In this document: in pieces, positions 1-64,000 of the stretch
Numbering within the stretch: the stretch's first letter is position 1
Layout of the letters: each line of letters begins with the position of its first letter
Source: Letharia columbiana
Lineage: Eukaryota; Ascomycota; Lecanoromycetes; Lecanorales; Parmeliaceae
Length of the DNA: 64,000 bases
Assembly: GCF_014066305.1 (NCBI RefSeq)
Contig: NW_023501039.1
Coordinates: 496,001 to 560,000, forward strand
Direction: 5' to 3'
Translations under genes and position numbers: made by a program
The notes under the pieces: model-generated
Databases searched by the model: none
The model's input: only the letters and a program-made list of their open reading frames with translations
What the model was told of the DNA's origin: nothing

Positions 1-1572
1 CTGCAATGAGCAATCCCATCTTCGGCAGTCACTGGCTGGATGTCTTTTAGGAAAGAGTATACTGGTTCGTGTTGAGAACGCGGGGGGATCCGCGTGTCTG
101 CTCCATATTTGGAGGCCGTTAACTCCTGCGCATTACGAAAGCGGGCTAGGGGTTCGAAAGTCTGTGACTCCAAATGCGAGAGACCCACCTCTTCTAGTGC
201 TTGCTCGAATAATGATTGCGATCCATATCTCAAATTCAAAATGGCTTTCCAAAGTATCGAGATTTCTCGCATACATTGACCGCCACCTATCAAGAGCGCT
301 GATACCTACAGCCTACAAATCTCTCGTCTGGATTCATTGAATCGATAGATACTCCCTGAGAACCCTGCAGTGCTCTTTCCAGTCATTGAGCTCGTCGACA
401 TACTCATCACAATCGATCACACTGATACTGTCCATGATCTCAACCGGCCTTGCATTCCAATGGTCAAGATCCAAGGGCTCTCGATTCTCCAGAATCTCCG
501 CATCCTGGTCGGACAAAACACCCCGCGACCAAGTCTCAATGCGTTCACGACCAATGTCCGGCTCAGTCGACACGTCGTCGCTCCTTCGATCGCCGTCATA
601 GGCAAGGTAGCCGGAATCAGCGTTGAGGCCGTGGGGGTCCGCAGCCGCCTCCAAGACCCGAGCCTTCGCCTTTGCTGTTCTGTATCCCTGTTCGGCAGAA
701 ATCAGATCCCTTGTCAAATTTCGGACGTGCTGGATGTGTTGGTGATCGAAATGGGTCCGGGTGCACTCAGATTCGGCCTCGGCCTGTTGGAAATCCGCCA
801 GCTTCTGTTCGTAATCGGCTTGCCGGTCATCGAATCTGGCTTGGTAGGTCCTCAGCGTGTCATAGCTGTCGATGACATCCATACGGGCCTCTCGGAGCAA
901 TTGCTGTTCCGGAGTAGGCTCGGTGCCCTCGTACATGCTCGGGGCGGATGGACAGGCTCCAGACGAGACAGCGTCATCCACGTCGTGGAGTACAGGTGGA
1001 CTCGCCGGCTCTGGTGGGTCTAGTAAGCATGCTTCGAGCAAAGCTTCTTCGAAGATTCCTTGGGATTGACCTCTTGAAAACTTCAGACTGTTTTCCAGAG
1101 GCACCAATTCGATATTTAGATGGATCTTACGCTCTTCGGCTTCTTGCTGTTTTAATCGCAATATCTCCAAAGCCAGCTGCATCTCTTCCGCCCGTTCTTG
1201 ATACCGCGAATTTCTTATTGTCTCTTTCGCCTTGCCCGCTTTACATGACAAATCGGTGATTTCCGATTCAATCTTTTCAAGCGCTCCATCCTTTCGTTCC
1301 AATGCTAGGATGTCGTGTGTGATTTGATTGAGCGCTGCAACCAAGTTTGGCGTGAGAAGAAGAGCCAGACAGTCCTTGGTGCCATCATTCGCCGAGATGA
1401 TGCGACTTGGTCCAGCGGTATATGGTGGAAGATCCTCCAATCCTTCCGCTTTGGCTGATGACCAGAATGGATGAAGATCCAGTCCTTCCGCGACCAACGA
1501 TGTTTGGTAGTCTGTAGAGTCAGAAACTCCGACAACAGGCTCTTGGGAGTCAGTGCTAACTCCACTGTCCAT
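1..1572 (-). CDS. Coiled-coil protein of unknown function, 3' end beyond the left edge
   Basis: Starts at the ATG at 1572 and runs off the window. Exon 1 is 1572-364 (403 codons); a 58-nt intron (363-306, donor GTTCTC, acceptor CTGTAG) leads in phase 0 to exon 2, which stays open from 305 to base 1, so at least 504 residues are present. Residues about 75-165 and 215-300 are charged and heptad-like (many E, K, Q, R), indicating coiled coil; no enzyme motif is visible. Without splicing, the frame ends at 334 after only 412 residues. I prefer the spliced model because the decayed copy at 2331-2940 preserves the same exon junction and the residues after it (VSALL here, ISAIL there). The donor is weak, so the junction is inferred. 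Function is not recognised. Confidence 0.6.
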
Positions 1573-2330
1573 GGTAGGCGTCGCTATGTTCCGCTCAATA
1601 TATCTGTTGACGCTGTCACTGAAGACTAAGAGGATCTGCCCGAGATTTGATAAAGATGTACTGAGAATTCTCGCTGACTCGAGTATTCATCAAATATTAA
1701 CAGAGCGTGAGCCGGGGAGGTGCAAGGTAATAATTTGATCTTTTTCCAGGGGACTTCCTTGTCCCTTTGACAATTTAGCATCCTTTGTCTAATCTTTGTG
1801 CCACAAGAAAGAAATATCGAAAGCAAAATTCCTCATCAGAAGAATGCCAGATTTCAGAGCATGGGTCTGTTCGACTTGACCCTACCAGCTCTAGAGTGTG
1901 GCTTGTTTTCTGAGATTGTATTGAACGCTCAGTCTTAGGCTGGATCAAACATCGCTTACATGATGCTTCCACCTCTACATACTGTGCTGCTTGGTGTAGG
2001 TCAAGAGAAGAGGAGAGGTTTGGACAGGTGTACAATGAGGAAGAAAGCGCTGTAGTATCCGAAGCGAGAAGAAACGGTCAGAATAAGTGGGAGTAAAGGA
2101 GGAGGCTTCGTCTGATTTCTCGAGGTGCTTGTTGTTCTTTGTCTTTCAGCTGCACCTTGTGACGTCTGACTGAGCTCGAGGGACTGTATCATCTCCTTTC
2201 TTTTCAGCTTTTGAGCCGATCGGTATTCGTAGCCGTTCTTGAAATTAAAAGTAGCAAAAACAGTCCCATCAATTCCCTCTCATACTCAGATGCGATCATG
2301 GCGGTTCAGCATCCTGGCCACCCTAACTTA
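1573..2330. other. Intergenic, no gene seen
   Basis: Separates the coiled-coil gene from its decayed copy. Only short unsupported frames occur. It should contain the promoter of the gene that starts at 1572. Confidence 0.5.
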
Positions 2331-2940
2331 CTGGACGTCTGTCAACAATTCTTCATTTGTGTTGTACTCTGAAACGCATGTCCTGAAAGGACGGCCTTCT
2401 TGCAAAATCGCCGATATCTACAGTCCACAGATCATCCGTCAAGGGAGCATTCATGTTGTTCTCCCTGAGTAGAGTACCCTGCGGTACTCCTTCCATTTCT
2501 GCAAGTCATCGAAATAGTCATTAAAGTCTACTACACTGACACTGTCCATTGGCAAGATTGTCTTTGCGTACCGCTCGTCAAAACTCACGGCTTTATTGCT
2601 TCCTAGCATCTCTGAAGCCTCTTGAGATACTTCAGTTGCCCGGGCTTTGTTGCGCTCTCTGCGTTGCTGAGGATTCACGTCCGGCAAAATCGGCCGCTTC
2701 CCTTTCATCCAGTAGCCATCGTCGTTACAACAGCCATCCTCGAGCTTGTCGAGGTCAATGTAGTTGCCAAGTTAATTCTTCGCAGGCCTCCAGCTCTGCT
2801 TTCTTATATCAGCTCCTCGGTAAGAAGGATCGCCAAACAATCTTTAGAGCCATCGTTTACTGTCCAAATTTGGCCTTCCCCATCGGTGTAGGATGGTTTC
2901 TGTGATGACCCTTCGATGTCTGTTGAAGGTGGATCCTACA
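2331..2940 (-). pseudogene. Decayed tandem copy of the left-edge coiled-coil gene
   Basis: Read on the minus strand, this stretch holds scattered pieces of the neighbouring coiled-coil protein in the same order. Near 2925-2835 it encodes NDGSKDCLAILLTEEL followed by a stop, matching NDGTKDCLALLLTPNL of the intact gene. Near 2545-2470 it encodes MDSVSVVDFNDYFDDLQKWK, matching MDSISVIDCDEYVDELNDWK. After that the exon junction is conserved, followed by ISAIL. The two blocks are about 300 bp apart here and about 930 bp apart in the intact gene, so an internal deletion has occurred in addition to in-frame stops. It lies about 0.8 kb upstream of the intact gene in the same orientation, so tandem duplication followed by decay is the simplest explanation. 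Confidence 0.7.
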
Positions 2941-4235
2941 GGTGTCCCTCTTGGTTTGAAAACGAAAAGCGCTGCCGACAGACCTCGTGTCCTGTCAAGA
3001 ACGGTCATCTCTGATTCTCCTCAGCCACTCTTCCATATTCGCTGGATGTTGAAGATAAATTAGTGACCGAACGTACATGATTCTAGGATGCTTTTGACTC
3101 TTCGCGGGCGTGATGGTCAAGATCAAGAGCAGAGATTTGGGTTGACGATTTGCCGCACCGGCTGGAGCGAGATTGCGAAGACCTGCGGCATGACTGCTGT
3201 GATATTTTTGGTGATGATGTTGCTGATTGCCGAGTGCTGAGAACGTTGACAGACGATTCTTCTGACATACCGCTGGTGCGAGGTCCCATTTTGGCTTTGC
3301 TTACCCACCAATGGCTCATCAGGGATGGAGTCCTGCATCGTGGATAGATAAGCGGCTCATCGTGAGCGACCTATAGACTAGATTCGAAATTTCGGGTGTG
3401 TACTTTGTTGGCAGTGTCTGGACGCGAAAGATGGATGTAATTTTCCAGGGACTTGGATGGTGGGGCTCTCTTGTTCCAAAATCCTTCTACTCGCACAGAC
3501 AGTACAAAGCCAAGTTGCGTTCCCTTCCGCTCATCCGGTCCCTCGCGGATGTGGCCTCGATGTTGGATTGGAAGGGAGTCTGGAAAACGCATCGACGATT
3601 CGATTGATGACACTCTTGTCGAGTAAAGTAAAGTGAAGTTCAGAGGAAAATGAGAGGAGATTTGCTGTTCAGGGAAGGGTACGTAGCTTTGACGCAGAAC
3701 GTAACATTGAAGCCTCAGATTGGTTTTAGCGGAAAGGAGACCAGGCACTGTTGTTTCCTTTTGGATGGACGTATTTTACGTCTGTTTGGTTAGGACCCTT
3801 GAAATGGAATCTCGTCTCCATCACTTGTGTTATATCATTTGATCACTCCTTTCACGTTTTGAAAATTAGTTGAGGGGAATGGATAAATGGCTCTATATTT
3901 TCTTTCGCCCGTTGCTGCCTTTCCAATGCAAAGTCTTCTGACTGCTCTCATGACCCTCGCAAACAAGGAATAACCACTCCCATATGGAGTAAACTGTATA
4001 GAGAAGACCCCAGACGTTTCATGGTACGTCCTTTGGTTTGCCGATCAATTGTCAGTTCCGAAACCGCACCACCCTTGTGGCTCACTCAGCTATCGTAGCG
4101 TCGGCTTCTCGCTCAGTCCTATCACGAGTTGATTTTCAGTAGCATGGGAACAGTCCGATGCTTTCATCTGCATGTCAATCGTCTCCTGTATACTACATTC
4201 AGCATCCTCCCTTCTCGGGTTCGCCTCGCGTATTT
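2941..4235. other. Intergenic, no gene seen
   Basis: Short frames only, on both strands, none with recognisable protein character or convincing splice signals. Confidence 0.4.
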
Positions 4236-4691
4236 TTAGTCCCCTGGCGGCACGGTGCTTTTGCTTGCCTTTTTGTCTCCGACGCTCTTGCCGACTTGGA
4301 ATAATTCGGGCTTTTCATCACAGGCTGACTTTAATCGTAGGGGAAGCTGAAATGGCTCATACGATGGTACTCGGCTCCGTGCCTTCCTTCTCAACCTCTT
4401 CTTGGACCGAAGACGAGGATCATGCCTCTCGTCCTTCCACATACGTCTATAATGCTTGACTCTCGGGTGCGAGAGGCCGCTTTTGAGTTCGATATCTGCG
4501 CTTCTGTCGCCCTTGTCCATGTATGCGAAGATTTTCTTCTTCATTGAATCTCGGACCAAGGACGTACGAAGAGGTAACTCTTTAGCGTGTGATGAAACGC
4601 TGGTGCTAGACTCAACGTCCTCATCGAGTCTCTCCTGTGCGAAGTGCTCGAAAGTCTGCACATTTTGAGGGCCGTTGTAGGATGACGCCAT
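4236..4691 (-). CDS. Hypothetical protein with a homeodomain-like HTH segment
   Basis: Single-exon frame of 151 residues from the ATG at 4691. Residues about 50-90 resemble a helix-turn-helix: a helix ending in IFAYMDKGDRS, then DIELKSGLSHPRVKHYRRMW, which fits helix-turn-recognition-helix spacing with conserved hydrophobic positions. A strongly basic tract (RSKKRLRRKARSR) follows and could serve as a nuclear localisation or DNA-contact segment. I do not recognise a named family. A DNA-binding role is inferred from this segment alone. A small orphan gene is the alternative, and a spurious frame is possible. Confidence 0.5.
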   Translation of the reverse strand: MASSYNGPQNVQTFEHFAQERLDEDVESSTSVSSHAKELPLRTSLVRDSMKKKIFAYMDKGDRSADIELKSGLSHPRVKHYRRMWKDERHDPRLRSKKRLRRKARSRVPSYEPFQLPLRLKSACDEKPELFQVGKSVGDKKASKSTVPPGD

Positions 4692-5038
4692 GGTGAAAAG
4701 CGTCGAGAACAGAGGAAGCGTACGCGTACATATGAACGGGAGTCAAGGAGGAAGACGGTAGGATCGAAGAGGGGAAACGCTGGAGACAAGATCGCGGAAA
4801 CCAAGATCGATCTGGCAGGATAGTTATATTCCAGCACAGGAGAAGACTGGGAAACGCGCTTTGACATCGGCTGGTCGCATCCGCTATTTGCAGAATGTGG
4901 TGTCTCAAGAAGTGCAGGCGAGCATGTAGGAGTAACGGTATCTGCAATTCCAGGGATATCTCGCATTAGTGTATGTATCTTGTATGCAGCTAGCGACGAG
5001 TTGCCCATCGCACCAAGACTTCTGTTGTGGATACAGTG

Positions 5039-5710
5039 CTAGTTCTCTACTGGCAGGTGTGTGGCGACAGCAGGCCGATATGGCTGGTCGGTATCTCCTA
5101 CAGCCACTGAACTCTCGCTCCCACCATCAGGTCCAATCAACCAAATATCCCCCCCAGCCAAGCTCGTCAACGAAATCTCTCCCTTCCTCAACAGCCGAAA
5201 CTTCGCTTCCCTAGATCTCTTCCCCTTGATCATGTACAACCCTAGTCCTTCTATCAAACTGCGAAACTGGCCCAGCGTCAAACGCCCGTCTGTAGTGACC
5301 TTGTAAACCTCTAACGCTATGTCTCCGGTATGCCACGGTGCATATTCATCATCGGGTGTAAGGAGGTCGGCGCCGTGCCGACTGATTAGCGTCTGGATGT
5401 CGTCTTGAGCTCGGGTCAGAAGTTCGTTCAGTTCGGAGATTTCCAGAATGGGGCCAAAGACGCTGAAACTGAGGACAAGGTCGATGTTGGGGATTGGGAA
5501 GATGTCGGAGCTGGTGGGAGGAATGTCAGTACGGGCTGGAAGTTGGATGTGGAGTTGGGGATACGTTGGCTTTGAGAAGTTTGAAGCTGCTGGGTTTTTC
5601 ATGAGGGAGAGAGAAGGGTTGGTCAAGGGTATAGTAGATAAGGCGAAAGCCGTGTGTAGTTGAAGCCATAATTGAAGACAAATGAGCGAAAATTGGATAC
5701 CGGGAAGCAT
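5039..5710 (-). CDS. Putative secreted protein of unknown function
   Basis: Single-exon frame of 223 residues from the ATG at 5710. The N-terminus has a signal-peptide shape: a short start, then a hydrophobic core (IQFSLICLQLWLQL) and a plausible cleavage region near AFALS at residues 20-24. The mature part is mixed alpha/beta in appearance, with a motif-like stretch about residues 125-170 (APWHTGDIALEVYKVTTDGR...LTLGQFRSLIEGL), and has no cysteine pairs. Not recognised as a known enzyme; a conserved secreted fungal hypothetical is the best description. Confidence 0.6.
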   Translation of the reverse strand: MLPGIQFSLICLQLWLQLHTAFALSTIPLTNPSLSLMKNPAASNFSKPTYPQLHIQLPARTDIPPTSSDIFPIPNIDLVLSFSVFGPILEISELNELLTRAQDDIQTLISRHGADLLTPDDEYAPWHTGDIALEVYKVTTDGRLTLGQFRSLIEGLGLYMIKGKRSREAKFRLLRKGEISLTSLAGGDIWLIGPDGGSESSVAVGDTDQPYRPAVATHLPVEN

Positions 5711-6100
5711 GCTCGTATTGGTGCCTTTGCATATACGAGAAGGTCCGAATTAAAAGGAAAGGGAAAGGGTGGACACAACAGCATGAGCGGGCGCATGTAA
5801 AGATATCTCGACCCTTAGTACCCTTGTTCTCCAAATCCGCGATATGCGAATAGCGCCTAAACATTGTTTACTCCAAGTCTAATCATTAGCCTTCGTCATC
5901 GCATAGAGCATACCAGTCCTCCGAGGCCCTCGCAATGGCCCCCAAGCTGGCAAAACACCGCCACCTTTGGTTGCATGGTATCTGTGAAGCGAATTTGCAA
6001 ATCCCCATCCCTTACGATTACGTTGCGCTGGAGCCGGTATGCAGGCGGCAGGCTCTGTAGCACGCTTTGCAGGAATTATCGATGGCTCGTGATGTGGCTT

Positions 6101-6415
6101 CTATGCGGCCTTTGCGCATGCAAAGAAATCACCCCCTTGCATCTCCGCCACGGGCGTGACAGCTACTTCACTGATGGTCACAGTGGGCGCTTTCTTGTCG
6201 TCGTCCGCATGTTTCTCAAGAGGTGATTGTTGCTGTTCTGGTGTGCTGACAGCGTCATTGGTTTCCGCTGCAATTAGCGAATCGTCATCATGCTCGGTGC
6301 CGAGAGAGGTCCTGAAGGGAGCCTTTTTGGGGTTGAGGGCGGCGGCGGCCACGGCAGCGGCCCCAGCGATAACGAAGATGTCGGTTGCGGCTGTGAGAAG
6401 AGTGGAGGGCATCAT
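6101..6415 (-). CDS. Small hypothetical protein with an N-terminal hydrophobic segment
   Basis: Frame of 104 residues from the ATG at 6415. Residues about 5-28 form an alanine-rich hydrophobic stretch (TAATDIFVIAGAAAVAAAAL) that could be a membrane anchor; the rest is acidic and low in hydrophobic residues (HDDDSLIAAETND, EKHADDDKK). No homolog is recognised. The composition is compatible with a real small membrane-anchored protein, but size alone does not exclude chance. Confidence 0.4.
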   Translation of the reverse strand: MMPSTLLTAATDIFVIAGAAAVAAAALNPKKAPFRTSLGTEHDDDSLIAAETNDAVSTPEQQQSPLEKHADDDKKAPTVTISEVAVTPVAEMQGGDFFACAKAA

Positions 6416-7586
6416 GGTGGGTCGCAGAGGATTTGAGGAGGATTCGCTTTGGTGTGCTGAATTTTAGAGTAGTGGTGGGCTTGATACAGCCGACAATTAA
6501 CGACTGATAATCGACGAGACCGTGGCTACGGTTCGAAAGGCAGCAAGATTTTGTGGGGTCTTTTCTTGTTATAAACCCCAAAAGCGGAGGCCAGGCGGGC
6601 AGGATCAGCGCATCATGGCCTGTTTTATGCGCTGTCATGCGGGTGCCAAACAAGGGCCATATAAGTGCCATATAAGTGTCAAAAAACCGCCGCAGCCCAC
6701 CAAGATCCAGACCATCGATTCTTGCTGTTTTCGGGGCTGTTCGCAGACTCGCGCGAAGCATAAGACAGAATTGTTGGCTTCCGTAATTCAGCTGCAGAAG
6801 TGTTGGCGTAATCGGCTGGCTTTAGTCAGATTATCTACCTTCTTCTGGATGTGTGCTAACTCCGTGCTTTTCCTGGCTCGCTAGTCTCCTCGTTGTGGAA
6901 TAGGTCCAGAGCTTTGAGCCGAACACGCATACACTTCGCCTCACATTCACTACGCGGTGCCAACAACAGCGCCCGAGGCGTAGGGTTGCTAACATCGCCT
7001 TCCAGATTAGCGGTAAAAATGCGTTACACAATGCCAGAACAATCCCAGATTTGTTGGTGCTTTCTCTTTTCAATTCTATGGATGAGGCGATATCACAGCA
7101 TTGCAACGTCTGATGCAATGGTGAACATGCTGATGGAGGGCAAAGCGTGGCGGATCTCATTCGTAGAAGCTGTTCACGTGGCATACCGGTTATTATTTCG
7201 AAATTAGCGTCATCGTCTCTGCAGTAGGGATTTGAGGGCTTTTGTGTTCAAGGATACAAGGATCGAGGCCCAGGGACGGTGTGAGAACGTTTGACCATCC
7301 TCGGTCTAGCGACATCGTTTTCTGCAGGCATCTGTCCTGTGTCAATGCTCATGTGACTAGTTGCTCATACTGTTAGCAACTGAAGAGAAGTATGCTAAGT
7401 CAAGAACGGTGAGGATTTCTAAATTTCTCGAAACAAGTCAAAAAGTTTGTGCTCTCTTTCTCGCTGGTGTGTAGATGTTTGGGACCGGACTCTATCATGT
7501 GAACCGAGCTGTTCTGTTAATACAAGCATTATAGTACAGCCCCCACTTGCCCGCTTCCTTGAAGTCAAGAATAGCTGACCTGGCCC
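6416..7586. other. Intergenic, no gene seen
   Basis: About 1.2 kb upstream of the small hypothetical gene and downstream of PUP1. No supported coding exon or RNA gene was found. Confidence 0.4.
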
Positions 7587-8473
7587 TCATGCATCGATAT
7601 CCATCTTCTCCACAACGACTACATCATCATCTGATGATAGCTCATGTACCGTAACGTACTTGCTGATCTCCTCCCTCGTAATGATCTTCTCGTTTAGCAC
7701 AGCCGTGGTACCACGCTTGAACTTGTAATCCCGCTGCTTCAACTCTCGTTGGTTTGGAGTAATATAGTTCCTCATCAGTGTCGTCTTCTCCGCCGTAATC
7801 ACACAAACATCAACATTTGACCCGGACCCCAGATCGTTGAAGATACCAGCTTGAATGGCGTCCGATGTCAGCTTTATAGCCTCTTCCCTAGTCATCTTCT
7901 GCTTCCATTGTGTCTCAAACACCGCCATCGCTGCCAAAGATCCAGATCCCATGGTGACATAAGGGAGCTTGTCGGTACTGCCGTGAGCATGTACGGTGAA
8001 GAGGCCAACCCCTGTCGGATCAACACCAGCAACCACGAGATATGCACCGATGTGGCCTTGGTGTCGGAAAAGGTGTTGCTTCAGCATAGTCATGCACGTG
8101 ACGACGCGGGGTTTGCGGCCTGTTGATAGAGCGTGGAGTTCGAGGTTGGATGAGATGATGGCAGTGGTAAATTCTGTGTCTGCAGCTGTTCCAGCGCCTG
8201 CGCACCATATTTGGGGAGCGATGTAGTGCAATTTCTCGCAGTTCTAGAACGACATGGCTGTCAGCGCAGGATACAGCTCGATCAAGAACGTGGATGCACC
8301 TTGTCTGCTACTATTGGTCCAGATGTAGCTCTTGTATCTGCTGCTATGACGACTCCTCCATCGAATATAGCTCCAACGATCGTTGTACCGGTGCTGGTGG
8401 CTTTTGGTAACTGCACTCCTTGTGCGTGCAGAGCTGCATTGCGGTTGTGGTTGGAGAAGTCGAAGCCAGGCAT
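7587..8473 (-). CDS. PUP1: 20S proteasome subunit beta type 2 (Pup1/PSMB7 family)
   Basis: Two exons, 8473-8300 and 8243-7587, joined in phase 0 across a 56-nt intron, give 276 residues. A 29-residue propeptide ends in Gly29; Thr30 of [20 protein letters not shown] would be the catalytic N-terminal threonine of the mature subunit. The next conserved blocks are [19 protein letters not shown] and [16 protein letters not shown], with the GSGS segment typical of active beta subunits. The beta2 subunit carries the trypsin-like activity of the 20S core. Start choice: the ATG at 8473 gives the MPGFDF beginning usual for fungal Pup1; the longer upstream open frame reads non-family sequence. The C-terminal tail is acidic ([16 protein letters not shown]). 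Confidence 0.97.
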
Positions 8474-8993
8474 GGCGACGGAGGGAAGAAGTATTGACTG
8501 AGGATTGTACACACCAGCTTTTGAGTAGCAAACGGATGCTTTGAGCGTGAAGGCTGTTCTCAGACGAGTCCAAACAGAGAAACCATATGATTCGCTTCTC
8601 GTAATTCTCTTGATTGAATTGGGGTAGTATTGAAGCTGATAGTGAAGTTGACGAGGATGGAGCTGCCTGAGACAAAGACGCGCTAGTTTCACGCCGCCAA
8701 GACCTTCCAAGACCTTCAAAGCGCGACTCACACAAGCTCTCTGTTCACTTCACCCTGTTGACTCGATAAAGCGTCGCAGCCGAGATGTTTGTTACATGAC
8801 AACAATACTTTATGCTACATAAAATAGAGCTTCTATCCTGGACCGTACCTTCAAAATCTTCACCGGGACTCCTGTGTTAGCCCGACGACACTCTTTTACA
8901 GCGCCTCCTCGAACAACGCCTAATGCCAAAATCAACAAACAGACCTCAAGCCGAGAAGTGCGAACAGTCTCTCCGAATTTTGAAAGGGCAAGA
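8474..8993. promoter_or_regulatory. Shared upstream region of PUP1 and NUP159
   Basis: The two genes diverge from this 520-bp interval, so it must carry both promoters. No specific operator is claimed; a proteasome-gene control element was not identified with confidence. Confidence 0.4.
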
Positions 8994-11900
8994 ATGGCGT
9001 TTCGAGCAAGCCCCTCCCCTTTCGGGGTTACTGCTGGAACCTCAAGTAGCTCCCCGATACAACAGGGTCCCGAATTGGAGGAGATATCGACTGAGGTCAG
9101 TTGGCTGTGGCTCTACAGTATCTGATTGGTTCTGACTGCTTGAAAAGGCACTTGGCTTTCAAGCGATCGCAGGTGAAACAAAACTACAATTACTACCATC
9201 CCCGTGGCCCATCGACTCCCTCCCTCCTCCTACCGCTTCGTTACTATCTGTAGCGCCAAAGAAAGGCCTCCTTGCAGCCGCTGGACCCGAGTCAGTTATC
9301 GTAGCCGGCACGGAGTCGGTACGTCAAGGATTTTCTGCAGAAAGCGTAGCGGATGGCACCACCAAACCCTTTACTCCTCAGTTGACCCTCAATGTCGGCA
9401 TGAGGGTGTCACAGGTCGCATTCTCCGCTGATGAAAGCTTCCTTGTGCTATCAGCAGAAAACGGTGGAGGCCTGGCGGTCTACGATGTTCAATCTCTCAT
9501 GCAGGGTTCTACCGAGTCAGCGTTCCAGCTCACCACCAACGGTACTGCTCTTCGCGCTCTATTGCCGAATCCAACACCAGAAAGGGCGGAGCTATTCGCT
9601 GCAGTGTCTACAAACGGGCAATTGTTAATGGCAAACCTCAAATCCCGTGAATTTTTTAGTGGACCTCAAGGTCAGCTCCTGAAAGACGGTGTTAGCTGTG
9701 TTTCATGGAGTGCTCGTGGAAAGCAGCTGATTGCAGGTCTTGGGAATGGGACGTGTTATCAGATGACACCAGAAGGGGAAGGCAAAGCAGAACTCTCTCG
9801 ACCACCTGGCTTGGATGGTGATCAGCATGGTGAAAATCCAAGTGTAGTCGTGCATGAAATAGATGCTGACCTTCTTAGTCTCCTCAATATCTTGGCTTGA
9901 AAACGATGTTTTCCTCATCGCTCATACCCCTTCATCTTCAGATGGTGGGATGATACCTGAAACCACCTATCACCTGGTTACTCGACAGACCAAACCCCAG
10001 ACATCCATGGTATTTCAAAAGCTTCCTGACCCTTGTCCTCCATTTGGGCTCCACCGGTCTCCAGCTTTTCAATTCATGCAGCGCCTAAGGGATTACCCGC
10101 CAAATCTACAGGATATTATAGTCGTAGCGTCTACGACGTCTATAGACATCGGCCTAGTCACCAGATCGAAGACCCCTCTAACGAACGATGCTCCCGCGGA
10201 GAAGGTTACTAGTGTCTTCACAACAACTGCTATGGCCGACGATTCGAGACGTGCCCAAATGCCAATGTCAAAAGATCAGACAGACACTTCTCCCATAGGT
10301 GTCTGCTTTGATCTCTCTAGCAAAGACAAAGTACTGCGCCCGCTGCCCAAGGAGGAATTTGATGCTTCGCAGGGCCCATTACCGGCGCTAATGATATTGA
10401 ACAACGAGGGCGTACTTTCTTCTTGGTGGATAGTATATGCGGAATCCATTAGACAAGGGACTGTCTACCCAGGTTTGGTCGCCGCCGGCGGGCCTCAAAC
10501 AAAGCAACAGCCACAGACCCAAAGGCAGGCCTCGCCATTCGCTAGCGCTGGTACCCAAGCAGCGCCTGCTTTTGGCCCGAGTACTTCTGGAAAGCCATCG
10601 ACCCCAGCGGTCGGCTTTGGCAGCGCATTCAGCAAGCCAGCAACCTCTGCGTTTGGGATGACGAGTTCTCCAATATCCGGTTTCGGTGCTAGCAAGTCTC
10701 AGTCACCGTTCGGAGCGCCAACAGTGACCCCTACCACCTCCCAGAGCGGAGGCTCGACATTTGGACAGCCTTCTTTTGGGTCTTCCACACCAATGGGTAG
10801 CGTGATGGGCGGTACTGGTAGAGGTCCAAACCCCACGGGCGCTGCGGCTTTTGGAACTGCTGGTGGCTTTGGTAACCGTGGTTCCGTATGGGGTACACCG
10901 TCCTCTGGAACAGCAGCGGCTTCGGGTAGCGTTTTCGGGCAGTCTGGCTTTAGTGGCGCCCATCAATCTGCGTTTGGTGCCCCATCCACTGGTAATGCGT
11001 TTGGATCCAACACGCCAGCGATCGCTGCTGCCCCGAATTCTGGAGGCTTTGCATCTTTTGCTGCAAAAACGGGTGGCTTCATGACCGCAGCACCACCTAG
11101 TGCCGCACAGAGTCCATTCGGCAAAAGTGCACAAGGCGCGTCCTTTGGCTCCGGCATGGGCACAGATACGAGCTTTGGAGCAACGTCTAAGAAGGACGCT
11201 GAGGCACCTAAGAGCATTTTCGGGGGCGGTGGCGCTGCTTTCACCCTCGGCACGACTTTTAAAGGAGATGGTCCTCCAGCAAATGAGGCTCCGAAGCCCG
11301 AAGGCAACGAATCCAAGTCGATGTTTGGTGACGGCTTTCGCAGTGCGCTAGGCGATGCACAGAAAGAGGCTGCTACTCCTCACACGAAGGATGCAGAGAT
11401 GGATGAAGACGACAGTGCTCCGGCCCAGAGCGCTCAACCTGATCCTGTGCACAGTTCAACGACAACCCCAGTTGCTAAGCCAACCCCGCCCAAATTCCAA
11501 TTCCCGAGTGTACCACCTTCTACAGGCGGGCTCTTTGGAACGCAAGCTCAAGGCAAGACCACTCCCGCTGCTGTACATAGCAGTCAGCCTTCTAGCTTCA
11601 CCTTTGGAAAACCAACTCCTATTACCACAACGCCAAATGACACGCCCAAAAAGCCTGAACAGCCGATTCGACCTTCTGTGGAGATATCCCCAAAGATCAA
11701 GGAAGAGCCGCATTCGGACGACGATAACATTTCTCCGCTAAATGAAGAAGAGGCTGCTCCTCCCTTAGGCTTTGGTACTCCAAAAACTCCTTCTCCTACA
11801 GGAACCAAGAGTCTCGAGGATCCCGTACCGCCAGAGTCAACGAGTAAGACAAGCTTTGCGCCTGGCGACTCCTCCACTTCCTCTAAATCGTCCGAGGAAG

Positions 11901-13576
11901 CTCCTCTGCCACCTGACTTCCTACCATCGAAGACTAAACTCAAGGAAGTTGAGCCCCCTCCCGATGCACAAGCTGCATTACCAGAGAATGAGGATGAAGG
12001 CGAGGAGGAGGATGCAGACGCAGAAGGAGATGAAGATGAAGAAGAGGGCTTGGATGACGAAGGTAGCGGCGTTGACGTTGCCCAAGAGATCAGTCCCAGC
12101 ACTGATCCTACTCAGAGCCCGAAGATCACTCCTGGAAGCTCTTTCGGTGGACCTTTAGACAAGAGCCCCTTGGGAGGATTGTTTTCAAGAGTCTCGCAAC
12201 CGCAAGGTGGTCAAGCTGGCAGATCTCTTTTCGGAGAGATTGGTAAAACCTCAGCACCTTATTTTTCTCCGCCCTCGAAGACCCAAGAGAGTCCAAGATC
12301 ACCGAGTCCAGTGCGTTCAATGCTTGCTGGAGACTCACTACGACCGGACAACTCGAGATCGGTCAGCGCCCCTGGTCCTTTCAAAGCACTCGCGAACCGA
12401 AAAAATACATTGAGTCAACTCGCAGTTCCGTCAAAACCTCAGCCCTCAGCAGAAGAAATACGAAAGCAAGAACGAGAGCGGATAGCTGCTCAAAAAGCTA
12501 AGCAAGCTGCTGAAGAGGATCAAGATCTTAGCGACAGGGAAGATGAGAGAGTGCGTGAAGAGCTTGGGACGGAAGTAGAGGGTACGAAGACACTAGATCC
12601 ATTCCTCGCTCATCAGGATTACATTGGCGCTGTCGACAAGCCTGGCATGCCTGGACAAATCGAAAAGGTCTATCGGGACATCAATTCAATGATCGACACT
12701 CTGGGACTGAACGCCCGATCACTCACAGCATTCGTGAAAGGACACACGGAACTGCACAAGCAAAGCGGTCGCTCCAGAGAAGATCTTGAAGATGATGACT
12801 GGTGTCTCATCGAGATAGGCGACCTGAATACCGTCGAGGATAAGCTAGAGCAGAAGCTCGAAGCTGGCCAGATACAAGATGTGCAAAAGAAGCTCAATGA
12901 GTGTCGCGATCTGCGCAAAGGTGTTGCCGCACTCCGAGCCAAAGGTGGCGACTTCGCCAAAGCTGTCGAAACAAGATCTGACTCCGAAGTCGCCGAGTCT
13001 GCAAGGACTGCACCACTACGCCTCGAACAAGCCACCCAGCAGCATGAACTGCGAAAGCAATTCATGAGATTCCAGAAGCTGCTCGCTGAGACTGAGGAGA
13101 ACATCACGATGCTGAGAGCCAAGCTAGCATCATGTGAAACTAGCAACGCCAACGGCCGACCTCTAAAGAAGCCCACAGTGGAGGCGGTCACCAATACAAT
13201 AAAGAAGATGACAAGCATGGTCGAGAGAAAGAGCGGGGACATTGACGTTTTGGAAACCCAAATGCGCCATCTACGCTTCTCGTCTGCAGCTCTAAGCCAG
13301 AGCAGTAGGGAAGGGTCTCCTTTTACGCCGCTTCCTTCAACATCGCCAAAGTCCAAACAGTTTCCCAGATCAGGAGGTAGGTCCGTTCAGAATGGACAAT
13401 CATACACTCCAGGCAGATCAACGAACAGACCCGGAACACCGAGGAAGGCAATCCAGGAAGTCACGCCGGAAGAGGTGCAGAGATATAGGGAGAAAGCGCA
13501 GAGACGGCAGGAAGTGAATCTGATAATGAAAGAGGCGTTTTCGAAGACGGGGCCCAGAATTAGGGCACTAGATTAG
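8994..13576 (+). CDS. NUP159: Nucleoporin Nup159/Nup146-like (cytoplasmic face FG-nucleoporin)
   Basis: Three exons, 8994-9095, 9148-9829 and 9879-13576, give 1493 residues. Residues about 35-400 read as the N-terminal beta-propeller that in the family docks the mRNA-export helicase Dbp5 (DSLPPPTASLLSVAPKKGLL; MRVSQVAFSADESFLVLSAE). Residues about 480-840 are an FG-repeat domain with many SAFG, PAFG, SPFG and GGFG motifs in a Ser/Thr/Gly/Pro/Ala-rich background. An acidic run follows near 960-990 (ENEDEGEEEDADAEGDEDEE). From about 1085 the protein is coiled coil, with the conserved block DPFLAHQDYIGAVDKPGMPG near 1165; this tail anchors Nup159 to the Nup82 complex in yeast. The second junction restores DQH-VSSISWLENDVF, the expected family sequence. 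Confidence 0.95.
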
Positions 13577-14189
13577 AGCGGCATATGCGGACAATGAGCT
13601 TGGATACTCCTTTGGTGGAAAATTATTGCATCAAATCAGTAGCATCACCAGCATTAGCGCAGGCGTTTGCAAACAGGTGGCGAATACCATGTCGATATAG
13701 AGCTGTTCAATGCCTCTCGTCGTCTTTGTTCTATCCTACTGTGCTCTTCCTTACAAGTTCACATCACGAGCATGGAACTGAACTCTACATGAATTGAGCA
13801 GATCTTTGATGTTCGACAGCCTTGCGATATTAGATTGGAGCATGGTGCTCGAATGTGTCATTGATGCCCATAAATCAGAGGATGAAATGGAACAGGAAAT
13901 GAATATGTGCGTCATCAGTTGGACCTGAGCCCGGAGAGTATATTCAACGTCATGCCACACTCAGACCTCCACTGTGAATATCCACCGTCACTTAGACCCA
14001 GACCTCCGCCCACTTACCCTTCCACATATACAGTGACTGCAACTCTGGTGCCCCATGTTAGCCCTGGACTTCCCGTACCGCAATCGTGTCCATCGTTTTT
14101 TTCTACGACTCCTTCGGCTCCTTGTAGCGGCTTGGTCCGATATGCCTGAACTCCTTTAGCTGCGGCGGACGGTTCGGACGAGCGACCAA
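13577..14189. other. Convergent 3' intergenic region
   Basis: Lies between the stops of NUP159 and the Zn2Cys6 gene. No gene seen; it probably holds both 3' UTRs. Confidence 0.5.
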
Positions 14190-17100
14190 TCAAACCTCTG
14201 TGGCGTAGGGTGATCTGTAATACCGTTGAGCAGGACCTGGCATGTAGTTGCCTTGGTTGATTGGCGTGAAGCCTGACGGACCCCCTGGGACGGAGAAGGA
14301 AGGATGGTCTGAGAAGTGCACATACGAGCCTTCGTCGAGTATCTGTGTGTTGTTGTGCGAGCTGCTACGTGAGTGGCCGTGTGAGCTGTTATCGTTATAC
14401 CAGCTGTCATTGCCAGTGGGGATGTGGAAAGCGGTCTGGTACATCCTGTGATCCGGCGCAAAGTTGGATGACCCCGCACGTGAGATGTCACTCACACCTC
14501 CTCCACCATCCCCAGCAGTTTGGCTACGTAAACAACTCAAAGACCTCGCGATCTTCTCCTGAGCGGAATATCCAGATTGATCGACCGCCGAGTCGGATTC
14601 AACAAGTGTCTGCCAAGATGGACTAGTATCCATGAGGTCGTCCGGTGAAATGTCAGCAGAGGTAGGTATGTAGGAATACACTTCACTGGAAACCCGTTCC
14701 AGTTTTACAGGATGAGTACGTAGTTGTTCTGTATTCTCGTAAGTTACCCCATCCATGAACATTGCTTGAGCACTGGAAGTCATTGCCATGTCTTGAAGGC
14801 TTGATCTCATGTTGCTCGTCAACGGTATTTGATTCAATGCACGATCTAGTAGATCGGTGTTAGCAAGCGTCCCATCATGGCTAAGGGAGATGATACCTTT
14901 AGAATAGACTTGGGGTTGACCAAAATGAGAGGTGCATTTGCCCCTGGACTGAGCCGTAGTGGCCGTCTCCGTCGGTCTCGCAACGATTTCCCTCAACTTT
15001 GGCAATGTGGGCATTCGACGACTGCTCGGTGCTGTCTCCAATCGCTCATCCATAAGAGTTGGACAGCGCAACTTTCTTGCCTTGAGGTACTCTTTCATGA
15101 CGCCAACCGCTCCCTCCATTACCCAACGAGCCTTGTGAGTGTGCGGAACGCAAGAAGGGACTTGAAAAATCCAATCCAACGATTCCCACGCGCGCATTGC
15201 ATAGTCCGCACCAGGAAACGCAAAAACCTCTATCAACATAAGCGTAGCATAATTGTGCTGCTGCAGTGCCCCTGCGTACCATCTCCAGCGGCGTAGAAAA
15301 CATGAGGTCTCGATTTCTTTGGCAATCTCCATTGTCTCGAGCCCCGACATGATCACGGTTCGGCTCCATTGCTCTAATAATGTACCAGTCAACAGCGGAC
15401 TTGGTGGAATAGAAGTGTAGGGCATTACCTGGCATCCTTCCCCGGGCTGTGCTCATGTGATACTCATGTAGGACCATCGCATGCATCCGCCTGCAATGTA
15501 AATCTATAACGAGCCGGGTGTAATGCTGTATTGGAATCCTGTCGTCAATCATTGGGTAGTATTTCTTTTCCATGTATTGTCGAAACTCGTAGATCATCTC
15601 CAACATCTTCTTAATGTAAGCCGAGTCCGAGTCATTCCCCTGTCGAGCTCGTTGTCGAGCGGCATAGATTTCCCTGATCCTCTCGTTGCACTCCATGCGA
15701 GCGTTAGTCGGGGTCATGCCAGTCCATCTTTCACTACTTTCTTTGAGGATATCAGATTTTTCGAGCTCAGAATCATCAACATTGAGGGGAAACTGTGTGT
15801 TAAAATCGTCTTTTCGGATTCTCGCCCTTGGACTTTGCGCCTCACACACTCGGATGTCCAGAAAGCACAGCTGGTGCCAGATCATACGATGGACCTGAGT
15901 CACTACCGCATCATACCCGTAATAAGTACCGTCTTTGTTGAGTCCCATGCCTCGTGCAAGATCGATAGCCGATGCCACAAGTGTTGCGAGCGTGCGGGAA
16001 ATGATATCTCGGCACATAGGGATCTGTATCGATGATTAGCCCTATCGTACAGCGGCGCTTTTCAACGCTTTCGCTGGGATTCGCTGCAGCTTTCTATTCA
16101 AGGCTTGCAAACGGATGCATGTCTCACCAAATACATAACGAAAGCTTGAATTGTCTCAGGCTTCTCCGTGCGAATGACATGGGCACGACTTAAGGAGAAA
16201 GCCGTGGCCTTTTCGAGGGTGTCCACCCATTCTTCCCTCTCGCCTCCCAACTCCTCTCTGACTGTTTCGGCATCCATGCTCACGACGCCGGCAAAGAGAG
16301 CAGCGTATACGAGGGCTTGGGTGGACTCGGGTGTGTCCTTTACTCCTCTAGATACATTGTGCCAGAAGACGTCGTACCTTTCCTGAAACGATGGCCGATG
16401 AACTATACAGGCGACAGGATGAACACATTCCCCTGCACATTTCGGAGTCAGAATGGTATTCTTTGAGGCAGAAAACTCAAGTCATAAATGAAATGGGAGA
16501 CATCGTGAGCATTTGCTCCGGGGACATGTCTTGGGACTCAACTATGGCATCAACGGGGTGAAAAGGCTCCTAAAATTACACTCACAGTAGTTTTCCATAA
16601 TCCTGTCCGCGAGGTTTAGGGAGCAAAGGAACTTATGAATGTCCTGGTTGACTTGCAAGGTATGCGAGAAGAGTGAAGGTGCGATAAAATCGGGGTCAGG
16701 GTCGAGGACTTTGGGCCCAGCGGCAGCATCAAGCCAACGTGGCCTTGGTAGGCTGTTGAATACTTTTCTATCGTTATCCGTTCTGTGAAGATCATTTTTG
16801 TCGAGCATTTGCGTCAGCTATGATGTATCAGTAACGCTATAGCCCTTGCTGAAAGCGGCGAGTGTCACAGATTACTTGCCTCCTCCAACATTTTCGGGCG
16901 ATAATCTGAACCTATCCTCTTGGTAAGATTGTACCTGCCAGCTCGGATTCCGTTGTCCTCAAAATCATCGTCATCTCCGTAGGTAGCATCGGTAGCAATA
17001 AGGGGACTTGGCTCAATGTCGCTTCCTTCTTCGGATCCATCCTCCGCATCCTCCTTCCTCGCTCTTTTCGCAATTTTGTTGTCGATATTGTGATGCTCTT

Positions 17101-17323
17101 CTTTCCCTTTCTCTATCACCTCCCATCCCTCATCATCCTGAGGGAGGTAAACACATTCCAATCTATTCTCAAGGCATCTTTTGCAAGGATCAGGATACTT
17201 GCTGCACTTGCTCTTGCTTGATCGACAATTTTCGCAACATCTGATTATTCGCCTTCGGGTCCGCTTCTCCTTGACAGCGCAATTAGATTCGGATCCGGAT
17301 TCAGACTCCTTAATATGTGGCAT
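14190..17323 (-). CDS. Zn(2)-Cys(6) fungal transcription factor with a GC-AG intron
   Basis: Five exons (17323-16880, 16817-16586, 16432-16128, 16023-15429, 15373-14190) give 919 residues. Cys30, 33, 40, 47, 50 and 57 form the binuclear zinc cluster (C-x2-C-x6-C-x6-C-x2-C-x6-C), preceded by a basic stretch. The fungal-specific middle homology region follows: YWECVHPVACIVHRPSF, then LVYAALFAGVVSMD, then SAIDLARGMGLNKDGTYYG, and RMPEQWSRTVIMSGLETMEI, each restored exactly by splicing. The C-terminus is Ser/Gln/Thr-rich and probably activating. Intron 1 (16879-16818) uses a GC donor, GCAAGT, the usual context of GC-AG introns; no GT donor gives the right phase. Intron 2 (153 nt) is introner-like. 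Target genes cannot be told from the sequence. Confidence 0.9.
16433..16585 (-). mobile_element. Introner-like intron, 153 nt (Zn2Cys6 gene, intron 2)
   Basis: Starts GTGAGTGTAATTTTAGGAGC and ends CTGACTCCGAAATGTGCAG. The 3' part is almost the same as that of the intron at 52484-52646 and closely matches 54823-54978. It interrupts the codon for Trp in NYWECVHP. Confidence 0.7.
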
Positions 17324-18127
17324 GACTGAGGACGAAGAAATGAAGATGGTGAGAGCGAAAATGAGAACATTGAATAAGGAGGCTATGATTCAAATGGGAA
17401 GTCCTTATTGGGGGTGGGTGATTACTTGAGGGGTTGTTTGTATTTGCGGGGGATGGCATATCGGGAGCCTACCTAGTCAACCGAGTCTTAGCTATTGACA
17501 TAGGGAATTTCCCAGACCGCTTGGACCGCGATTGGGTACGCATACCTTCGCTTCGGCCAGTACCCGTCCTGCATGTATACGATCTTTCCAAGTTGCCGAA
17601 CGGATGATTGGTCAGAATGCATACATGCATACGCTACCATAGGCTGTATTGCCAGGCTGCATCACGCAATTCCAGATCTTTGAGTGCTTGAAAGAGATGC
17701 GAGTGTATCTTATCTTCTAGACAGAGAAGACTCACCGGTCTCGAAAGCCTCGAAGTTTTTCCACCTATGAGAAAAGCGCAGCCTTCTTGACAACTAGTAG
17801 ATACCAACCTACTAAATCACTTGAAAGATTCGAACATACGCGTGTTGCATCATCTCCTCAACCAGGAACTCGTCGGCACCGTAGACCAGGATTCACTGAT
17901 CCAAGATCGACTTGAAAGTGCTTCCCCGCTCCTGGCGATGATCGGCTGGTTTATTTCCACCAGTCTAAGAGCTTTGACAATGGTCAACTCCAGCCCCCTC
18001 TGGCCTTTGGCGGTTGTGACAGTAGAGTGAGCTTCTCCATTTCACGCGCCAGTGTCTCGTCCGAGCTGAAAAACGAGTATCTATCGACAACCTCGTCATC
18101 TTACCTTCGTACATTGCATTCGGTCGA
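17324..18127. other. Intergenic upstream of the Zn2Cys6 gene
   Basis: No intact gene seen. Short minus-strand segments near 17.85-18.05 kb look codon-like but are broken and could belong to the relic that follows. Confidence 0.4.
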
Positions 18128-18571
18128 TCACCGACCAATTAAATACCCAGATAGCCACAGTACGACCAAGTTGCTGAACGTGACCAAGCCATTGTCGGAT
18201 AGAATCATCTCCGGAAGCACGGGCGTCTCCAAGAAGCTTCATTGCAGGTCCTGCAAGCTATCCCTCGCTACTATGAGACCAAGACCTTCTCTTTGGGCCT
18301 GCTCTATTAGTTGGGAAGTACTACTTTCCGATTGTCTTCAGAAGCCCGAGTGTAAAGCATGCATGAGCCTTGACAGTGTGTTGAAATGGCGTCTTTGATT
18401 CATGTAGCGATCCTTCGGCTGATAACCAATCAGTGCTAGTCCGGCAAGGAGCAGTCTGGAGCAGTCTTCACTAAGACACCTGCTGAAAAAGCTTTCCCGC
18501 CGATCTTTTCTTTCAGTCGTTTTGAAGGTGCCGTATGAAAGTACTCTACTTTTGAAAATTTGAAATATCAC
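18128..18571 (-). pseudogene. Possible gene relic, one frame interrupted by two TGA codons
   Basis: Read from 18571 downward, a single frame stays codon-like for about 440 nt but is cut by two TGA stops: after LSRLMHALHSGF and again after LGLIVARDSLQDLQ. It then continues SFLETPVLPEMILSDNGLVT to a TGA at 18128. Both interruptions are TGA, which C-to-T or G-to-A change of CGA or TGG would produce. No family is recognised, so coding origin is only inferred. Confidence 0.25.
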
Positions 18572-19087
18572 TCGCTACAGTTGACTCGGGTTCGCTTGGC
18601 AAGCAGGTACCCATCAATCGATGCTGCTTTTTATGGTAGCCTCGGTGAACAAGTCAATTGATGAGTATATCCGCGCTGGAGGGCCAAGAGGATAGATTTT
18701 TGGCCGCGCGAGTAGACCCGTCATCTTTTAGTTTCACCTTTTTTCCAGCCAATGGGGTTCTTTTCTCACGCCCGTTGCAAGGGACAATGATGAGCACGGA
18801 GCGGCTTGAGGTCGGAACTTACCATTGCCAATTGAATTTTGCCGCGGACAGGGTTCTAGCTGAGTAGCTTCCCAGTTCCCCATCATCTGTACTGAGTCTG
18901 TCGCATCCCTTAGCGGCTCCAAGGCGCTTTGGCCCCTGAGGTCCAACGGCTCGTCTTGCCCTTGGCAAAGCTAGGGCGAATCCTCTGCTCATAGATTCGA
19001 TGTCTTGAAGAGCCATGAAGCAACAAGCGTCAAGGCACTTGCTTTCCTGAAGATCGACAGCCAATTTTTTTAAGAGAAGAAAGTCTA

Positions 19088-19620
19088 TTATGTAGGACAC
19101 CTTGCGAGGCCATAAAACTTCCTGGCGTACTTGCTATGCGTCATGCATGTTTTCGATGAAAGCGTCTCTGGCCAATGGAACGGCGCCTTATTGGGAAAAA
19201 GCATGTCGTCTCTCACAAAGGCCAGTTCCTCATCCCAGACCACTTGTCTGTCACTTCAAGTCATGTCTGGGGCGTCGAGACTGATATCCATTGATCCCAC
19301 CCAAGCTTTGCGTGTGTCGTTGTGCAGGCAGCGTTTGAGGAATCGAGCGGTAAGATCCGTCGCCGGTAAGACAATGGTCTTTCGCTGGTACAACAGTGGC
19401 TCCGCTCCCGGTCTCACTCTGCTATATACAGAGAGAAGTGCAACACGTAGGTCCTCGTAATCCGATAGGTCTTCGTTCGTTGGCTCATCATCGAAGTCGT
19501 GGTCGTATTCGTCATTCATCACTGACGGTGTACGGAAATACTTTGCCAACTACTAGGCAGCAACGATAGACCATTCATCGAATCCTCCAGCGGCAGATCA
19601 TGGAAATGGACACAACGGTT
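19088..19620 (-). pseudogene. Relic of an unrecognised protein-coding gene
   Basis: The minus strand carries a convincing protein-like stretch, DLRVALLSVYSRVRPGAEPL followed by TARFLKRCLHNDTRKAWVGS, ending at a TGA (19258-19256). The same frame then continues SDRQVVWDEELAFVRDDM and HSKYARKFYGLARCPT before the next stop at 19088. Upstream, VHFHDLPLEDSMNGLSLLPS lies one frame over, implying a frameshift near 19555. I read this as a gene broken by one nonsense and one frameshift change. The wording is reminiscent of lineage-specific fungal genes, but I cannot name the family. An unspliced real gene is the alternative; no good splice pair was found across either break. Confidence 0.4.
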
Positions 19621-19850
19621 AAGGACTCAGCGTCACCCACACAGAACAATCTCTGCAAGCCTTGGCTTGGAAATGCTTGATGCTACCGTCGTTATCTAAT
19701 CCGACTAGGTAGGATGTACGGAGCTAAGGTATGTCCGGCCTTGCCGGCGTCATGATGACGAACCAAAAACATTGACATCTTTAACTGACCACCATCTAGG
19801 CATTTTGACTATTATAATTGCTCAATACCAACTGATTTAAACGATTCGTA

Positions 19851-20562
19851 ATGGCTCCAGCAACAGAACTCGCCACGTTTCCCATTGCAAGCGGTGCAGC
19901 AGTAGAAGATCCCAACTCTTCAGCCGGAAAGGTATGGCAGTCAACGTTAGACACCGTTTCGCAACAGGACGGCTTTCAAAGATTGTACTGGGGCCGAGAG
20001 GTCGAGAACCAGAGCGTGATTCAACTCTTCATTGGTTAGATCAAACCCTCAGCTCTTTCACAACGACCAAGGCAACTGACACCCTCGGTTCCCCACAGAT
20101 TGGGACTCCTTCGACGCCCACAAAAACTTCATGGCTTCCCCTACCTACGGCCCCTTCGCCAAGCATCTCATGACCATCGTCGACGGGCCCTTGTCCATGT
20201 ATCACGCAAACTTCACCCCTCACCCTCCCACCGCCGCCGTCGGCACCGCCTCCCCCGTCACCGAGGTCCTGACCTGCTACTTTGAAAAAGAGGACGACGG
20301 TTTCGAATCAAAGGTGCACCAGCTCATCAAAGTGATTTCGGAGAACGCCGAGGGTTTCAAGGCCGCATCAGGAGGGTGGGTGATTGAGGACGTGGAATAC
20401 GAGGGGAAGAAGGGGAAGGCGTATGTGGGGGTGCTGGGATGGGAGAGCGTGGAGGCGCACATGTCTTTTAGGGAGACGCAGGCGTTTAAGGATAACATAC
20501 ATTTGCTTAGGGGAGACCCGTTGGGATTGGAGGTGCATCATACGAAATTTGCGGAAAATTAG
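19851..20562 (+). CDS. ABM/dimeric alpha-beta barrel domain protein
   Basis: Two exons, 19851-20034 and 20099-20562, joined by a 64-nt intron, give 215 residues. The join restores QLFIDWDSFDAHKNFMASP. The pattern of residues 40-110 (DGFQRLYWGREVENQSVIQL then DWDSFDAHKNFMASPTYGPF) is that of antibiotic-biosynthesis-monooxygenase-like dimeric barrel proteins of fungi, where a short strand-helix-strand unit carries an F-x-W or similar signature. A second half-barrel is visible near residues 150-200 (GKAYVGVLGWESVEAHMSFR). Members range from small oxygenases to stress proteins, so the reaction here is unknown. No secretion signal. Confidence 0.75.
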
Positions 20563-20729
20563 AAATAGAAAGAAACTAATGCGGAGGCATGAAAGAGGTA
20601 ACAGGATATCAGAAGCAGCAGCAGCCTAAGCCTACGATGTTATGAATAGAAACTGTCTCAGCCAACACGTTGTCTTTCCAAGCGATGACAGGCAACGGTT
20701 CTCATCAGGCAAAATGCCAATTGAGCTCC

Positions 20730-21658
20730 TTACTCCTCCTTCAGTACCTCGACCCCCTCACACATAGGCGCCAAGCGATCATGCTCATGATACCTCCTAC
20801 ACCTCTCCTCATTATCCCTCCACGGCGCCGCGTCCTTGCCCTTTCTCTTTAACCTCCCCACCAATTCCCTCAAGAACCTCTCATCCCAGCTATCAGGATG
20901 TCCTTGAACCAGCGCGTCCGTCTTCTTCCTTCACCACATCATGAGCACTCGCACTACCAACGGCGCAGGGGTGTCATCTTACCACGCAAACAAATCAACC
21001 ACCAACTCCTTCAACCCACCCATTTCTTCCTCGCCTCCCCACAAAGATCTCGTATCGTCCGGCGTCGGGACGCTATTGGTCTCGTCCGCCCTCCACCCGA
21101 TCTCATCCACGATGCTATTCTTCAGTGCCGTGATACCGAGAAAGCTCGCCAGCTTCCAAAGCTTAATCAGCTTGAAATAGGCCGGATGGGGCCCATCTAG
21201 GCTCTCGTGGGTTAGGGTGCGTGTGTAGAGCCATTGAGCGAAGTATTCAAAATCTGTCGGATTGCACTCGGGTAGGGAGAGGGTGGAGGTAACAGATTCG
21301 CGGAAGGAGTAGGCGGGGTTGAAGGCAGCGGAGAAGAAGGGAGAGATCGAGCAGAGGGCTTCGAGATGGAGGTGGAAGGGGTGATTGGTAGGGCCAATCG
21401 CGAGGGTAACGGGTGTCTTGAAGAGATGTCTTTCTTTGTTTAGTGCGCCGTCGAGGCGAGTGCTAGGGAGCCATACCTCGTTGGGGTGGACGGAGTGGGT
21501 AGCACGATGGTTTTGGGTACGGTAGTGACGATTTCCTTCGTCTTAGTAATGTGTTTCTTCTTCGCAGGAACCTCATCGAGCGTAGTGATACCATGCATAG
21601 TAGGCGCTATCTTGGTAGATAGTCGTTCGAAACGAATATTACTTGATAAGGAAATCAT
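20730..21658 (-). CDS. BTB/POZ-like domain protein
   Basis: Three exons, 21658-21592, 21541-20983 and 20928-20730, give 274 residues (825 nt, in phase). The core reads TPVTLAIGPTNHPFHLHLEA, then LCSISPFFSAAFNPAYSF, then LPECNPTDFEYFAQWLYT and PAYFKLIKLWKLASFLGITA, which is the strand-helix order of fungal BTB proteins (ligand-binding N-part, F/W-x2-W-L-Y helix, then K-L-W-x-L-A helix). The C-terminus (LKELVVDLFAWKKTDALVQG) is the usual helical extension. BTB proteins of this sort mediate protein contacts, often as Cul3 adaptors; no partner domain is present here. The N-terminal exon and its 50-nt intron are the least certain part. Confidence 0.7.
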
Positions 21659-22189
21659 GTTGGCAGGAGCGATGAAACAGGTACCTTGAAGGTAGAACGC
21701 AAGACGTAGTATGAAATTTGTATTCTGGGGTCATGGTGCTGATGACAAGATCTCTTCGAAACATGCTGGAAGCAGGGAGACGGATCAGTATTCGCATTAC
21801 AGGACAGCAAAGAAATGACCGCAAACATGGATGAAGGTTCAAGTCTTCGAAAATTTGAACTGAGAAGATGATGGCAGCTGCCGAGACATAGCTTCCTCGG
21901 TTCCGCGTTAGCGAGAGCAGCACCGCTTCCGGAATGACAGAGTTGCAAACATTGTAAATCCCACAAGCGGCGGCATTAGCTGTGCGCAGTGCTACGGGGC
22001 GTTGCTGCAAAGAAGACGCATGCGGACCCTAGTACTGCAACGAACGAATAAACATTGGTTAAAGGGATTGACCCTGAGCACAAGCCATTTTAGAAAACGC
22101 CAGGTAGCTGTCGGCTACAACATTCCTGGGGTCGCCCATCACAACAACCGGCCTCAATCAAATTCGTAAACGCAGCACCCCCTGACCCT
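21659..22189. other. Intergenic, no gene seen
   Basis: Between the BTB gene start and the stop of the KH-domain gene. Probably promoter of the former and 3' UTR of the latter. Confidence 0.4.
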
Positions 22190-23794
22190 CTAGATCCGAT
22201 GCTTTTCACTCTCTATTGCGATGGTCAGTTTGGAGTCAGTGCGCGTTTGTGGGAAAGACTTACCGAGTCTCGAGTAGAGCATATAAAGCGCCATCTGATT
22301 GCACTCGGAGGTTCCCGTGATAGTGACTAGTCGCTCATTGCTGTTATCCTGCGGTTCATTTATCTTGATCACGCTGCCGCTGAGCTGTCTGATCTCGTTG
22401 ATCTTCGCGCCACCTTTCCCAATGATAGCGCCGACCATGTCGTTAGGAATGAAGATTTGCTGAGTCAATGGCTGACCTGGCACCATGCCTTGAACGGGTT
22501 GCGCTGGTGGTCCGGCATGGCTATGGGTTGGTTGATGGGCTCCGTGCTGTGGAGGTTGATGTGGCCCAGCTCCCGCATAACCTTGCTGAGGAGAACCGCC
22601 ATAGTGGACGGGTGCTTGAGGCTGTTGCTGGGGTGGCTGACCATGAAGATATGGCACGCCATAAGGGTTTGCAGGCGTACGTTGTGGCTGATTGTTGTGT
22701 CGTCGATAGTTGTCAGGATGACCATATTGGCCTCCAGCAGGCTGAGGCACGTAAGGGACGACTTGCATACCGCCGGGAACGACACCAGCAGGTCCTCCGC
22801 TTCGAGTAGCATACGCCGAAGCTGCTGGGCCACCGAAGCGCTCGGTCAGCTGCTCCACAAGCGTCTGTCCAACATAGTAAGTAGCAATGTGCACAGCATC
22901 TGCGACACCGAGAACGACGAGAGATCGTTCTGTGGAGAGAGGCAAGCACGAGTCGGATGCGTTGAGACGGGCGCCAGATGCTTCCTGAATCTCACGAATG
23001 CGTACGCCAGATTTCCCGATGATAGAGCCGATCAGGATGTGAGGAACGAGCAGACGTAGCGGATACGTCTTGGACTGGGAGGTAGAAGGAGCCTCAAGGG
23101 GCTCGTTGTTCAAAGTCCGTATGATAAGCCCGAAAGCCTATGTTTGTCAGCATTAGAAAACATGTGAACGGCGAAAAAGATGCCGTCGTACCTTTGCTGT
23201 TGCGTCCACCAAACCACTAACAGTCAGGACCCTCTCTACCGCACCTCGAGAATAATCACTCACGGTACACTTGGCACCAGAAAAGCGACGGATCTGAGAA
23301 ACGTTCTCTCCTCCTTTGCCAATAACCGTGGCAGCTTCAGCGCTTGAGATCACCGCACGAATGTGAAGCCAGCCAGTCTCATCCTGATGCCCCTGATGTT
23401 GCATAGGTCCTTGTGATGTAGCTCGATCGTATTGGCCACCTGTGGATTGTATTGGCTGGGTTTCCAGCACGGACGCTGCCGAGGGACCTGCTCCATTAGG
23501 TGCATCCGGCACTACCGTATCGCCCTGGGTATCTGTGTGTCCATTCGCGACAGGGGCAGCGCCAGATTCAGCTTTGACTCCCTCAGTAGAAGCAAGTGGA
23601 GCATCTTCATTTGCTAAGGTCGTGCTGGTCTTTGCGTCTTCGTCGGTGCCCTCGTCTTCCTTGACTGCCTTGTCGAGAGCAGGACGTTTTGCGTCAGGCT
23701 GATCTGTGGGACCGGATGGAGAAGATTCGTCATCGAGAGGGCGCTTCTGGTTGGCCTGTGGAGTCGCTGCGAGTGTTGATGGTGATGCCGACAT
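22190..23794 (-). CDS. Triple KH-domain RNA-binding protein (PCBP / Rnc1-HEK2 type)
   Basis: Three exons, 23794-23192, 23137-22264 and 22212-22190, give 499 residues. Three KH domains are visible with their GXXG loops: KH1 about 140-210 (ATVIGKGGENVSQIRRFSGA), KH2 about 225-300 (IGSIIGKSGVRIREIQEASG) and KH3 about 425-495 (VGAIIGKGGAKINEIRQLSG). KH2 and KH3 are separated by a Gln/Pro/Gly/His-rich linker. The two-plus-one arrangement matches poly(C)-binding proteins and the yeast/fission-yeast regulators of mRNA stability and localisation. The N-terminal 110 residues are disordered, rich in acidic residues, Ser and Pro. The last intron (22263-22213) is 51 nt long, has no stop and keeps frame, so its retention would insert 17 residues before the C-terminal ESEKHRI. 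Confidence 0.92.
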
Positions 23795-24553
23795 GATTGC
23801 TAGATGTTAATGGTATACAAGAGTCGATCGGATCAGGGAAATCAGTGAGCTTTTGGTTGGTTTGATATCTTGAATTGATCGTCTATGTACACCAGTGATT
23901 TCCAATGAAAACTTGCTGGTGCTGATACAGACGGTCGCTGGACAGGGCGAGGTGTATTGTGGAATTTGTGAAGCGAGGGAGAAGATCGTGATGGAGAGAG
24001 TCGGGGTAGGTGGTGTGTTGGATTGAGGTAGAGGATGAGCGGTGACGGAAGATTTTAGCTGCAAACGCAGGATGAGGAACAGACTGTGGTATGGTGATTA
24101 TGGAAGGCGAAGAGGTGTGTGTAAGGTGTTCGTGAGGAGGAATAGCTTGATGAAACGCTGGACGACTGCCAAGGGAGACCTGCGTGGATGTCCAGTGGAC
24201 CAAACCTTCTGCTGGACCTCGATTATCAGTAAGGTTTCGAACGTGAATGTGAAGCTGAAGCCGATGTGGAGTGATCAGTCTGAAAGCAAACAACGGACCC
24301 CCGTGGTGAGTAAAGTTGTTGTCGAAGAGCTGATGGGTTAGATCAGAAACGTGAGAAACGAGGGAAGGAGCGATCAATTTGTTGAAGCTGAGGCTAACTC
24401 AGACTAGCAGTGCGCACTAGTCCTTGCCGGGTTAAGCTCAGCCCTTGAAAGCTCTTGGCATCAAAGCGCGCGTGAGAAAAAGCGTGTCCTTGAACAGCCT
24501 ACTTGGTGCACATATATGGCTTCAGTCTCCCGTGTTTAATTCATTAGATACAA
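23795..24553. promoter_or_regulatory. Divergent upstream region
   Basis: About 760 bp between the start of the KH-domain gene (minus) and the coiled-coil gene (plus). It must hold both promoters; no specific element is claimed. Confidence 0.4.
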
Positions 24554-25676
24554 ATGGCTATTGAATCGCAATATTTAGGAAAGCTTCAAGAGTATGTCAC
24601 AAAGACAAAGGACATAGATTATGGCCAAAACAATGCAGATGGAGATGAAGACTACGCAGCCCGTCTTTGCAAGAGCCTACAGTCCCTGCAAAATCAAGTC
24701 AAGCAGCATGAAGCCGCCCTGGAGAGGGTGAGTGCATTTAGAACGCAACTGATGGCTAGCTTACTCTGCTGAACAACGTGGTTAGCTACGTGCAACAGCC
24801 CGTGCCGTTTCCGTTGATGAACCGTCTGAAGATTCCCGCCAGCGTCTGCAGCAGCTTCGAACTGTTACAGCCGCATATAGATCCCTCACTCCCTCTGAGC
24901 CTCTCCTCCCCTCTCCCGACTCGCCATTGCCCGCCCTCCTCGCTCTCCGCAAAACTCTGAATATGGTGGACCAGAGCAAAAGTGCAATCACAGAGACCAA
25001 GGATAATGTTTCCAAATCTCGAAAGCATCTTCGGCAAGAAGAAGCTGATTTGAGGGATGCCCGGTCCATCACACAAGCACTTGAGGGAAGGATCGAGAAG
25101 CTTCGATTGGAGAACGAAGAACGATCGGAAAAGAGCACCGAGGAATCGGCCAATACTATAATTCAAGAGCAGCAGCAGCGAAAACGCCACTACATGATGG
25201 CACTCAGGGATCTAGTGAAAGCTTTCAACAAGTTTGTCGATGAGCAATTGGCCGCGATGCTAGCAGCTGAAGATCTTGGTGGTCCTACAGTAGGCGATTC
25301 AGTAGAAGTAGATGAGGAGATGTTGAAGGCAGGCTTCAATCAGCAAGGGAGAGCGAGAAAGATGGACGCAGATATTGCGAGGACCGAGGCAAAGCGGAAA
25401 ATGCGTAATGACGAGATCTGGGGTTCCGAGAATGGTAATGAAGATGAAGAAATTGGTGTACGAAGTGAGAAGGAGGCCGCCCTGGCAAGTTTCCGAACCC
25501 TGACCGAAGACCTTTTGAACGCCGCTGCTGGAGATGAGGATTCAGATTCCTACATCAACATATCGCGAGAGTCGGCAGCTGTTCGGTTTCTGGTTCGAGC
25601 GAAGGTCGCGCAATTTCATACCGATGATGCAAGAAAGCTGCGACTGGTAGACTTCGGCCGAGGATGGGACAACTGA
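24554..25676 (+). CDS. Coiled-coil protein, possibly a kinetochore component
   Basis: Two exons, 24554-24727 and 24786-25676 (58-nt intron, phase 0), give 354 residues. Residues about 25-60 and 110-185 are long charged helices (LCKSLQSLQNQVKQHEAALE; KSRKHLRQEEADLRDARSIT). The C-terminal end (FLVRAKVAQFHTDDARKLRL then VDFGRGWDN) is compact and looks conserved. Length and architecture recall small fungal kinetochore coiled-coil proteins of the Kre28/Sos7 type, but I cannot confirm membership, so the role is only a suggestion. No enzyme motif. It runs convergently with the peptidase gene, whose stop is 78 bp downstream. Confidence 0.75.
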
Positions 25677-25753
25677 CTTTTGATACGATCGAAATGTGCG
25701 ACGTTGAACCTTCAGACTCAGTAACACTGTTCATCCTATACTAACACTCCTCG

Positions 25754-28039
25754 CTAATCAATCGTATCGTCCCTCAGAGCAAACAGTTGCTTCATGACCT
25801 CATTGCTCTTAGAGAACAGGGCCTCATGATATAAAGTATTGGTTATAAAGGTCTTGCAATTCTTGATCTTCGAAGCTGCGTCCTATACAGATTCCGATGT
25901 CAGTATCCTACTTGAAGGCAATTGTCGAAGCAATGTGACGGCTCGAGGGTTATCAAGAGCCTTTTGTTCCCGAAAAAAGTCTTGCAACTTGAAAAGCGAT
26001 CCGCAACAAGAAGAATTTGCTCCTAATATGTACATACCCTAGAGAGATCGAAGTGCACCAACATGTCGTCAACATAGACGGCCGAGTATATGGGGACTTC
26101 GTTTTTGGCCAGTTGTGCTTCGTCATATAGCTCTGGCCAGTCCTCGGCATGCGCAAGTAGGTCAGCTGTCTCTTGCAGGTTGCGAAGCTCATCGTAGTCT
26201 TTGAACATGTCTCGAAAGACCTATGTGAAGGCTTCAGCTGGCCATGCGGAGGAGCACAGCTAATGTCTGGTTGTCAAGCCAGCGAACTTTTGCTTACCAT
26301 CTCACCGGTGAAGAGTACTGGCTCTGGACCGTCCACAGAGACCCTCTGGAATTCAGGGATGTGCGACATCACACGATCTGCCGACCACCGGGTTGGATGC
26401 CTCAATCTCGTTCAGCATAATCTTGGACTGGGGGAACAAATTTTCTTACCCTCTCGCATATATAGGCTCGTGAATCAATGCAGACAGTGGCATTGTATCG
26501 AATGGCATCATTTCATCAAATGCTGCGAGTGTGGGTCTAGTGAAGAAGCCGAATTCTTCGTGTTCTCAGAGTCAGCGTGCATCTTTGGAGGTAGGTGTTG
26601 GGTTATAAAACCAATTTTGCAAGTGAACTACTGTTGAGACGTGTCTTACAGCTCATGGTATTACAGATATAAAGAAGATGACTCTGAAAAGTAGACTTAC
26701 GATTTAAGTCGCTCGTCAAGCGGCATATCATATCTTCACATTTGGTTAGCTGAAAACTGGCTGCCCAGATTGTGCTTACCATGCACAATGTCCATGGTGC
26801 CTAGTCTAGGTCAGCTATATGTCCAAAACGCTAGGATATGGCCGCGGTGACCGTGGAATGCAAAATAACTTCCAAGCTGGCGTAATCGCAACACGGAAAA
26901 GTTCCCACCGCTCGGTAGTATGACGCTTTCTTTCTGGATGTACCGGATGATATCCTTGACTCGGTGAATGTCTTCGATGTACTTCTCATAGTACGCTTTG
27001 TTCCTTTCGGCAAGCCTGCCTGACTTCGTGTTGGCTTGTGCCCAATCTCTAGAAGAAGGAAAACTAACGGAACTGGTATTTGTATATTATGTCCGGGTCT
27101 TTCACCAAGGGGGGAAGACCAGCACTGATGAAGACTAATGTATCGGTCAGAGTTGGTCGGCTCTTTGTGAGAGGTAAGATCACCTTCTTGGAGTCCTTCA
27201 GGACTGTGGATATCGTAATTAGTATTCGTCACAGCTGTTGCATAGATATTGGAATACCAACAAATTCGAAAGGTAGGTTCCGCAGCAGAAGCCACCAAAG
27301 CTGACGCCCATGATCGTCCATTTCTTCTTTTCTGCCGGATAATCCGCTGTCAAAATCTTGCGAATTGCTTCGCAGTCCATGACTGAAGCACTCTTCGTTA
27401 GTCACGCCTTGTACTATGCTAGGACTCGATTGATGGACCTACCAATGCTGTCTGCTCTAAAATTCTTGAGCGATGCCGCTTGCTTTGCAGGTCCACCTTC
27501 AGTTGCGAGTGTTCTCGCTGTGACTGTGCTGCTCAAACCAGTGCCTTTGAGCAAAGCGAGTCAGCTCCGCGTACGAAAACTTTGAGATCTGAAGGCATCT
27601 GGATACCGCGCTGATCTAAGAATAGAATCTGACTTGTTTTAGAAAAGTCTGCAGTAATATTAGAGCAACGCAAACCTGATACCCCTTATCGAGAAGAATG
27701 TCGGTCCATGGGTAATATTGCGGGCTTTTACAAGGCATGCCAGGTCCACCTTGTCACTGATCAGCGTTTCGCTCAGAGAGGGAGGGCATGGCATACTACA
27801 TACCCTGCAGAAAGAGGACTGTAAAACAACCATAAGTCAATCGTACACCAAACCATATAAGTCGAAAGATGCGTACGCCAGGGAGGCTGCTTGATCTCCG
27901 TTTTACTTATGTCTACTGGCTTCTCAAATCGTTTCACACTTCTAGCAAACAGGCGTAGACTGCCATCTTGCGCTTTGGAGTAGTTCTTTGGTACTTCGAA
28001 GAAGAGCTCAGAGACATTGAGCTTTCCTAGAGATTGCAT
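25754..28039 (-). CDS. Proline iminopeptidase-like serine peptidase (family S33, alpha/beta hydrolase)
   Basis: Fifteen exons give 438 residues: 28039-27877, 27818-27804, 27749-27676, 27628-27607, 27544-27443, 27382-27262, 27203-27184, 27134-27074, 27015-26852, 26800-26780, 26733-26701, 26555-26450, 26400-26298, 26220-26038 and 25882-25754. Each junction restores family sequence. LQGGPGM (residues 58-64) is the oxyanion-hole region, ILFLDQRGTGLSSTVTAR precedes the core, and Ser153 in GVSFGG is the nucleophile. DDMLVHFD and NTLYH (His near 415) match the acid and base region. The family removes N-terminal proline or other residues from peptides in the cytosol. Four exons are only 15-22 nt, and introns 11 and 14 are introner-like. 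No frame damage is seen. Confidence 0.92.
25883..26037 (-). mobile_element. Introner-like intron, 155 nt (peptidase intron 14)
   Basis: Starts GTATGTACATATTAGGAGC and ends ACTGACATCGGAATCTGTATAG, a diverged form of the family 3' motif. It lies between DLSR and DAASKIK, at a phase-0 junction. Confidence 0.55.
26556..26700 (-). mobile_element. Introner-like intron, 145 nt (peptidase intron 11)
   Basis: Starts GTAAGTCTACTTTTCAGAGTC and ends GCTGACTCTGAGAACACGAAG. It splits the Gln codon in DLNQFGFFTR. The same gene's other introns are 46-77 nt, apart from intron 14. Confidence 0.65.
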
Positions 28040-28427
28040 GAGTCTGTGATAATGATGATAGGCTTTCCCTTATCCGGACCTGGCATCTGGTGGGTTCTCA
28101 TCCCCAAGAGCTTTGCAGCAGGCATGTTGCCTTGAGAAGATTCGCCCGTAGGAGGCACCAACAGCATTTGCTCTAGCTTCGCCATTGCAGAATTTGCGAA
28201 TCTCCTCAATGGTATCCTACCTGGACATTCATCATACGACCCGTCAAAAATTATCGTCATATAATAGTTTACGATATCAATACTAGCGCATGGATATATT
28301 ACGATACTAGTACCAGCATGGTGACGTCCAGTGACTCTGAATGATAATTCCCACCTAGCAAAACATCCGACCACCATGATAATCAGGCAATCCACGACTC
28401 TTCAACACACACCTCTACGGTTCGAAT
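28040..28427. promoter_or_regulatory. Divergent upstream region
   Basis: Interval between the starts of the peptidase gene (minus) and the Smr gene (plus). It must contain both promoters; nothing specific is claimed. Confidence 0.4.
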
Positions 28428-30112
28428 ATGGATGACATAGCAATATCTTTAGAGGTGAGCAGCAATTTGTCTTTATTCCGAGGTTGTTTGCTAACGGCTG
28501 TATGCAGAAAGAGTATTGTCCGCCTCTAGATCCCCCACTATTCTACTCTTTCTTCTTGGAATATGCCGATAAGGAGGTGTCGCTCAATGGACTACGCGAT
28601 AAACTGGATATCGTGAAAGAAATCACCCTGACCACGGACGATGCGGCATTTGACCCCTCGGGAACCAGTGGCTTTCATGATGATACGACTTCACATGAGT
28701 CGTCTGAGCGAGCGCAATCATGGCACGGAGACATACTATCCGATTCTACAGTGGACACGGACCTTACAAGCGTATCCCAGGCTTTGGATTCGGTCAACTT
28801 CGGAGGTGATACAGCAGAGAACAAGCAAGCAGATGGAATGGACTTAGACAAGGGACAATATGACGACTGGCTCGAAAGCTTGTCGCCTTCGGACAAAGCT
28901 ATGAAGTTGAAGGATATAGTTTGTGGGGCCAAGGATTTCGATATAGGCTACATCCTCCGGAAAAATGGCAACAGCTATCACAAGGCACTGGATGAACTAC
29001 TAACCCAGGCTCACCTTGAAGAAGAAGGCCTTAAAGAGAAGGGTATCGAGGCTTTCACGGGACCTATGATGAGCAATCGAGAGCGTAGAGCCTTGAAGGA
29101 GCGGGAAAAGAGGCAGAAGAGGGGAAAGAGGCAGCCAATCCGCCGGACGAGCTCAACATCTGCACTAGAGTCGACTCGCGACAATTCCTTGTCCTCTAAT
29201 CAATGGCTACGAGTAGATGATAGTGTCAAGTATATTCATGATCGGACACACATCTCTGCTGAGTTCATACGGTCTACCTATCACAGCAGCGGTGCCACGC
29301 TCCCTTCCACGATCGCCGCTCTCTGTGCCTCGAAAGATCGAGAAGCCTTCTCAAACCCCTGTCTTCCAGGCGCACCGCTTTCCGAAATCGAAGCACACGC
29401 TAAAGAGCTCTCCATGGAGTTTCCCCCCGGGCTCCAATATCCCCAAGCCCTGGCTCTCATCAAGCTGACGTACCCGTCTACTACCTCCGCTCGAGAGCTG
29501 GCACTTGCGCTCACATCTTCGTCAAACGTCCCATCGACCTCAACAATAATACCCCAGTATATCCTACGCCCTCCCTCTCCTCCCTCCACATCTTCATCTA
29601 CGCCCTCGCTCCCAGGTTCCTACGTTCCCCTCTCCGACCCCAGAGCCGCGGCTCTCGCTTCAATCCGCTCAAATGCCCAAACACAATCCCGATCCGCCTT
29701 CCGAAAATCGAAATCCGACCGCCTCATGGGCGCCGCAGCATCCCACTACAGCTCCGTCGGTCGTGACGCCAACGCTGCTCTCCGCCAGAATGTTGCAGCC
29801 CTTGCGGACGCACGAGTATCCTCCCAGTCTAAGCCTGGAGAGGTAGACCTGCATGGTTTGAACGTTAAAGACGCGGTGAGGGTTTCGAGGGACAGGGTTC
29901 AAACGTGGTGGGAGAGCGAAGGGAGAGAGTGGGCGAGGGCGGGGAAGGTTATGAATGGCGGTGGCTTGAGAATCATCACTGGAGTAGGCCGTCACAGCGC
30001 TGGAGGTAGGGCGGTGTTGGGACCGGCCGTGGGTAGGATGTTGAATGATGAGGGGTGGAAGGTTCAAGTTGGGGAGGGGTTGGTGAAGGTTGTGGGCAGA
30101 GCGAGGAGGTGA
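28428..30112 (+). CDS. CUE-like / DUF1771 / Smr-domain protein (Cue2-type endonuclease candidate)
   Basis: Two exons, 28428-28454 (9 codons, MDDIAISLE) and 28508-30112, give 543 residues. A helical CUE-like segment lies near residues 125-175 (LKDIVCGAKDFDIGYILRKN). DUF1771 lies near 385-435 (DPRAAALASIRSNAQTQSRS, HYSSVGRDANAALRQNVAAL). The C-terminal Smr domain about 455-543 has the DLHGL motif and TGVGRHS loop. In budding yeast, Cue2 cleaves mRNA at collided ribosomes in no-go decay, and the DLHxL and TGxGxHS motifs are its key features. The tiny first exon was chosen because it keeps phase and supplies the only ATG before KEYCPPLDPPLFYSFFLEY. Confidence 0.88.
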
Positions 30113-30734
30113 TGTTCCTGGAAATACTGACATTTTCGAGGAGTTACTTGGTCTTTTTTGCATTTAACATGGTGTTTGAAGTCATTCGGATACCGCTGTA
30201 CGAGGCTGATGTCAGGTTGGATATGAGGCCTAATTAGTGAGGATGTCTCTGTCATTGGCACCGCCATTTGGATACCATAGGATACTTACCTGGACCTGGC
30301 ATGTTATCATAATCAATGAGTCAGAACAATAACAATATATACCCTCAGAAATTCATGTCCTGAGTGGTTGTGACTTAAATTTCACTGCTTCTCCAAAGTG
30401 CTCTTTGACAGGGAAGTCTTTCTAGAGGTTGGCCACCTGCCGGGCAGCGGCCGTTTATGTAGGCATTCAAACCGCAGGGAACTCAAGCTTTCGGATATGT
30501 CAATCGAGTGGGGGACAAGGTCTCTATAGAGATACATTGGTTGACGGATCATTTCAAAGGCTTTCCAAAGAATCATAATCTTGCCAGATTGAGTTGCGAA
30601 AATATATCCAACCAGAAAAGTAGTACTCATTCACACCCATACACTCACTATCCTCTCTATTACGTTCAGGGTCACCCAAATCCCCTCTTTCAGTTTCAGT
30701 TTCTCTTCCTCTTCCTCGATCTAATCCTTTGACC
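30113..30734. other. Convergent 3' intergenic region
   Basis: Between the stops of the Smr and calpain-like genes; no gene seen. Confidence 0.5.
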
Positions 30735-33700
30735 TTATTTTCCATCACTCTCCACCTCTCCACTAGCTCCCTTACTCGCATCATCCAGATCCAAACTCTC
30801 TTCCTCCTGCCTCGGCCTAACGGTCTCGATAGAGCACGCTCCATCTTTGAAAAAAACCCGCAAACCCACCACGCACACTGCGTTCCAAGGATCATTCTCA
30901 AATTCTGTATTGTCATCCGCACCGTCCATTGGAGAAGGGTCATCTTCTTCTGCAGCGTCGTCCACTTGGGTGGGGAAGTCAAGGACACTGTCGATGGAAC
31001 TTTCAAAGGAGGCGTCAGAGTCGTATTGGTAGTCATCGATCGGCGCAAGACTGGAAGGGGCAGCGACGGATGGGGCAGGAGCTTCACTAATAGGAGTGGG
31101 GGCCCCATTGACCGTGACGGAGGGGATTGATTTCAGTGCCGCTTCGAATTGTCGGGACTTTTGGGCAGCAGAATCTTCGGTCGACGTGGCTGCATCCTTC
31201 TCTTCATTCTTAGGAGTGACAGAGTTATCCTCTGCCAAAGTCCCGTTGGTGGGCTTAGATTCCTCGGCTATGGTTCCAAGTGGAGCTCCATTAGTAGGCT
31301 TGGACTCATCAGCTTTGGCTTCGGACGGAGGTTTCGGCAAGGGAGCTTGGTCCAGAGTCGGCTCGCCAGTCTTGTCTTCTATTGCACCGGCTGCGGATTG
31401 CTTCTCGAGCTCGGTTTCGACTCCTGGGGCCGTCGTTGTAACGTTGACAGCTTCAGGGGCAATAGTTTGATCAGTTTGAACAGCAGTGGCATCACCAGCA
31501 ACAGTCCCTTCAGCCCGCCGAGATCCTCTACGTTTTTCGGCCTTCTTGCGCTCATACTCTTCTCTTTTCTTAGCGTGGCGCTTCTCTCTGGCCCTCTCCC
31601 GCTTTCCATGTTGCCAGTTCTTGAGCATGTCTTCGCGTTTCATCGCACATTGCTTTTTCTTCTCCGCAGCTTTTCTCTTCGACTCTCCCTTCTGGCGCTC
31701 TTGCTTTTCAGCCTCGGTCTCTCGGATCTCTCCTTTGGCATGAGCAAGATCATAGGCAAGTCCTGTTTGAATCAGTTTATTCTGCCTCAATTTGACATTC
31801 TTTCTGATGATGTCCTCGGGGGTATCATCATCCTGATAGCGGCGAGCAGTAATCTTCATGAGCACAGAATAGGTACCGGGGTCCAATTCTAAATCTGTGC
31901 TGACCGAGCGACTCATGGAGTAATTACCATGGCTGCGAACGATGTAGTCCTGCTCGCCATCTTTGTCCAATCTGAAATGTAACTCGAACGTGTACTGCCC
32001 TTGCAATCCTTTGTAGTAGCGATCATCCAACTGAGATAGGACAATTACAACAGGGCTTCGCTTTGTGAGCGTAACGCTGAATTTGGTCTTGTTGTAGTCT
32101 GCACTCCAAGGAATGTCGACCGAGGTCCACTGCTGCGTGATCTGCCAATCCGGCCCAAAGAGTCGAGTTCTATCAAAGCTCGAATATTCGCGTAGAAGGT
32201 CCTCGTAGGAAATCCAGAACTGTCCATCATCGCCAAACCTGTGATTCAACAACTCCATCCATTCCGGAGTCCATTGTTCCGAACCGTCGCTCCAGGCACC
32301 TCTCCATTCACCCTCGCCCCAGGGGTTTCGCACTTTCAACAGTCTATTGCCTTTGATCTCTCTAGCTTCCATGATCGAATACGCGTGCATGCGTACGATG
32401 TTCTCTCTTGCGCCATACGAAGATGCTAAATCTGATCCTTGCCATTTGTCGAAGGTGCCCGCAGCACAGCTGAATAAGAACTCCTCGTTTACTTTCATGA
32501 TTTCCTCCCAAAATTTATCCTTATTGAGAACGTCCGTTGTGAAGAGTTCGGTAGTTACGCCCCCAGTCAGGTCCTCGATAGCTTCGCTGGATGATGTCAG
32601 CAATTCAGTTCAGTCAGGTCGAGGGACTATACTTACCCTGTAAAGCCGCCGTCTATAGCACTGTAGTCTCCATGAGCTTTGGCAAATGCCTTTTCCAGCA
32701 ATGGTAGCCATGTCTCATTCTCGCTACTACACTGTGCGAAGTAGAGAGCTTTGGAACCGGTTTGGTTCACTTTTCGATACCTTTTCTCTGCATCACCTCT
32801 GTCTTGATGATCTCAGAGTCAGCGTTACTCTTTCGGGAGGAATTTTGAGACGCGAGACATGTCTGATGACTCGTAAGACAGCATGAATGGGGAACAAATG
32901 CCTCGGAAAGTATGACATACTGACGATCCAGAAGACTCGCTTTTCCTCGTCTGAACTTTCCCACCAATCGGAGGCGATCAGGTAGAGTTTGTCGTCAATT
33001 ATGGTTTGAATCCACTCCCCATCTGAGATAACTTAGCCTCCTCACTGCGAGACGAGAGTGATTTGCACTTACCTCGGTGGAACACAAAACCGTATACGCC
33101 CACCTCTTCGTCTCTAGCAACGCATACATTGTTGACCAAGTCTTTCTTGTTGCAAAGAGCACACAATGCAGATAGGAACCAGCAGTCGCCGTTGAATCCT
33201 TGACGAACATCGCTAGCGGTAGCACCCTCTTCAAAGAACACAGGATTTTCGAAGATATCCTGAGACATGTTAGGAATTGGATGGCTGTAGAAGTAGAACA
33301 AGGATGTAGAATGCTAACGGGAATTCGTTTCACTGATTTGGGATAAGTCTTGTCTGGAACCTCACCCAGAGCATCCAAGCAGTCTCTTCGATTCCGCTTC
33401 AGGTCAAACTCGATATCGAAATGAGGATCTCGGTATTTGTGGTTCACACGTCGACACTCCTTCGCTATCTTCTCTACAGCATGTTTGCATTCCGCATCTG
33501 CTTGATCGTAAGACTTCACAGCGATCTGACCGTTCACAACGCCCTTGGTATTCTTGGAGGCTTTGGTTTTGGCGTAGATATCAGCTGGCAGGATGCTGTG
33601 TACCTTGCCAGGGAACTTTGTGGTAAACTGGTTGCGAGCGATGAGCTTGATGTATGTACAAGATGAGAGGTGCGTACCTTCTGCCAGAACTCGTCCACGC

Positions 33701-33803
33701 CCCTCTGGGGCAGCTGCTTCCTTACTTTGACAGGAGACTCCTGTACGGACTGTGGTGCTGGCTGGGGATTCTCAAAGTCAGCGGCCTCGCCGGGTGCACT
33801 CAT
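30735..33803 (-). CDS. Calpain-like cysteine protease
   Basis: Six exons (33803-33678, 33627-33319, 33259-33073, 33022-32921, 32811-32637, 32586-30735) give 916 residues. The catalytic triad is visible: Cys171 in QGFNGDCWFLSALCAL, His367 in VRMHAYSIMEARE and Asn387 in KVRNPWGEGEW. A C2-like calpain domain follows (residues about 440-560). Beyond about residue 570 the chain turns very basic (KAAEKKKQ, EKRHAKKREEYERKKAEKRR), then Pro/Thr/Glu-rich and acidic to the end. The family are calcium-dependent or calcium-insensitive intracellular cysteine proteases; this one lacks EF-hands, as fungal forms do. It differs from the pH-signalling calpain PalB/Rim13 in having a long C-terminal disordered tail. 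Intron 4 is introner-like. Confidence 0.92.
32812..32920 (-). mobile_element. Introner-like intron, 109 nt (calpain intron 4)
   Basis: Starts GTATGTCATACTTTCCGAGG and ends AACGCTGACTCTGAG, so the 3' splice site falls inside the family motif. The 5' block TTTCCGAGGCATT closely matches the intron at 39574-39718. Splicing restores IVNHQDRGDAEKRY. It is the shortest member and may be internally deleted. Confidence 0.65.
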
Positions 33804-34425
33804 AGTGTCAGTGTGCGAGGGAAGCAAAAGACCTTATTGGTTCAGGAACGTATTAGATTTCTATAGACTCCGCGGCTGCTTCGTAAAATAGATGCGGCGG
33901 AAGTGGAAGTCAAGGCTGCTGAAGGGGAGTCCGCATCAAGGCTCTCACCAATGCTGGGAGACATCGGAATCAACAAGAAGCTTCTACATGTCAGCGGGCT
34001 AAAGCCCAAGGGCTGAAGATTCATGCGGCTCAAAGCGCCCCTAGCAGAGGGTTCTAGGTAAGGTAGTTGGTAGCAGCGCCGGATCCAGTAGGTACATAAT
34101 CTTTGCCTCAAGCCTGCATGAGCCGATCTGCAGGCCAACGTCTAGCGGAACCCCGTTTCATCCAGCGACTGACACAAGGCTGAGCTTGCATATTGATGGT
34201 TACCTATTATTGCCTTTGGAAAAGGCTGTGTTCGTTGGCTCTGTACACAATACCCTCATCGGCAGAGGAAAAGGAGCCCGTGAATCTTGGCTTGGCAGTT
34301 TTGCTACTCGTCCCCACTGTGCAATTCACAGGGTTGCTAGTGGGAGGCCTTAGGTAGAGTCAGGGCAAGCATGATGCATGCAAATGCGCACGAGGAAATT
34401 GAGCCACTAAAAGATACTTCCGTAT
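33804..34425. other. Intergenic upstream of the calpain-like gene
   Basis: No gene seen; promoter of the calpain-like gene is expected in the first part. Confidence 0.4.
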
Positions 34426-34658
34426 CACCCGGGTGACAGAAAAGCCTGGACCCTAAGTAAATGGAGATTACGGCCTTCCCCTACCAAATTTCTATGCGCA
34501 AATACCATGTTTCTCCATTAATAGCCTGTCATTTGTCCATCACTGTCTAAATGAACTAGGTAAGAGGGGGAAATTTGGGTATGAAAATGTATGTGGGACG
34601 GCCCTTGATCTCCTAGCTTAATTCAGGTTAGTGTCCAGGCTTTTCTGTCACCCGGGTG
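34426..34658. mobile_element. 233-bp MITE with 26-bp terminal inverted repeats
   Basis: The outer 26 bp at 34426-34451 (beginning CACCCGGGTGACAGAAAAGC) are an exact reverse complement of 34633-34658. Each end is flanked directly by GTAT (34422-34425 and 34659-34662), a candidate 4-bp target duplication; a TA duplication with slightly longer arms is also possible. Inner parts of the arms remain partly complementary (GGAGAT...GGCC). There is no coding capacity, so it would need a transposase in trans. The first 10 bp, CACCCGGGTG, are themselves a palindrome. Superfamily not assigned. Confidence 0.75.
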
Positions 34659-34976
34659 GTATGTAGCCGAGCTGGTGACAAAAGCTTAGTGGATCAGCAT
34701 CTGGAATCAATTGAACTTTGTCTCGGTGAAACGAACCGCCGAACCTCAATCCTCTATGAGTATCTCTGTCCACTTCTCAAGTGATCTTCATATACCACGC
34801 ACCGCTTTGCAGCAGGGAATCCCCATTCCAAGGTGCAAATGTGAGTATATCTCCATTATATAACTTTCTTGTCTTATTGACACCTTCGAATAGGAACGGA
34901 CATACCCCTTTCAACCCTCTCCCGAAGTTCATCGACCCAATCATTCAACTATGTCATAACCTCACCACAAACACTC
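34659..34976. other. Intergenic, no gene seen
   Basis: Lies between the MITE and the small SAM-like frame. A short plus-strand frame from 34781 is unsupported. Confidence 0.4.
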
Positions 34977-35213
34977 ATGGGAGCGCTGCCTGATGCTCCC
35001 AGCCCTAAAGCAACAGCTCAACAAGTCCGAGAGTTCCTTATCAACGTATTCATAATCAGTGATCCAGAACTCAGCCAACACGATGCGGAGACTCTAGCCA
35101 AAAAATTACGTGTCAGCGGCGCCGGTCTATACTTGTTGAGCAGTCAGACTTTGATAAAAGCTCTTGGCGATACATACGGGGAAATGATCTATAAAGCCGT
35201 TCAATATTCTTAA
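34977..35213 (+). CDS. Small SAM-domain-like protein
   Basis: Frame of 78 residues from the ATG at 34977. The spacing of LINVFIISDPELSQHDAETL, AKKLRVSGAGLYLLSSQTLI and KALGDTYGEMIYKAVQYS fits a sterile-alpha-motif fold (five short helices, with the L-x-V-x-G-x-x-L turn and final L-G-x-x-x-G helix). Such domains bind other SAM domains or RNA. It could be the first exon of a longer gene: a GT at 35192 and an AG at 35279 would add about 14 residues, but no longer continuation was found. Real but unidentified is my best estimate. Confidence 0.45.
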   Translation: MGALPDAPSPKATAQQVREFLINVFIISDPELSQHDAETLAKKLRVSGAGLYLLSSQTLIKALGDTYGEMIYKAVQYS

Positions 35214-35880
35214 TACGGTTATATGAGTTTATACTCGAAACACACTTTCTAATTCTTGATTTTTAATGTCTGATTTAGGACAGGAAGGCGGCTATTGGCC
35301 TCATATCAAGGTTGTCTTAAAGCTTCTCTCGTTGGTGGCTACGGGAAACGGTTCACATCAATTTACCAGCGACCCCAAGAGCAGGAACCTCACCGTCTCA
35401 TACGTCGCTATTGGGATCGTCACAATCATCATCTTCTTACATGCACTGTGTTCTACCGACAGCGTCACCAAGTCAAGACGATTCTGGCCTGAGAGAATCA
35501 AGATACGAAGGGCAGAAAGAGTGCCGGGTTGGACGCCTTGGTGATTCAGAAACGAACCAAGTTAGGCATGATGTTAGGAAACGACATCAGATTCACCAAG
35601 ACGTAGATTAAGAAAATAATCTATCCTAAGCCTACTCTAGCCCGACGTGCAAAGCCAACACTGCTAGTTTCCAACGAGCTGCACCGATATCATACATAGC
35701 AAAGCAATGTAAAGACATTCAACACGCTTGCCTTTCATAAAGATGCCGTCATGTTCTCGATAAGCCTGCAAATGCATAGCGCCATATTCTCATAAATGCC
35801 AACCGATCACGGTCGGTAAGCATGCTTAGGGGGACTAAACATGGAAATATCCCTAGGCCTCACCAATACGCCGGCTTTTA
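35214..35880. other. Intergenic, possible unassigned exon
   Basis: A plus-strand frame at 35295-35492 (YQRPQEQEPHRLIRRYWDRH) is basic and codon-like, but no start or splice link to a gene is convincing. Confidence 0.3.
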
Positions 35881-37077
35881 TCAGTGAAACCCATTGGTGC
35901 CCCTCCCTCTGCCGGAGTATGCAGAGCTTCCAGCCTCAAAATAGGGATGAGTGCAAGCCTGCTTTGCAGAGATACGGCCGGCTGGATCGTAGACGAGCAT
36001 AGCATCGAGAAGGTCAAGTCCGTTGTCGTCCAATCCATTAACGAGGGCTCTTGATGGGTCTCGGGACCACTTTGGGAATGATGGCTTGAAGTCAGGGAAG
36101 GAAGTCACACCAGGCCAATCTTGGTCAGTAGGAGTCCCTAGAAGTCTAGTAGATGTAAGTATTGAGTGTTTAGAATGCAGATCAATGCAAAGAACACCCA
36201 CCGGAATATTTTGAATATCTCATCGATCTCAGAGTCGCCAGGGAACAACGGCCTTCGCGTGCACATCTCCGCAAATATACAGCCAACAGACCACATATCG
36301 ACACCAGTTGAGTACTGACGACCACCGAGAAGTATCTCGGGTGATCGGTACCACAGAGTAACCACCTGCACAAGCGTAGATCAGTATTGGAAACTTCGTG
36401 CAGGCATTCTCGCTGGCCTACCTCGTGTGTATATGTGCGCAATGGCACGCCGAATGCGCGTGCCAGTCCAAAATCGGCGAGCTTCAAATTTCCGTCTCGG
36501 TCAATAAGCAAGTTCTGAGGCTTCAGGTCCCGATGTAGCACTCGATGACTATGACAGTATCTCACGCCCTCGATGAGCTGGCTCATAAACTTTTTGACCA
36601 TCGCTTCACCGAGACCCAACCTCCCAAGGTCCGGCCCTGAGCCTTCTGGGAATGCCTTTGCCTTGCCCCCATCACTAATTGGAAGTGCTTCCATGTATTT
36701 TTTCAGATCAAGATCTAGGTATTCGAAGACCAGGTACAGCTTCTGGCCATCGGCGTGCACGATGTTAAGCAAGCGGACGATGTTTGGATCATTCATCTCC
36801 TTCAACAACGATATTTCGCGAATGGCAGTACTTGGCACACCTTCATCCTCGGCCTCAAGGCGAATCTTCTTCAGCGCCACGATGCGGGTAGGATGTGTAA
36901 GGTCGCGAGCTTTGTAGACGACACCGTAGGTTCCTGTCAAAGGATCAATTAGCACCTGTACTTGGCAGGTTCATGATACATGTGGTCCCAAGCGGTTTTA
37001 GGCTGTGCGAGCCAGAAGAAGGGGAAAGCTCTTTGCTCACCCTCCCCAATCTTCTCGATTTTCTGGTAGTTCTCCAT
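35881..37077 (-). CDS. CDC2: Cyclin-dependent kinase Cdk1/Cdc2 (PSTAIRE kinase)
   Basis: Four exons (37077-37041, 36933-36422, 36365-36202, 36145-35881) give 325 residues. Gly-loop [12 protein letters not shown] (10-21), Lys34 of ALKK, PSTAIRE at 46-52, catalytic [11 protein letters not shown] of [11 protein letters not shown], and the activation-loop Thr in YTHEVVTLWYR are all present. The inhibitory Thr14-Tyr15 pair (Wee1 targets) is intact. An insertion of about 20 residues ([20 protein letters not shown]) between the hinge and helix D resembles that of other filamentous-fungal Cdc2/NimX kinases. With B- and G1-cyclins it drives S-phase and mitotic entry. Splicing is unambiguous at all three junctions. 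Confidence 0.96.
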
Positions 37078-37392
37078 CTTGCCTGGGGCTGGCAGCGCCG
37101 TTGTGTATCCTGATGGTCTCTCGCCGTCAATGGTGAGTAATCGGGTGCGAAGATCTTCAGAGAGCGACCGAATCTATGTGCATGAAAGAGCTGTTGGTTA
37201 GTAGACGCTGAATGAAGTGTACTTGTTGGTGCTGTGTCAGTGTGCCCCCTCGGCATTTCGTAAAGTAAACACAGACAGGGATTACGCGCTAGCGACGGAC
37301 CAAAAGTTTTCGCGGAGTTGGGAAAATCCTGTGTCTAAAGCCTTCATCTACCTATCACAATTTCCCAGGTACCACTAGATGGAAAATCGACT

Positions 37393-38525
37393 ATGATGAT
37401 CAATAGCCTTGATGCTCGTGATAGCCCACCACAGTCTATCAAGAGTATTTACAAAAAATACCAGAAGCTCACGCTTGAGGCCATTCAATCAGATCCTTCG
37501 ATCCTTGACTTTCGCCGGGGCTTGAGTGGTGAACAGCAATGCAGAGCCCAAAAAGTTGGCATTGTGCCGTTATTCTCAATAGATGCTGCGTGTTCCCACC
37601 TTAGACTCGCTGAAGATCATAAGGGCGTGGCGCCTAGTGTGGACGTGCCGATTTATGAACCCAAAGCTGTACCAGGTGAGCCATGACAACTATACCCTTG
37701 GAGGACGTCTCGTTCGTTGTTGACAAATCAGGACTGCTCATATTACCAGCTTTAGTACCCGAACATGCCCAGCAAGATCTTCTATCCAAATTACTACATA
37801 GGGATCTAGCAGATCCAAGACACCAGACGAATGTACATTTACATCATCTACTTCCATATCAAGCTACCAACCCGAGGAAGACCGGCCTTTCAAATGTTGG
37901 CAATGCTTCATTCTTCACTATGTCTCCTGTGTCTCCTGAACTTTTCCCCCCGATTGATCACACAAGCCATAAGGCTCTAACTGTGTCGCAATTTCTCAAT
38001 CGAAAGCTACGTTGGATGACCCTAGGCGGTCAATACAATTGGACAGAAAAGAAGTACCCGGCTGAGAATGCTCCATCTTTTCCGGAAGATATAGCAGCTT
38101 TTTTTCACCATCTGTTTCCTGATATGAGGCCAGAAGCGGCAATCTTGAATGTATACGCTCCGGGAGATACCCTCAGCGTGCATCGTGATGTGAGTGAGGA
38201 GTCTGATAATGAGCTGGTGAGCATCAGCTTTGGCTGTGATGGCATTTTTATTGTTGGGCTCGAAACTGAAAAGGGCGAGGAGCCGAAATGTGTTGGTGTA
38301 CGCTTGCACTCAGGAGACGCCGTCGTTATGAGCGGACCAGCTCGGTTTGCTTGGCACGGCGTGCCTCAAGTCATTGGTAACAGTTGCCCAGTATCATTGC
38401 GTGACTGGCCCGCCATCGCGGATGATGAGAGCACAACCAGCGTCGGCGAAGACCCCTACGAAGCGTGGCGAGGTTGGATGTCGAATAAGAGAATCAACCT
38501 GAACATGCGCCAAATGAAAGATTGA
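37393..38525 (+). CDS. AlkB-family Fe(II)/2-oxoglutarate dioxygenase (ALKBH1 type)
   Basis: Two exons, 37393-37675 and 37732-38525 (56-nt intron), give 358 residues. The double-stranded beta-helix core carries the iron-binding triad: HxD in YAPGDTLSVHRDVSEESDNE, and the distal His in SGPARFAWHGVPQV. The 2-oxoglutarate-binding Arg pair is in KRINLNMRQM at the C-terminus. ALKBH1-type enzymes demethylate nucleic acids (tRNA or DNA; substrate varies between species). The N-terminal 95 residues (SIKSIYKKYQKLTLEAIQSD) match the ALKBH1 extension. The start could also be the ATG three bases on. Its 5' end faces that of CDC2, about 315 bp away. Confidence 0.92.
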
Positions 38526-38779
38526 AAAGCCTGAGATGCTACCAGCCTTCAACTTGCGGTAATAGGACTTGCGCCTTCAAGTAAAGTACCTCTAAAGTAC
38601 CAAAATGGAAGGCGACAAACTTTAGCCTGGAAGATAAGCTTGACCCCACACCTGACTTTAAGAAATGCGCGTCATTGTTTTGCTCGAAGCATTTAAAATT
38701 CAAAGTGGTCAACAACAAATCTTTTCTCAGCCGATATTCAATACTCCGACTTGCTCGATTACTAACTACGTGCTTATCG

Positions 38780-40819
38780 ATGGCGACCGAGACGTCAACA
38801 TGGCAACATCTGGCCAAGGCCAAACTCGCTGCAATCAATGGGTCAATACCAGAAAAGTGGCAGCTTTCTTCGATCCCTTCAATTGCAGAGCAGCAAGATG
38901 TAACAGGCCCTTTCATCTGCAAGTTTCTGTCCACCGAGGAGATTGAAATTACCGAGACAGATGCCGTCGACATTGTTGAAAAGACGTCTCTGGGGATCTG
39001 GACGGCAGAGGAAGTAACAACAGCCTTTTGTCACCGGGCCAGCCTTGCACACCAATTGACGAATTGCCTGCATGAGACCTTTTTCGAGGCAGCCATTGAG
39101 GATGCTAAACAGCTCGATGCATATTACGCGCAGCACAAGGCACCGATCGGCCCATTGCACGGACTGCCTATTAGCTTGAAGGATCAGTTTCACGTCAAGG
39201 GCGTAGAGACCACGATGGGCTATACAGGCTGGATCAACACCTTCGAAGGCAAGAAGGGCACAGGCAAAGAGAAGGTGTTCGAAAGCGAAATGGTGAAGGA
39301 GTTGCGCTCGTTAGGAGCGGTGCTCTACTGCAAAACGGCAGTGCCTCACTCCCTCATGGCAGGTGAAACGGTCAATAACATCATTGGGTATACAACGAAT
39401 CCAAAAAATCGCAATCTGACTTGCGGTGGAAGCTCTGGAGGGGAGGGTGCTCTCATTGCACTTAAAGGTTCGCCTGTAGGCTTCGGAACTGATATTGGGG
39501 GAAGCATACGCATACCCGCAGCGTTCAATGGACTCTTTGGCCTTCGTCCATCCGCAGGCCGCATGCCATATGAGTGAGTTATTTTTTCCGAGCCATTCCT
39601 TGTCGATTGGTACTGCATTCCGAGATGTAAAAATTATCGCACGAGTACAGCACTGCCGGGACTTGTTCCACCACTCGAATTTGATCCTAGAAGAGATGCT
39701 GACTCTGAAATCCTACAGAGGTATGGCGAACAGTATGGACGGGCAAAACTCTGTACTTTCAGTCGTGGGACCTCTATCGCATTCTGTGGCGTCCTTGAGG
39801 CTAATGGTCAAATCCCTTTTGAGTCAACAACCTTGGTTGCACGATCCATTATGCAACGAGCTCCCATGGCGGCAAGATCAGGAAACCCAGACTTTAGACC
39901 TCATAAGCTCTTCTAAGTTGTCATTTGGCATCCTTAAGCACGATGGCGCTGTTACGCCTCACCCTCCGGTACAAAGAGCCCTCGACATGGTTGTGGACAC
40001 TCTCCAAAAGCTTGGACATGAGGTAATCCCAACAGCAAAGAGGCATCAATCACCATAATCTAATGTAGAGCAGGTCATTGAATGGCATCCTCCGTCCCAC
40101 AAACGCGGCTTTGACATTATCACTAGCTCGTGGACTTACGATGGTGGCACAGACATCCACAATGCATTGGGACTTTCAGGAGAGCCGATGGTGTCTCAGA
40201 TTTCTGGCATGTACCGCAAAAGGCGTGAGGAGGCAAGTGCGAGCAAGATTTCGGCGAACAACATCGCCAAGCGTGAATACCAGAAAGAATATATGGAGTA
40301 TTGGAACAGTACTGCACGCTCGACCAGCACAGGTCGACCAGTCGATGCTATAATAGCACCTCTAGCACCTTTTGCGGCTGCGAGGCCTGATCGATACAAA
40401 TACTATGGCTGTACGTATTTTCCGAGTCCACATTTTCTCCTTTGGAGTCTTGAGACAAGTCTTGCGAGTCCTTGCTCTTGGAGCATGTTCCATCGCTTGA
40501 TGTTCCCTCACGCACGTAATACTGACTCCGAATCAATACACCAGACTCGAACATTTACAATACTCTTGATTACACGTCCTGCGTCATACCTGTGACGAAT
40601 GTCGATAAGAAGGTCGATATGGTGAATAAGAGCTTCAAGCCAGTCAGTGAGCAAGATAGAGATATACAGGAAGACTACGACCCTGAATTATATCATGGCG
40701 CCCATGTTGCAGTGCAGCTCGTCGGGCGCAGGTTACAAGAGGAGAAAGTGCTTGCTCTTTCAGAGTACGTTGGAGGAGCTATTGCTGAGTCCAAAGATAC
40801 TCGATCCAGCCATCTGTAA
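38780..40819 (+). CDS. Acetamidase-type amidase (amidase signature family)
   Basis: Four exons (38780-39573, 39719-40022, 40074-40410, 40545-40819) give 569 residues. The amidase signature is present: LPISLKDQFHVKG with the catalytic Lys, CGGSSGGEGALIALKGSPVG with the cis-Ser, and GTDIGGSIRIPAAFNGLFGL with the nucleophilic Ser. LDYTSCVIPVTNVDKKVD near the C-terminus matches the AmdS-type tail. The family hydrolyses small amides to acid and ammonia, usually in the cytosol, for nitrogen use. The start at 38780 gives MATETSTWQHLAKAKL; an upstream extension of the frame reads as non-family sequence. Introns 1 and 3 are introner-like, intron 2 is an ordinary 51 nt. Confidence 0.93.
39574..39718 (+). 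mobile_element. Introner-like intron, 145 nt (amidase intron 1)
   Basis: Starts GTGAGTTATTTTTTCCGAGC and ends GCTGACTCTGAAATCCTACAG. Splicing restores MPYEGMANSMDG. The 5' block is shared with introns at 32812 and 40411. Confidence 0.75.
40411..40544 (+). mobile_element. Introner-like intron, 134 nt (amidase intron 3)
   Basis: Starts GTACGTATTTTCCGAGTCC and ends ACTGACTCCGAATCAATACA then CCAG. An internal segment GTCTTGCGAGTC is identical to one in the intron at 52484-52646. Splicing restores YYGYSNIYNTLDYTS. Confidence 0.75.
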
Positions 40820-41256
40820 TAGATATTACATCTCATCATCCTCTGAATGGATCCTCATGCCCGTACATTAGAAAAAGAGTCTTGTTTGATATATTTTCAA
40901 GGCAAATTCTTAGTAGCAAGGATAAGTCGTCAATAGCGATTGGTCAGTGTCAGCGTCTGTATCGAAGTGTCTCTCAAGTACGCCTCGATGCATTTATTCA
41001 AGTAGTCAAGTCCATCCAACTGTTCGAGGCTCAAAAGGAAAGAGGCAACTTAGGGCTGTTCTCAGCTCAGGACTAGTTTGGTCGACATACCAATATCAGG
41101 TCATCGAGCGGCGCTTGGGAGTGCTTTCGGAGCTTCCAAAAACATACTTGTACACGCCTGAACGATCTGTGAACGTGGCAATTTTTATGTTTGTAGTGCG
41201 ATTCGATCGGAAGGTGCCTAGCGAGAGTACAGCAAATTCCGTGCCGCCGATGGGAG
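40820..41256. other. Intergenic, no gene seen
   Basis: Between amidase and the next plus-strand gene; presumably 3' UTR and promoter. Confidence 0.5.
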
Positions 41257-42869
41257 ATGGCAGACGGTTCTATAGCAACCCCTGGCTCCTCCGCCAGCAA
41301 GACCCCAGCGGCCAAAGACAAAGAATGCCCCTATTGCCATCAAGCCTTTACATCATCTTCTCTCGGACGCCATCTAGATCTGTACATTAAAGACAAGAAT
41401 GCAAAACCCCCGGATGATCTACACAACATTGAGGAGATCCGAAGGATGAGAGGCAATGTCACTCGACGGCAGGCGCGTGCATCGGCTGGGAAGAGAGAGG
41501 GCTCTACACCTTCGAGCTCGAAACCTACACCCTTCCGCGACCAGCGCTCGCCCTCCACTCAAAGTGGGTTTGCCAACGTCCAAAGTTCTGACGGCGCGCC
41601 GATGAGGACGGTCTTGAATAGACCGAATTGGCAATCAACAGGCGTGATCAACGATCTACCGCCTGTGTCTCGAGATATTGAACCGACTTTTGGAAGAAAA
41701 CCTTCGAGGAGGAGAATATCCGTAAAAGAAGAGATGATCCACAAGCAGGATGCGCTGGAAGAGCGAGACCGAGCGCGAGCGGCTGAGTTGGCTTTGCAGG
41801 AGGTATTGGGTAGTGTGAAAGCTGCTAAGTATGCTGAATTTCAACTTGTTGCAAGAAGTATACGCTGATCTAGTCTATGTGTAGCATGCGCGCACATCCT
41901 CCTTCGCCTTTCGATTTCAACTTCTTTAGCCTTTCGTTTCCTGAGCTATGCCTGCAATGCCTCTCCGCACCTCACACACTGCTTGCCGCATCAGCAGTAC
42001 CGGACCGATTTTCGTGGTCCGTTGAGGCGCCCAAACCAATCTATCATGACCTCTTACGTGAATGGCTTGGGTCCAAATTGAAGGATTGGCAGCGACAGGG
42101 CAAGTCACATCACTTTCCAAATCAGATCTTCCAGCCCAATGGAACCAATGGGCACTCACAAAATTCCGAAAGCATAGGAGAATTGGAGGAGAAATACTAC
42201 CAGCATCTTACAAGCGTCTACGAGACATGGAAAGCCCTTCCAGAGAAACAAAGGCAAGAATCATGGCGTACAGAATGCGCAAAAGCATTGGCTCGTGAGC
42301 AAGAGAAAAACAAAGAAACCAAGCGCTTCCTCGAGTTGGCCGACCAAGAAATCCAGCACCTCCGCTTTCAACAGGCCCAGAGAAATCCCTACAACCACTC
42401 CATCGAATACACCCGTTTTGGCGTATCTTCCCTTCCCATTTCCCGTGAAACGACAAAACATCTCCCCGATCTTCCAAATTACGAAGCACTGCTCTCGCGT
42501 TGGCGGACACGAATCGCCCATCAACGCTCTGTGCAAAACCCCTTACCTCCGCCTTCACCATGGGCAGCCGCCACACCCCCAAACCCCAACACCAACCACA
42601 TAAATGGCACCCATCCATATCCTCCCCCATTTCAACGCGACGATCACCAGCAGCCGCATAATGAGCAGGATCAGGCCTCTGACGAAGATGAAGATCTGGC
42701 CGATGCGCCGGGCGATGACGACATTTCTGAGCAGCAACAGCAGCTGGGCATGGATAAAGGCATGCTGGATCCGAATTTGAGGGATGGAGGTGGGGCTGGG
42801 GATATGGATGGGGAAGGTGGGAGGGTGTTGATGGGGCTGAGGGAGGCAATGGATATGGGGCGTCGATAA
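41257..42869 (+). CDS. Conserved fungal protein with an N-terminal zinc-finger-like motif
   Basis: Two exons, 41257-41828 and 41885-42869 (56-nt intron), give 518 residues. Residues about 22-42, CPYCHQAFTSSSLGRHLDLY, have the C-x2-C-x12-H spacing of a C2H-type finger; the fourth ligand is not obvious. A positively charged tract follows (RRMRGNVTRRQARASAGKRE). The middle is helical (LREWLGSKLKDWQRQ; LEEKYYQHLTSVYETWKALP), and a compact block NYEALLSRWRTRIAHQRSVQ lies near 395-415. The C-terminus is proline-rich, then acidic (DEDEDLADAPGDDD). I recognise no named function; nuclear location is a guess from composition. Confidence 0.75.
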
Positions 42870-43265
42870 TGTTGTGAGGGTGATGAATAATGAGCTGCAG
42901 GATCCGGTGCAAGTTTCGGCATGAACTGCAAGGGCGACAGGCATTTTGGAATTGGTTGTGTATTTGCTTGCATTAGGTATATACCCATTTCCAGTTTGAG
43001 CATTATTGTAATGTATCTAACATGTGCCAATTCTGCCCACTTTGGTGGACAATTCCATTCCGCTATATCCGAACCCTGCGTCCAAGCAGACGCGTACAGT
43101 ATCGTCCTTCCTATATGCTTAAAAATACTTCTGCTATCGCTATGCACAATTCGAAAATCATCCTCAAGTCTATACAGCTCCATGACGTCTGCCATACCCC
43201 TTCCCAATCCTCAATCCCCTATCGGCCTTGATGGGGGCAGCGATCCAGCCCCCATCAAGCCTTCA
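42870..43265. other. Convergent 3' intergenic region
   Basis: Between the stop of the zinc-finger-like gene and the stop of the 47-residue gene; no other gene seen. Confidence 0.4.
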
Positions 43266-43409
43266 TCACTCCTCTTCGTCCAGTTCCCTCCTCCCCCTGC
43301 CCCCCATGGAGAGCTGGTTCTGAATGGCGTAGATGCCGTAGCCGACGGCGGCGAGAACGACAAAGAGGACGATGATGATGATGGCGACGACAATGTTACG
43401 TTGGACCAT
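43266..43409 (-). CDS. 47-residue single-pass membrane protein
   Basis: From the ATG at 43409 a complete 47-residue frame runs to TGA at 43266. Residues 6-29 are one long hydrophobic helix (IVVAIIIIVLFVVLAAVGYG) preceded by a short basic N-terminus (MVQRN) and followed by a polar tail with an Arg cluster and an acidic end (GRGRRELDEEE). This is the plan of a small tail- or signal-anchored protein. The unbroken hydrophobic helix, clean ends and biased third positions (C-rich) argue against chance. Family not recognised. Confidence 0.6.
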   Translation of the reverse strand: MVQRNIVVAIIIIVLFVVLAAVGYGIYAIQNQLSMGGRGRRELDEEE

Positions 43410-44580
43410 GATGGCGGGTGTCTCGATCAGGCGGTTCGACGGAACTTGGATGCGGAGAAGTGGTAGGTTTGGGGGTTCGGCGAGGAAGCCGGAGGCTGGG
43501 AGGTGGGACTGAGGCGGAGGGTTTCTCTAGGCCGTGGCGTCCGAGAGAGAGGCTGCTTTGAGATACGGGGGTGCGGTGAGGATTGGTGGAAGCGGGAATT
43601 CGTTGCTTGGAAGGTGGGCGGGAGGCTAGCAAGCGGTGGAAGGATGGTCCGTAGGGCGAGTGGATGCGTGTTTGACTGGGTTGGTTTGCAATGAGGTTCG
43701 AAGGAGTGGTTCCCAGTGTGACGCTTAGGGGATTGATATATGAGTTCGCTGCGGCGAAGAATTTGGACAGTAGGACAAAGGACTGGCGAGGAACTTTGGA
43801 GAAAGTAAACAGATGGCGCAGTTGGGGGTATCAATGCTCAATGCTCAAATTGTGAAGTAGATGTCGTAAAGTCTTCGTGGATGGAGATGCTTGTATATAG
43901 ACGAATGTGGGTACGATATAGAGAGTATGGAAGTAAGGTAGGTGGGACGGCCAACAACGCTTGTACATGGAGAAGAGATTGGCCGCCCTAGCCATGTGTT
44001 TACTCGGGCATGGCGGGGCAACGATTAGCTAAGCTTTGCCAAGGCATCATCCCTTGGCACGCGGGTCTCTAGCGCCGTGGCGCTTCCTGGAAGACTGAAG
44101 CAGAACACGGGGATAGCTTCAACAGTTTCATGAGTACGAAACCTTCTCAAAAACATTACTATAAATATACTCACATTCTGATGCATTATTGATAGGCAAT
44201 CGATGTATTTGTGGACCAGTCAGGTTTCTTACATCCGTTCCTTTTTCGAATTCACTTCACAGGGTTTGATTACAATTTCATCAATAGGAAGCGATTTGAC
44301 TAGCAATAGAACAATAGCATGCTCGAATTTGACAATGGGAGCCATTGGCTCTTTCGTGCCTTATTGTCCACCTCTACAAGTATACCTTCCTGTCTCATTG
44401 CACCGTGTGCTTCCTCTGTTACCTCGTTTTGTCTTTCTACACCACACACACTCCCCTAATCACATCAAACTTCTATCTTCAGCTCCCCTGCTTTCCATTT
44501 CTTATATCATCTTCTCTCGGCTGTAGCTGGTCTACATTGTAATACTCTCTCAATCTTGATCATCGATCTCTGTCTTTGCA
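43410..44580. other. Intergenic, no gene seen
   Basis: About 1.2 kb shared upstream of the 47-residue gene (minus) and the C2H2 gene (plus). A pyrimidine-rich stretch just before 44581 could be part of the latter's promoter or leader. Confidence 0.4.
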
Positions 44581-45880
44581 ATGGCACCTACCCAATCCAC
44601 CTGTCCTCCTGTCACCACCCGCTCCGTCACCCGCAAGAACAGTGTTGCCCTCCGATCCTTGGACGCTGGCGTCCATAAGCATTTCCAATGTATCGTTTGC
44701 GACAAGAAACATGGCTCAAGAGCTGCGCTCTCACGCCACTTCAAATCACACACCACTCGCCCCGAAGAGCTTTCGCCGTTCACTCACCCTAGCTGCTGGG
44801 ACGAAGATAGCGCCACACACCCACCAAACAAACAACACATCTTTGACATGATCGTAGACGACAACGTATTCGATGCGCTTCCATCAAAGAAGCAACGGGC
44901 CATAAACACCAATATCGAGTATGCACTGGCTGGCGTCAAGAACAAGAGGCAATTGAGGCACAAAGCGGATCAGCAACGCTTGCGCCTGCTCCATTGGTGG
45001 TTCAGAGCAAACGAGAAGGCTTTGAGGGCGAGGATGGATTTTGGACCTGCGGGACTATTCCCTCGCCAAGGTAACCTCATCCCTCTCGAACGACAAGGTC
45101 TTGCGGCTAACTCGATGGCGTGGCTCAGGAGAACGCAAGCTCCAAGATCAAGGCCAGGCACTCTACGTCGAGGGTATCACAGCGGAAGACGACAGCCTGC
45201 TCGCGCTCGCAGGCGCACCTCCGATCTCACAAGTCGAATCGCTTTCAGCAACGGAAGGCCCGATAACACAAGCAGACCAGCTGGCCTCAAATCCCGACCA
45301 ACCCGCTCCCTCAGTTTCTGCACAGACTGGATTATTCGACCACGACTTCGACCGCTCGCTCGAGGGATCAGTCGTGGCGGACTTCGAGCTAGCATCGACT
45401 CGCCCGCTCACAAGCTTGCCGCTACTGTGGTGCATGAGCAACACCTTCACTCATTTTGTCAAGACCCACGGAGAAGATCTGGTCTGCGTTATAGCCCTCA
45501 AACGGGCCGCAGAGATCTATCTCCGCGGCATAGAAGCTTCTCAAGACGTCGTGAACAAGCTCAACTCGCGTTTCGACCACAAAATCATGGGCAAGTACGA
45601 TGGCCTGGACGACTCCGATGACGAAGACAAGTGGGTCGCACTGCTTAACAACGAGAAGCGTTTTAGAAAAGATCGAGCGTTCATCTGGGATCGATTGGAG
45701 GAGGCCACCCATGAATACTTCAACGACTATAGCAATAGTGAGCTGCCTGTGGCGCTCGGAGCGCGTCACAGTTCCGATGCAGTCAAGGTGGTTGTGAAGG
45801 CAACGAGAGCGTTTGCATCGGTGCTGGGGGATGTACATACTTCTGCGTATGTGAAGAACTATTGGATTGGAAAGATCTAA
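44581..45880 (+). CDS. C2H2 zinc-finger protein of unknown target
   Basis: Two exons, 44581-45070 and 45129-45880 (58-nt intron), give 413 residues. A single classical finger lies at about residues 36-60: FQCIVCDKKHGSRAALSRHF then KSHTT, with C-x2-C-x12-H-x3-H spacing. The rest has a helical segment around 115-145 (NKRQLRHKADQQRLRLLHWW) and a well-ordered looking C-terminal half (KYDGLDDSDDEDKWVALLNN; DRAFIWDRLEEATHEYFNDY). One finger alone seldom gives sequence-specific binding, so an RNA or protein-binding role is as likely. Downstream, about 3 kb is gene-poor. Confidence 0.75.
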
Positions 45881-48809
45881 ACTTGTAAATATGGCACGAG
45901 ATAGGTTGGCACAGGCAGCTGTTCACCGAGCACCAATGATCCATGGTACTAGTACCAATATCACTGTGACCCCGGTATCTGTATCAATAATCAAAAATCC
46001 TTCGCAAGCTCTGTACTCCTTAAAGAAGTGAAAGCAAACTCCAAAAGGCGAACGCTGGCTCGAAGCTCCTTGGTGACACGACTCGGTTCCCTTAACCCTC
46101 AGCCCTACGACCCAGTTTATCAACACCAACTAATCGAGTCCGTGAAAACGACATCAACACTGCTCGTCAGGGAACCATGCAGCACACCATCCTCGACAGC
46201 GCAACCCCTGAAGCCTGAACCGGAGCCTGCTTCGCGCACCCACCACCTCTTCGGCCAATTCACCTCTCGAAAAGTCGAAAGCCTGGTTCCGTTTTCGCTT
46301 GTTGGGGAACCGCAATCGCTACCGATGCCGTGCGCGAAGCTGCGGGACTGAGGCACACGGAGTGCGTAAGTGTTCCGGGGAAGTCTGAGAGGTGCGTGTG
46401 GATCAGAAGAGGGTGTTGCTCATCAACTTTGTGATCGCGGGACTAACGGGATGCTGAGCGACACCTTCCCCACCCGCAATTTTCTTGTTTCTGACGTCGA
46501 GTTGGGGTATCATATCCAGAAAGTCTGTCTCGTCTTTCGCGGTTAGGATTCCTTCGGATTGGAGGATCAAGCAGCAGGACAACTCCTTGTTGGCATTGAT
46601 TCCGTCGATTTATTAAGGATTTGTACCCTTTCGAATGCAAACTTTTTTTGGGCACCTTGCCTGTTTGACACATCATATGCAGACGACATGGCTTACCTCA
46701 AGGAGTGAATTCAATCTCTTGCTGACCTGGGCCCAATGAAATGGTACCTGATTGATGAGGCCTGTCGCCAGTGAAATAGAGATGCAGGAATCGAATGGAA
46801 AGAGTTATTAATTACGAATTCGAAGACAAAGGGTCACAAATCATCCGTCCCTTTCAGATTCCTCATTGGTAGGACCCACGGGAAACCCTACCTGGATAGC
46901 AGGGATGTTATACACTGTGTGCAATACGTCGACACAAGAACCAACCCGTCGATTACAAGGACAGAGTTAAAGATGTAATTCTTCATAGCGCCGAAGACGA
47001 GATGGATGTGAGCCTCGGGAAAGGGCACGACAGCCGCGTCTTCGAGTCTGACGAAATGAACTTAGATTGAAGCATCTGGCCTACCGTTGCGCCGGATATG
47101 GGGTCTAACGCCATTGCAGGTCCAAATGATGTCGTTTCTTCTAATCTGTCAGACTTTATGTGCGGTTGGTACGACGATTCGGCTTCGGCGTGCAGGGCGT
47201 GGGAAGGTAGGTGCTCTGCGTCACTTCGGATTAGCTGACTGATTTGTTCCATCCTCTCCTGGATCATTCAAGCAGTCCTTTCAGGACGGAATATCGAGTT
47301 CTGAACCTGACTTGAATAGTGCGAACGGAGACAGGCAGAATGGCACTCAATGCGGCTCTGGCATGGCTAAAAACCTGACGGCAGAGACACTACCGCTGGA
47401 GTGCTGGCCCAGCGATGAAGGTAGGGATGTGTATGTATCGTCTTGTATAGGAGGCAGTATCATGTTCGGGAGAAATCGCTTATGTTGCAAGTCATCGGTC
47501 CTTGGTGCCAGCGCTTCTCTGTAATATAGGTCTCACAAGTGCATTTGGAATACAACGATTAGAGTGGGCGCACACATTCAAAGCAAAGTGTCACTAACCG
47601 CATCTGGGATTGTGTATCTGCGAGGTCGGGTGTCAACATGCAGGTGAACCGTGTCTGCGGCGAGTCCGGGCTGTACATGCATTCTAAGCTCAAAACCCAC
47701 CCGGCGGCGATTTTTGCCAGCGGTTTGCAGCACTTACATCTCGCGTAAGCCTTCCTGCGAACCCAAACTACCCAGAGTAATTAGGTTCCGAACAATTCCC
47801 AAGGACCTTCATCATGGACGGCCGACTCCTCCGCCTCGAACGACCGGGCTCGAACAATGGCTACTCGACCGCATCGTGGAGGATCGCGAACCACCCCGGC
47901 CTGCGCATTTCCGATGCCCAGATCCCAGCAAGCCCTCCCTGCATCCTCCTCCAGCCAAGTCGCGACGTCGATCACCTGATCGACTACCTCACGAGGGTGC
48001 TGAACGAGAGCTTCGGGGCAGACAATGGCTGGACGTTATGGTAATTTACGGTTTCCGGCTCCATCTGCGTGACTGACTGATGGATGGCTGCATGTTGTTG
48101 GAAGATGTAGGTTGACTGGTAGTGTAGGCGCTTACATGCGATTGGGAGCATCGAAAGAGGTCTGGCGGAAGTGAAACGCGGTCCAGCGGGGATTCCGGAC
48201 AGGGTTAATATTATCATTGTGCGGAAGAAGCTTCCGCAGGGCACGGCAGTGGGAGGAATACATCGGCAGGTAGATGGGAGCAGATGAGCTTTGGATCTTC
48301 ATCCATAAAGGGATGATGACCTTTGACACAGGCGTTTCAGAGACGGTGAAAGAGATCTCTGAGATGGAGTAAAGTAGAAGCAAAGCTCGGAGAGAGTATG
48401 CCATGATTGTAGATCAGACGTCTGCTCAGTAGAGTCATGTAGCTAAGACTTCTGGGGATGCAGCAAAAGTCATGCATAGAGGGCGACAAATCTGACTGCA
48501 GTTGTTGAAGATCTACATATCGGGCGCCCTGTGAGAAAAAGCGACAATGGTCATAAAGTCTCTCAAGTGATTGTCATCCTACCTGCAAAAATAGATGCCC
48601 ATGGGCGTAGTCTTCTATATTCAAGACTTTTTGACCAGAAGAGCCGATGTGCTTTGGTTGACAACGCGAAAATGAACAGAGAGGGAGCTTTCTCCTGTTG
48701 GGTTTCGAGGATCTGAAATCCCCTCTATGCATGAATTTTGCTGCATCCTCTTACTTTTACCAGGTCAGTGAGCCACAGGTAGTGATAGGATTTCGTTAAC
48801 AATTAGACC
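45881..48809. other. Gene-poor region
   Basis: About 2.9 kb without a supported gene. Plus-strand frames at 46028-46351 (107 residues) and 47814-48044 (76 residues) are open but have no recognisable features, and I leave them uncalled. Confidence 0.4.
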
Positions 48810-48891
48810 GCAAGGTTGGCCGAGTGGTCTAAGGCGGTGGATTCAAGATCCACTATCGAAAAATGCGTGAGTTCAAATTTTACACCTTGCA
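48810..48891 (+). tRNA. tRNA-Leu(CAA)-like sequence, probably decaying
   Basis: Acceptor arms GCAAGGT and ACCTTGC pair perfectly, the D-arm GCCGAGTGGTCTAAGGC is intact, and the anticodon arm GTGGA-TTCAAGA-TCCAC gives anticodon CAA. The T-arm is degraded: loop and stem read GTGAGTTCAAATTTTAC where GTTCGAATC would be expected. The internal B-box is therefore off consensus, and the T-stem depends on G-U pairs. Differences from the neighbouring tRNA in the T and variable arms are mainly C-to-T or G-to-A. No intron is present, unlike many fungal tRNA-Leu(CAA) genes. Confidence 0.6.
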
Positions 48892-49020
48892 GATGTTATT
48901 GTTTGTTTTTGCTCGTTGTTTCTAGCGGAACGACCATGGGTATGTATAGCGATGGTGTAGCAACAGTTTCATTGATTCTACACGGTGAGTCATAGCTGTC
49001 AACAGGAACCCCACAACAAT

Positions 49021-49102
49021 AAAAGGTTGGCCGAGTGGTCTAAGGCGCCAGATCAAGGCTCTGGTATCGATAGATGCATGGGTTCGAATTCCATACCTTG
49101 CG
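49021..49102 (+). tRNA. tRNA-Leu(AAG)-like sequence with C33
   Basis: D-arm, long variable arm (TATCGATAGATGC) and T-arm (ATGGG-TTCGAAT-TCCAT) are good. The anticodon arm CCAGA-TCAAGGC-TCTGG places AAG at 34-36 but puts C at position 33, which is U in essentially all elongator tRNAs. The acceptor stem has two mismatches at its end (AAAAGGT against ACCTTGC). It lies 130 bp after the first tRNA-Leu-like sequence in the same orientation. It could be a functional variant or a second decayed copy. Confidence 0.6.
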
Positions 49103-49448
49103 AGAGATTTCTTTGCGTTCACTGCTTCTTTTCGATATATCAAATGGCGGATATCCTCTGCACATGACGTCCAATTTGGGCCTCTCCACTTTTTCTTGAA
49201 CAAAGACCGGTCCATCGTGAGAACGTTGTGTCCAAGGATTCTCCTTTTGCATCTATGCATGCCGTCGGCTCATTGCTGCTGCTGCTTTCGCTTTGTTGAG
49301 ATCCAACACAAGTGGCCAGGCATGCTTCTCCATTGATCTGCAACTCCCGTCATCCCCTTCCAACGCGTACAACCACCATGGACCAAACCACCGAATTCGC
49401 TTTGAACGGATCCATTCAGGTGACAGATCCTCCGACCAATGGCGACTC

Positions 49449-49755
49449 ATGACCAGGTCACTAGGGCTGGACATGGACGTGCGCAGCCTTCCAAGCACTC
49501 CTCTCCTCTCACACATTGACGGGGAACCTGCTATCTACCAGTGTCGCGACGAAGTAATCGATCGGCTGAGCGATATCACGACGAAGAGCTTTACCACATT
49601 CGAAGCCCCGAGGGATTGGACTGCTTGGTATGACACTACGAGAGATTGGACGATTCCTCATACACAACGCTAACTGAGTTGCTAGGCGTTTGTACTCAGT
49701 GGAAGGGTGGAGATTGGTCGCGCTGCCCAGATCCATACAGCGAAGCTCATCATGA
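49449..49755 (+). CDS. Hypothetical small protein, two-exon model
   Basis: Exons 49449-49627 and 49686-49755 would give 82 residues. The 58-nt intron has GTATGA, a CTAAC branch-like site and a CTAG acceptor. The first exon (SLGLDMDVRSLPSTPLLSHI; YQCRDEVIDRLSDITTKSF) reads like protein. No family recognised and the gene may extend upstream. Confidence 0.3.
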
Positions 49756-50418
49756 CCCGGAGGAGGATCGTTCCGGTGGAGAGCAAGGCGCGACAACGAC
49801 CCGGAAGGAGGTCGTTCTTGGGGGTATCATGGGGTAGGAGGTGACAATGAAATGGGATGCCAGAGAGCGCGAGGCGAGCATTGCGCATTTCGAATGTACC
49901 TCGAGTTGCAGGTGGTGTGTCAAATGGCCGTATCGTTCGTCAAAATTGCAGGTCAAGCCCATAGATTCCTGTCAAGCATCAACTTGGAGAAGCACCTTTG
50001 CCCTATCTGAATACTGCCCGAGACCGATTTTTCATCAAATGTCCCACTCCGTTGGAGCAGAGAATATCTTGTTGCCATGCTTTGAATCCATAGCCCTTTA
50101 AGACAAGCACGTATCTACTAAAGCCATAAGCTTCGGCTGACCGAGACTTGAGTCTGTGGAAATCGTGATGCAAAGGTGTGGCAAATAGCTTCAGATATCA
50201 CCATCATGGTCCAAGTCTGAATCTATTGTCGAAGCAATGACGACTTTCAGCAGCCTTGGTTGCCAAGTGGAAGGAGTTGAGCTACTCCACCCATGCTTGC
50301 AAAGCTTGTGGGCGCCCTCTGCAAGCAGACAAGTTTATATAACCCCAAATCTGCCAGGTCTTGTCTGATCACGGCGGGTCAATGTATAGTAGTTTGGTCC
50401 TTTTCGCTCAACCGTCGA
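49756..50418. other. Intergenic, no gene seen
   Basis: No supported coding or RNA feature. Confidence 0.4.
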
Positions 50419-51863
50419 TCACGGCTTTCTTAGTTTTTCACCGAACCACTGCCCAATCTCAAGCATATGCTTCTCGTCCCACAACCCAATGCCCTCCCTT
50501 TCCTCAACCTCAAAATTCCTTCTAACAATGGGCTTCGCATCGGCTGTCCTTTCGACTTCCGAGCGTCTGAAGCTTTTTCGCATCAGTTCAACGAGGTCTA
50601 CCCCTTGATCCTTGAACTCGCAATCCTTCCCTAACCCCACTCTTGTCCAAGGTAACAGCAGGTTCGAGCCCGCTGGTGGATATTTGCGAGCCGAAAGACG
50701 CTTCTTGGCAATCGGTAAGAGAAAATTCTCACCCTCCGGACCACCGTTGAGAAGGCTTTCTTCAGTAGATGTAGCAGCCTGGTTCGGGATCTCAGAACTC
50801 GGTGTGCGGAAAAACAGCAGCGGACTTGCAAATGGGTCGAAATATCTTTCTGCTTTCGAGAAGAAAGCGTCTCGGATATCGCAGAGGCCATTGACAGAAA
50901 GAGACCCATTGTTAGCGCCTCCGGGAAAACCACGAACTTTGCGGAAGATTCCTGCTTGGGGAGCGTTTCGTCTCGCAAAGCTTGGGGTCAACGCAGTCCA
51001 ATCAAGGATTGGGTTTCCGACTGCCAGAGCGCTGATGCCTTGGGGCTCTAGCTCTGCAGGCGTATAGAAGCACTCTGTCAGAGCCAGCATCGTAGCTAGG
51101 CTTCCCCCAGCCAGCTCGCCGCATACACCGATCTTCGAGGGTTTGGTGGTCATCCTCAGTCCTTTATAACCTGTATGAATACCGCGGGCAAGGTTCGCTC
51201 GAGTCCAATCATAACCTGCGAGTACCTAGACATTGCATTTAACTCCACGTCTTTCCGTAAAGCATCCAAAGTACCGACCATATGTATAGGAAGTGGATAG
51301 CCATTCTGTGTCGAGAGCCTATAATTTATCTCAACAGCAGTGGCATTTGCGCCAACGGCGAGATCTTTGAGATGAGATTCACACTGCGTCGGCGTAGGAA
51401 TGCCGCGCCTCAGGAAGATGATGATGGGGCTATTACTTTCTGGCCTGGGAGGATAGCGAATGCTGCAAAGGTATCAGCAAGGCTATAAAGCGTTCATGTT
51501 TAGATGTGACGAGTTCGCCTACCGTAATTCGACTGACTTACCAATACCAAGTTTGATCTTGACATGGGTTTCGTCGTCTATGGTCTTGATAATGGGGATA
51601 TTGTAGGAGTGGTATTGATTTCGGCCTACGCTGGCCAATATTCCTCCGGCAGGTTGTAACCTGAAAATGGCAACAGCATCGCTGATCAAGCTTCTCATTT
51701 CAGCCAAAGCTAAAGGAGCGAAGTGATTTGGTGAAGGAGCAGGTGGAAAAGACCCCTGGGCAGGCGCTGCCGAATATTTGCCAGTGCTATCTCCGGCCGA
51801 CTTCGGGGATTATTCTACTACCAAGCGTGCAGCTTACTTACCCTGCGTTGTTTCTTTCGACAT
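50419..51863 (-). CDS. Alpha/beta hydrolase-fold protein, probably without esterase activity
   Basis: Four exons (51863-51838, 51786-51523, 51462-51275, 51215-50419) give 424 residues. The fold-3 hydrolase plan is visible: INYRLSTQNGYPLPIHMVGY (usually NYRLAPEHPFPAAL), YDWTRANLARG, then IGVCGELAGGSLATMLALTE at the nucleophile elbow, and LAVGNPILDWTALTPSF after it. Where active members have the HGGG oxyanion motif this protein has IIIFLRRGIPTP, and where they have GxSxG it has GELAG, so the catalytic Ser is absent. I infer a binding or structural role. The short first exon (MSKETTQG) depends on the inner of two overlapping GTAAG donors to keep phase. Confidence 0.82.
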
Positions 51864-52035
51864 TTTTTGCCTGTTTATGGAAACCTACTGCTGGCATTCG
51901 TTTACATTGATCTTCCCGTACAAATATCGTTACTCTGCGGCAAAACTATAAAGTGTATCGCTCGAAAACAGTTTTGGCAGCTGCGAAAGGACAGTGAAGA
52001 TTTCTTCGACACACTCTGCTGACGACTCCATCGGT
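51864..52035. promoter_or_regulatory. Short divergent upstream region
   Basis: Only 172 bp lie between the hydrolase-fold gene start (minus) and the phosphoglycerate-mutase pseudogene start (plus). Confidence 0.4.
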
Positions 52036-52936
52036 ATGGCACCCGTAATCCACTGCGTCAGGCACGCTCAGGGTAAGACTCCAAGACCACATAGGGCGTA
52101 AGTCTCCTTGGCTGACTCAACAGGCTATCACAACCTCTCCGTGGCTAATCACAGTTTACCGGACCCATCCCTGACTCCATTCGGGGAAGAACAATGCCAT
52201 AAATTCGCCCAAGACTCCCCCTACTATCAATCAATCGGTGCCATAGTCGCCTCGCCCCTCCGTCGAACTATCTACACCGCCTTGTACGGCTTCAAACCCC
52301 GGATAGAGAAGGGCATGTCCGTCATCGCTCTCCCAGAAGTGTGCGACTGGGAAGGGGGCACCCTCCGCGAGTGCTGTTGAGAAGAGAGCGAGGGAGGCGA
52401 GACAATGGTTGAAGGCTAGGCCGGAAGCCGAGATTGTGGTTGTTACCCATGGTGGCTTCCTTCACTACTTTACCGAAGACTGAGTTCGTAACTTCGTACA
52501 TTCCGGAGTAATTCCTCCCTTTTCAATGCCGAGTTCTGAGTTGCAAGACATATTTCGGGAGCAAACGTCTCTTCCTACTCCCGAGACTTGTCTTGCGAGT
52601 CTGAGTTTTGCCTTGAACTACAACGCTGACTCCGAAATGTGCGCAGTCGGACTTCGACAAGGCCATGGGTACGTATGGACGCTGGGTAGATGATGGGAGG
52701 ACGAGGCTAACAACTACTAAGGTACCGGTTGGAAAAACGTCGAACTCAGGTCCTACGAATTTGCCAATGAAGATGGCGAAAACGCCTCATTGGTCGAAAC
52801 GAAGGGTTCCAGGGAATCGAGACGCGGCAGCGAGGTACCCTTGACGAAAGAGGAACGTTTGAATCTACGAGCGACAGCAAAGAAGATCAAGGATGGCGAT
52901 TTATATCCTGTACAGGCGGTACAAGGGAAGGTGTGA
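52036..52936 (+). pseudogene. Phosphoglycerate mutase-family pseudogene
   Basis: Exon 1 (52036-52072) gives MAPVIHCVRHAQ with the RH signature; after a 51-nt intron GYHNLSVANHSLPDPSLTPF and ASPLRRTIYTALYGF follow. The family's middle is missing: after ALPEVCDWEGGTLRECC a TGA interrupts, and the reading frame resumes only one frame over with KRAREARQWLKARPEAEIVV and THGGFLHYFTED, implying a deletion and frameshift near 52378. Next, the Trp codon expected in EDWSDFDKAMG reads TGA at 52481-52483, exactly at the donor of an introner-like intron. The rest (52647-52668, 52722-52936) is intact through TGWKNVELRSYEFA to the final VQAVQGKV. At least two disabling changes make function unlikely. Confidence 0.75.
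52484..52646 (+). mobile_element. Introner-like intron, 163 nt (PGM pseudogene)
   Basis: Starts GTTCGTAACTTCGTACATTCC and ends AACGCTGACTCCGAAATGTG then CGCAG. The 3' end matches the intron at 16433-16585 almost base for base, and GTCTTGCGAGTC is shared with 40411-40544. It follows TGA where TGG is expected, so the last exon base appears changed from G to A. Confidence 0.75.
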
Positions 52937-53341
52937 TGACATGTGATTGTGACTATGACTGCTTTCTTACCGTGCCATAGAAAAGGCTTTGCAGAGTGAT
53001 GACGAGAGAGGATGGATTGGAGCATATTGAAGATTTGAATTGAAGTAAACGAGAAACGTGATAGAGCGTAGACCCTGCAAAGCCTTTCATCCAACATCAT
53101 TAGACGCAAAAAAAGACTAATTTCCCAACAACAAATTTCATGATGCCAGTAATTGTGCGATGATCATGTACAGTACTCGCGTGTGCTTTTCATACCACGA
53201 TATTCCCCACTCGGCCGTCGGACTCTACCTACCATGCAAACCCCGAAGCCGAAGACTTTTGGTCTTTCCAGCCATTCGTGTCAAAGAGAGATCACTCATT
53301 TCCAGAAACCAAAGACGTCAAAGTTACCCAATGACTAGGGA
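52937..53341. other. Convergent 3' intergenic region
   Basis: Between the pseudogene and the 856-residue gene; no gene seen. Confidence 0.5.
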
Positions 53342-56300
53342 TTACCCTTGGACAAAGGTCTCCGTGGTCCATCCGTACTTCCTAAACAGCCTACCGCTAT
53401 AACGTCGCAGAAGGTCAAACCGTATTTCGTTCCCGGGATGAGGCTCATGGAAAATGATGGAAGATTCCGGCTTCCATGCCGGTTCGAAAAGCGACGCCGA
53501 GCCGTCAAGAGACTTGATGCTGAAATCAAGCTTCTGCATCGCAGACACAAAGTCCTTCCACGAGACTTTGGCTCCGATTCGATCCTGGACGTCGGCTGGA
53601 AAGAACTTTCGCATGGTTTTGTAGGGTGCCTTCGCCAGCTCGAACACCTGTGCCTGAGGCTCAGCCGTAACTTCTGCCTCTGGCTCTCCAGCCGCGCCGA
53701 GGTCCGGTGGAGGGTTGGCCACACCGCGCGTCTTGACTTTCTCCTTCGGTCGTGCGGCAAGTGGTGTGCTGCTTTCTGCTTCCGTTTGGAACGTCCGTAA
53801 AGCCTCAATTTCCTCCGGTGTTGTATGTGGGGTTGCCTTCTTTTTCTGTTTTGGGCGGACTACTGCCGACTGCCAGGTACCAGTACGCTCAATTTTACGC
53901 TCAGAAATCCTGTCTCCCATGAAGCCATTGAGTGTCTTCCCGCAAGTCTTTGTGAAGTGCTGATCTACCTGCTGCCAGAATGTGTCAAGCATCGTCTCTT
54001 CTGCGCGAAGTCTGTCAATGGTCTTTTGTGTTCTTCTCGCATTTGCAGGGTAGTCGAAATCCTGGGCTGGTGTCACAAATTGATCGAGGCTGACGCCTTC
54101 CATCTGCTTCTGAATCATGGCGATGATTCCGATGCGCGACTCCACATCGGCAAGAAACGAGTCAAGATCCATCGGGAGCTGAATTCGAGGTTGATGGCAA
54201 CTCAACCGCGCATGGATCTCCCCAAGTGCGGCCGTCTCTGACAATGTCTTCGCAACCTCGGTGGTGATGAGGCCTTTCTGTCTCTTGTCCTTGCGCATGA
54301 TCCGTTCTACATCGTCCAGGATGTTTGGGACGCCCATCAGCGCTGTACGCTCAGGATTCATGAGGTCATAAACCATCCCTATGATGGGCGGAATCTCCAT
54401 GTCCTTCCGAGGAAGATAAGCAATACTACCGTCGTTCTTGCGGGTGCGGTCAAAGTACTCTCGTATTGGCTCACTCATTGGTAAAACCTTTCGCAGGTCC
54501 TCCAAAGGGTATTTTGTTAGCTTGTCTATTACGAGCACAAAACTCGCAAGCGCCTCTTGGTATTTGTCCGGTAGTGGCTCGACGGGCGATGTCGCGATTC
54601 CAATGTGCAATCTTTCGAGCTTCTGCAGGTCCTCTAAGATAATATCCCATATTATCAGATACTTGTATGCGGCATGAATGATATTGCCACAAGCTGTTTG
54701 CAGAATTTTACCCTTCAGCGTTGTGACATCCTCGCTGTACACCCTTTCGAAGACGTATAGGGTCATTTGGTAACGGTGTTGCAAGACATTCTGAAAATAA
54801 GACGGGTCTTCTCTTAGCGCCCCTACACAGATTTCGGAGTCAGCATGAGTCTTTTGAGACAAAGACCTCGAAGTGTAGGACGGATCCAAGAAGTACATAG
54901 ACTGCTTTGCTCCTGAAAATAGTCTTGGAACCCAGTCCCTGGTACCAGAGGAGAGGAGTTACTTGAAAGTACACGTACAGATCTCATCTTCAGCTTCGTC
55001 CTTTTTGGCAGTAGCCAGCTTTCGAAGGTATTCAAGAGAGAAATGCTGAGGTTGGCGATAGGGCGCTTTGGTGTTGACTTCCACCGTTGATTCTGATGGA
55101 GATGTCTCATCGTCAATGATGAGCCCAGCATGAATAGGTTTGACTGATGCTTCAGCCTCCTGAGCCTGAGCATCGGTTCCAGCGGTGGGCGCAGCTTGCG
55201 CACGGTCAATCGTTGCTCCCGCTTTCACACCTCGCATGAGATCCGTGCAGGTAATCAAAAACTGCAGCGTCCTATCCTGTATCTCAAGCACAATCAACCC
55301 TTCGCTGGGATTGAAGCCTGTGCCCATAAGAAGACTCTGGATAGAACTCGAGTCCCCCTTCCAAGAGACGATATCTCCATAGGCTTCTTGTGTCATTTGA
55401 CCGCTCAGCTGATGGCAATATTCGAGTCAGCAATGCCTATTCGAGAATGGGCTTGAGCCTTGAAATATGTCTACAGAGTACATTTTGGCAGCACATGTCT
55501 CTAGATTCATAGGTTGGTGTTGAAAGCAAGAACAGCAAAGACTGGGCTCCGGGAGTACGTACCATCATGGTGTACCCCGTACACGTCATTATTTTGACGG
55601 CATCGGCTGAAGCAGCCATCCGTATTTGCAGCGAATCCGACCAGGCAAAGGCTTCTGGGTCGTTACGCGTTCGGGACTCGATGAACAGCAGTAGGTTTTT
55701 CGACTTGCCAAGATCTTCAACGTTGATGTGGGGCATGAGATAGGCATTTTTGTGTTTGGTCCCATCCCTTTTACGCTCCAGGCTCCACAAAGATCGTTGT
55801 TGCCTAAGTGCGTCGAAATCTGGCCTATGTACTAGGGGTATATCTATCAAGATTTCGAAGTTAGCATTTCCATCTGAAGGCGGGTTTTGAGTCCCACAAT
55901 AGTCCTTGGTAGTCTAATACTCTGAAATCATTTCTTTGCAACTCCCTCTTCTGCCTAGGCAAGGGAACAACGGCTGAGAAAATTGGCTCACCTGGCCATG
56001 CGGTTAGGAGTAACTTTCTCCGCCTATCAGGGTTCCGGTTCCCCCATCGATGCTTTAGATCACGACCATGTTCCGCGAAGATGGAGCCCAATCTTTGATG
56101 GTTGGCGAAGATGCTTCGAGTCCGCTTTGAAGCTTCTAGCTGAATGTCACGGAGGGCTGTGCCATGTTCCTTGTCCGATTCCTCTTGGGTGGTCACTAGG
56201 AGACGTTCTAACGCTGGGGCCAGTACTTGAAGCGTTGCTGCGTACTGAACCTCTTCTGTGCTGCGCTTTGGATCCAAAGCCAAAATGGAGTTTATCAGTT

Positions 56301-56370
56301 GAGAGATCTCTTCTTGGGTCTGCTTTGCATTTGGAATTAGAAGCAGTCTTGCTCTGGAACGAGAGTCCAT
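53342..56370 (-). CDS. Large conserved fungal protein, function unknown; all introns introner-like
   Basis: Four exons (56370-55992, 55843-55563, 55408-54979, 54822-53342) give 856 residues. The introns are 148, 154 and 156 nt and all carry the introner-like 3' motif; each splice restores a natural join: AWP-DIPLVHRPDF, TGYTMM-LSGQMTQEAYG, DEI-WALREDPSYFQ. The protein has conserved-looking blocks (EAFAWSDSLQIRMAASADAV; IPPIIGMVYDLMNPERTALM) and a terminal block IIFHEPHPGNEIRFDLLRRY. I recall this block and EIWALREDPxYF from uncharacterised fungal proteins but know no function. The centre is basic and low complexity (RPKQKKKATPHTTPEEIEAL). The start at 56370 is the first ATG of the frame. Confidence 0.85.
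54823..54978 (-). mobile_element. Introner-like intron, 156 nt (856-residue gene, intron 3)
   Basis: Starts GTACGTGTACTTTCAAGTAAC and ends CATGCTGACTCCGAAATCTG then TGTAG. Splices DEI to WALREDPS within a Trp codon. Confidence 0.75.
55409..55562 (-). mobile_element. Introner-like intron, 154 nt (856-residue gene, intron 2)
   Basis: Starts GTACGTACTCCCGGAGCCC and ends GCTGACTCGAATATTGCCAT then CAG, a diverged 3' motif. Phase 0 between MM and LSGQ. Confidence 0.65.
55844..55991 (-). mobile_element. Introner-like intron, 148 nt (856-residue gene, intron 1)
   Basis: Starts GTGAGCCAATTTTCTCAGCC and ends AATGCTAACTTCGAAATCTT then GATAG, the most diverged branch motif of the set (GCTAAC for GCTGAC). 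Splices AWP to DIPLVHRPDF. Confidence 0.55.
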
Positions 56371-58137
56371 CTTTGTAGCTTGTGTGGAAATCAAGGAGCA
56401 TAGACTGAGGGAATTTTTAAACCCAAGCAGTATGTGTGAGAAAACTTACCCATACTTATACGGCCCAACATCTTCAACGGAGATTGTGTTCACGCAAAGT
56501 GGGGAACATTGGGAGATGATGTGTTAACCTGATCACTGAGAGAGAGCCAATGACGGCATGTTTCCTACAGTATCCGGCAACATGTTCGCTGCAATGTTGT
56601 GTGTTGACTACCACAGACTGGATGCATGCCGGGACCGCATTCACACAAAGCGGGGAAAACCAATAGATAACCCAGTTACCCGGTCACCAAAAGAGTTAAA
56701 GCCAGAAGTTTGCCTGCAGCTCCTGGGTTGAATCTCACGGAATGAATATATGCCGAGATTGCTTGTAATCTGCTTCCTGTCAAGGCTGGCAGCACAATAG
56801 TGGTAAGGCTGTGAGCGAGATTAAGTCACTAGACCGGACAGTGGCAACACGTCTTGGATTGAGCCGAACACATGATATGAAAAGCCGACTGGATACTAAT
56901 GACATGGTTCATAGACCAAATAGAAGCAATAGCCCAGGCATCCTTCTTCCTTTCTCTATTTTTATATATTGGTCACTGTTCTCCCCATAACTAGTGACGT
57001 TCTTGTTTTCAAGTATTAGCAGATATCCTCATGCCTTATAGATGTACTGCAATTTCGTTGTGAAGATTGGATGAGAGCCCTTCATATCTGCAGTTGCTTG
57101 TCAAACTCATTATTGCTTGTCAAACCCAAACTCATTTGTGATGAAAGGGGAAGAGTTTGTAACGTCAAGCCAGGACAATGTGTCAGGCCCAGATATTTGT
57201 GAGCCAAACGGCAGACTAGTGAGCGATGATACCAGCGACTCGTAATCGTATTAGGGTGCTGAATAGCTCTGGGCCAAAGTTTCTCAAAGATTGGAAAAAC
57301 GTCCTTCTTGTCGTTAACACTCAGGGAAAGCAATCTCCGCTTTCGTTGAAGGGGGTTTTATGAGCGTATTCTCATAGCTCTGCTCCCGGCAGCATGAAAA
57401 TGGCCCGTTCAGATATCACCTGCCCTCATACATCGAATGGTCAGCTGGCAGATGGGCTGTTAATTTGGATGGGACTGTAGCCGCTCTCATTGCGGCAGCA
57501 ATATGGAGATCTCATGCTCAGAGCAAAAGCAAAAATGTAGATAAAAGTGCCGAATAGTTGTACTGAAGGAGACGCTGAGTAACAAGAGACATGGCGTGTC
57601 AATATGTGGCGAAACCTGGGGGTCAGGGTGGGCTGTCTGCGAGGCCACCATCTACTGAAACCTCATCTGTGCTTTCATGTATTTAAGATAACATACAATG
57701 CTGCGATCACATAAGCTTCAACCAAACAAGTTGACGGAGCTGTAGGAGCAGTGACCCAAGCAGAATGGATTCTTTGAGAGGTTGTAGCTAGCTGGCGTCA
57801 GATATGGACCGGATTCTCAAGTCACTTTTCCAGCGCAGATCCAACATCACTTATGAGGCTAGAATGGCAATTCTTACAAGGCACGAAGAGAGCAATGGAA
57901 TAAAGGTTTGACGAGGTGATGAGTAGTCGTCCATTGAATTTTGGGTGGTCGTATTATTACCATAACTTTCACTCTACCGAACCCTAAAAGTGCGTCATTT
58001 CTCTTGGCACCGCCGACGACTTACGCGCGGAGTTGTTGGCGGAGCATACTGGTCATAAACTCACGAGCACACCCTCCTCCACTCTCGTTAAGAAACAACC
58101 AGCTTGATATCTCAGAGGCATTGATTCGGCGGAGAAA
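56371..58137. other. Intergenic, no gene seen
   Basis: About 1.8 kb between the divergent 856-residue gene and the SH3 gene. Only short frames with no recognisable features. Probably contains both promoters. Confidence 0.4.
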
Positions 58138-59481
58138 ATGCCATTTGGAATCAACAATCCATTTCCTACTTCTGTAGCCAGCGAGTGCAAGAAAGCGGGA
58201 AAGGTGATCTCGTGGCACCTCGGTACTCATCAGGCTATCGCTCACTGACTTTGCATTGACAGGTCCTCGCATCTTTCATAGACCCACGGCAATCTTTTGG
58301 CCCAGACAAGGTTATACCACCTCAAATCTTAGCCAATGCAAAGGTATGAGACCTCGTCCCCAGCTGATGTGAAGCCGCACTCTGATAGATCACACTAGGG
58401 TCTTGCTATCATCACAGTCCTCAAAGCCGGCTTCCTAGGCTCAGGTCGTTTCGGTTCCGGAATTGTCATCGCCCGTCTCTCGGATGGTACCTGGTCAGCG
58501 CCGTCAGCCATTGCGACAGGCGGCGGTGGCTTCGGTGGACAAATAGGATTCGAGCTCACTGACTTCGTCTTCATTCTAAACGATGCAGCTGCCGTTCGCA
58601 CATTCTCTCAGAAAGGTTCACTCACGCTCGGCGGCAATGTGTCCATCGCCGCAGGACCCATTGGACGCAATGCAGAAGCTGCAGGAGCAGCCAGCTTGAA
58701 GGGTGTGGCAGGGGTGTTCTCGTACTCGAAAACAAAGGGTCTCTTCGCTGGTGTCAGTCTGGAAGGAAGTGTCCTGATCGAACGTCGCGACGCAAACGAG
58801 AAACTCTACAACAGCCGTATCACGGCAAGCCAGTTGCTTGAGGGCGGTGTCCGCCCTCCTCCAGCCGCAGAACCTCTCATGCGGGTTTTGAACTCCAGAG
58901 TCTTCGCCGGAGTATCGCCATCATCTTCAGACGCTATGTACAACGACATCCCCATCTATGATGACAGTCACGACAACGTCGTCTGGCAAGGCGGTTCAGG
59001 CCGTGGCTACAATGAAGGCGTGCGCACAAATCGCACCGGATCTATGGCAAACGACTACGAATACAACGAGGCTCCGAAACGGGCCAGTACCTGGAACGAT
59101 GAAGTCTATGATCGGCCACCCAATAGCGGAGGTCGAAGCCGGACCAACACTGTGGGAGAGGACTATTCGTACAGCGACTCACCGAAGCCTGGCAGACCTA
59201 CCGCGCCGAAGCCGAAGTTCACACCAAAGCCGATGGCGGGAGCGACGGGGAAGGATCAGGCCATTGCGCTGTTTACCTTTGATGCGGATCAGTCTGGTGA
59301 CCTAGCCTTCAAGAAAGGAGAGATTATTACGATCACAAAAAGAACGGAGAATGCATCGGACTGGTGGACGGGGACAATTGGGAACAGGACGGGGATCTTT
59401 CCTAGGTGGGTGACCTGCTCGATTCTTTCCCATGAATATACCAGACTAACGTTTGATAGCAATTACGTGGAAGCTGTCTAG
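58138..59481 (+). CDS. Ysc84/Lsb3-type actin-associated SH3 protein
   Basis: Four exons (58138-58203, 58263-58343, 58399-59405, 59460-59481) give 391 residues. The N-terminal SYLF/YAB domain, which binds lipid and actin filaments, spans about 1-215: MPFGINNPFPTSVASECKKA, IPPQILANAKGLAIITVLKA, GSGIVIARLSDGTWSAPSAI, GGNVSIAAGPIGRNAEAAGA. A proline- and Ser-rich linker follows. The C-terminal SH3 domain about 330-391 has ALFTFDADQSGDLAFKKGEI, ASDWWTGTIGNRTGIFPSNY and EAV. The last intron splits the SH3 domain just before NYVEAV. In yeast these proteins act at cortical actin patches in endocytosis. Confidence 0.95.
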
Positions 59482-60001
59482 CATGAGCCATCCGGCCTAA
59501 TGATACCCGTAAATCCGCAACCTGGTTCATTGTCACCGCACGCGATTAGCAAGCGATGGAGTTTGGTTTGGAGATCTTCCACTTCCGCGAGAAGCGTTGT
59601 GCATCTGTCTCAATTCCTAGTATCTCAACATTAGGTGTCGTTGTAAATAACCCAGCGATACTCGGACTTTTTCTAAGTAATTGATACCAAAAGACTGCAC
59701 CACAGAAAGATTCTTGTAAAAACCCACAGGACATGTAGACACACTCACCCCTACCCCCTTCCTTTCTAGACTGTACCATCAGCGATCTTACCCTCTACAT
59801 CTGGCCAATGCGTCACTAAGAGCTATCTATGCACCCTTAGACTACCCCAAGATGTTGGACTTTCTCATTCCAGGCAAGCCGCTCCAATCCCATCGGCCTT
59901 GCTCCGGCCTCACTTGGAACCCAAACTCTCTTCCCATCCGCGATCACTCCGACCGTTCCACCCATACCCTCCCATCCCATCCCTTCCCCAACCCGCTTTC
60001 C
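59482..60001. other. Intergenic, no gene seen
   Basis: Upstream of the SDR gene. A longer plus-strand frame beginning near 59852 reads through the purine tract below into a different frame from the SDR and is not a gene. Confidence 0.4.
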
Positions 60002-60071
60002 AAAAAGAAAGAAAAAAGAAAGAAGAAGAAGAAGAAGAAAAAGAAGAAGAAGCGAAAAAAAGAAAAAAAAA
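60002..60071 (+). repeat. Purine (GAA/A-rich) low-complexity tract
   Basis: About 70 bases of A and G, mostly GAA and A runs, end directly at the SDR start codon at 60072. It would lie in the leader or core promoter. Length is likely variable between strains. Confidence 0.8.
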
Positions 60072-61639
60072 ATGATCAACCTCACACGCCGTCTCCGCCA
60101 CCGCCTCCCCCCCTCCCTCCTCCCAACCCCAATTCTCAACCGAGCCCTCTCCGCCCCCATCACCCCAACCCCGAAACCCAAACCAGAAGTCCCGGTCGCC
60201 CGCCACACGGAGCCGAAGCCTCAGAGGAGGTCCGGCGCCGGGGACGTCGGGCGCGAGGCCGTGGCGTTCGACGGGGGCGTCGTGCCGGGGCTGACGCCGA
60301 CGATGGCGAGGTTCACGCTCGGGGGGAAGGTGGCGGTTGTGACGGGGTGAGTTAGGTGGGGTCGCGTCGGGCTCTCGTGGATTATCTCGGGTTGAGGTGC
60401 TGCGGCTTGCTTGCTTGCTACGTGTGCTTTTGGCTCTGCGGCTCGGTTTTCTCCTTGATGCTTTGTTGGATCTACCTACAATCTGTTGTTATCTTTTCAT
60501 ACGATTGAAGAAAGAACACTGTGGAGATGTGACTTTGAAATCTTTATTATTGTTTGAGAAATGAGTCTGAGGCGAGACTGGTTATCTGCACTTCCACATC
60601 TCTGACCCAAGCACGTCCACATACAGAGGTGCCAGAGGCCTAGGCTGGAACATGTCCCAAGCACTCGCCGAAGCCGGCGCGCAAGCCATCGCTCTGATCG
60701 ACGTGAAGCAGGATCTGGGGGACGCGGCGGCCGCGGAACTACACTCGACGGCGGGCATACCGGTCCGGTTCTACAGAGTCGACGTCCGGGACGCCAAAGC
60801 GGTCGCGGACGCGGTGGCCCAGATAACCTCGGACCTGGGTTCCGTGGACATCGTGATCAACTCCGCCGGGGTCGTAGAGTAAGGCCCATTCAAAAGTCCC
60901 CGGAGAGGGGAAGAATCGATGCCGCTCTCCAAGCTTTGTGCCACGCTCACCGGTGCACAAAGCTCCAACATCAAAGCCGAAACGTACGACGCCGCCATGT
61001 TCCGCAACCTCCTCGACGTCAACCTCACCGGCTCCTTCCTCGTCTCCCAAGCCTGCGCCCGCCACATGATCACCGCCCGCGCCGGCGGCTCCATCATTTT
61101 CCTCTCGTCCATCGCCGGCTCCCGTGTCCTGCACCCTCAGCAACAATGCGCTTACAAGTAAGTACTCCATCGATCTTTACCCTTCATTTCCGTATCTTTT
61201 CTTGACTTAAGAAATCCCCTCCAAACCGATTTTTCCACCGGCCTTCCCACCCAAACAAGCGATACTGATCCCGACCCCCCGGCCCAGCGCCTCCAAAGCA
61301 GCCGTAGCCCAACTGGCCAAATCCCTCGCAGCGGAATGGGCACCCCACTCCATCCGCGTCAACACCATCGCACCCGGCTACATGGACACGGCGCTGAATC
61401 GCGAAGCACTGCTCGAAGGGCAGAAGAAGCATTGGAGCGCCATGACGCCGATGGGGCGATTAGGCAGACCGGACGAGTTGAACGGCCTGGCGGTATTTTT
61501 GGCGAGCGATGCAAGCGGATTTGTGACAGGGGCCGAGATACTGGCTGATGTGAGTTGTAATCTTCAACTATTATTTGCGTAATGGTGGGAGGGGGAGTTG
61601 CTAATGGCTTGAACGTAGGGCGGTTATGCGGTATATTAA
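60072..61639 (+). CDS. Short-chain dehydrogenase/reductase, probably mitochondrial
   Basis: Five exons (60072-60346, 60627-60878, 60963-61157, 61288-61549, 61619-61639) give 334 residues. The Rossmann motif TGGARGLGWNMSQALAEAGA about 92-112, INSAG near 172, IIFLSSIAGS, and the YxxxK pair in CAYNASKAA identify a classical SDR; RVNTIAPGYMDT and MGRLGRPDELNGLAVFLASD are typical C-terminal blocks. The N-terminus (MINLTRRLRHRLPPSLLPTP) is Arg-rich and lacks acidic residues, as in a mitochondrial targeting peptide. Family members reduce or oxidise polyols or ketones with NAD(P)H; substrate unknown. Intron 1 is 280 nt, the longest here, and has no introner-like ends. Confidence 0.93.
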
Positions 61640-62046
61640 GATTTATGTCAGGGTATGGGAGGATAGGCGCGCGACGGATTTAGGAGAACCTTTCTCGTCG
61701 AGACAATTTAGAAGTGTATTGACTTAAGGGACTATGCGATTCGGGGTTTGAAGGAAACGGGGGGTATTCTTCGAAAAGGGGAGAAACTTGGGCTCATAAG
61801 CCAGGATTCGGGTAGATGCTTGTATTTGGAAGCGAAATCCTCGAGGGGAGCATGGGGAACGATTCCTTCTTTCATGAGAGACTCCGAGGGTGGTGGCCGC
61901 AAACACAGATTGACCCTAATCCAAGTCACTTTCCTCATGACCGTTCTGAGGGGTTCCAGCCATTGTATCTGATGAACCTAGAAGATTGACATACAACATG
62001 AGTCAAGGCAAGCGGTATCAACGACAACACCCGATGCAAACCTCGA
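61640..62046. other. Convergent 3' intergenic region
   Basis: Between the SDR and GTPase stops; no gene seen. Confidence 0.5.
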
Positions 62047-64000
62047 TCAAACCATTGCCTGCGTGATCAACCCCACATACCCATCTAAGCCAGCACTTCC
62101 TGGCTCTCTTTGCTCAGGCTGATTCGTCAAGCTGGGTCCACCTCCAGGCGTGACCAACACCTGAGTCCCCATCTCAATCCACTCTTGCGAAGTCACAAAT
62201 TCGAATGTTATTTCGGTTTGCTGATTACCCGAGCTCTGGGACAATGCAGTGCTGCTGTGGTTGTTGCTGTTGTCGTCAAAATCAAAAATATCCTCAGTGG
62301 TAGGAGTTGCTCCTAGTGCCCTAACTTCTATAATTTTCGCAGATGCCCGAATGCTCGCGATGTAGACAATGACCAGTACTGCAGGCCAGGCGGGGAGACT
62401 GGGTTGTGGGAAGACTGCAGTGAAGCGACTGTACGCCGGAGATAGTGCACTCTTAAAATTCATTGGGGCGGAGACCATAACCATACCTCTTCTCAACGGC
62501 GGATTTGCGATTGGAGAGGAGCTATTGCTCTTGGAATGTAGTCCTTCTTGGAAAGTGATGGCAACAGTACCCACTTGGCCAGCTGATAATCTCTGCACAG
62601 GTAGCCGCAGATTGCGGAGACCGGTAACGCGTATCTCTTGCCAAATCTGAAGATCCGTGATGGAGATGTCAGCATCACCCGTTATGCCGGTGAAGTCACC
62701 AGAAGAGGGTCTTTGCCGGTCATGAGACATTGCGACCACTCGTGGTGATCCTTTGACCAGGCCAGGATAAGATCTAGCTCTGTGAATGTCAGGACTCTCG
62801 GCCAATTCTGCAGCGATGCCTGGGTTGCACGGCCCAATAAGCATTGTATCACCCACTTCTAGCACCCCGTAGCGTAGATAGCCACTCAGCACGAAGCCTG
62901 GTGCAGACCTTTCCGCGTTCGCAGAGTAAGGATGTGCGGGCATGGTAAAAACCTCATCCACATGGAACAAGCTCTGCGGTTTTGCACTATCTTGACCAGC
63001 GAAATTTGCGTGCTTGGCCATCGCACCCGGATTTGCTGGGAGCTGGTGTAGAAGGGCATGGAGTCGGCCAATGCCGCTCCCAGTCACAGCACTAGTAAGT
63101 ACAATTGGCACTAACAGATGACATTCGGCAGGAGGTGTCGAAGCAATTGTTCGTTTTGCCGCATCCTCCTCGTCTTTGGCGACTGATTGAAGCTGAAGCT
63201 CGCCACTCTGATCCGAAGACGAAGACAATATGGCAGGCTTACGACCAGCAGCCTTCAAGGTGGTCAAGATCTTGGTAAGAGTATTTCGCAAGCCAGCTTT
63301 GGACGCGATGTCCAGCTTTGTAATGACAATGACCAACGGCAAGTTGAGCTTGAGGCATAACTCGAGATGTGCTTTGGACAGATCAACACCGACACCCGCA
63401 GAGCCGAGAATCTCACTCGAAGATGCGGTTGCGCCTACCCTGCCAGTGCTGTCCTCTCCGTCGTCTGCAGCCACGCAGCACAGAGTCCAATGGGGCGCCC
63501 AGGAGACGAGGCCTCGGACCGTGGTACGCCTGTACCGTGGATGTCCAGCTGAGTCAGTCACGAAGACTAGACGGCCCTCTTCAGAAGCAGCGTGTATATC
63601 GTTCCAAGAAGAGACATTGCCAGAAGCATAATTGATGACATTGGTATTGGAAGCAATTGCCTTTTTTACCGTTGCCACTTCCTGGTATCCAATTAGCTCC
63701 TGCGCCAGAGAGCTGGTTACACCAGAGACTATCTCGTGTCGATGCTTTAATAGACTGAGCCTGCTTTTTCCGCGGCCATTGTCCAGCGTAGAAGTCGATA
63801 GAGTACCAAGTAAAGATGACTTTCCCGAGGTAGTACTTCCCGTCAGAGATACGCGAAGCTGCTCACTCTGCGATTCAATCTCGCCTGTTTTGTGATCAGT
63901 AGCATCAATTTCAGCAGCTGTGGAAGCCAACTTATCCCGCTGTTGGGCTGCCAGATCGATTGATGGCTTCGAAGGGCCCAAGTGGGGAGCTACTAGCACT
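62047..64000 (-). CDS. GTPBP1/2-like translational GTPase, 5' end beyond the right edge
   Basis: The frame is open to the edge, giving 650 residues of the C-terminal part; the true start lies outside. GTPase motifs are in order: P-loop GSTTSGKSSLLG, G2 region GVTSSLAQELIGY, G3 DSAGHPRYRRTT (DxAGH of the EF-Tu class), G4 TKLD, and G5 TSAVTGSG. After the G domain come EF-Tu-like beta-barrel blocks: FTMPAHPYSANAERSAPGFV, GYLRYGVLEVGDTMLIGP, and QRLSAGQVGTVAITFQEG. GTPBP1 and GTPBP2 act on stalled ribosomes or in mRNA decay in animals; the fungal role is less known. The extra Ser/Gly loop between G3 and G4 and in the barrel are larger than in EF-Tu. No frame break. Confidence 0.9.
   Translation of the reverse strand, partial: VLVAPHLGPSKPSIDLAAQQRDKLASTAAEIDATDHKTGEIESQSEQLRVSLTGSTTSGKSSLLGTLSTSTLDNGRGKSRLSLLKHRHEIVSGVTSSLAQELIGYQEVATVKKAIASNTNVINYASGNVSSWNDIHAASEEGRLVFVTDSAGHPRYRRTTVRGLVSWAPHWTLCCVAADDGEDSTGRVGATASSSEILGSAGVGVDLSKAHLELCLKLNLPLVIVITKLDIASKAGLRNTLTKILTTLKAAGRKPAILSSSSDQSGELQLQSVAKDEEDAAKRTIASTPPAECHLLVPIVLTSAVTGSGIGRLHALLHQLPANPGAMAKHANFAGQDSAKPQSLFHVDEVFTMPAHPYSANAERSAPGFVLSGYLRYGVLEVGDTMLIGPCNPGIAAELAESPDIHRARSYPGLVKGSPRVVAMSHDRQRPSSGDFTGITGDADISITDLQIWQEIRVTGLRNLRLPVQRLSAGQVGTVAITFQEGLHSKSNSSSPIANPPLRRGMVMVSAPMNFKSALSPAYSRFTAVFPQPSLPAWPAVLVIVYIASIRASAKIIEVRALGATPTTEDIFDFDDNSNNHSSTALSQSSGNQQTEITFEFVTSQEWIEMGTQVLVTPGGGPSLTNQPEQREPGSAGLDGYVGLITQAMV

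Follow-up and report, generated by a model that had tools for sequence, protein, structure and literature searches.

An introner-like intron family in Letharia whose lineages share flanking exon bases

Ten related introns in the window

The window, a stretch of 64,000 nucleotides from Letharia columbiana, carries ten related introns in which an earlier note had seen common 5′ and 3′ motifs. All ten stretches were confirmed in the sequence, three on the forward and seven on the reverse strand, and they can be aligned at both ends. A profile HMM built from 81 copies located outside the window, with window sequence excluded, recovered exactly these ten and placed each on the strand where its ends are GT..AG. 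The scores were 129.0, 66.7, 61.6, 48.9, 32.4, 23.3, 23.0, 18.2, 16.0 and 15.1 bits, and the next-best score in the window was 8.3 bits. The best of five Markov shuffles gave 7.2 and the reversed window nothing above 5. The introns are listed below with their held-out profile scores; de novo calls are those of a gene finder blind to the motifs.

16433..16585, reverse strand: introner-like intron in gene model 14190-17323; 48.9 bits, exact de novo call
25883..26037, reverse strand: introner-like intron in gene model 25754-28039; 61.6 bits
26556..26700, reverse strand: second introner-like intron in gene model 25754-28039; 16.0 bits
32788..32920, reverse strand: introner-like intron in gene model 30735-33964, more likely extent; 23.0 bits, de novo acceptor at 32788
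39574..39718, forward strand: introner-like intron in an amidase gene; 32.4 bits, exact de novo call
40411..40544, forward strand: second introner-like intron in the same amidase gene; 15.1 bits
52484..52646, forward strand: best-preserved copy in the window; 129.0 bits, outside every gene-finder model
54823..54978, reverse strand: introner-like intron in gene model 53342-56471; 66.7 bits, exact de novo call
55409..55562, reverse strand: introner-like intron in gene model 53342-56471; 18.2 bits, exact de novo call
55844..55991, reverse strand: introner-like intron in gene model 53342-56471; 23.3 bits

The ten introns fall in six gene models rather than the seven loci first counted, with 39574 and 40411 belonging to one amidase gene. 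This amidase lies in gene model 37683-40819, the first part of which is a neighbour fused in error. We take gene model 14190-17323 to have a zinc-cluster-like N-terminus, 25754-28039 to be prolyl-aminopeptidase-like, 30735-33964 to be calpain-like and the frame around 52484..52646 to be phosphoglycerate-mutase-like. Four introns (16433-16585, 39574-39718, 54823-54978 and 55409-55562) were predicted exactly by the motif-blind gene finder, which missed 40411..40544 and put a different intron, 55825-55897, at 55844..55991. At 25883..26037 the spliced protein aligned gap-free with 8jgn around residue 341; at 26556..26700 the nearby alignment to 8jgn is gapped. The spliced amidase aligned gap-free with 8wv2 at the 39574..39718 junction and was likewise gap-free at 40411..40544.

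The intron originally placed at 32812-32920 is introner-like, but its boundary is more likely that of 32788-32920, since in the 32812 version the A of the branch-site-like CTGAC lies only 7 nt from the end; both versions keep the frame. The statement that other introns are mostly 46-107 nt was only partly borne out, because the gene finder, a rough one, predicted 15 others above 107 nt, some of them probably wrong, to which the profile gives no match. The 52484 copy, which gave 45 matches as a genome query, is 8-9 bases longer at its start than the family, and an in-frame TGA stands directly upstream of its donor. In the analyses of 116 copies below its donor was set 13-14 bases further in than in the earlier note.

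A genome-wide family of palindromic introns

A genome scan found many further copies, with 259 matches to a strict pattern against 18 in the control. Above control, pattern counts amount to approximately 240 copies (strict) or 430 (looser), and extrapolation gives a genome total of roughly a thousand, (529-99)/0.38 being about 1100. Here 0.38 reflects the 13 of 34 copies that match a 16-mer at no more than 2 mismatches; the fetched baits L009, L013, L018 and L022 were excluded, four top matches of those loci being unlisted, and one of the 34 (L019:1919) itself came from a chosen match. Copies were sampled non-randomly, through an intact end or through similarity. From 174 profile matches we obtained 118 copies at 116 sites; an 85-copy set of full copies reduces to 83 distinct sites.

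The claim that the family multiplied by copying is supported: similar GT..AG introns sit in unrelated genes, the flanks of different copies have a mean identity of 0.254 over 60 bp per side, and the 14 paralogous sites fetched, out of 29 non-self matches, were all empty. That this gain was recent is overstated, since most window copies are degraded. Nine of the ten score 15-67 bits with the held-out profile against 129 for the best, and only 2/10 retain a palindrome z above 3. Body identity between nearest relatives among the 116 copies has a median of 0.84 and reaches 0.97 at best. The family is therefore older on average than the introner-like elements of two active species in Dothideomycetes, for which the accessible text of Collemare 2015 (PMC4457414) gives 98-99% identity.

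As predicted introns with GT..AG ends, the elements mostly measure about 155 nt, and well-preserved copies are imperfect palindromes from donor to acceptor. When the best 24 copies were compared with their own reverse strand, 20 matched over 140 or more of the 156 profile positions, the remaining four over about 110-130. More diverged copies are less symmetrical: palindrome z exceeds 3 in 87/116 copies, and it increases both with the profile score (rho 0.56) and with the identity to the nearest neighbour (rho 0.45). Terminal inverted repeats (TIRs) of about 15-17 bp lie directly inside the splice sites, and the branch-site-like CTGAC is located within the 3′ arm. Predicted fold stability gave z of -2.72 and -1.92 for two single copies, while RNAalifold on 26 copies returned no common fold beyond three pairs. 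The family has a single polarity, no copy (0/116) fitting it better as its reverse complement; the idea that T/G copies (exon bases -1/+1) are inverted C/A copies was rejected on the same grounds.

The host is not a member of the Dothideomycetes, the group from which the family was said to be known: its amidase, 90% identical to that of Alectoria fallacina, places it, on this one gene, in Parmeliaceae. Introner-like elements of Dothideomycetes were reportedly described by van der Burgt in 2012. Those elements, as far as the accessible text of PMC4457414 describes them, are also similar introns multiplied in unrelated genes, likewise form several sequence families and decay to ordinary introns. 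Their stable predicted folds, as cited in portions of PMC8469720, are matched by the predicted structure of Letharia copies. The Letharia family differs in its class, Lecanoromycetes, and in having lineages with inherited exon bases at -1 and +1. Resemblance extends to the symmetrical sister stwintrons and cropped introns of Hypoxylaceae/Xylariaceae (Fekete 2021, PMC8469720; PMC12403724), in which, from the accessible portions, inverted repeats also join the splice sites and insertion is also seamless, without target-site duplication (TSD). A search of the open literature (closed papers and supplements lay outside it) turned up no earlier description of lichen-fungus introners, and four strings of the family motif matched one paper in the searchable text, on Listeria.

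Insertion sites and their exon bases

Half or more of the copies lie in coding exons, mainly in sense. Sense orientation was found in 71/79 strong cases, the other 8 looking antisense, and in 87/114 overall. The frame agrees across 81/114 copies, against references of 0.99 inside and 0.36 outside modelled exons, so by that measure only about 56% can be placed with certainty inside long coding stretches; the remaining copies may lie in UTRs, in noncoding DNA or close to the edges of exons. At junctions that could be checked against solved relatives, exon letters are neither gained nor lost, with gap-free frames in malic enzyme, phosphomannose isomerase, amidase, alpha-galactosidase, flavin monooxygenase and ABCG; for the permease and sulfate-transporter-like pieces no solved relative was found. 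The copies are thus predicted, from frames and junction alignments only, to be spliced as GT..AG introns. Several lengths and offsets were searched at 83 distinct sites and no clear TSD was detected. The largest excesses were three-letter end sharing at 4/83 sites at one offset, against a mean of 1.07 and a maximum of 5 in 300 shuffles, and at 3/83 at another (mean 0.65, maximum 3), and two-letter sharing at 7/83 (mean 3.5, maximum 11).

On both sides of the junction the adjoining exon base, -1 or +1, behaves as a character inherited with the element. Partial and about-218-nt copies were excluded from all flank tests. Nearest relatives, although they sit in unrelated genes, share the -1 base in 80/116 cases (56.9 in within-subtype shuffles) and the +1 base in 69/116 (42.7), neither value being reached in 1000 shuffles. 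No other position within 8 of the junction is comparable, the next best, -7, being reached by 18/1000 shuffles. Gene duplication as the source of the shared flanks was rejected: just two pairs have an identity above 0.40 over 60 bp per side, and these were left out of this nearest-neighbour test and kept in the cluster, tree-change and subset-shuffle tests; contigs 101 and 109 were excluded from the pair test. On the element tree there are 22 changes at -1 (shuffled 42.7, minimum 37) and 28 at +1 (53.7, minimum 48), against 61 at -2 (63.5) and 59 at +2 (64.4, minimum 57).

The lineages present are C/A, G/C, G/A, T/G and G/G(T). C/A flanks 24/56 copies that end in GTAG without a GTTC start and 0/60 others, and G/GT flanks 8/18 GTTC-start copies against 3/98. 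With C/A and G/G removed (64 copies), the signal was reached in 0/2000 shuffles for each base. It is weaker in 49 coding-confirmed copies (3 and 26 of 2000 shuffles), and in a second batch of 28 copies it was reached by 32 and 3 of 2000. The largest cluster, of 37 copies, has mixed flanks. In all there are 13 kinds of flank dinucleotide, six of them in at least 7 copies each.

How the copies may have spread

Convergence of unrelated introns, or chance, might be suspected from the short and diverged single copies in the window, down to 15 bits, yet the clean separation of the ten by the held-out profile and the 259 pattern matches against 18 make it wholly improbable. In the model favoured for fungal introner-like elements, the RNA of an excised intron is reverse-spliced into DNA or mRNA without target choice specific to the element; this would fit the seamless junctions, the sense bias and the single polarity (0/116 better as reverse complement). 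However, an excised intron carries no exons, and therefore unspecific reverse splicing does not predict that relatives share -1 and +1. A C at -1 is poor for U1 pairing, and the C/A lineage has precisely this base. Moreover, a G/GT-lineage copy at locus L022 lies directly against another introner, whose GT it may have used as its insertion site; such a site is missing from spliced mRNA. On this evidence we consider reverse splicing unlikely.

Target choice set by the element itself, through a guide within it or a partner enzyme particular to the lineage, and with no flank carried, would account for the distinct preferences for C/A and G/GT. Some internal columns do correlate with the flank, the best complementarity being 68/114 against 43.5 expected (+1 at column 38), but none comes near fixing it, the correlated columns are also lineage markers, and 13 dinucleotides occur within one family having common ends. 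A guide base pairing with the flank was accordingly rejected, and we regard element-set choice as rather doubtful. A non-autonomous, MITE-like DNA transposon whose transposase makes no target duplication is suggested by the TIRs of about 15-17 bp, a feature that DNA-transposon introners also show in many copies (Gozashti 2022, accessible portions of PMC9860276). The Letharia family differs from these in having no clear TSD at the 83 distinct sites searched and no splice site taken from one, and its single polarity and sense bias also speak against a transposon, which we think improbable. The same portions of PMC9860276 state that ascomycete introner families have neither TIRs nor TSDs, so the TIRs set the Letharia family apart. 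Its non-random, lineage-specific exon bases set it apart from sister stwintrons, for which the accessible portions of PMC8469720 and PMC12403724 report no exon-base bias at insertion sites.

We consider it very probable that this is an introner-like family of multiplying, non-coding spliceosomal introns. The mechanism we propose is copying from an exon-bearing template into matching sites. The template would be DNA or unspliced RNA retaining at least one exon base per side, and the insertion site would be chosen by its match to those bases. Joining could proceed by microhomology or follow a cut placed one base beyond the foot of the hairpin, such as at an extruded cruciform. With CTGAC in the 3′ arm and terminal GT..AG, each copy would be an intron from birth, and splicing would afterwards conceal the insert. 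More tentatively, and with somewhat less than even confidence, we propose that each side keeps a one-base memory of the parental exon, new introns being derived from DNA or unspliced RNA that is joined where the dinucleotides match, and not by reverse splicing of excised introns, with whole-length palindromy needed for that step and lost later. For ordinary microhomology repair a memory of exactly one base would be little, which counts against this mechanism.

The birth of introns has long been an open question, one that few systems besides fungal introners allow us to watch. These data extend them to a lichen-forming class, without an earlier report found in the open literature. Each branch of the family tends to insert between the two exon letters that its closest relatives also use, which offers a new clue to the spread of introns. 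Because these exon bases accompany the element lineages, they are a readable trace of the insertion step, one that separates excised-intron models from exon-bearing-copy models and is testable with existing genomes.

An introner-like family dispersed through the Letharia genome

The earlier note had described ten related long introns in the window as an introner-like family, and all ten were found, three on the plus strand and seven on the minus strand, with both ends aligning. A profile built from 81 copies outside the window recovered exactly these ten, and nothing else in the window scored above 8.3 bits. Moreover, similarity search and pattern counts of the same genome (52.24 Mb, 161 contigs) both found further copies beyond the window. 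The intron at 52484-52646 gave 45 matches, and twenty 10-kb stretches surrounding such matches supplied the 20 copies of our first alignment. Genome pattern counts exceeded controls for the 21-base 3′ motif (259 versus 18, up to 3 mismatches), the 5′ motif (199 versus 25, up to 2 mismatches) and a 16-base core (529 versus 99, up to 2 mismatches). This core was matched by 13 of 34 sample copies, from which we estimate about a thousand detectable copies genome-wide, a rough figure because the sample sits near chosen copies.

The copies are clustered: among 136 strict copies genome-wide, 8 pairs lay no more than 2 kb apart (0.7 expected if uniform), with one strand shared within each pair (8/8). 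With 10 copies in its 64 kb, the window is several times denser than the rough genome mean. Two stretches fetched from the rest of the genome, L022:4849-5147 and L049:93-349, hold introners back to back, AG being followed directly by GT with no exon between. Contigs 77/109 (L069/L070) and 68/101 (L026/L071) carry an identical introner with identical flanks in each pair and are duplicated or haplotypic assembly sequence. Other features of the window and of fetched stretches were:

Window 48810-48891 and 49021-49102: two tRNA genes
L016:8310-8790: large imperfect palindrome, about 480 bp
L026:2348-2527 and 4025-4204: exact direct repeat, 180 bp

Introner-like elements are described in Dothideomycetes (Collemare 2015, PMC4457414), the setting in which the earlier note had placed the family. 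This setting finds no support in the one gene compared, since the spliced window amidase shows 90% identity to Alectoria fallacina and 89% to Imshaugia aleurites (both Parmeliaceae) and 77% to Lecanora helva (Lecanoraceae), all Lecanoromycetes. In the main texts of the open literature we found no earlier report of introners in lichens or Lecanoromycetes, nor of the family motif strings.

Palindromic anatomy and coding context

A length of about 155 nt is usual for full-length copies. The majority start GTACGTAC or GTTCGTAC, continue with ATTTCGGAG or a close variant, and finish near CTGACTCCGAAATnTGCGyAG; CTGAC within this 3′ arm agrees with the fungal branch site consensus. Immediately within the splice sites the two ends form inverted repeats, and a further inverted repeat makes up the middle. 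In 20 of the best 24 copies, the sequence aligns with its own reverse complement across 140 or more of 156 positions. Folded singly, two copies paired both ends into one stem. Symmetry was highest in copies near the profile and near other copies, the pattern that a role in insertion followed by decay would produce. RNAalifold on 26 copies returned only three pairs, which fits, without proving, such decay. Ascomycete introner families are said, in the passages of Gozashti 2022 (PMC9860276) that deal with them, to be without TIRs and TSDs; we saw no clear target-site duplication at the insertion sites of introner copies. Seven loci (L031, L036, L039, L075, L095, L113 and L123) carry a longer form, about 212-220 nt, in which the family ends enclose a longer middle of different sequence.

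A home-made, motif-blind gene finder predicted 4 of the ten window introns exactly. The spliced downstream frame was the best upstream coding frame in 64/85 copies, where a third would be expected, and in 81/114 of a later set. On a scale set by modelled exons (agreement 0.99) and by sequence outside them (0.36), the latter count places about 56% of copies surely within long coding stretches. Coding in sense was favoured in 87/114 overall; the 79 strong cases divided into 71 sense and eight apparently antisense. Protein alignments to solved relatives were gap-free at the junctions in malic enzyme, phosphomannose isomerase, amidase, alpha-galactosidase, flavin monooxygenase and an ABCG transporter. 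Three such proteins gave 29 non-self matches in the same genome; in all 14 paralogues fetched (7 permease, 1 malic enzyme, 6 ABCG) the introner site was empty and the frame continuous without an intron. At window 52440-52700 the frame reads VVTHGGFLHYFTED, a stop, then SDFDKAMG; the stop, a TGA, immediately precedes the donor of the window's best-preserved copy, so the host gene may be broken or spliced from another donor.

Flanking bases and their inheritance

The exon bases beside the introns (-1 before, +1 after) follow subtype. C|A flanked 24/56 copies with a GTAG end and without a GTTC start versus 0/60 others (p 1e-9), and G|GT flanked 8/18 GTTC-start copies versus 3/98 others. Where phase could be called confidently, C|A copies were in phase 1 in 9/12 cases (background 0.29), that is, within Gln/His codons. 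Flanks were also shared within subtypes. With nearest relatives set by the trimmed intron body (116 copies) and shuffles kept within subtype, relatives shared -1 in 80/116 cases (56.9 shuffled) and +1 in 69/116 (42.7 shuffled), each reached in 0/1000 shuffles; from positions 2 to 8 the strongest sharing, at -7, was equalled in 18/1000. On a maximum-likelihood tree, changes numbered 22 at -1 (shuffled 42.7, minimum 37) and 28 at +1 (53.7, minimum 48), versus 61 at -2 (63.5) and 59 at +2 (64.4, minimum 57). Small clusters were pure or almost so (T|G 4/4, C|A 4/4, G|A 7/9, G|G 8/11), and the largest, of 37 copies, was mixed. With classes C|A and G|G removed, the signal persisted; it was weaker in the second batch (28 copies) and in 49 coding-confirmed copies. 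Symmetric stwintrons are reported, in the portions of those accounts that treat their flanks, with unbiased exon flanks (Fekete 2021, PMC8469720; 2025 follow-up, PMC12403724).

A glutamine codon conserved in relatives holds the C|A junction both in malic enzyme and in the monooxygenase. Empty paralogue sites read C^AG in malic enzyme and in 3/7 permeases, and had C at +1 in 5/6 ABCG sequences. These matching bases suggest that in several genes the dinucleotide probably predates insertion and was not brought in by the introner; elsewhere, two exon bases were possibly replaced upon insertion.

Polarity is single across all 116 copies. Because an excised intron lacks exon letters, their inheritance needs either a flank-bearing copy or targeting that the element itself specifies. 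The latter would also let relatives share flanks, but we consider it the less likely, as no internal column fixes the flank in column-by-column comparison and one family uses 13 kinds of flanking dinucleotide, six of them in at least 7 copies. The balance therefore tilts towards a copy still carrying its exon letters.
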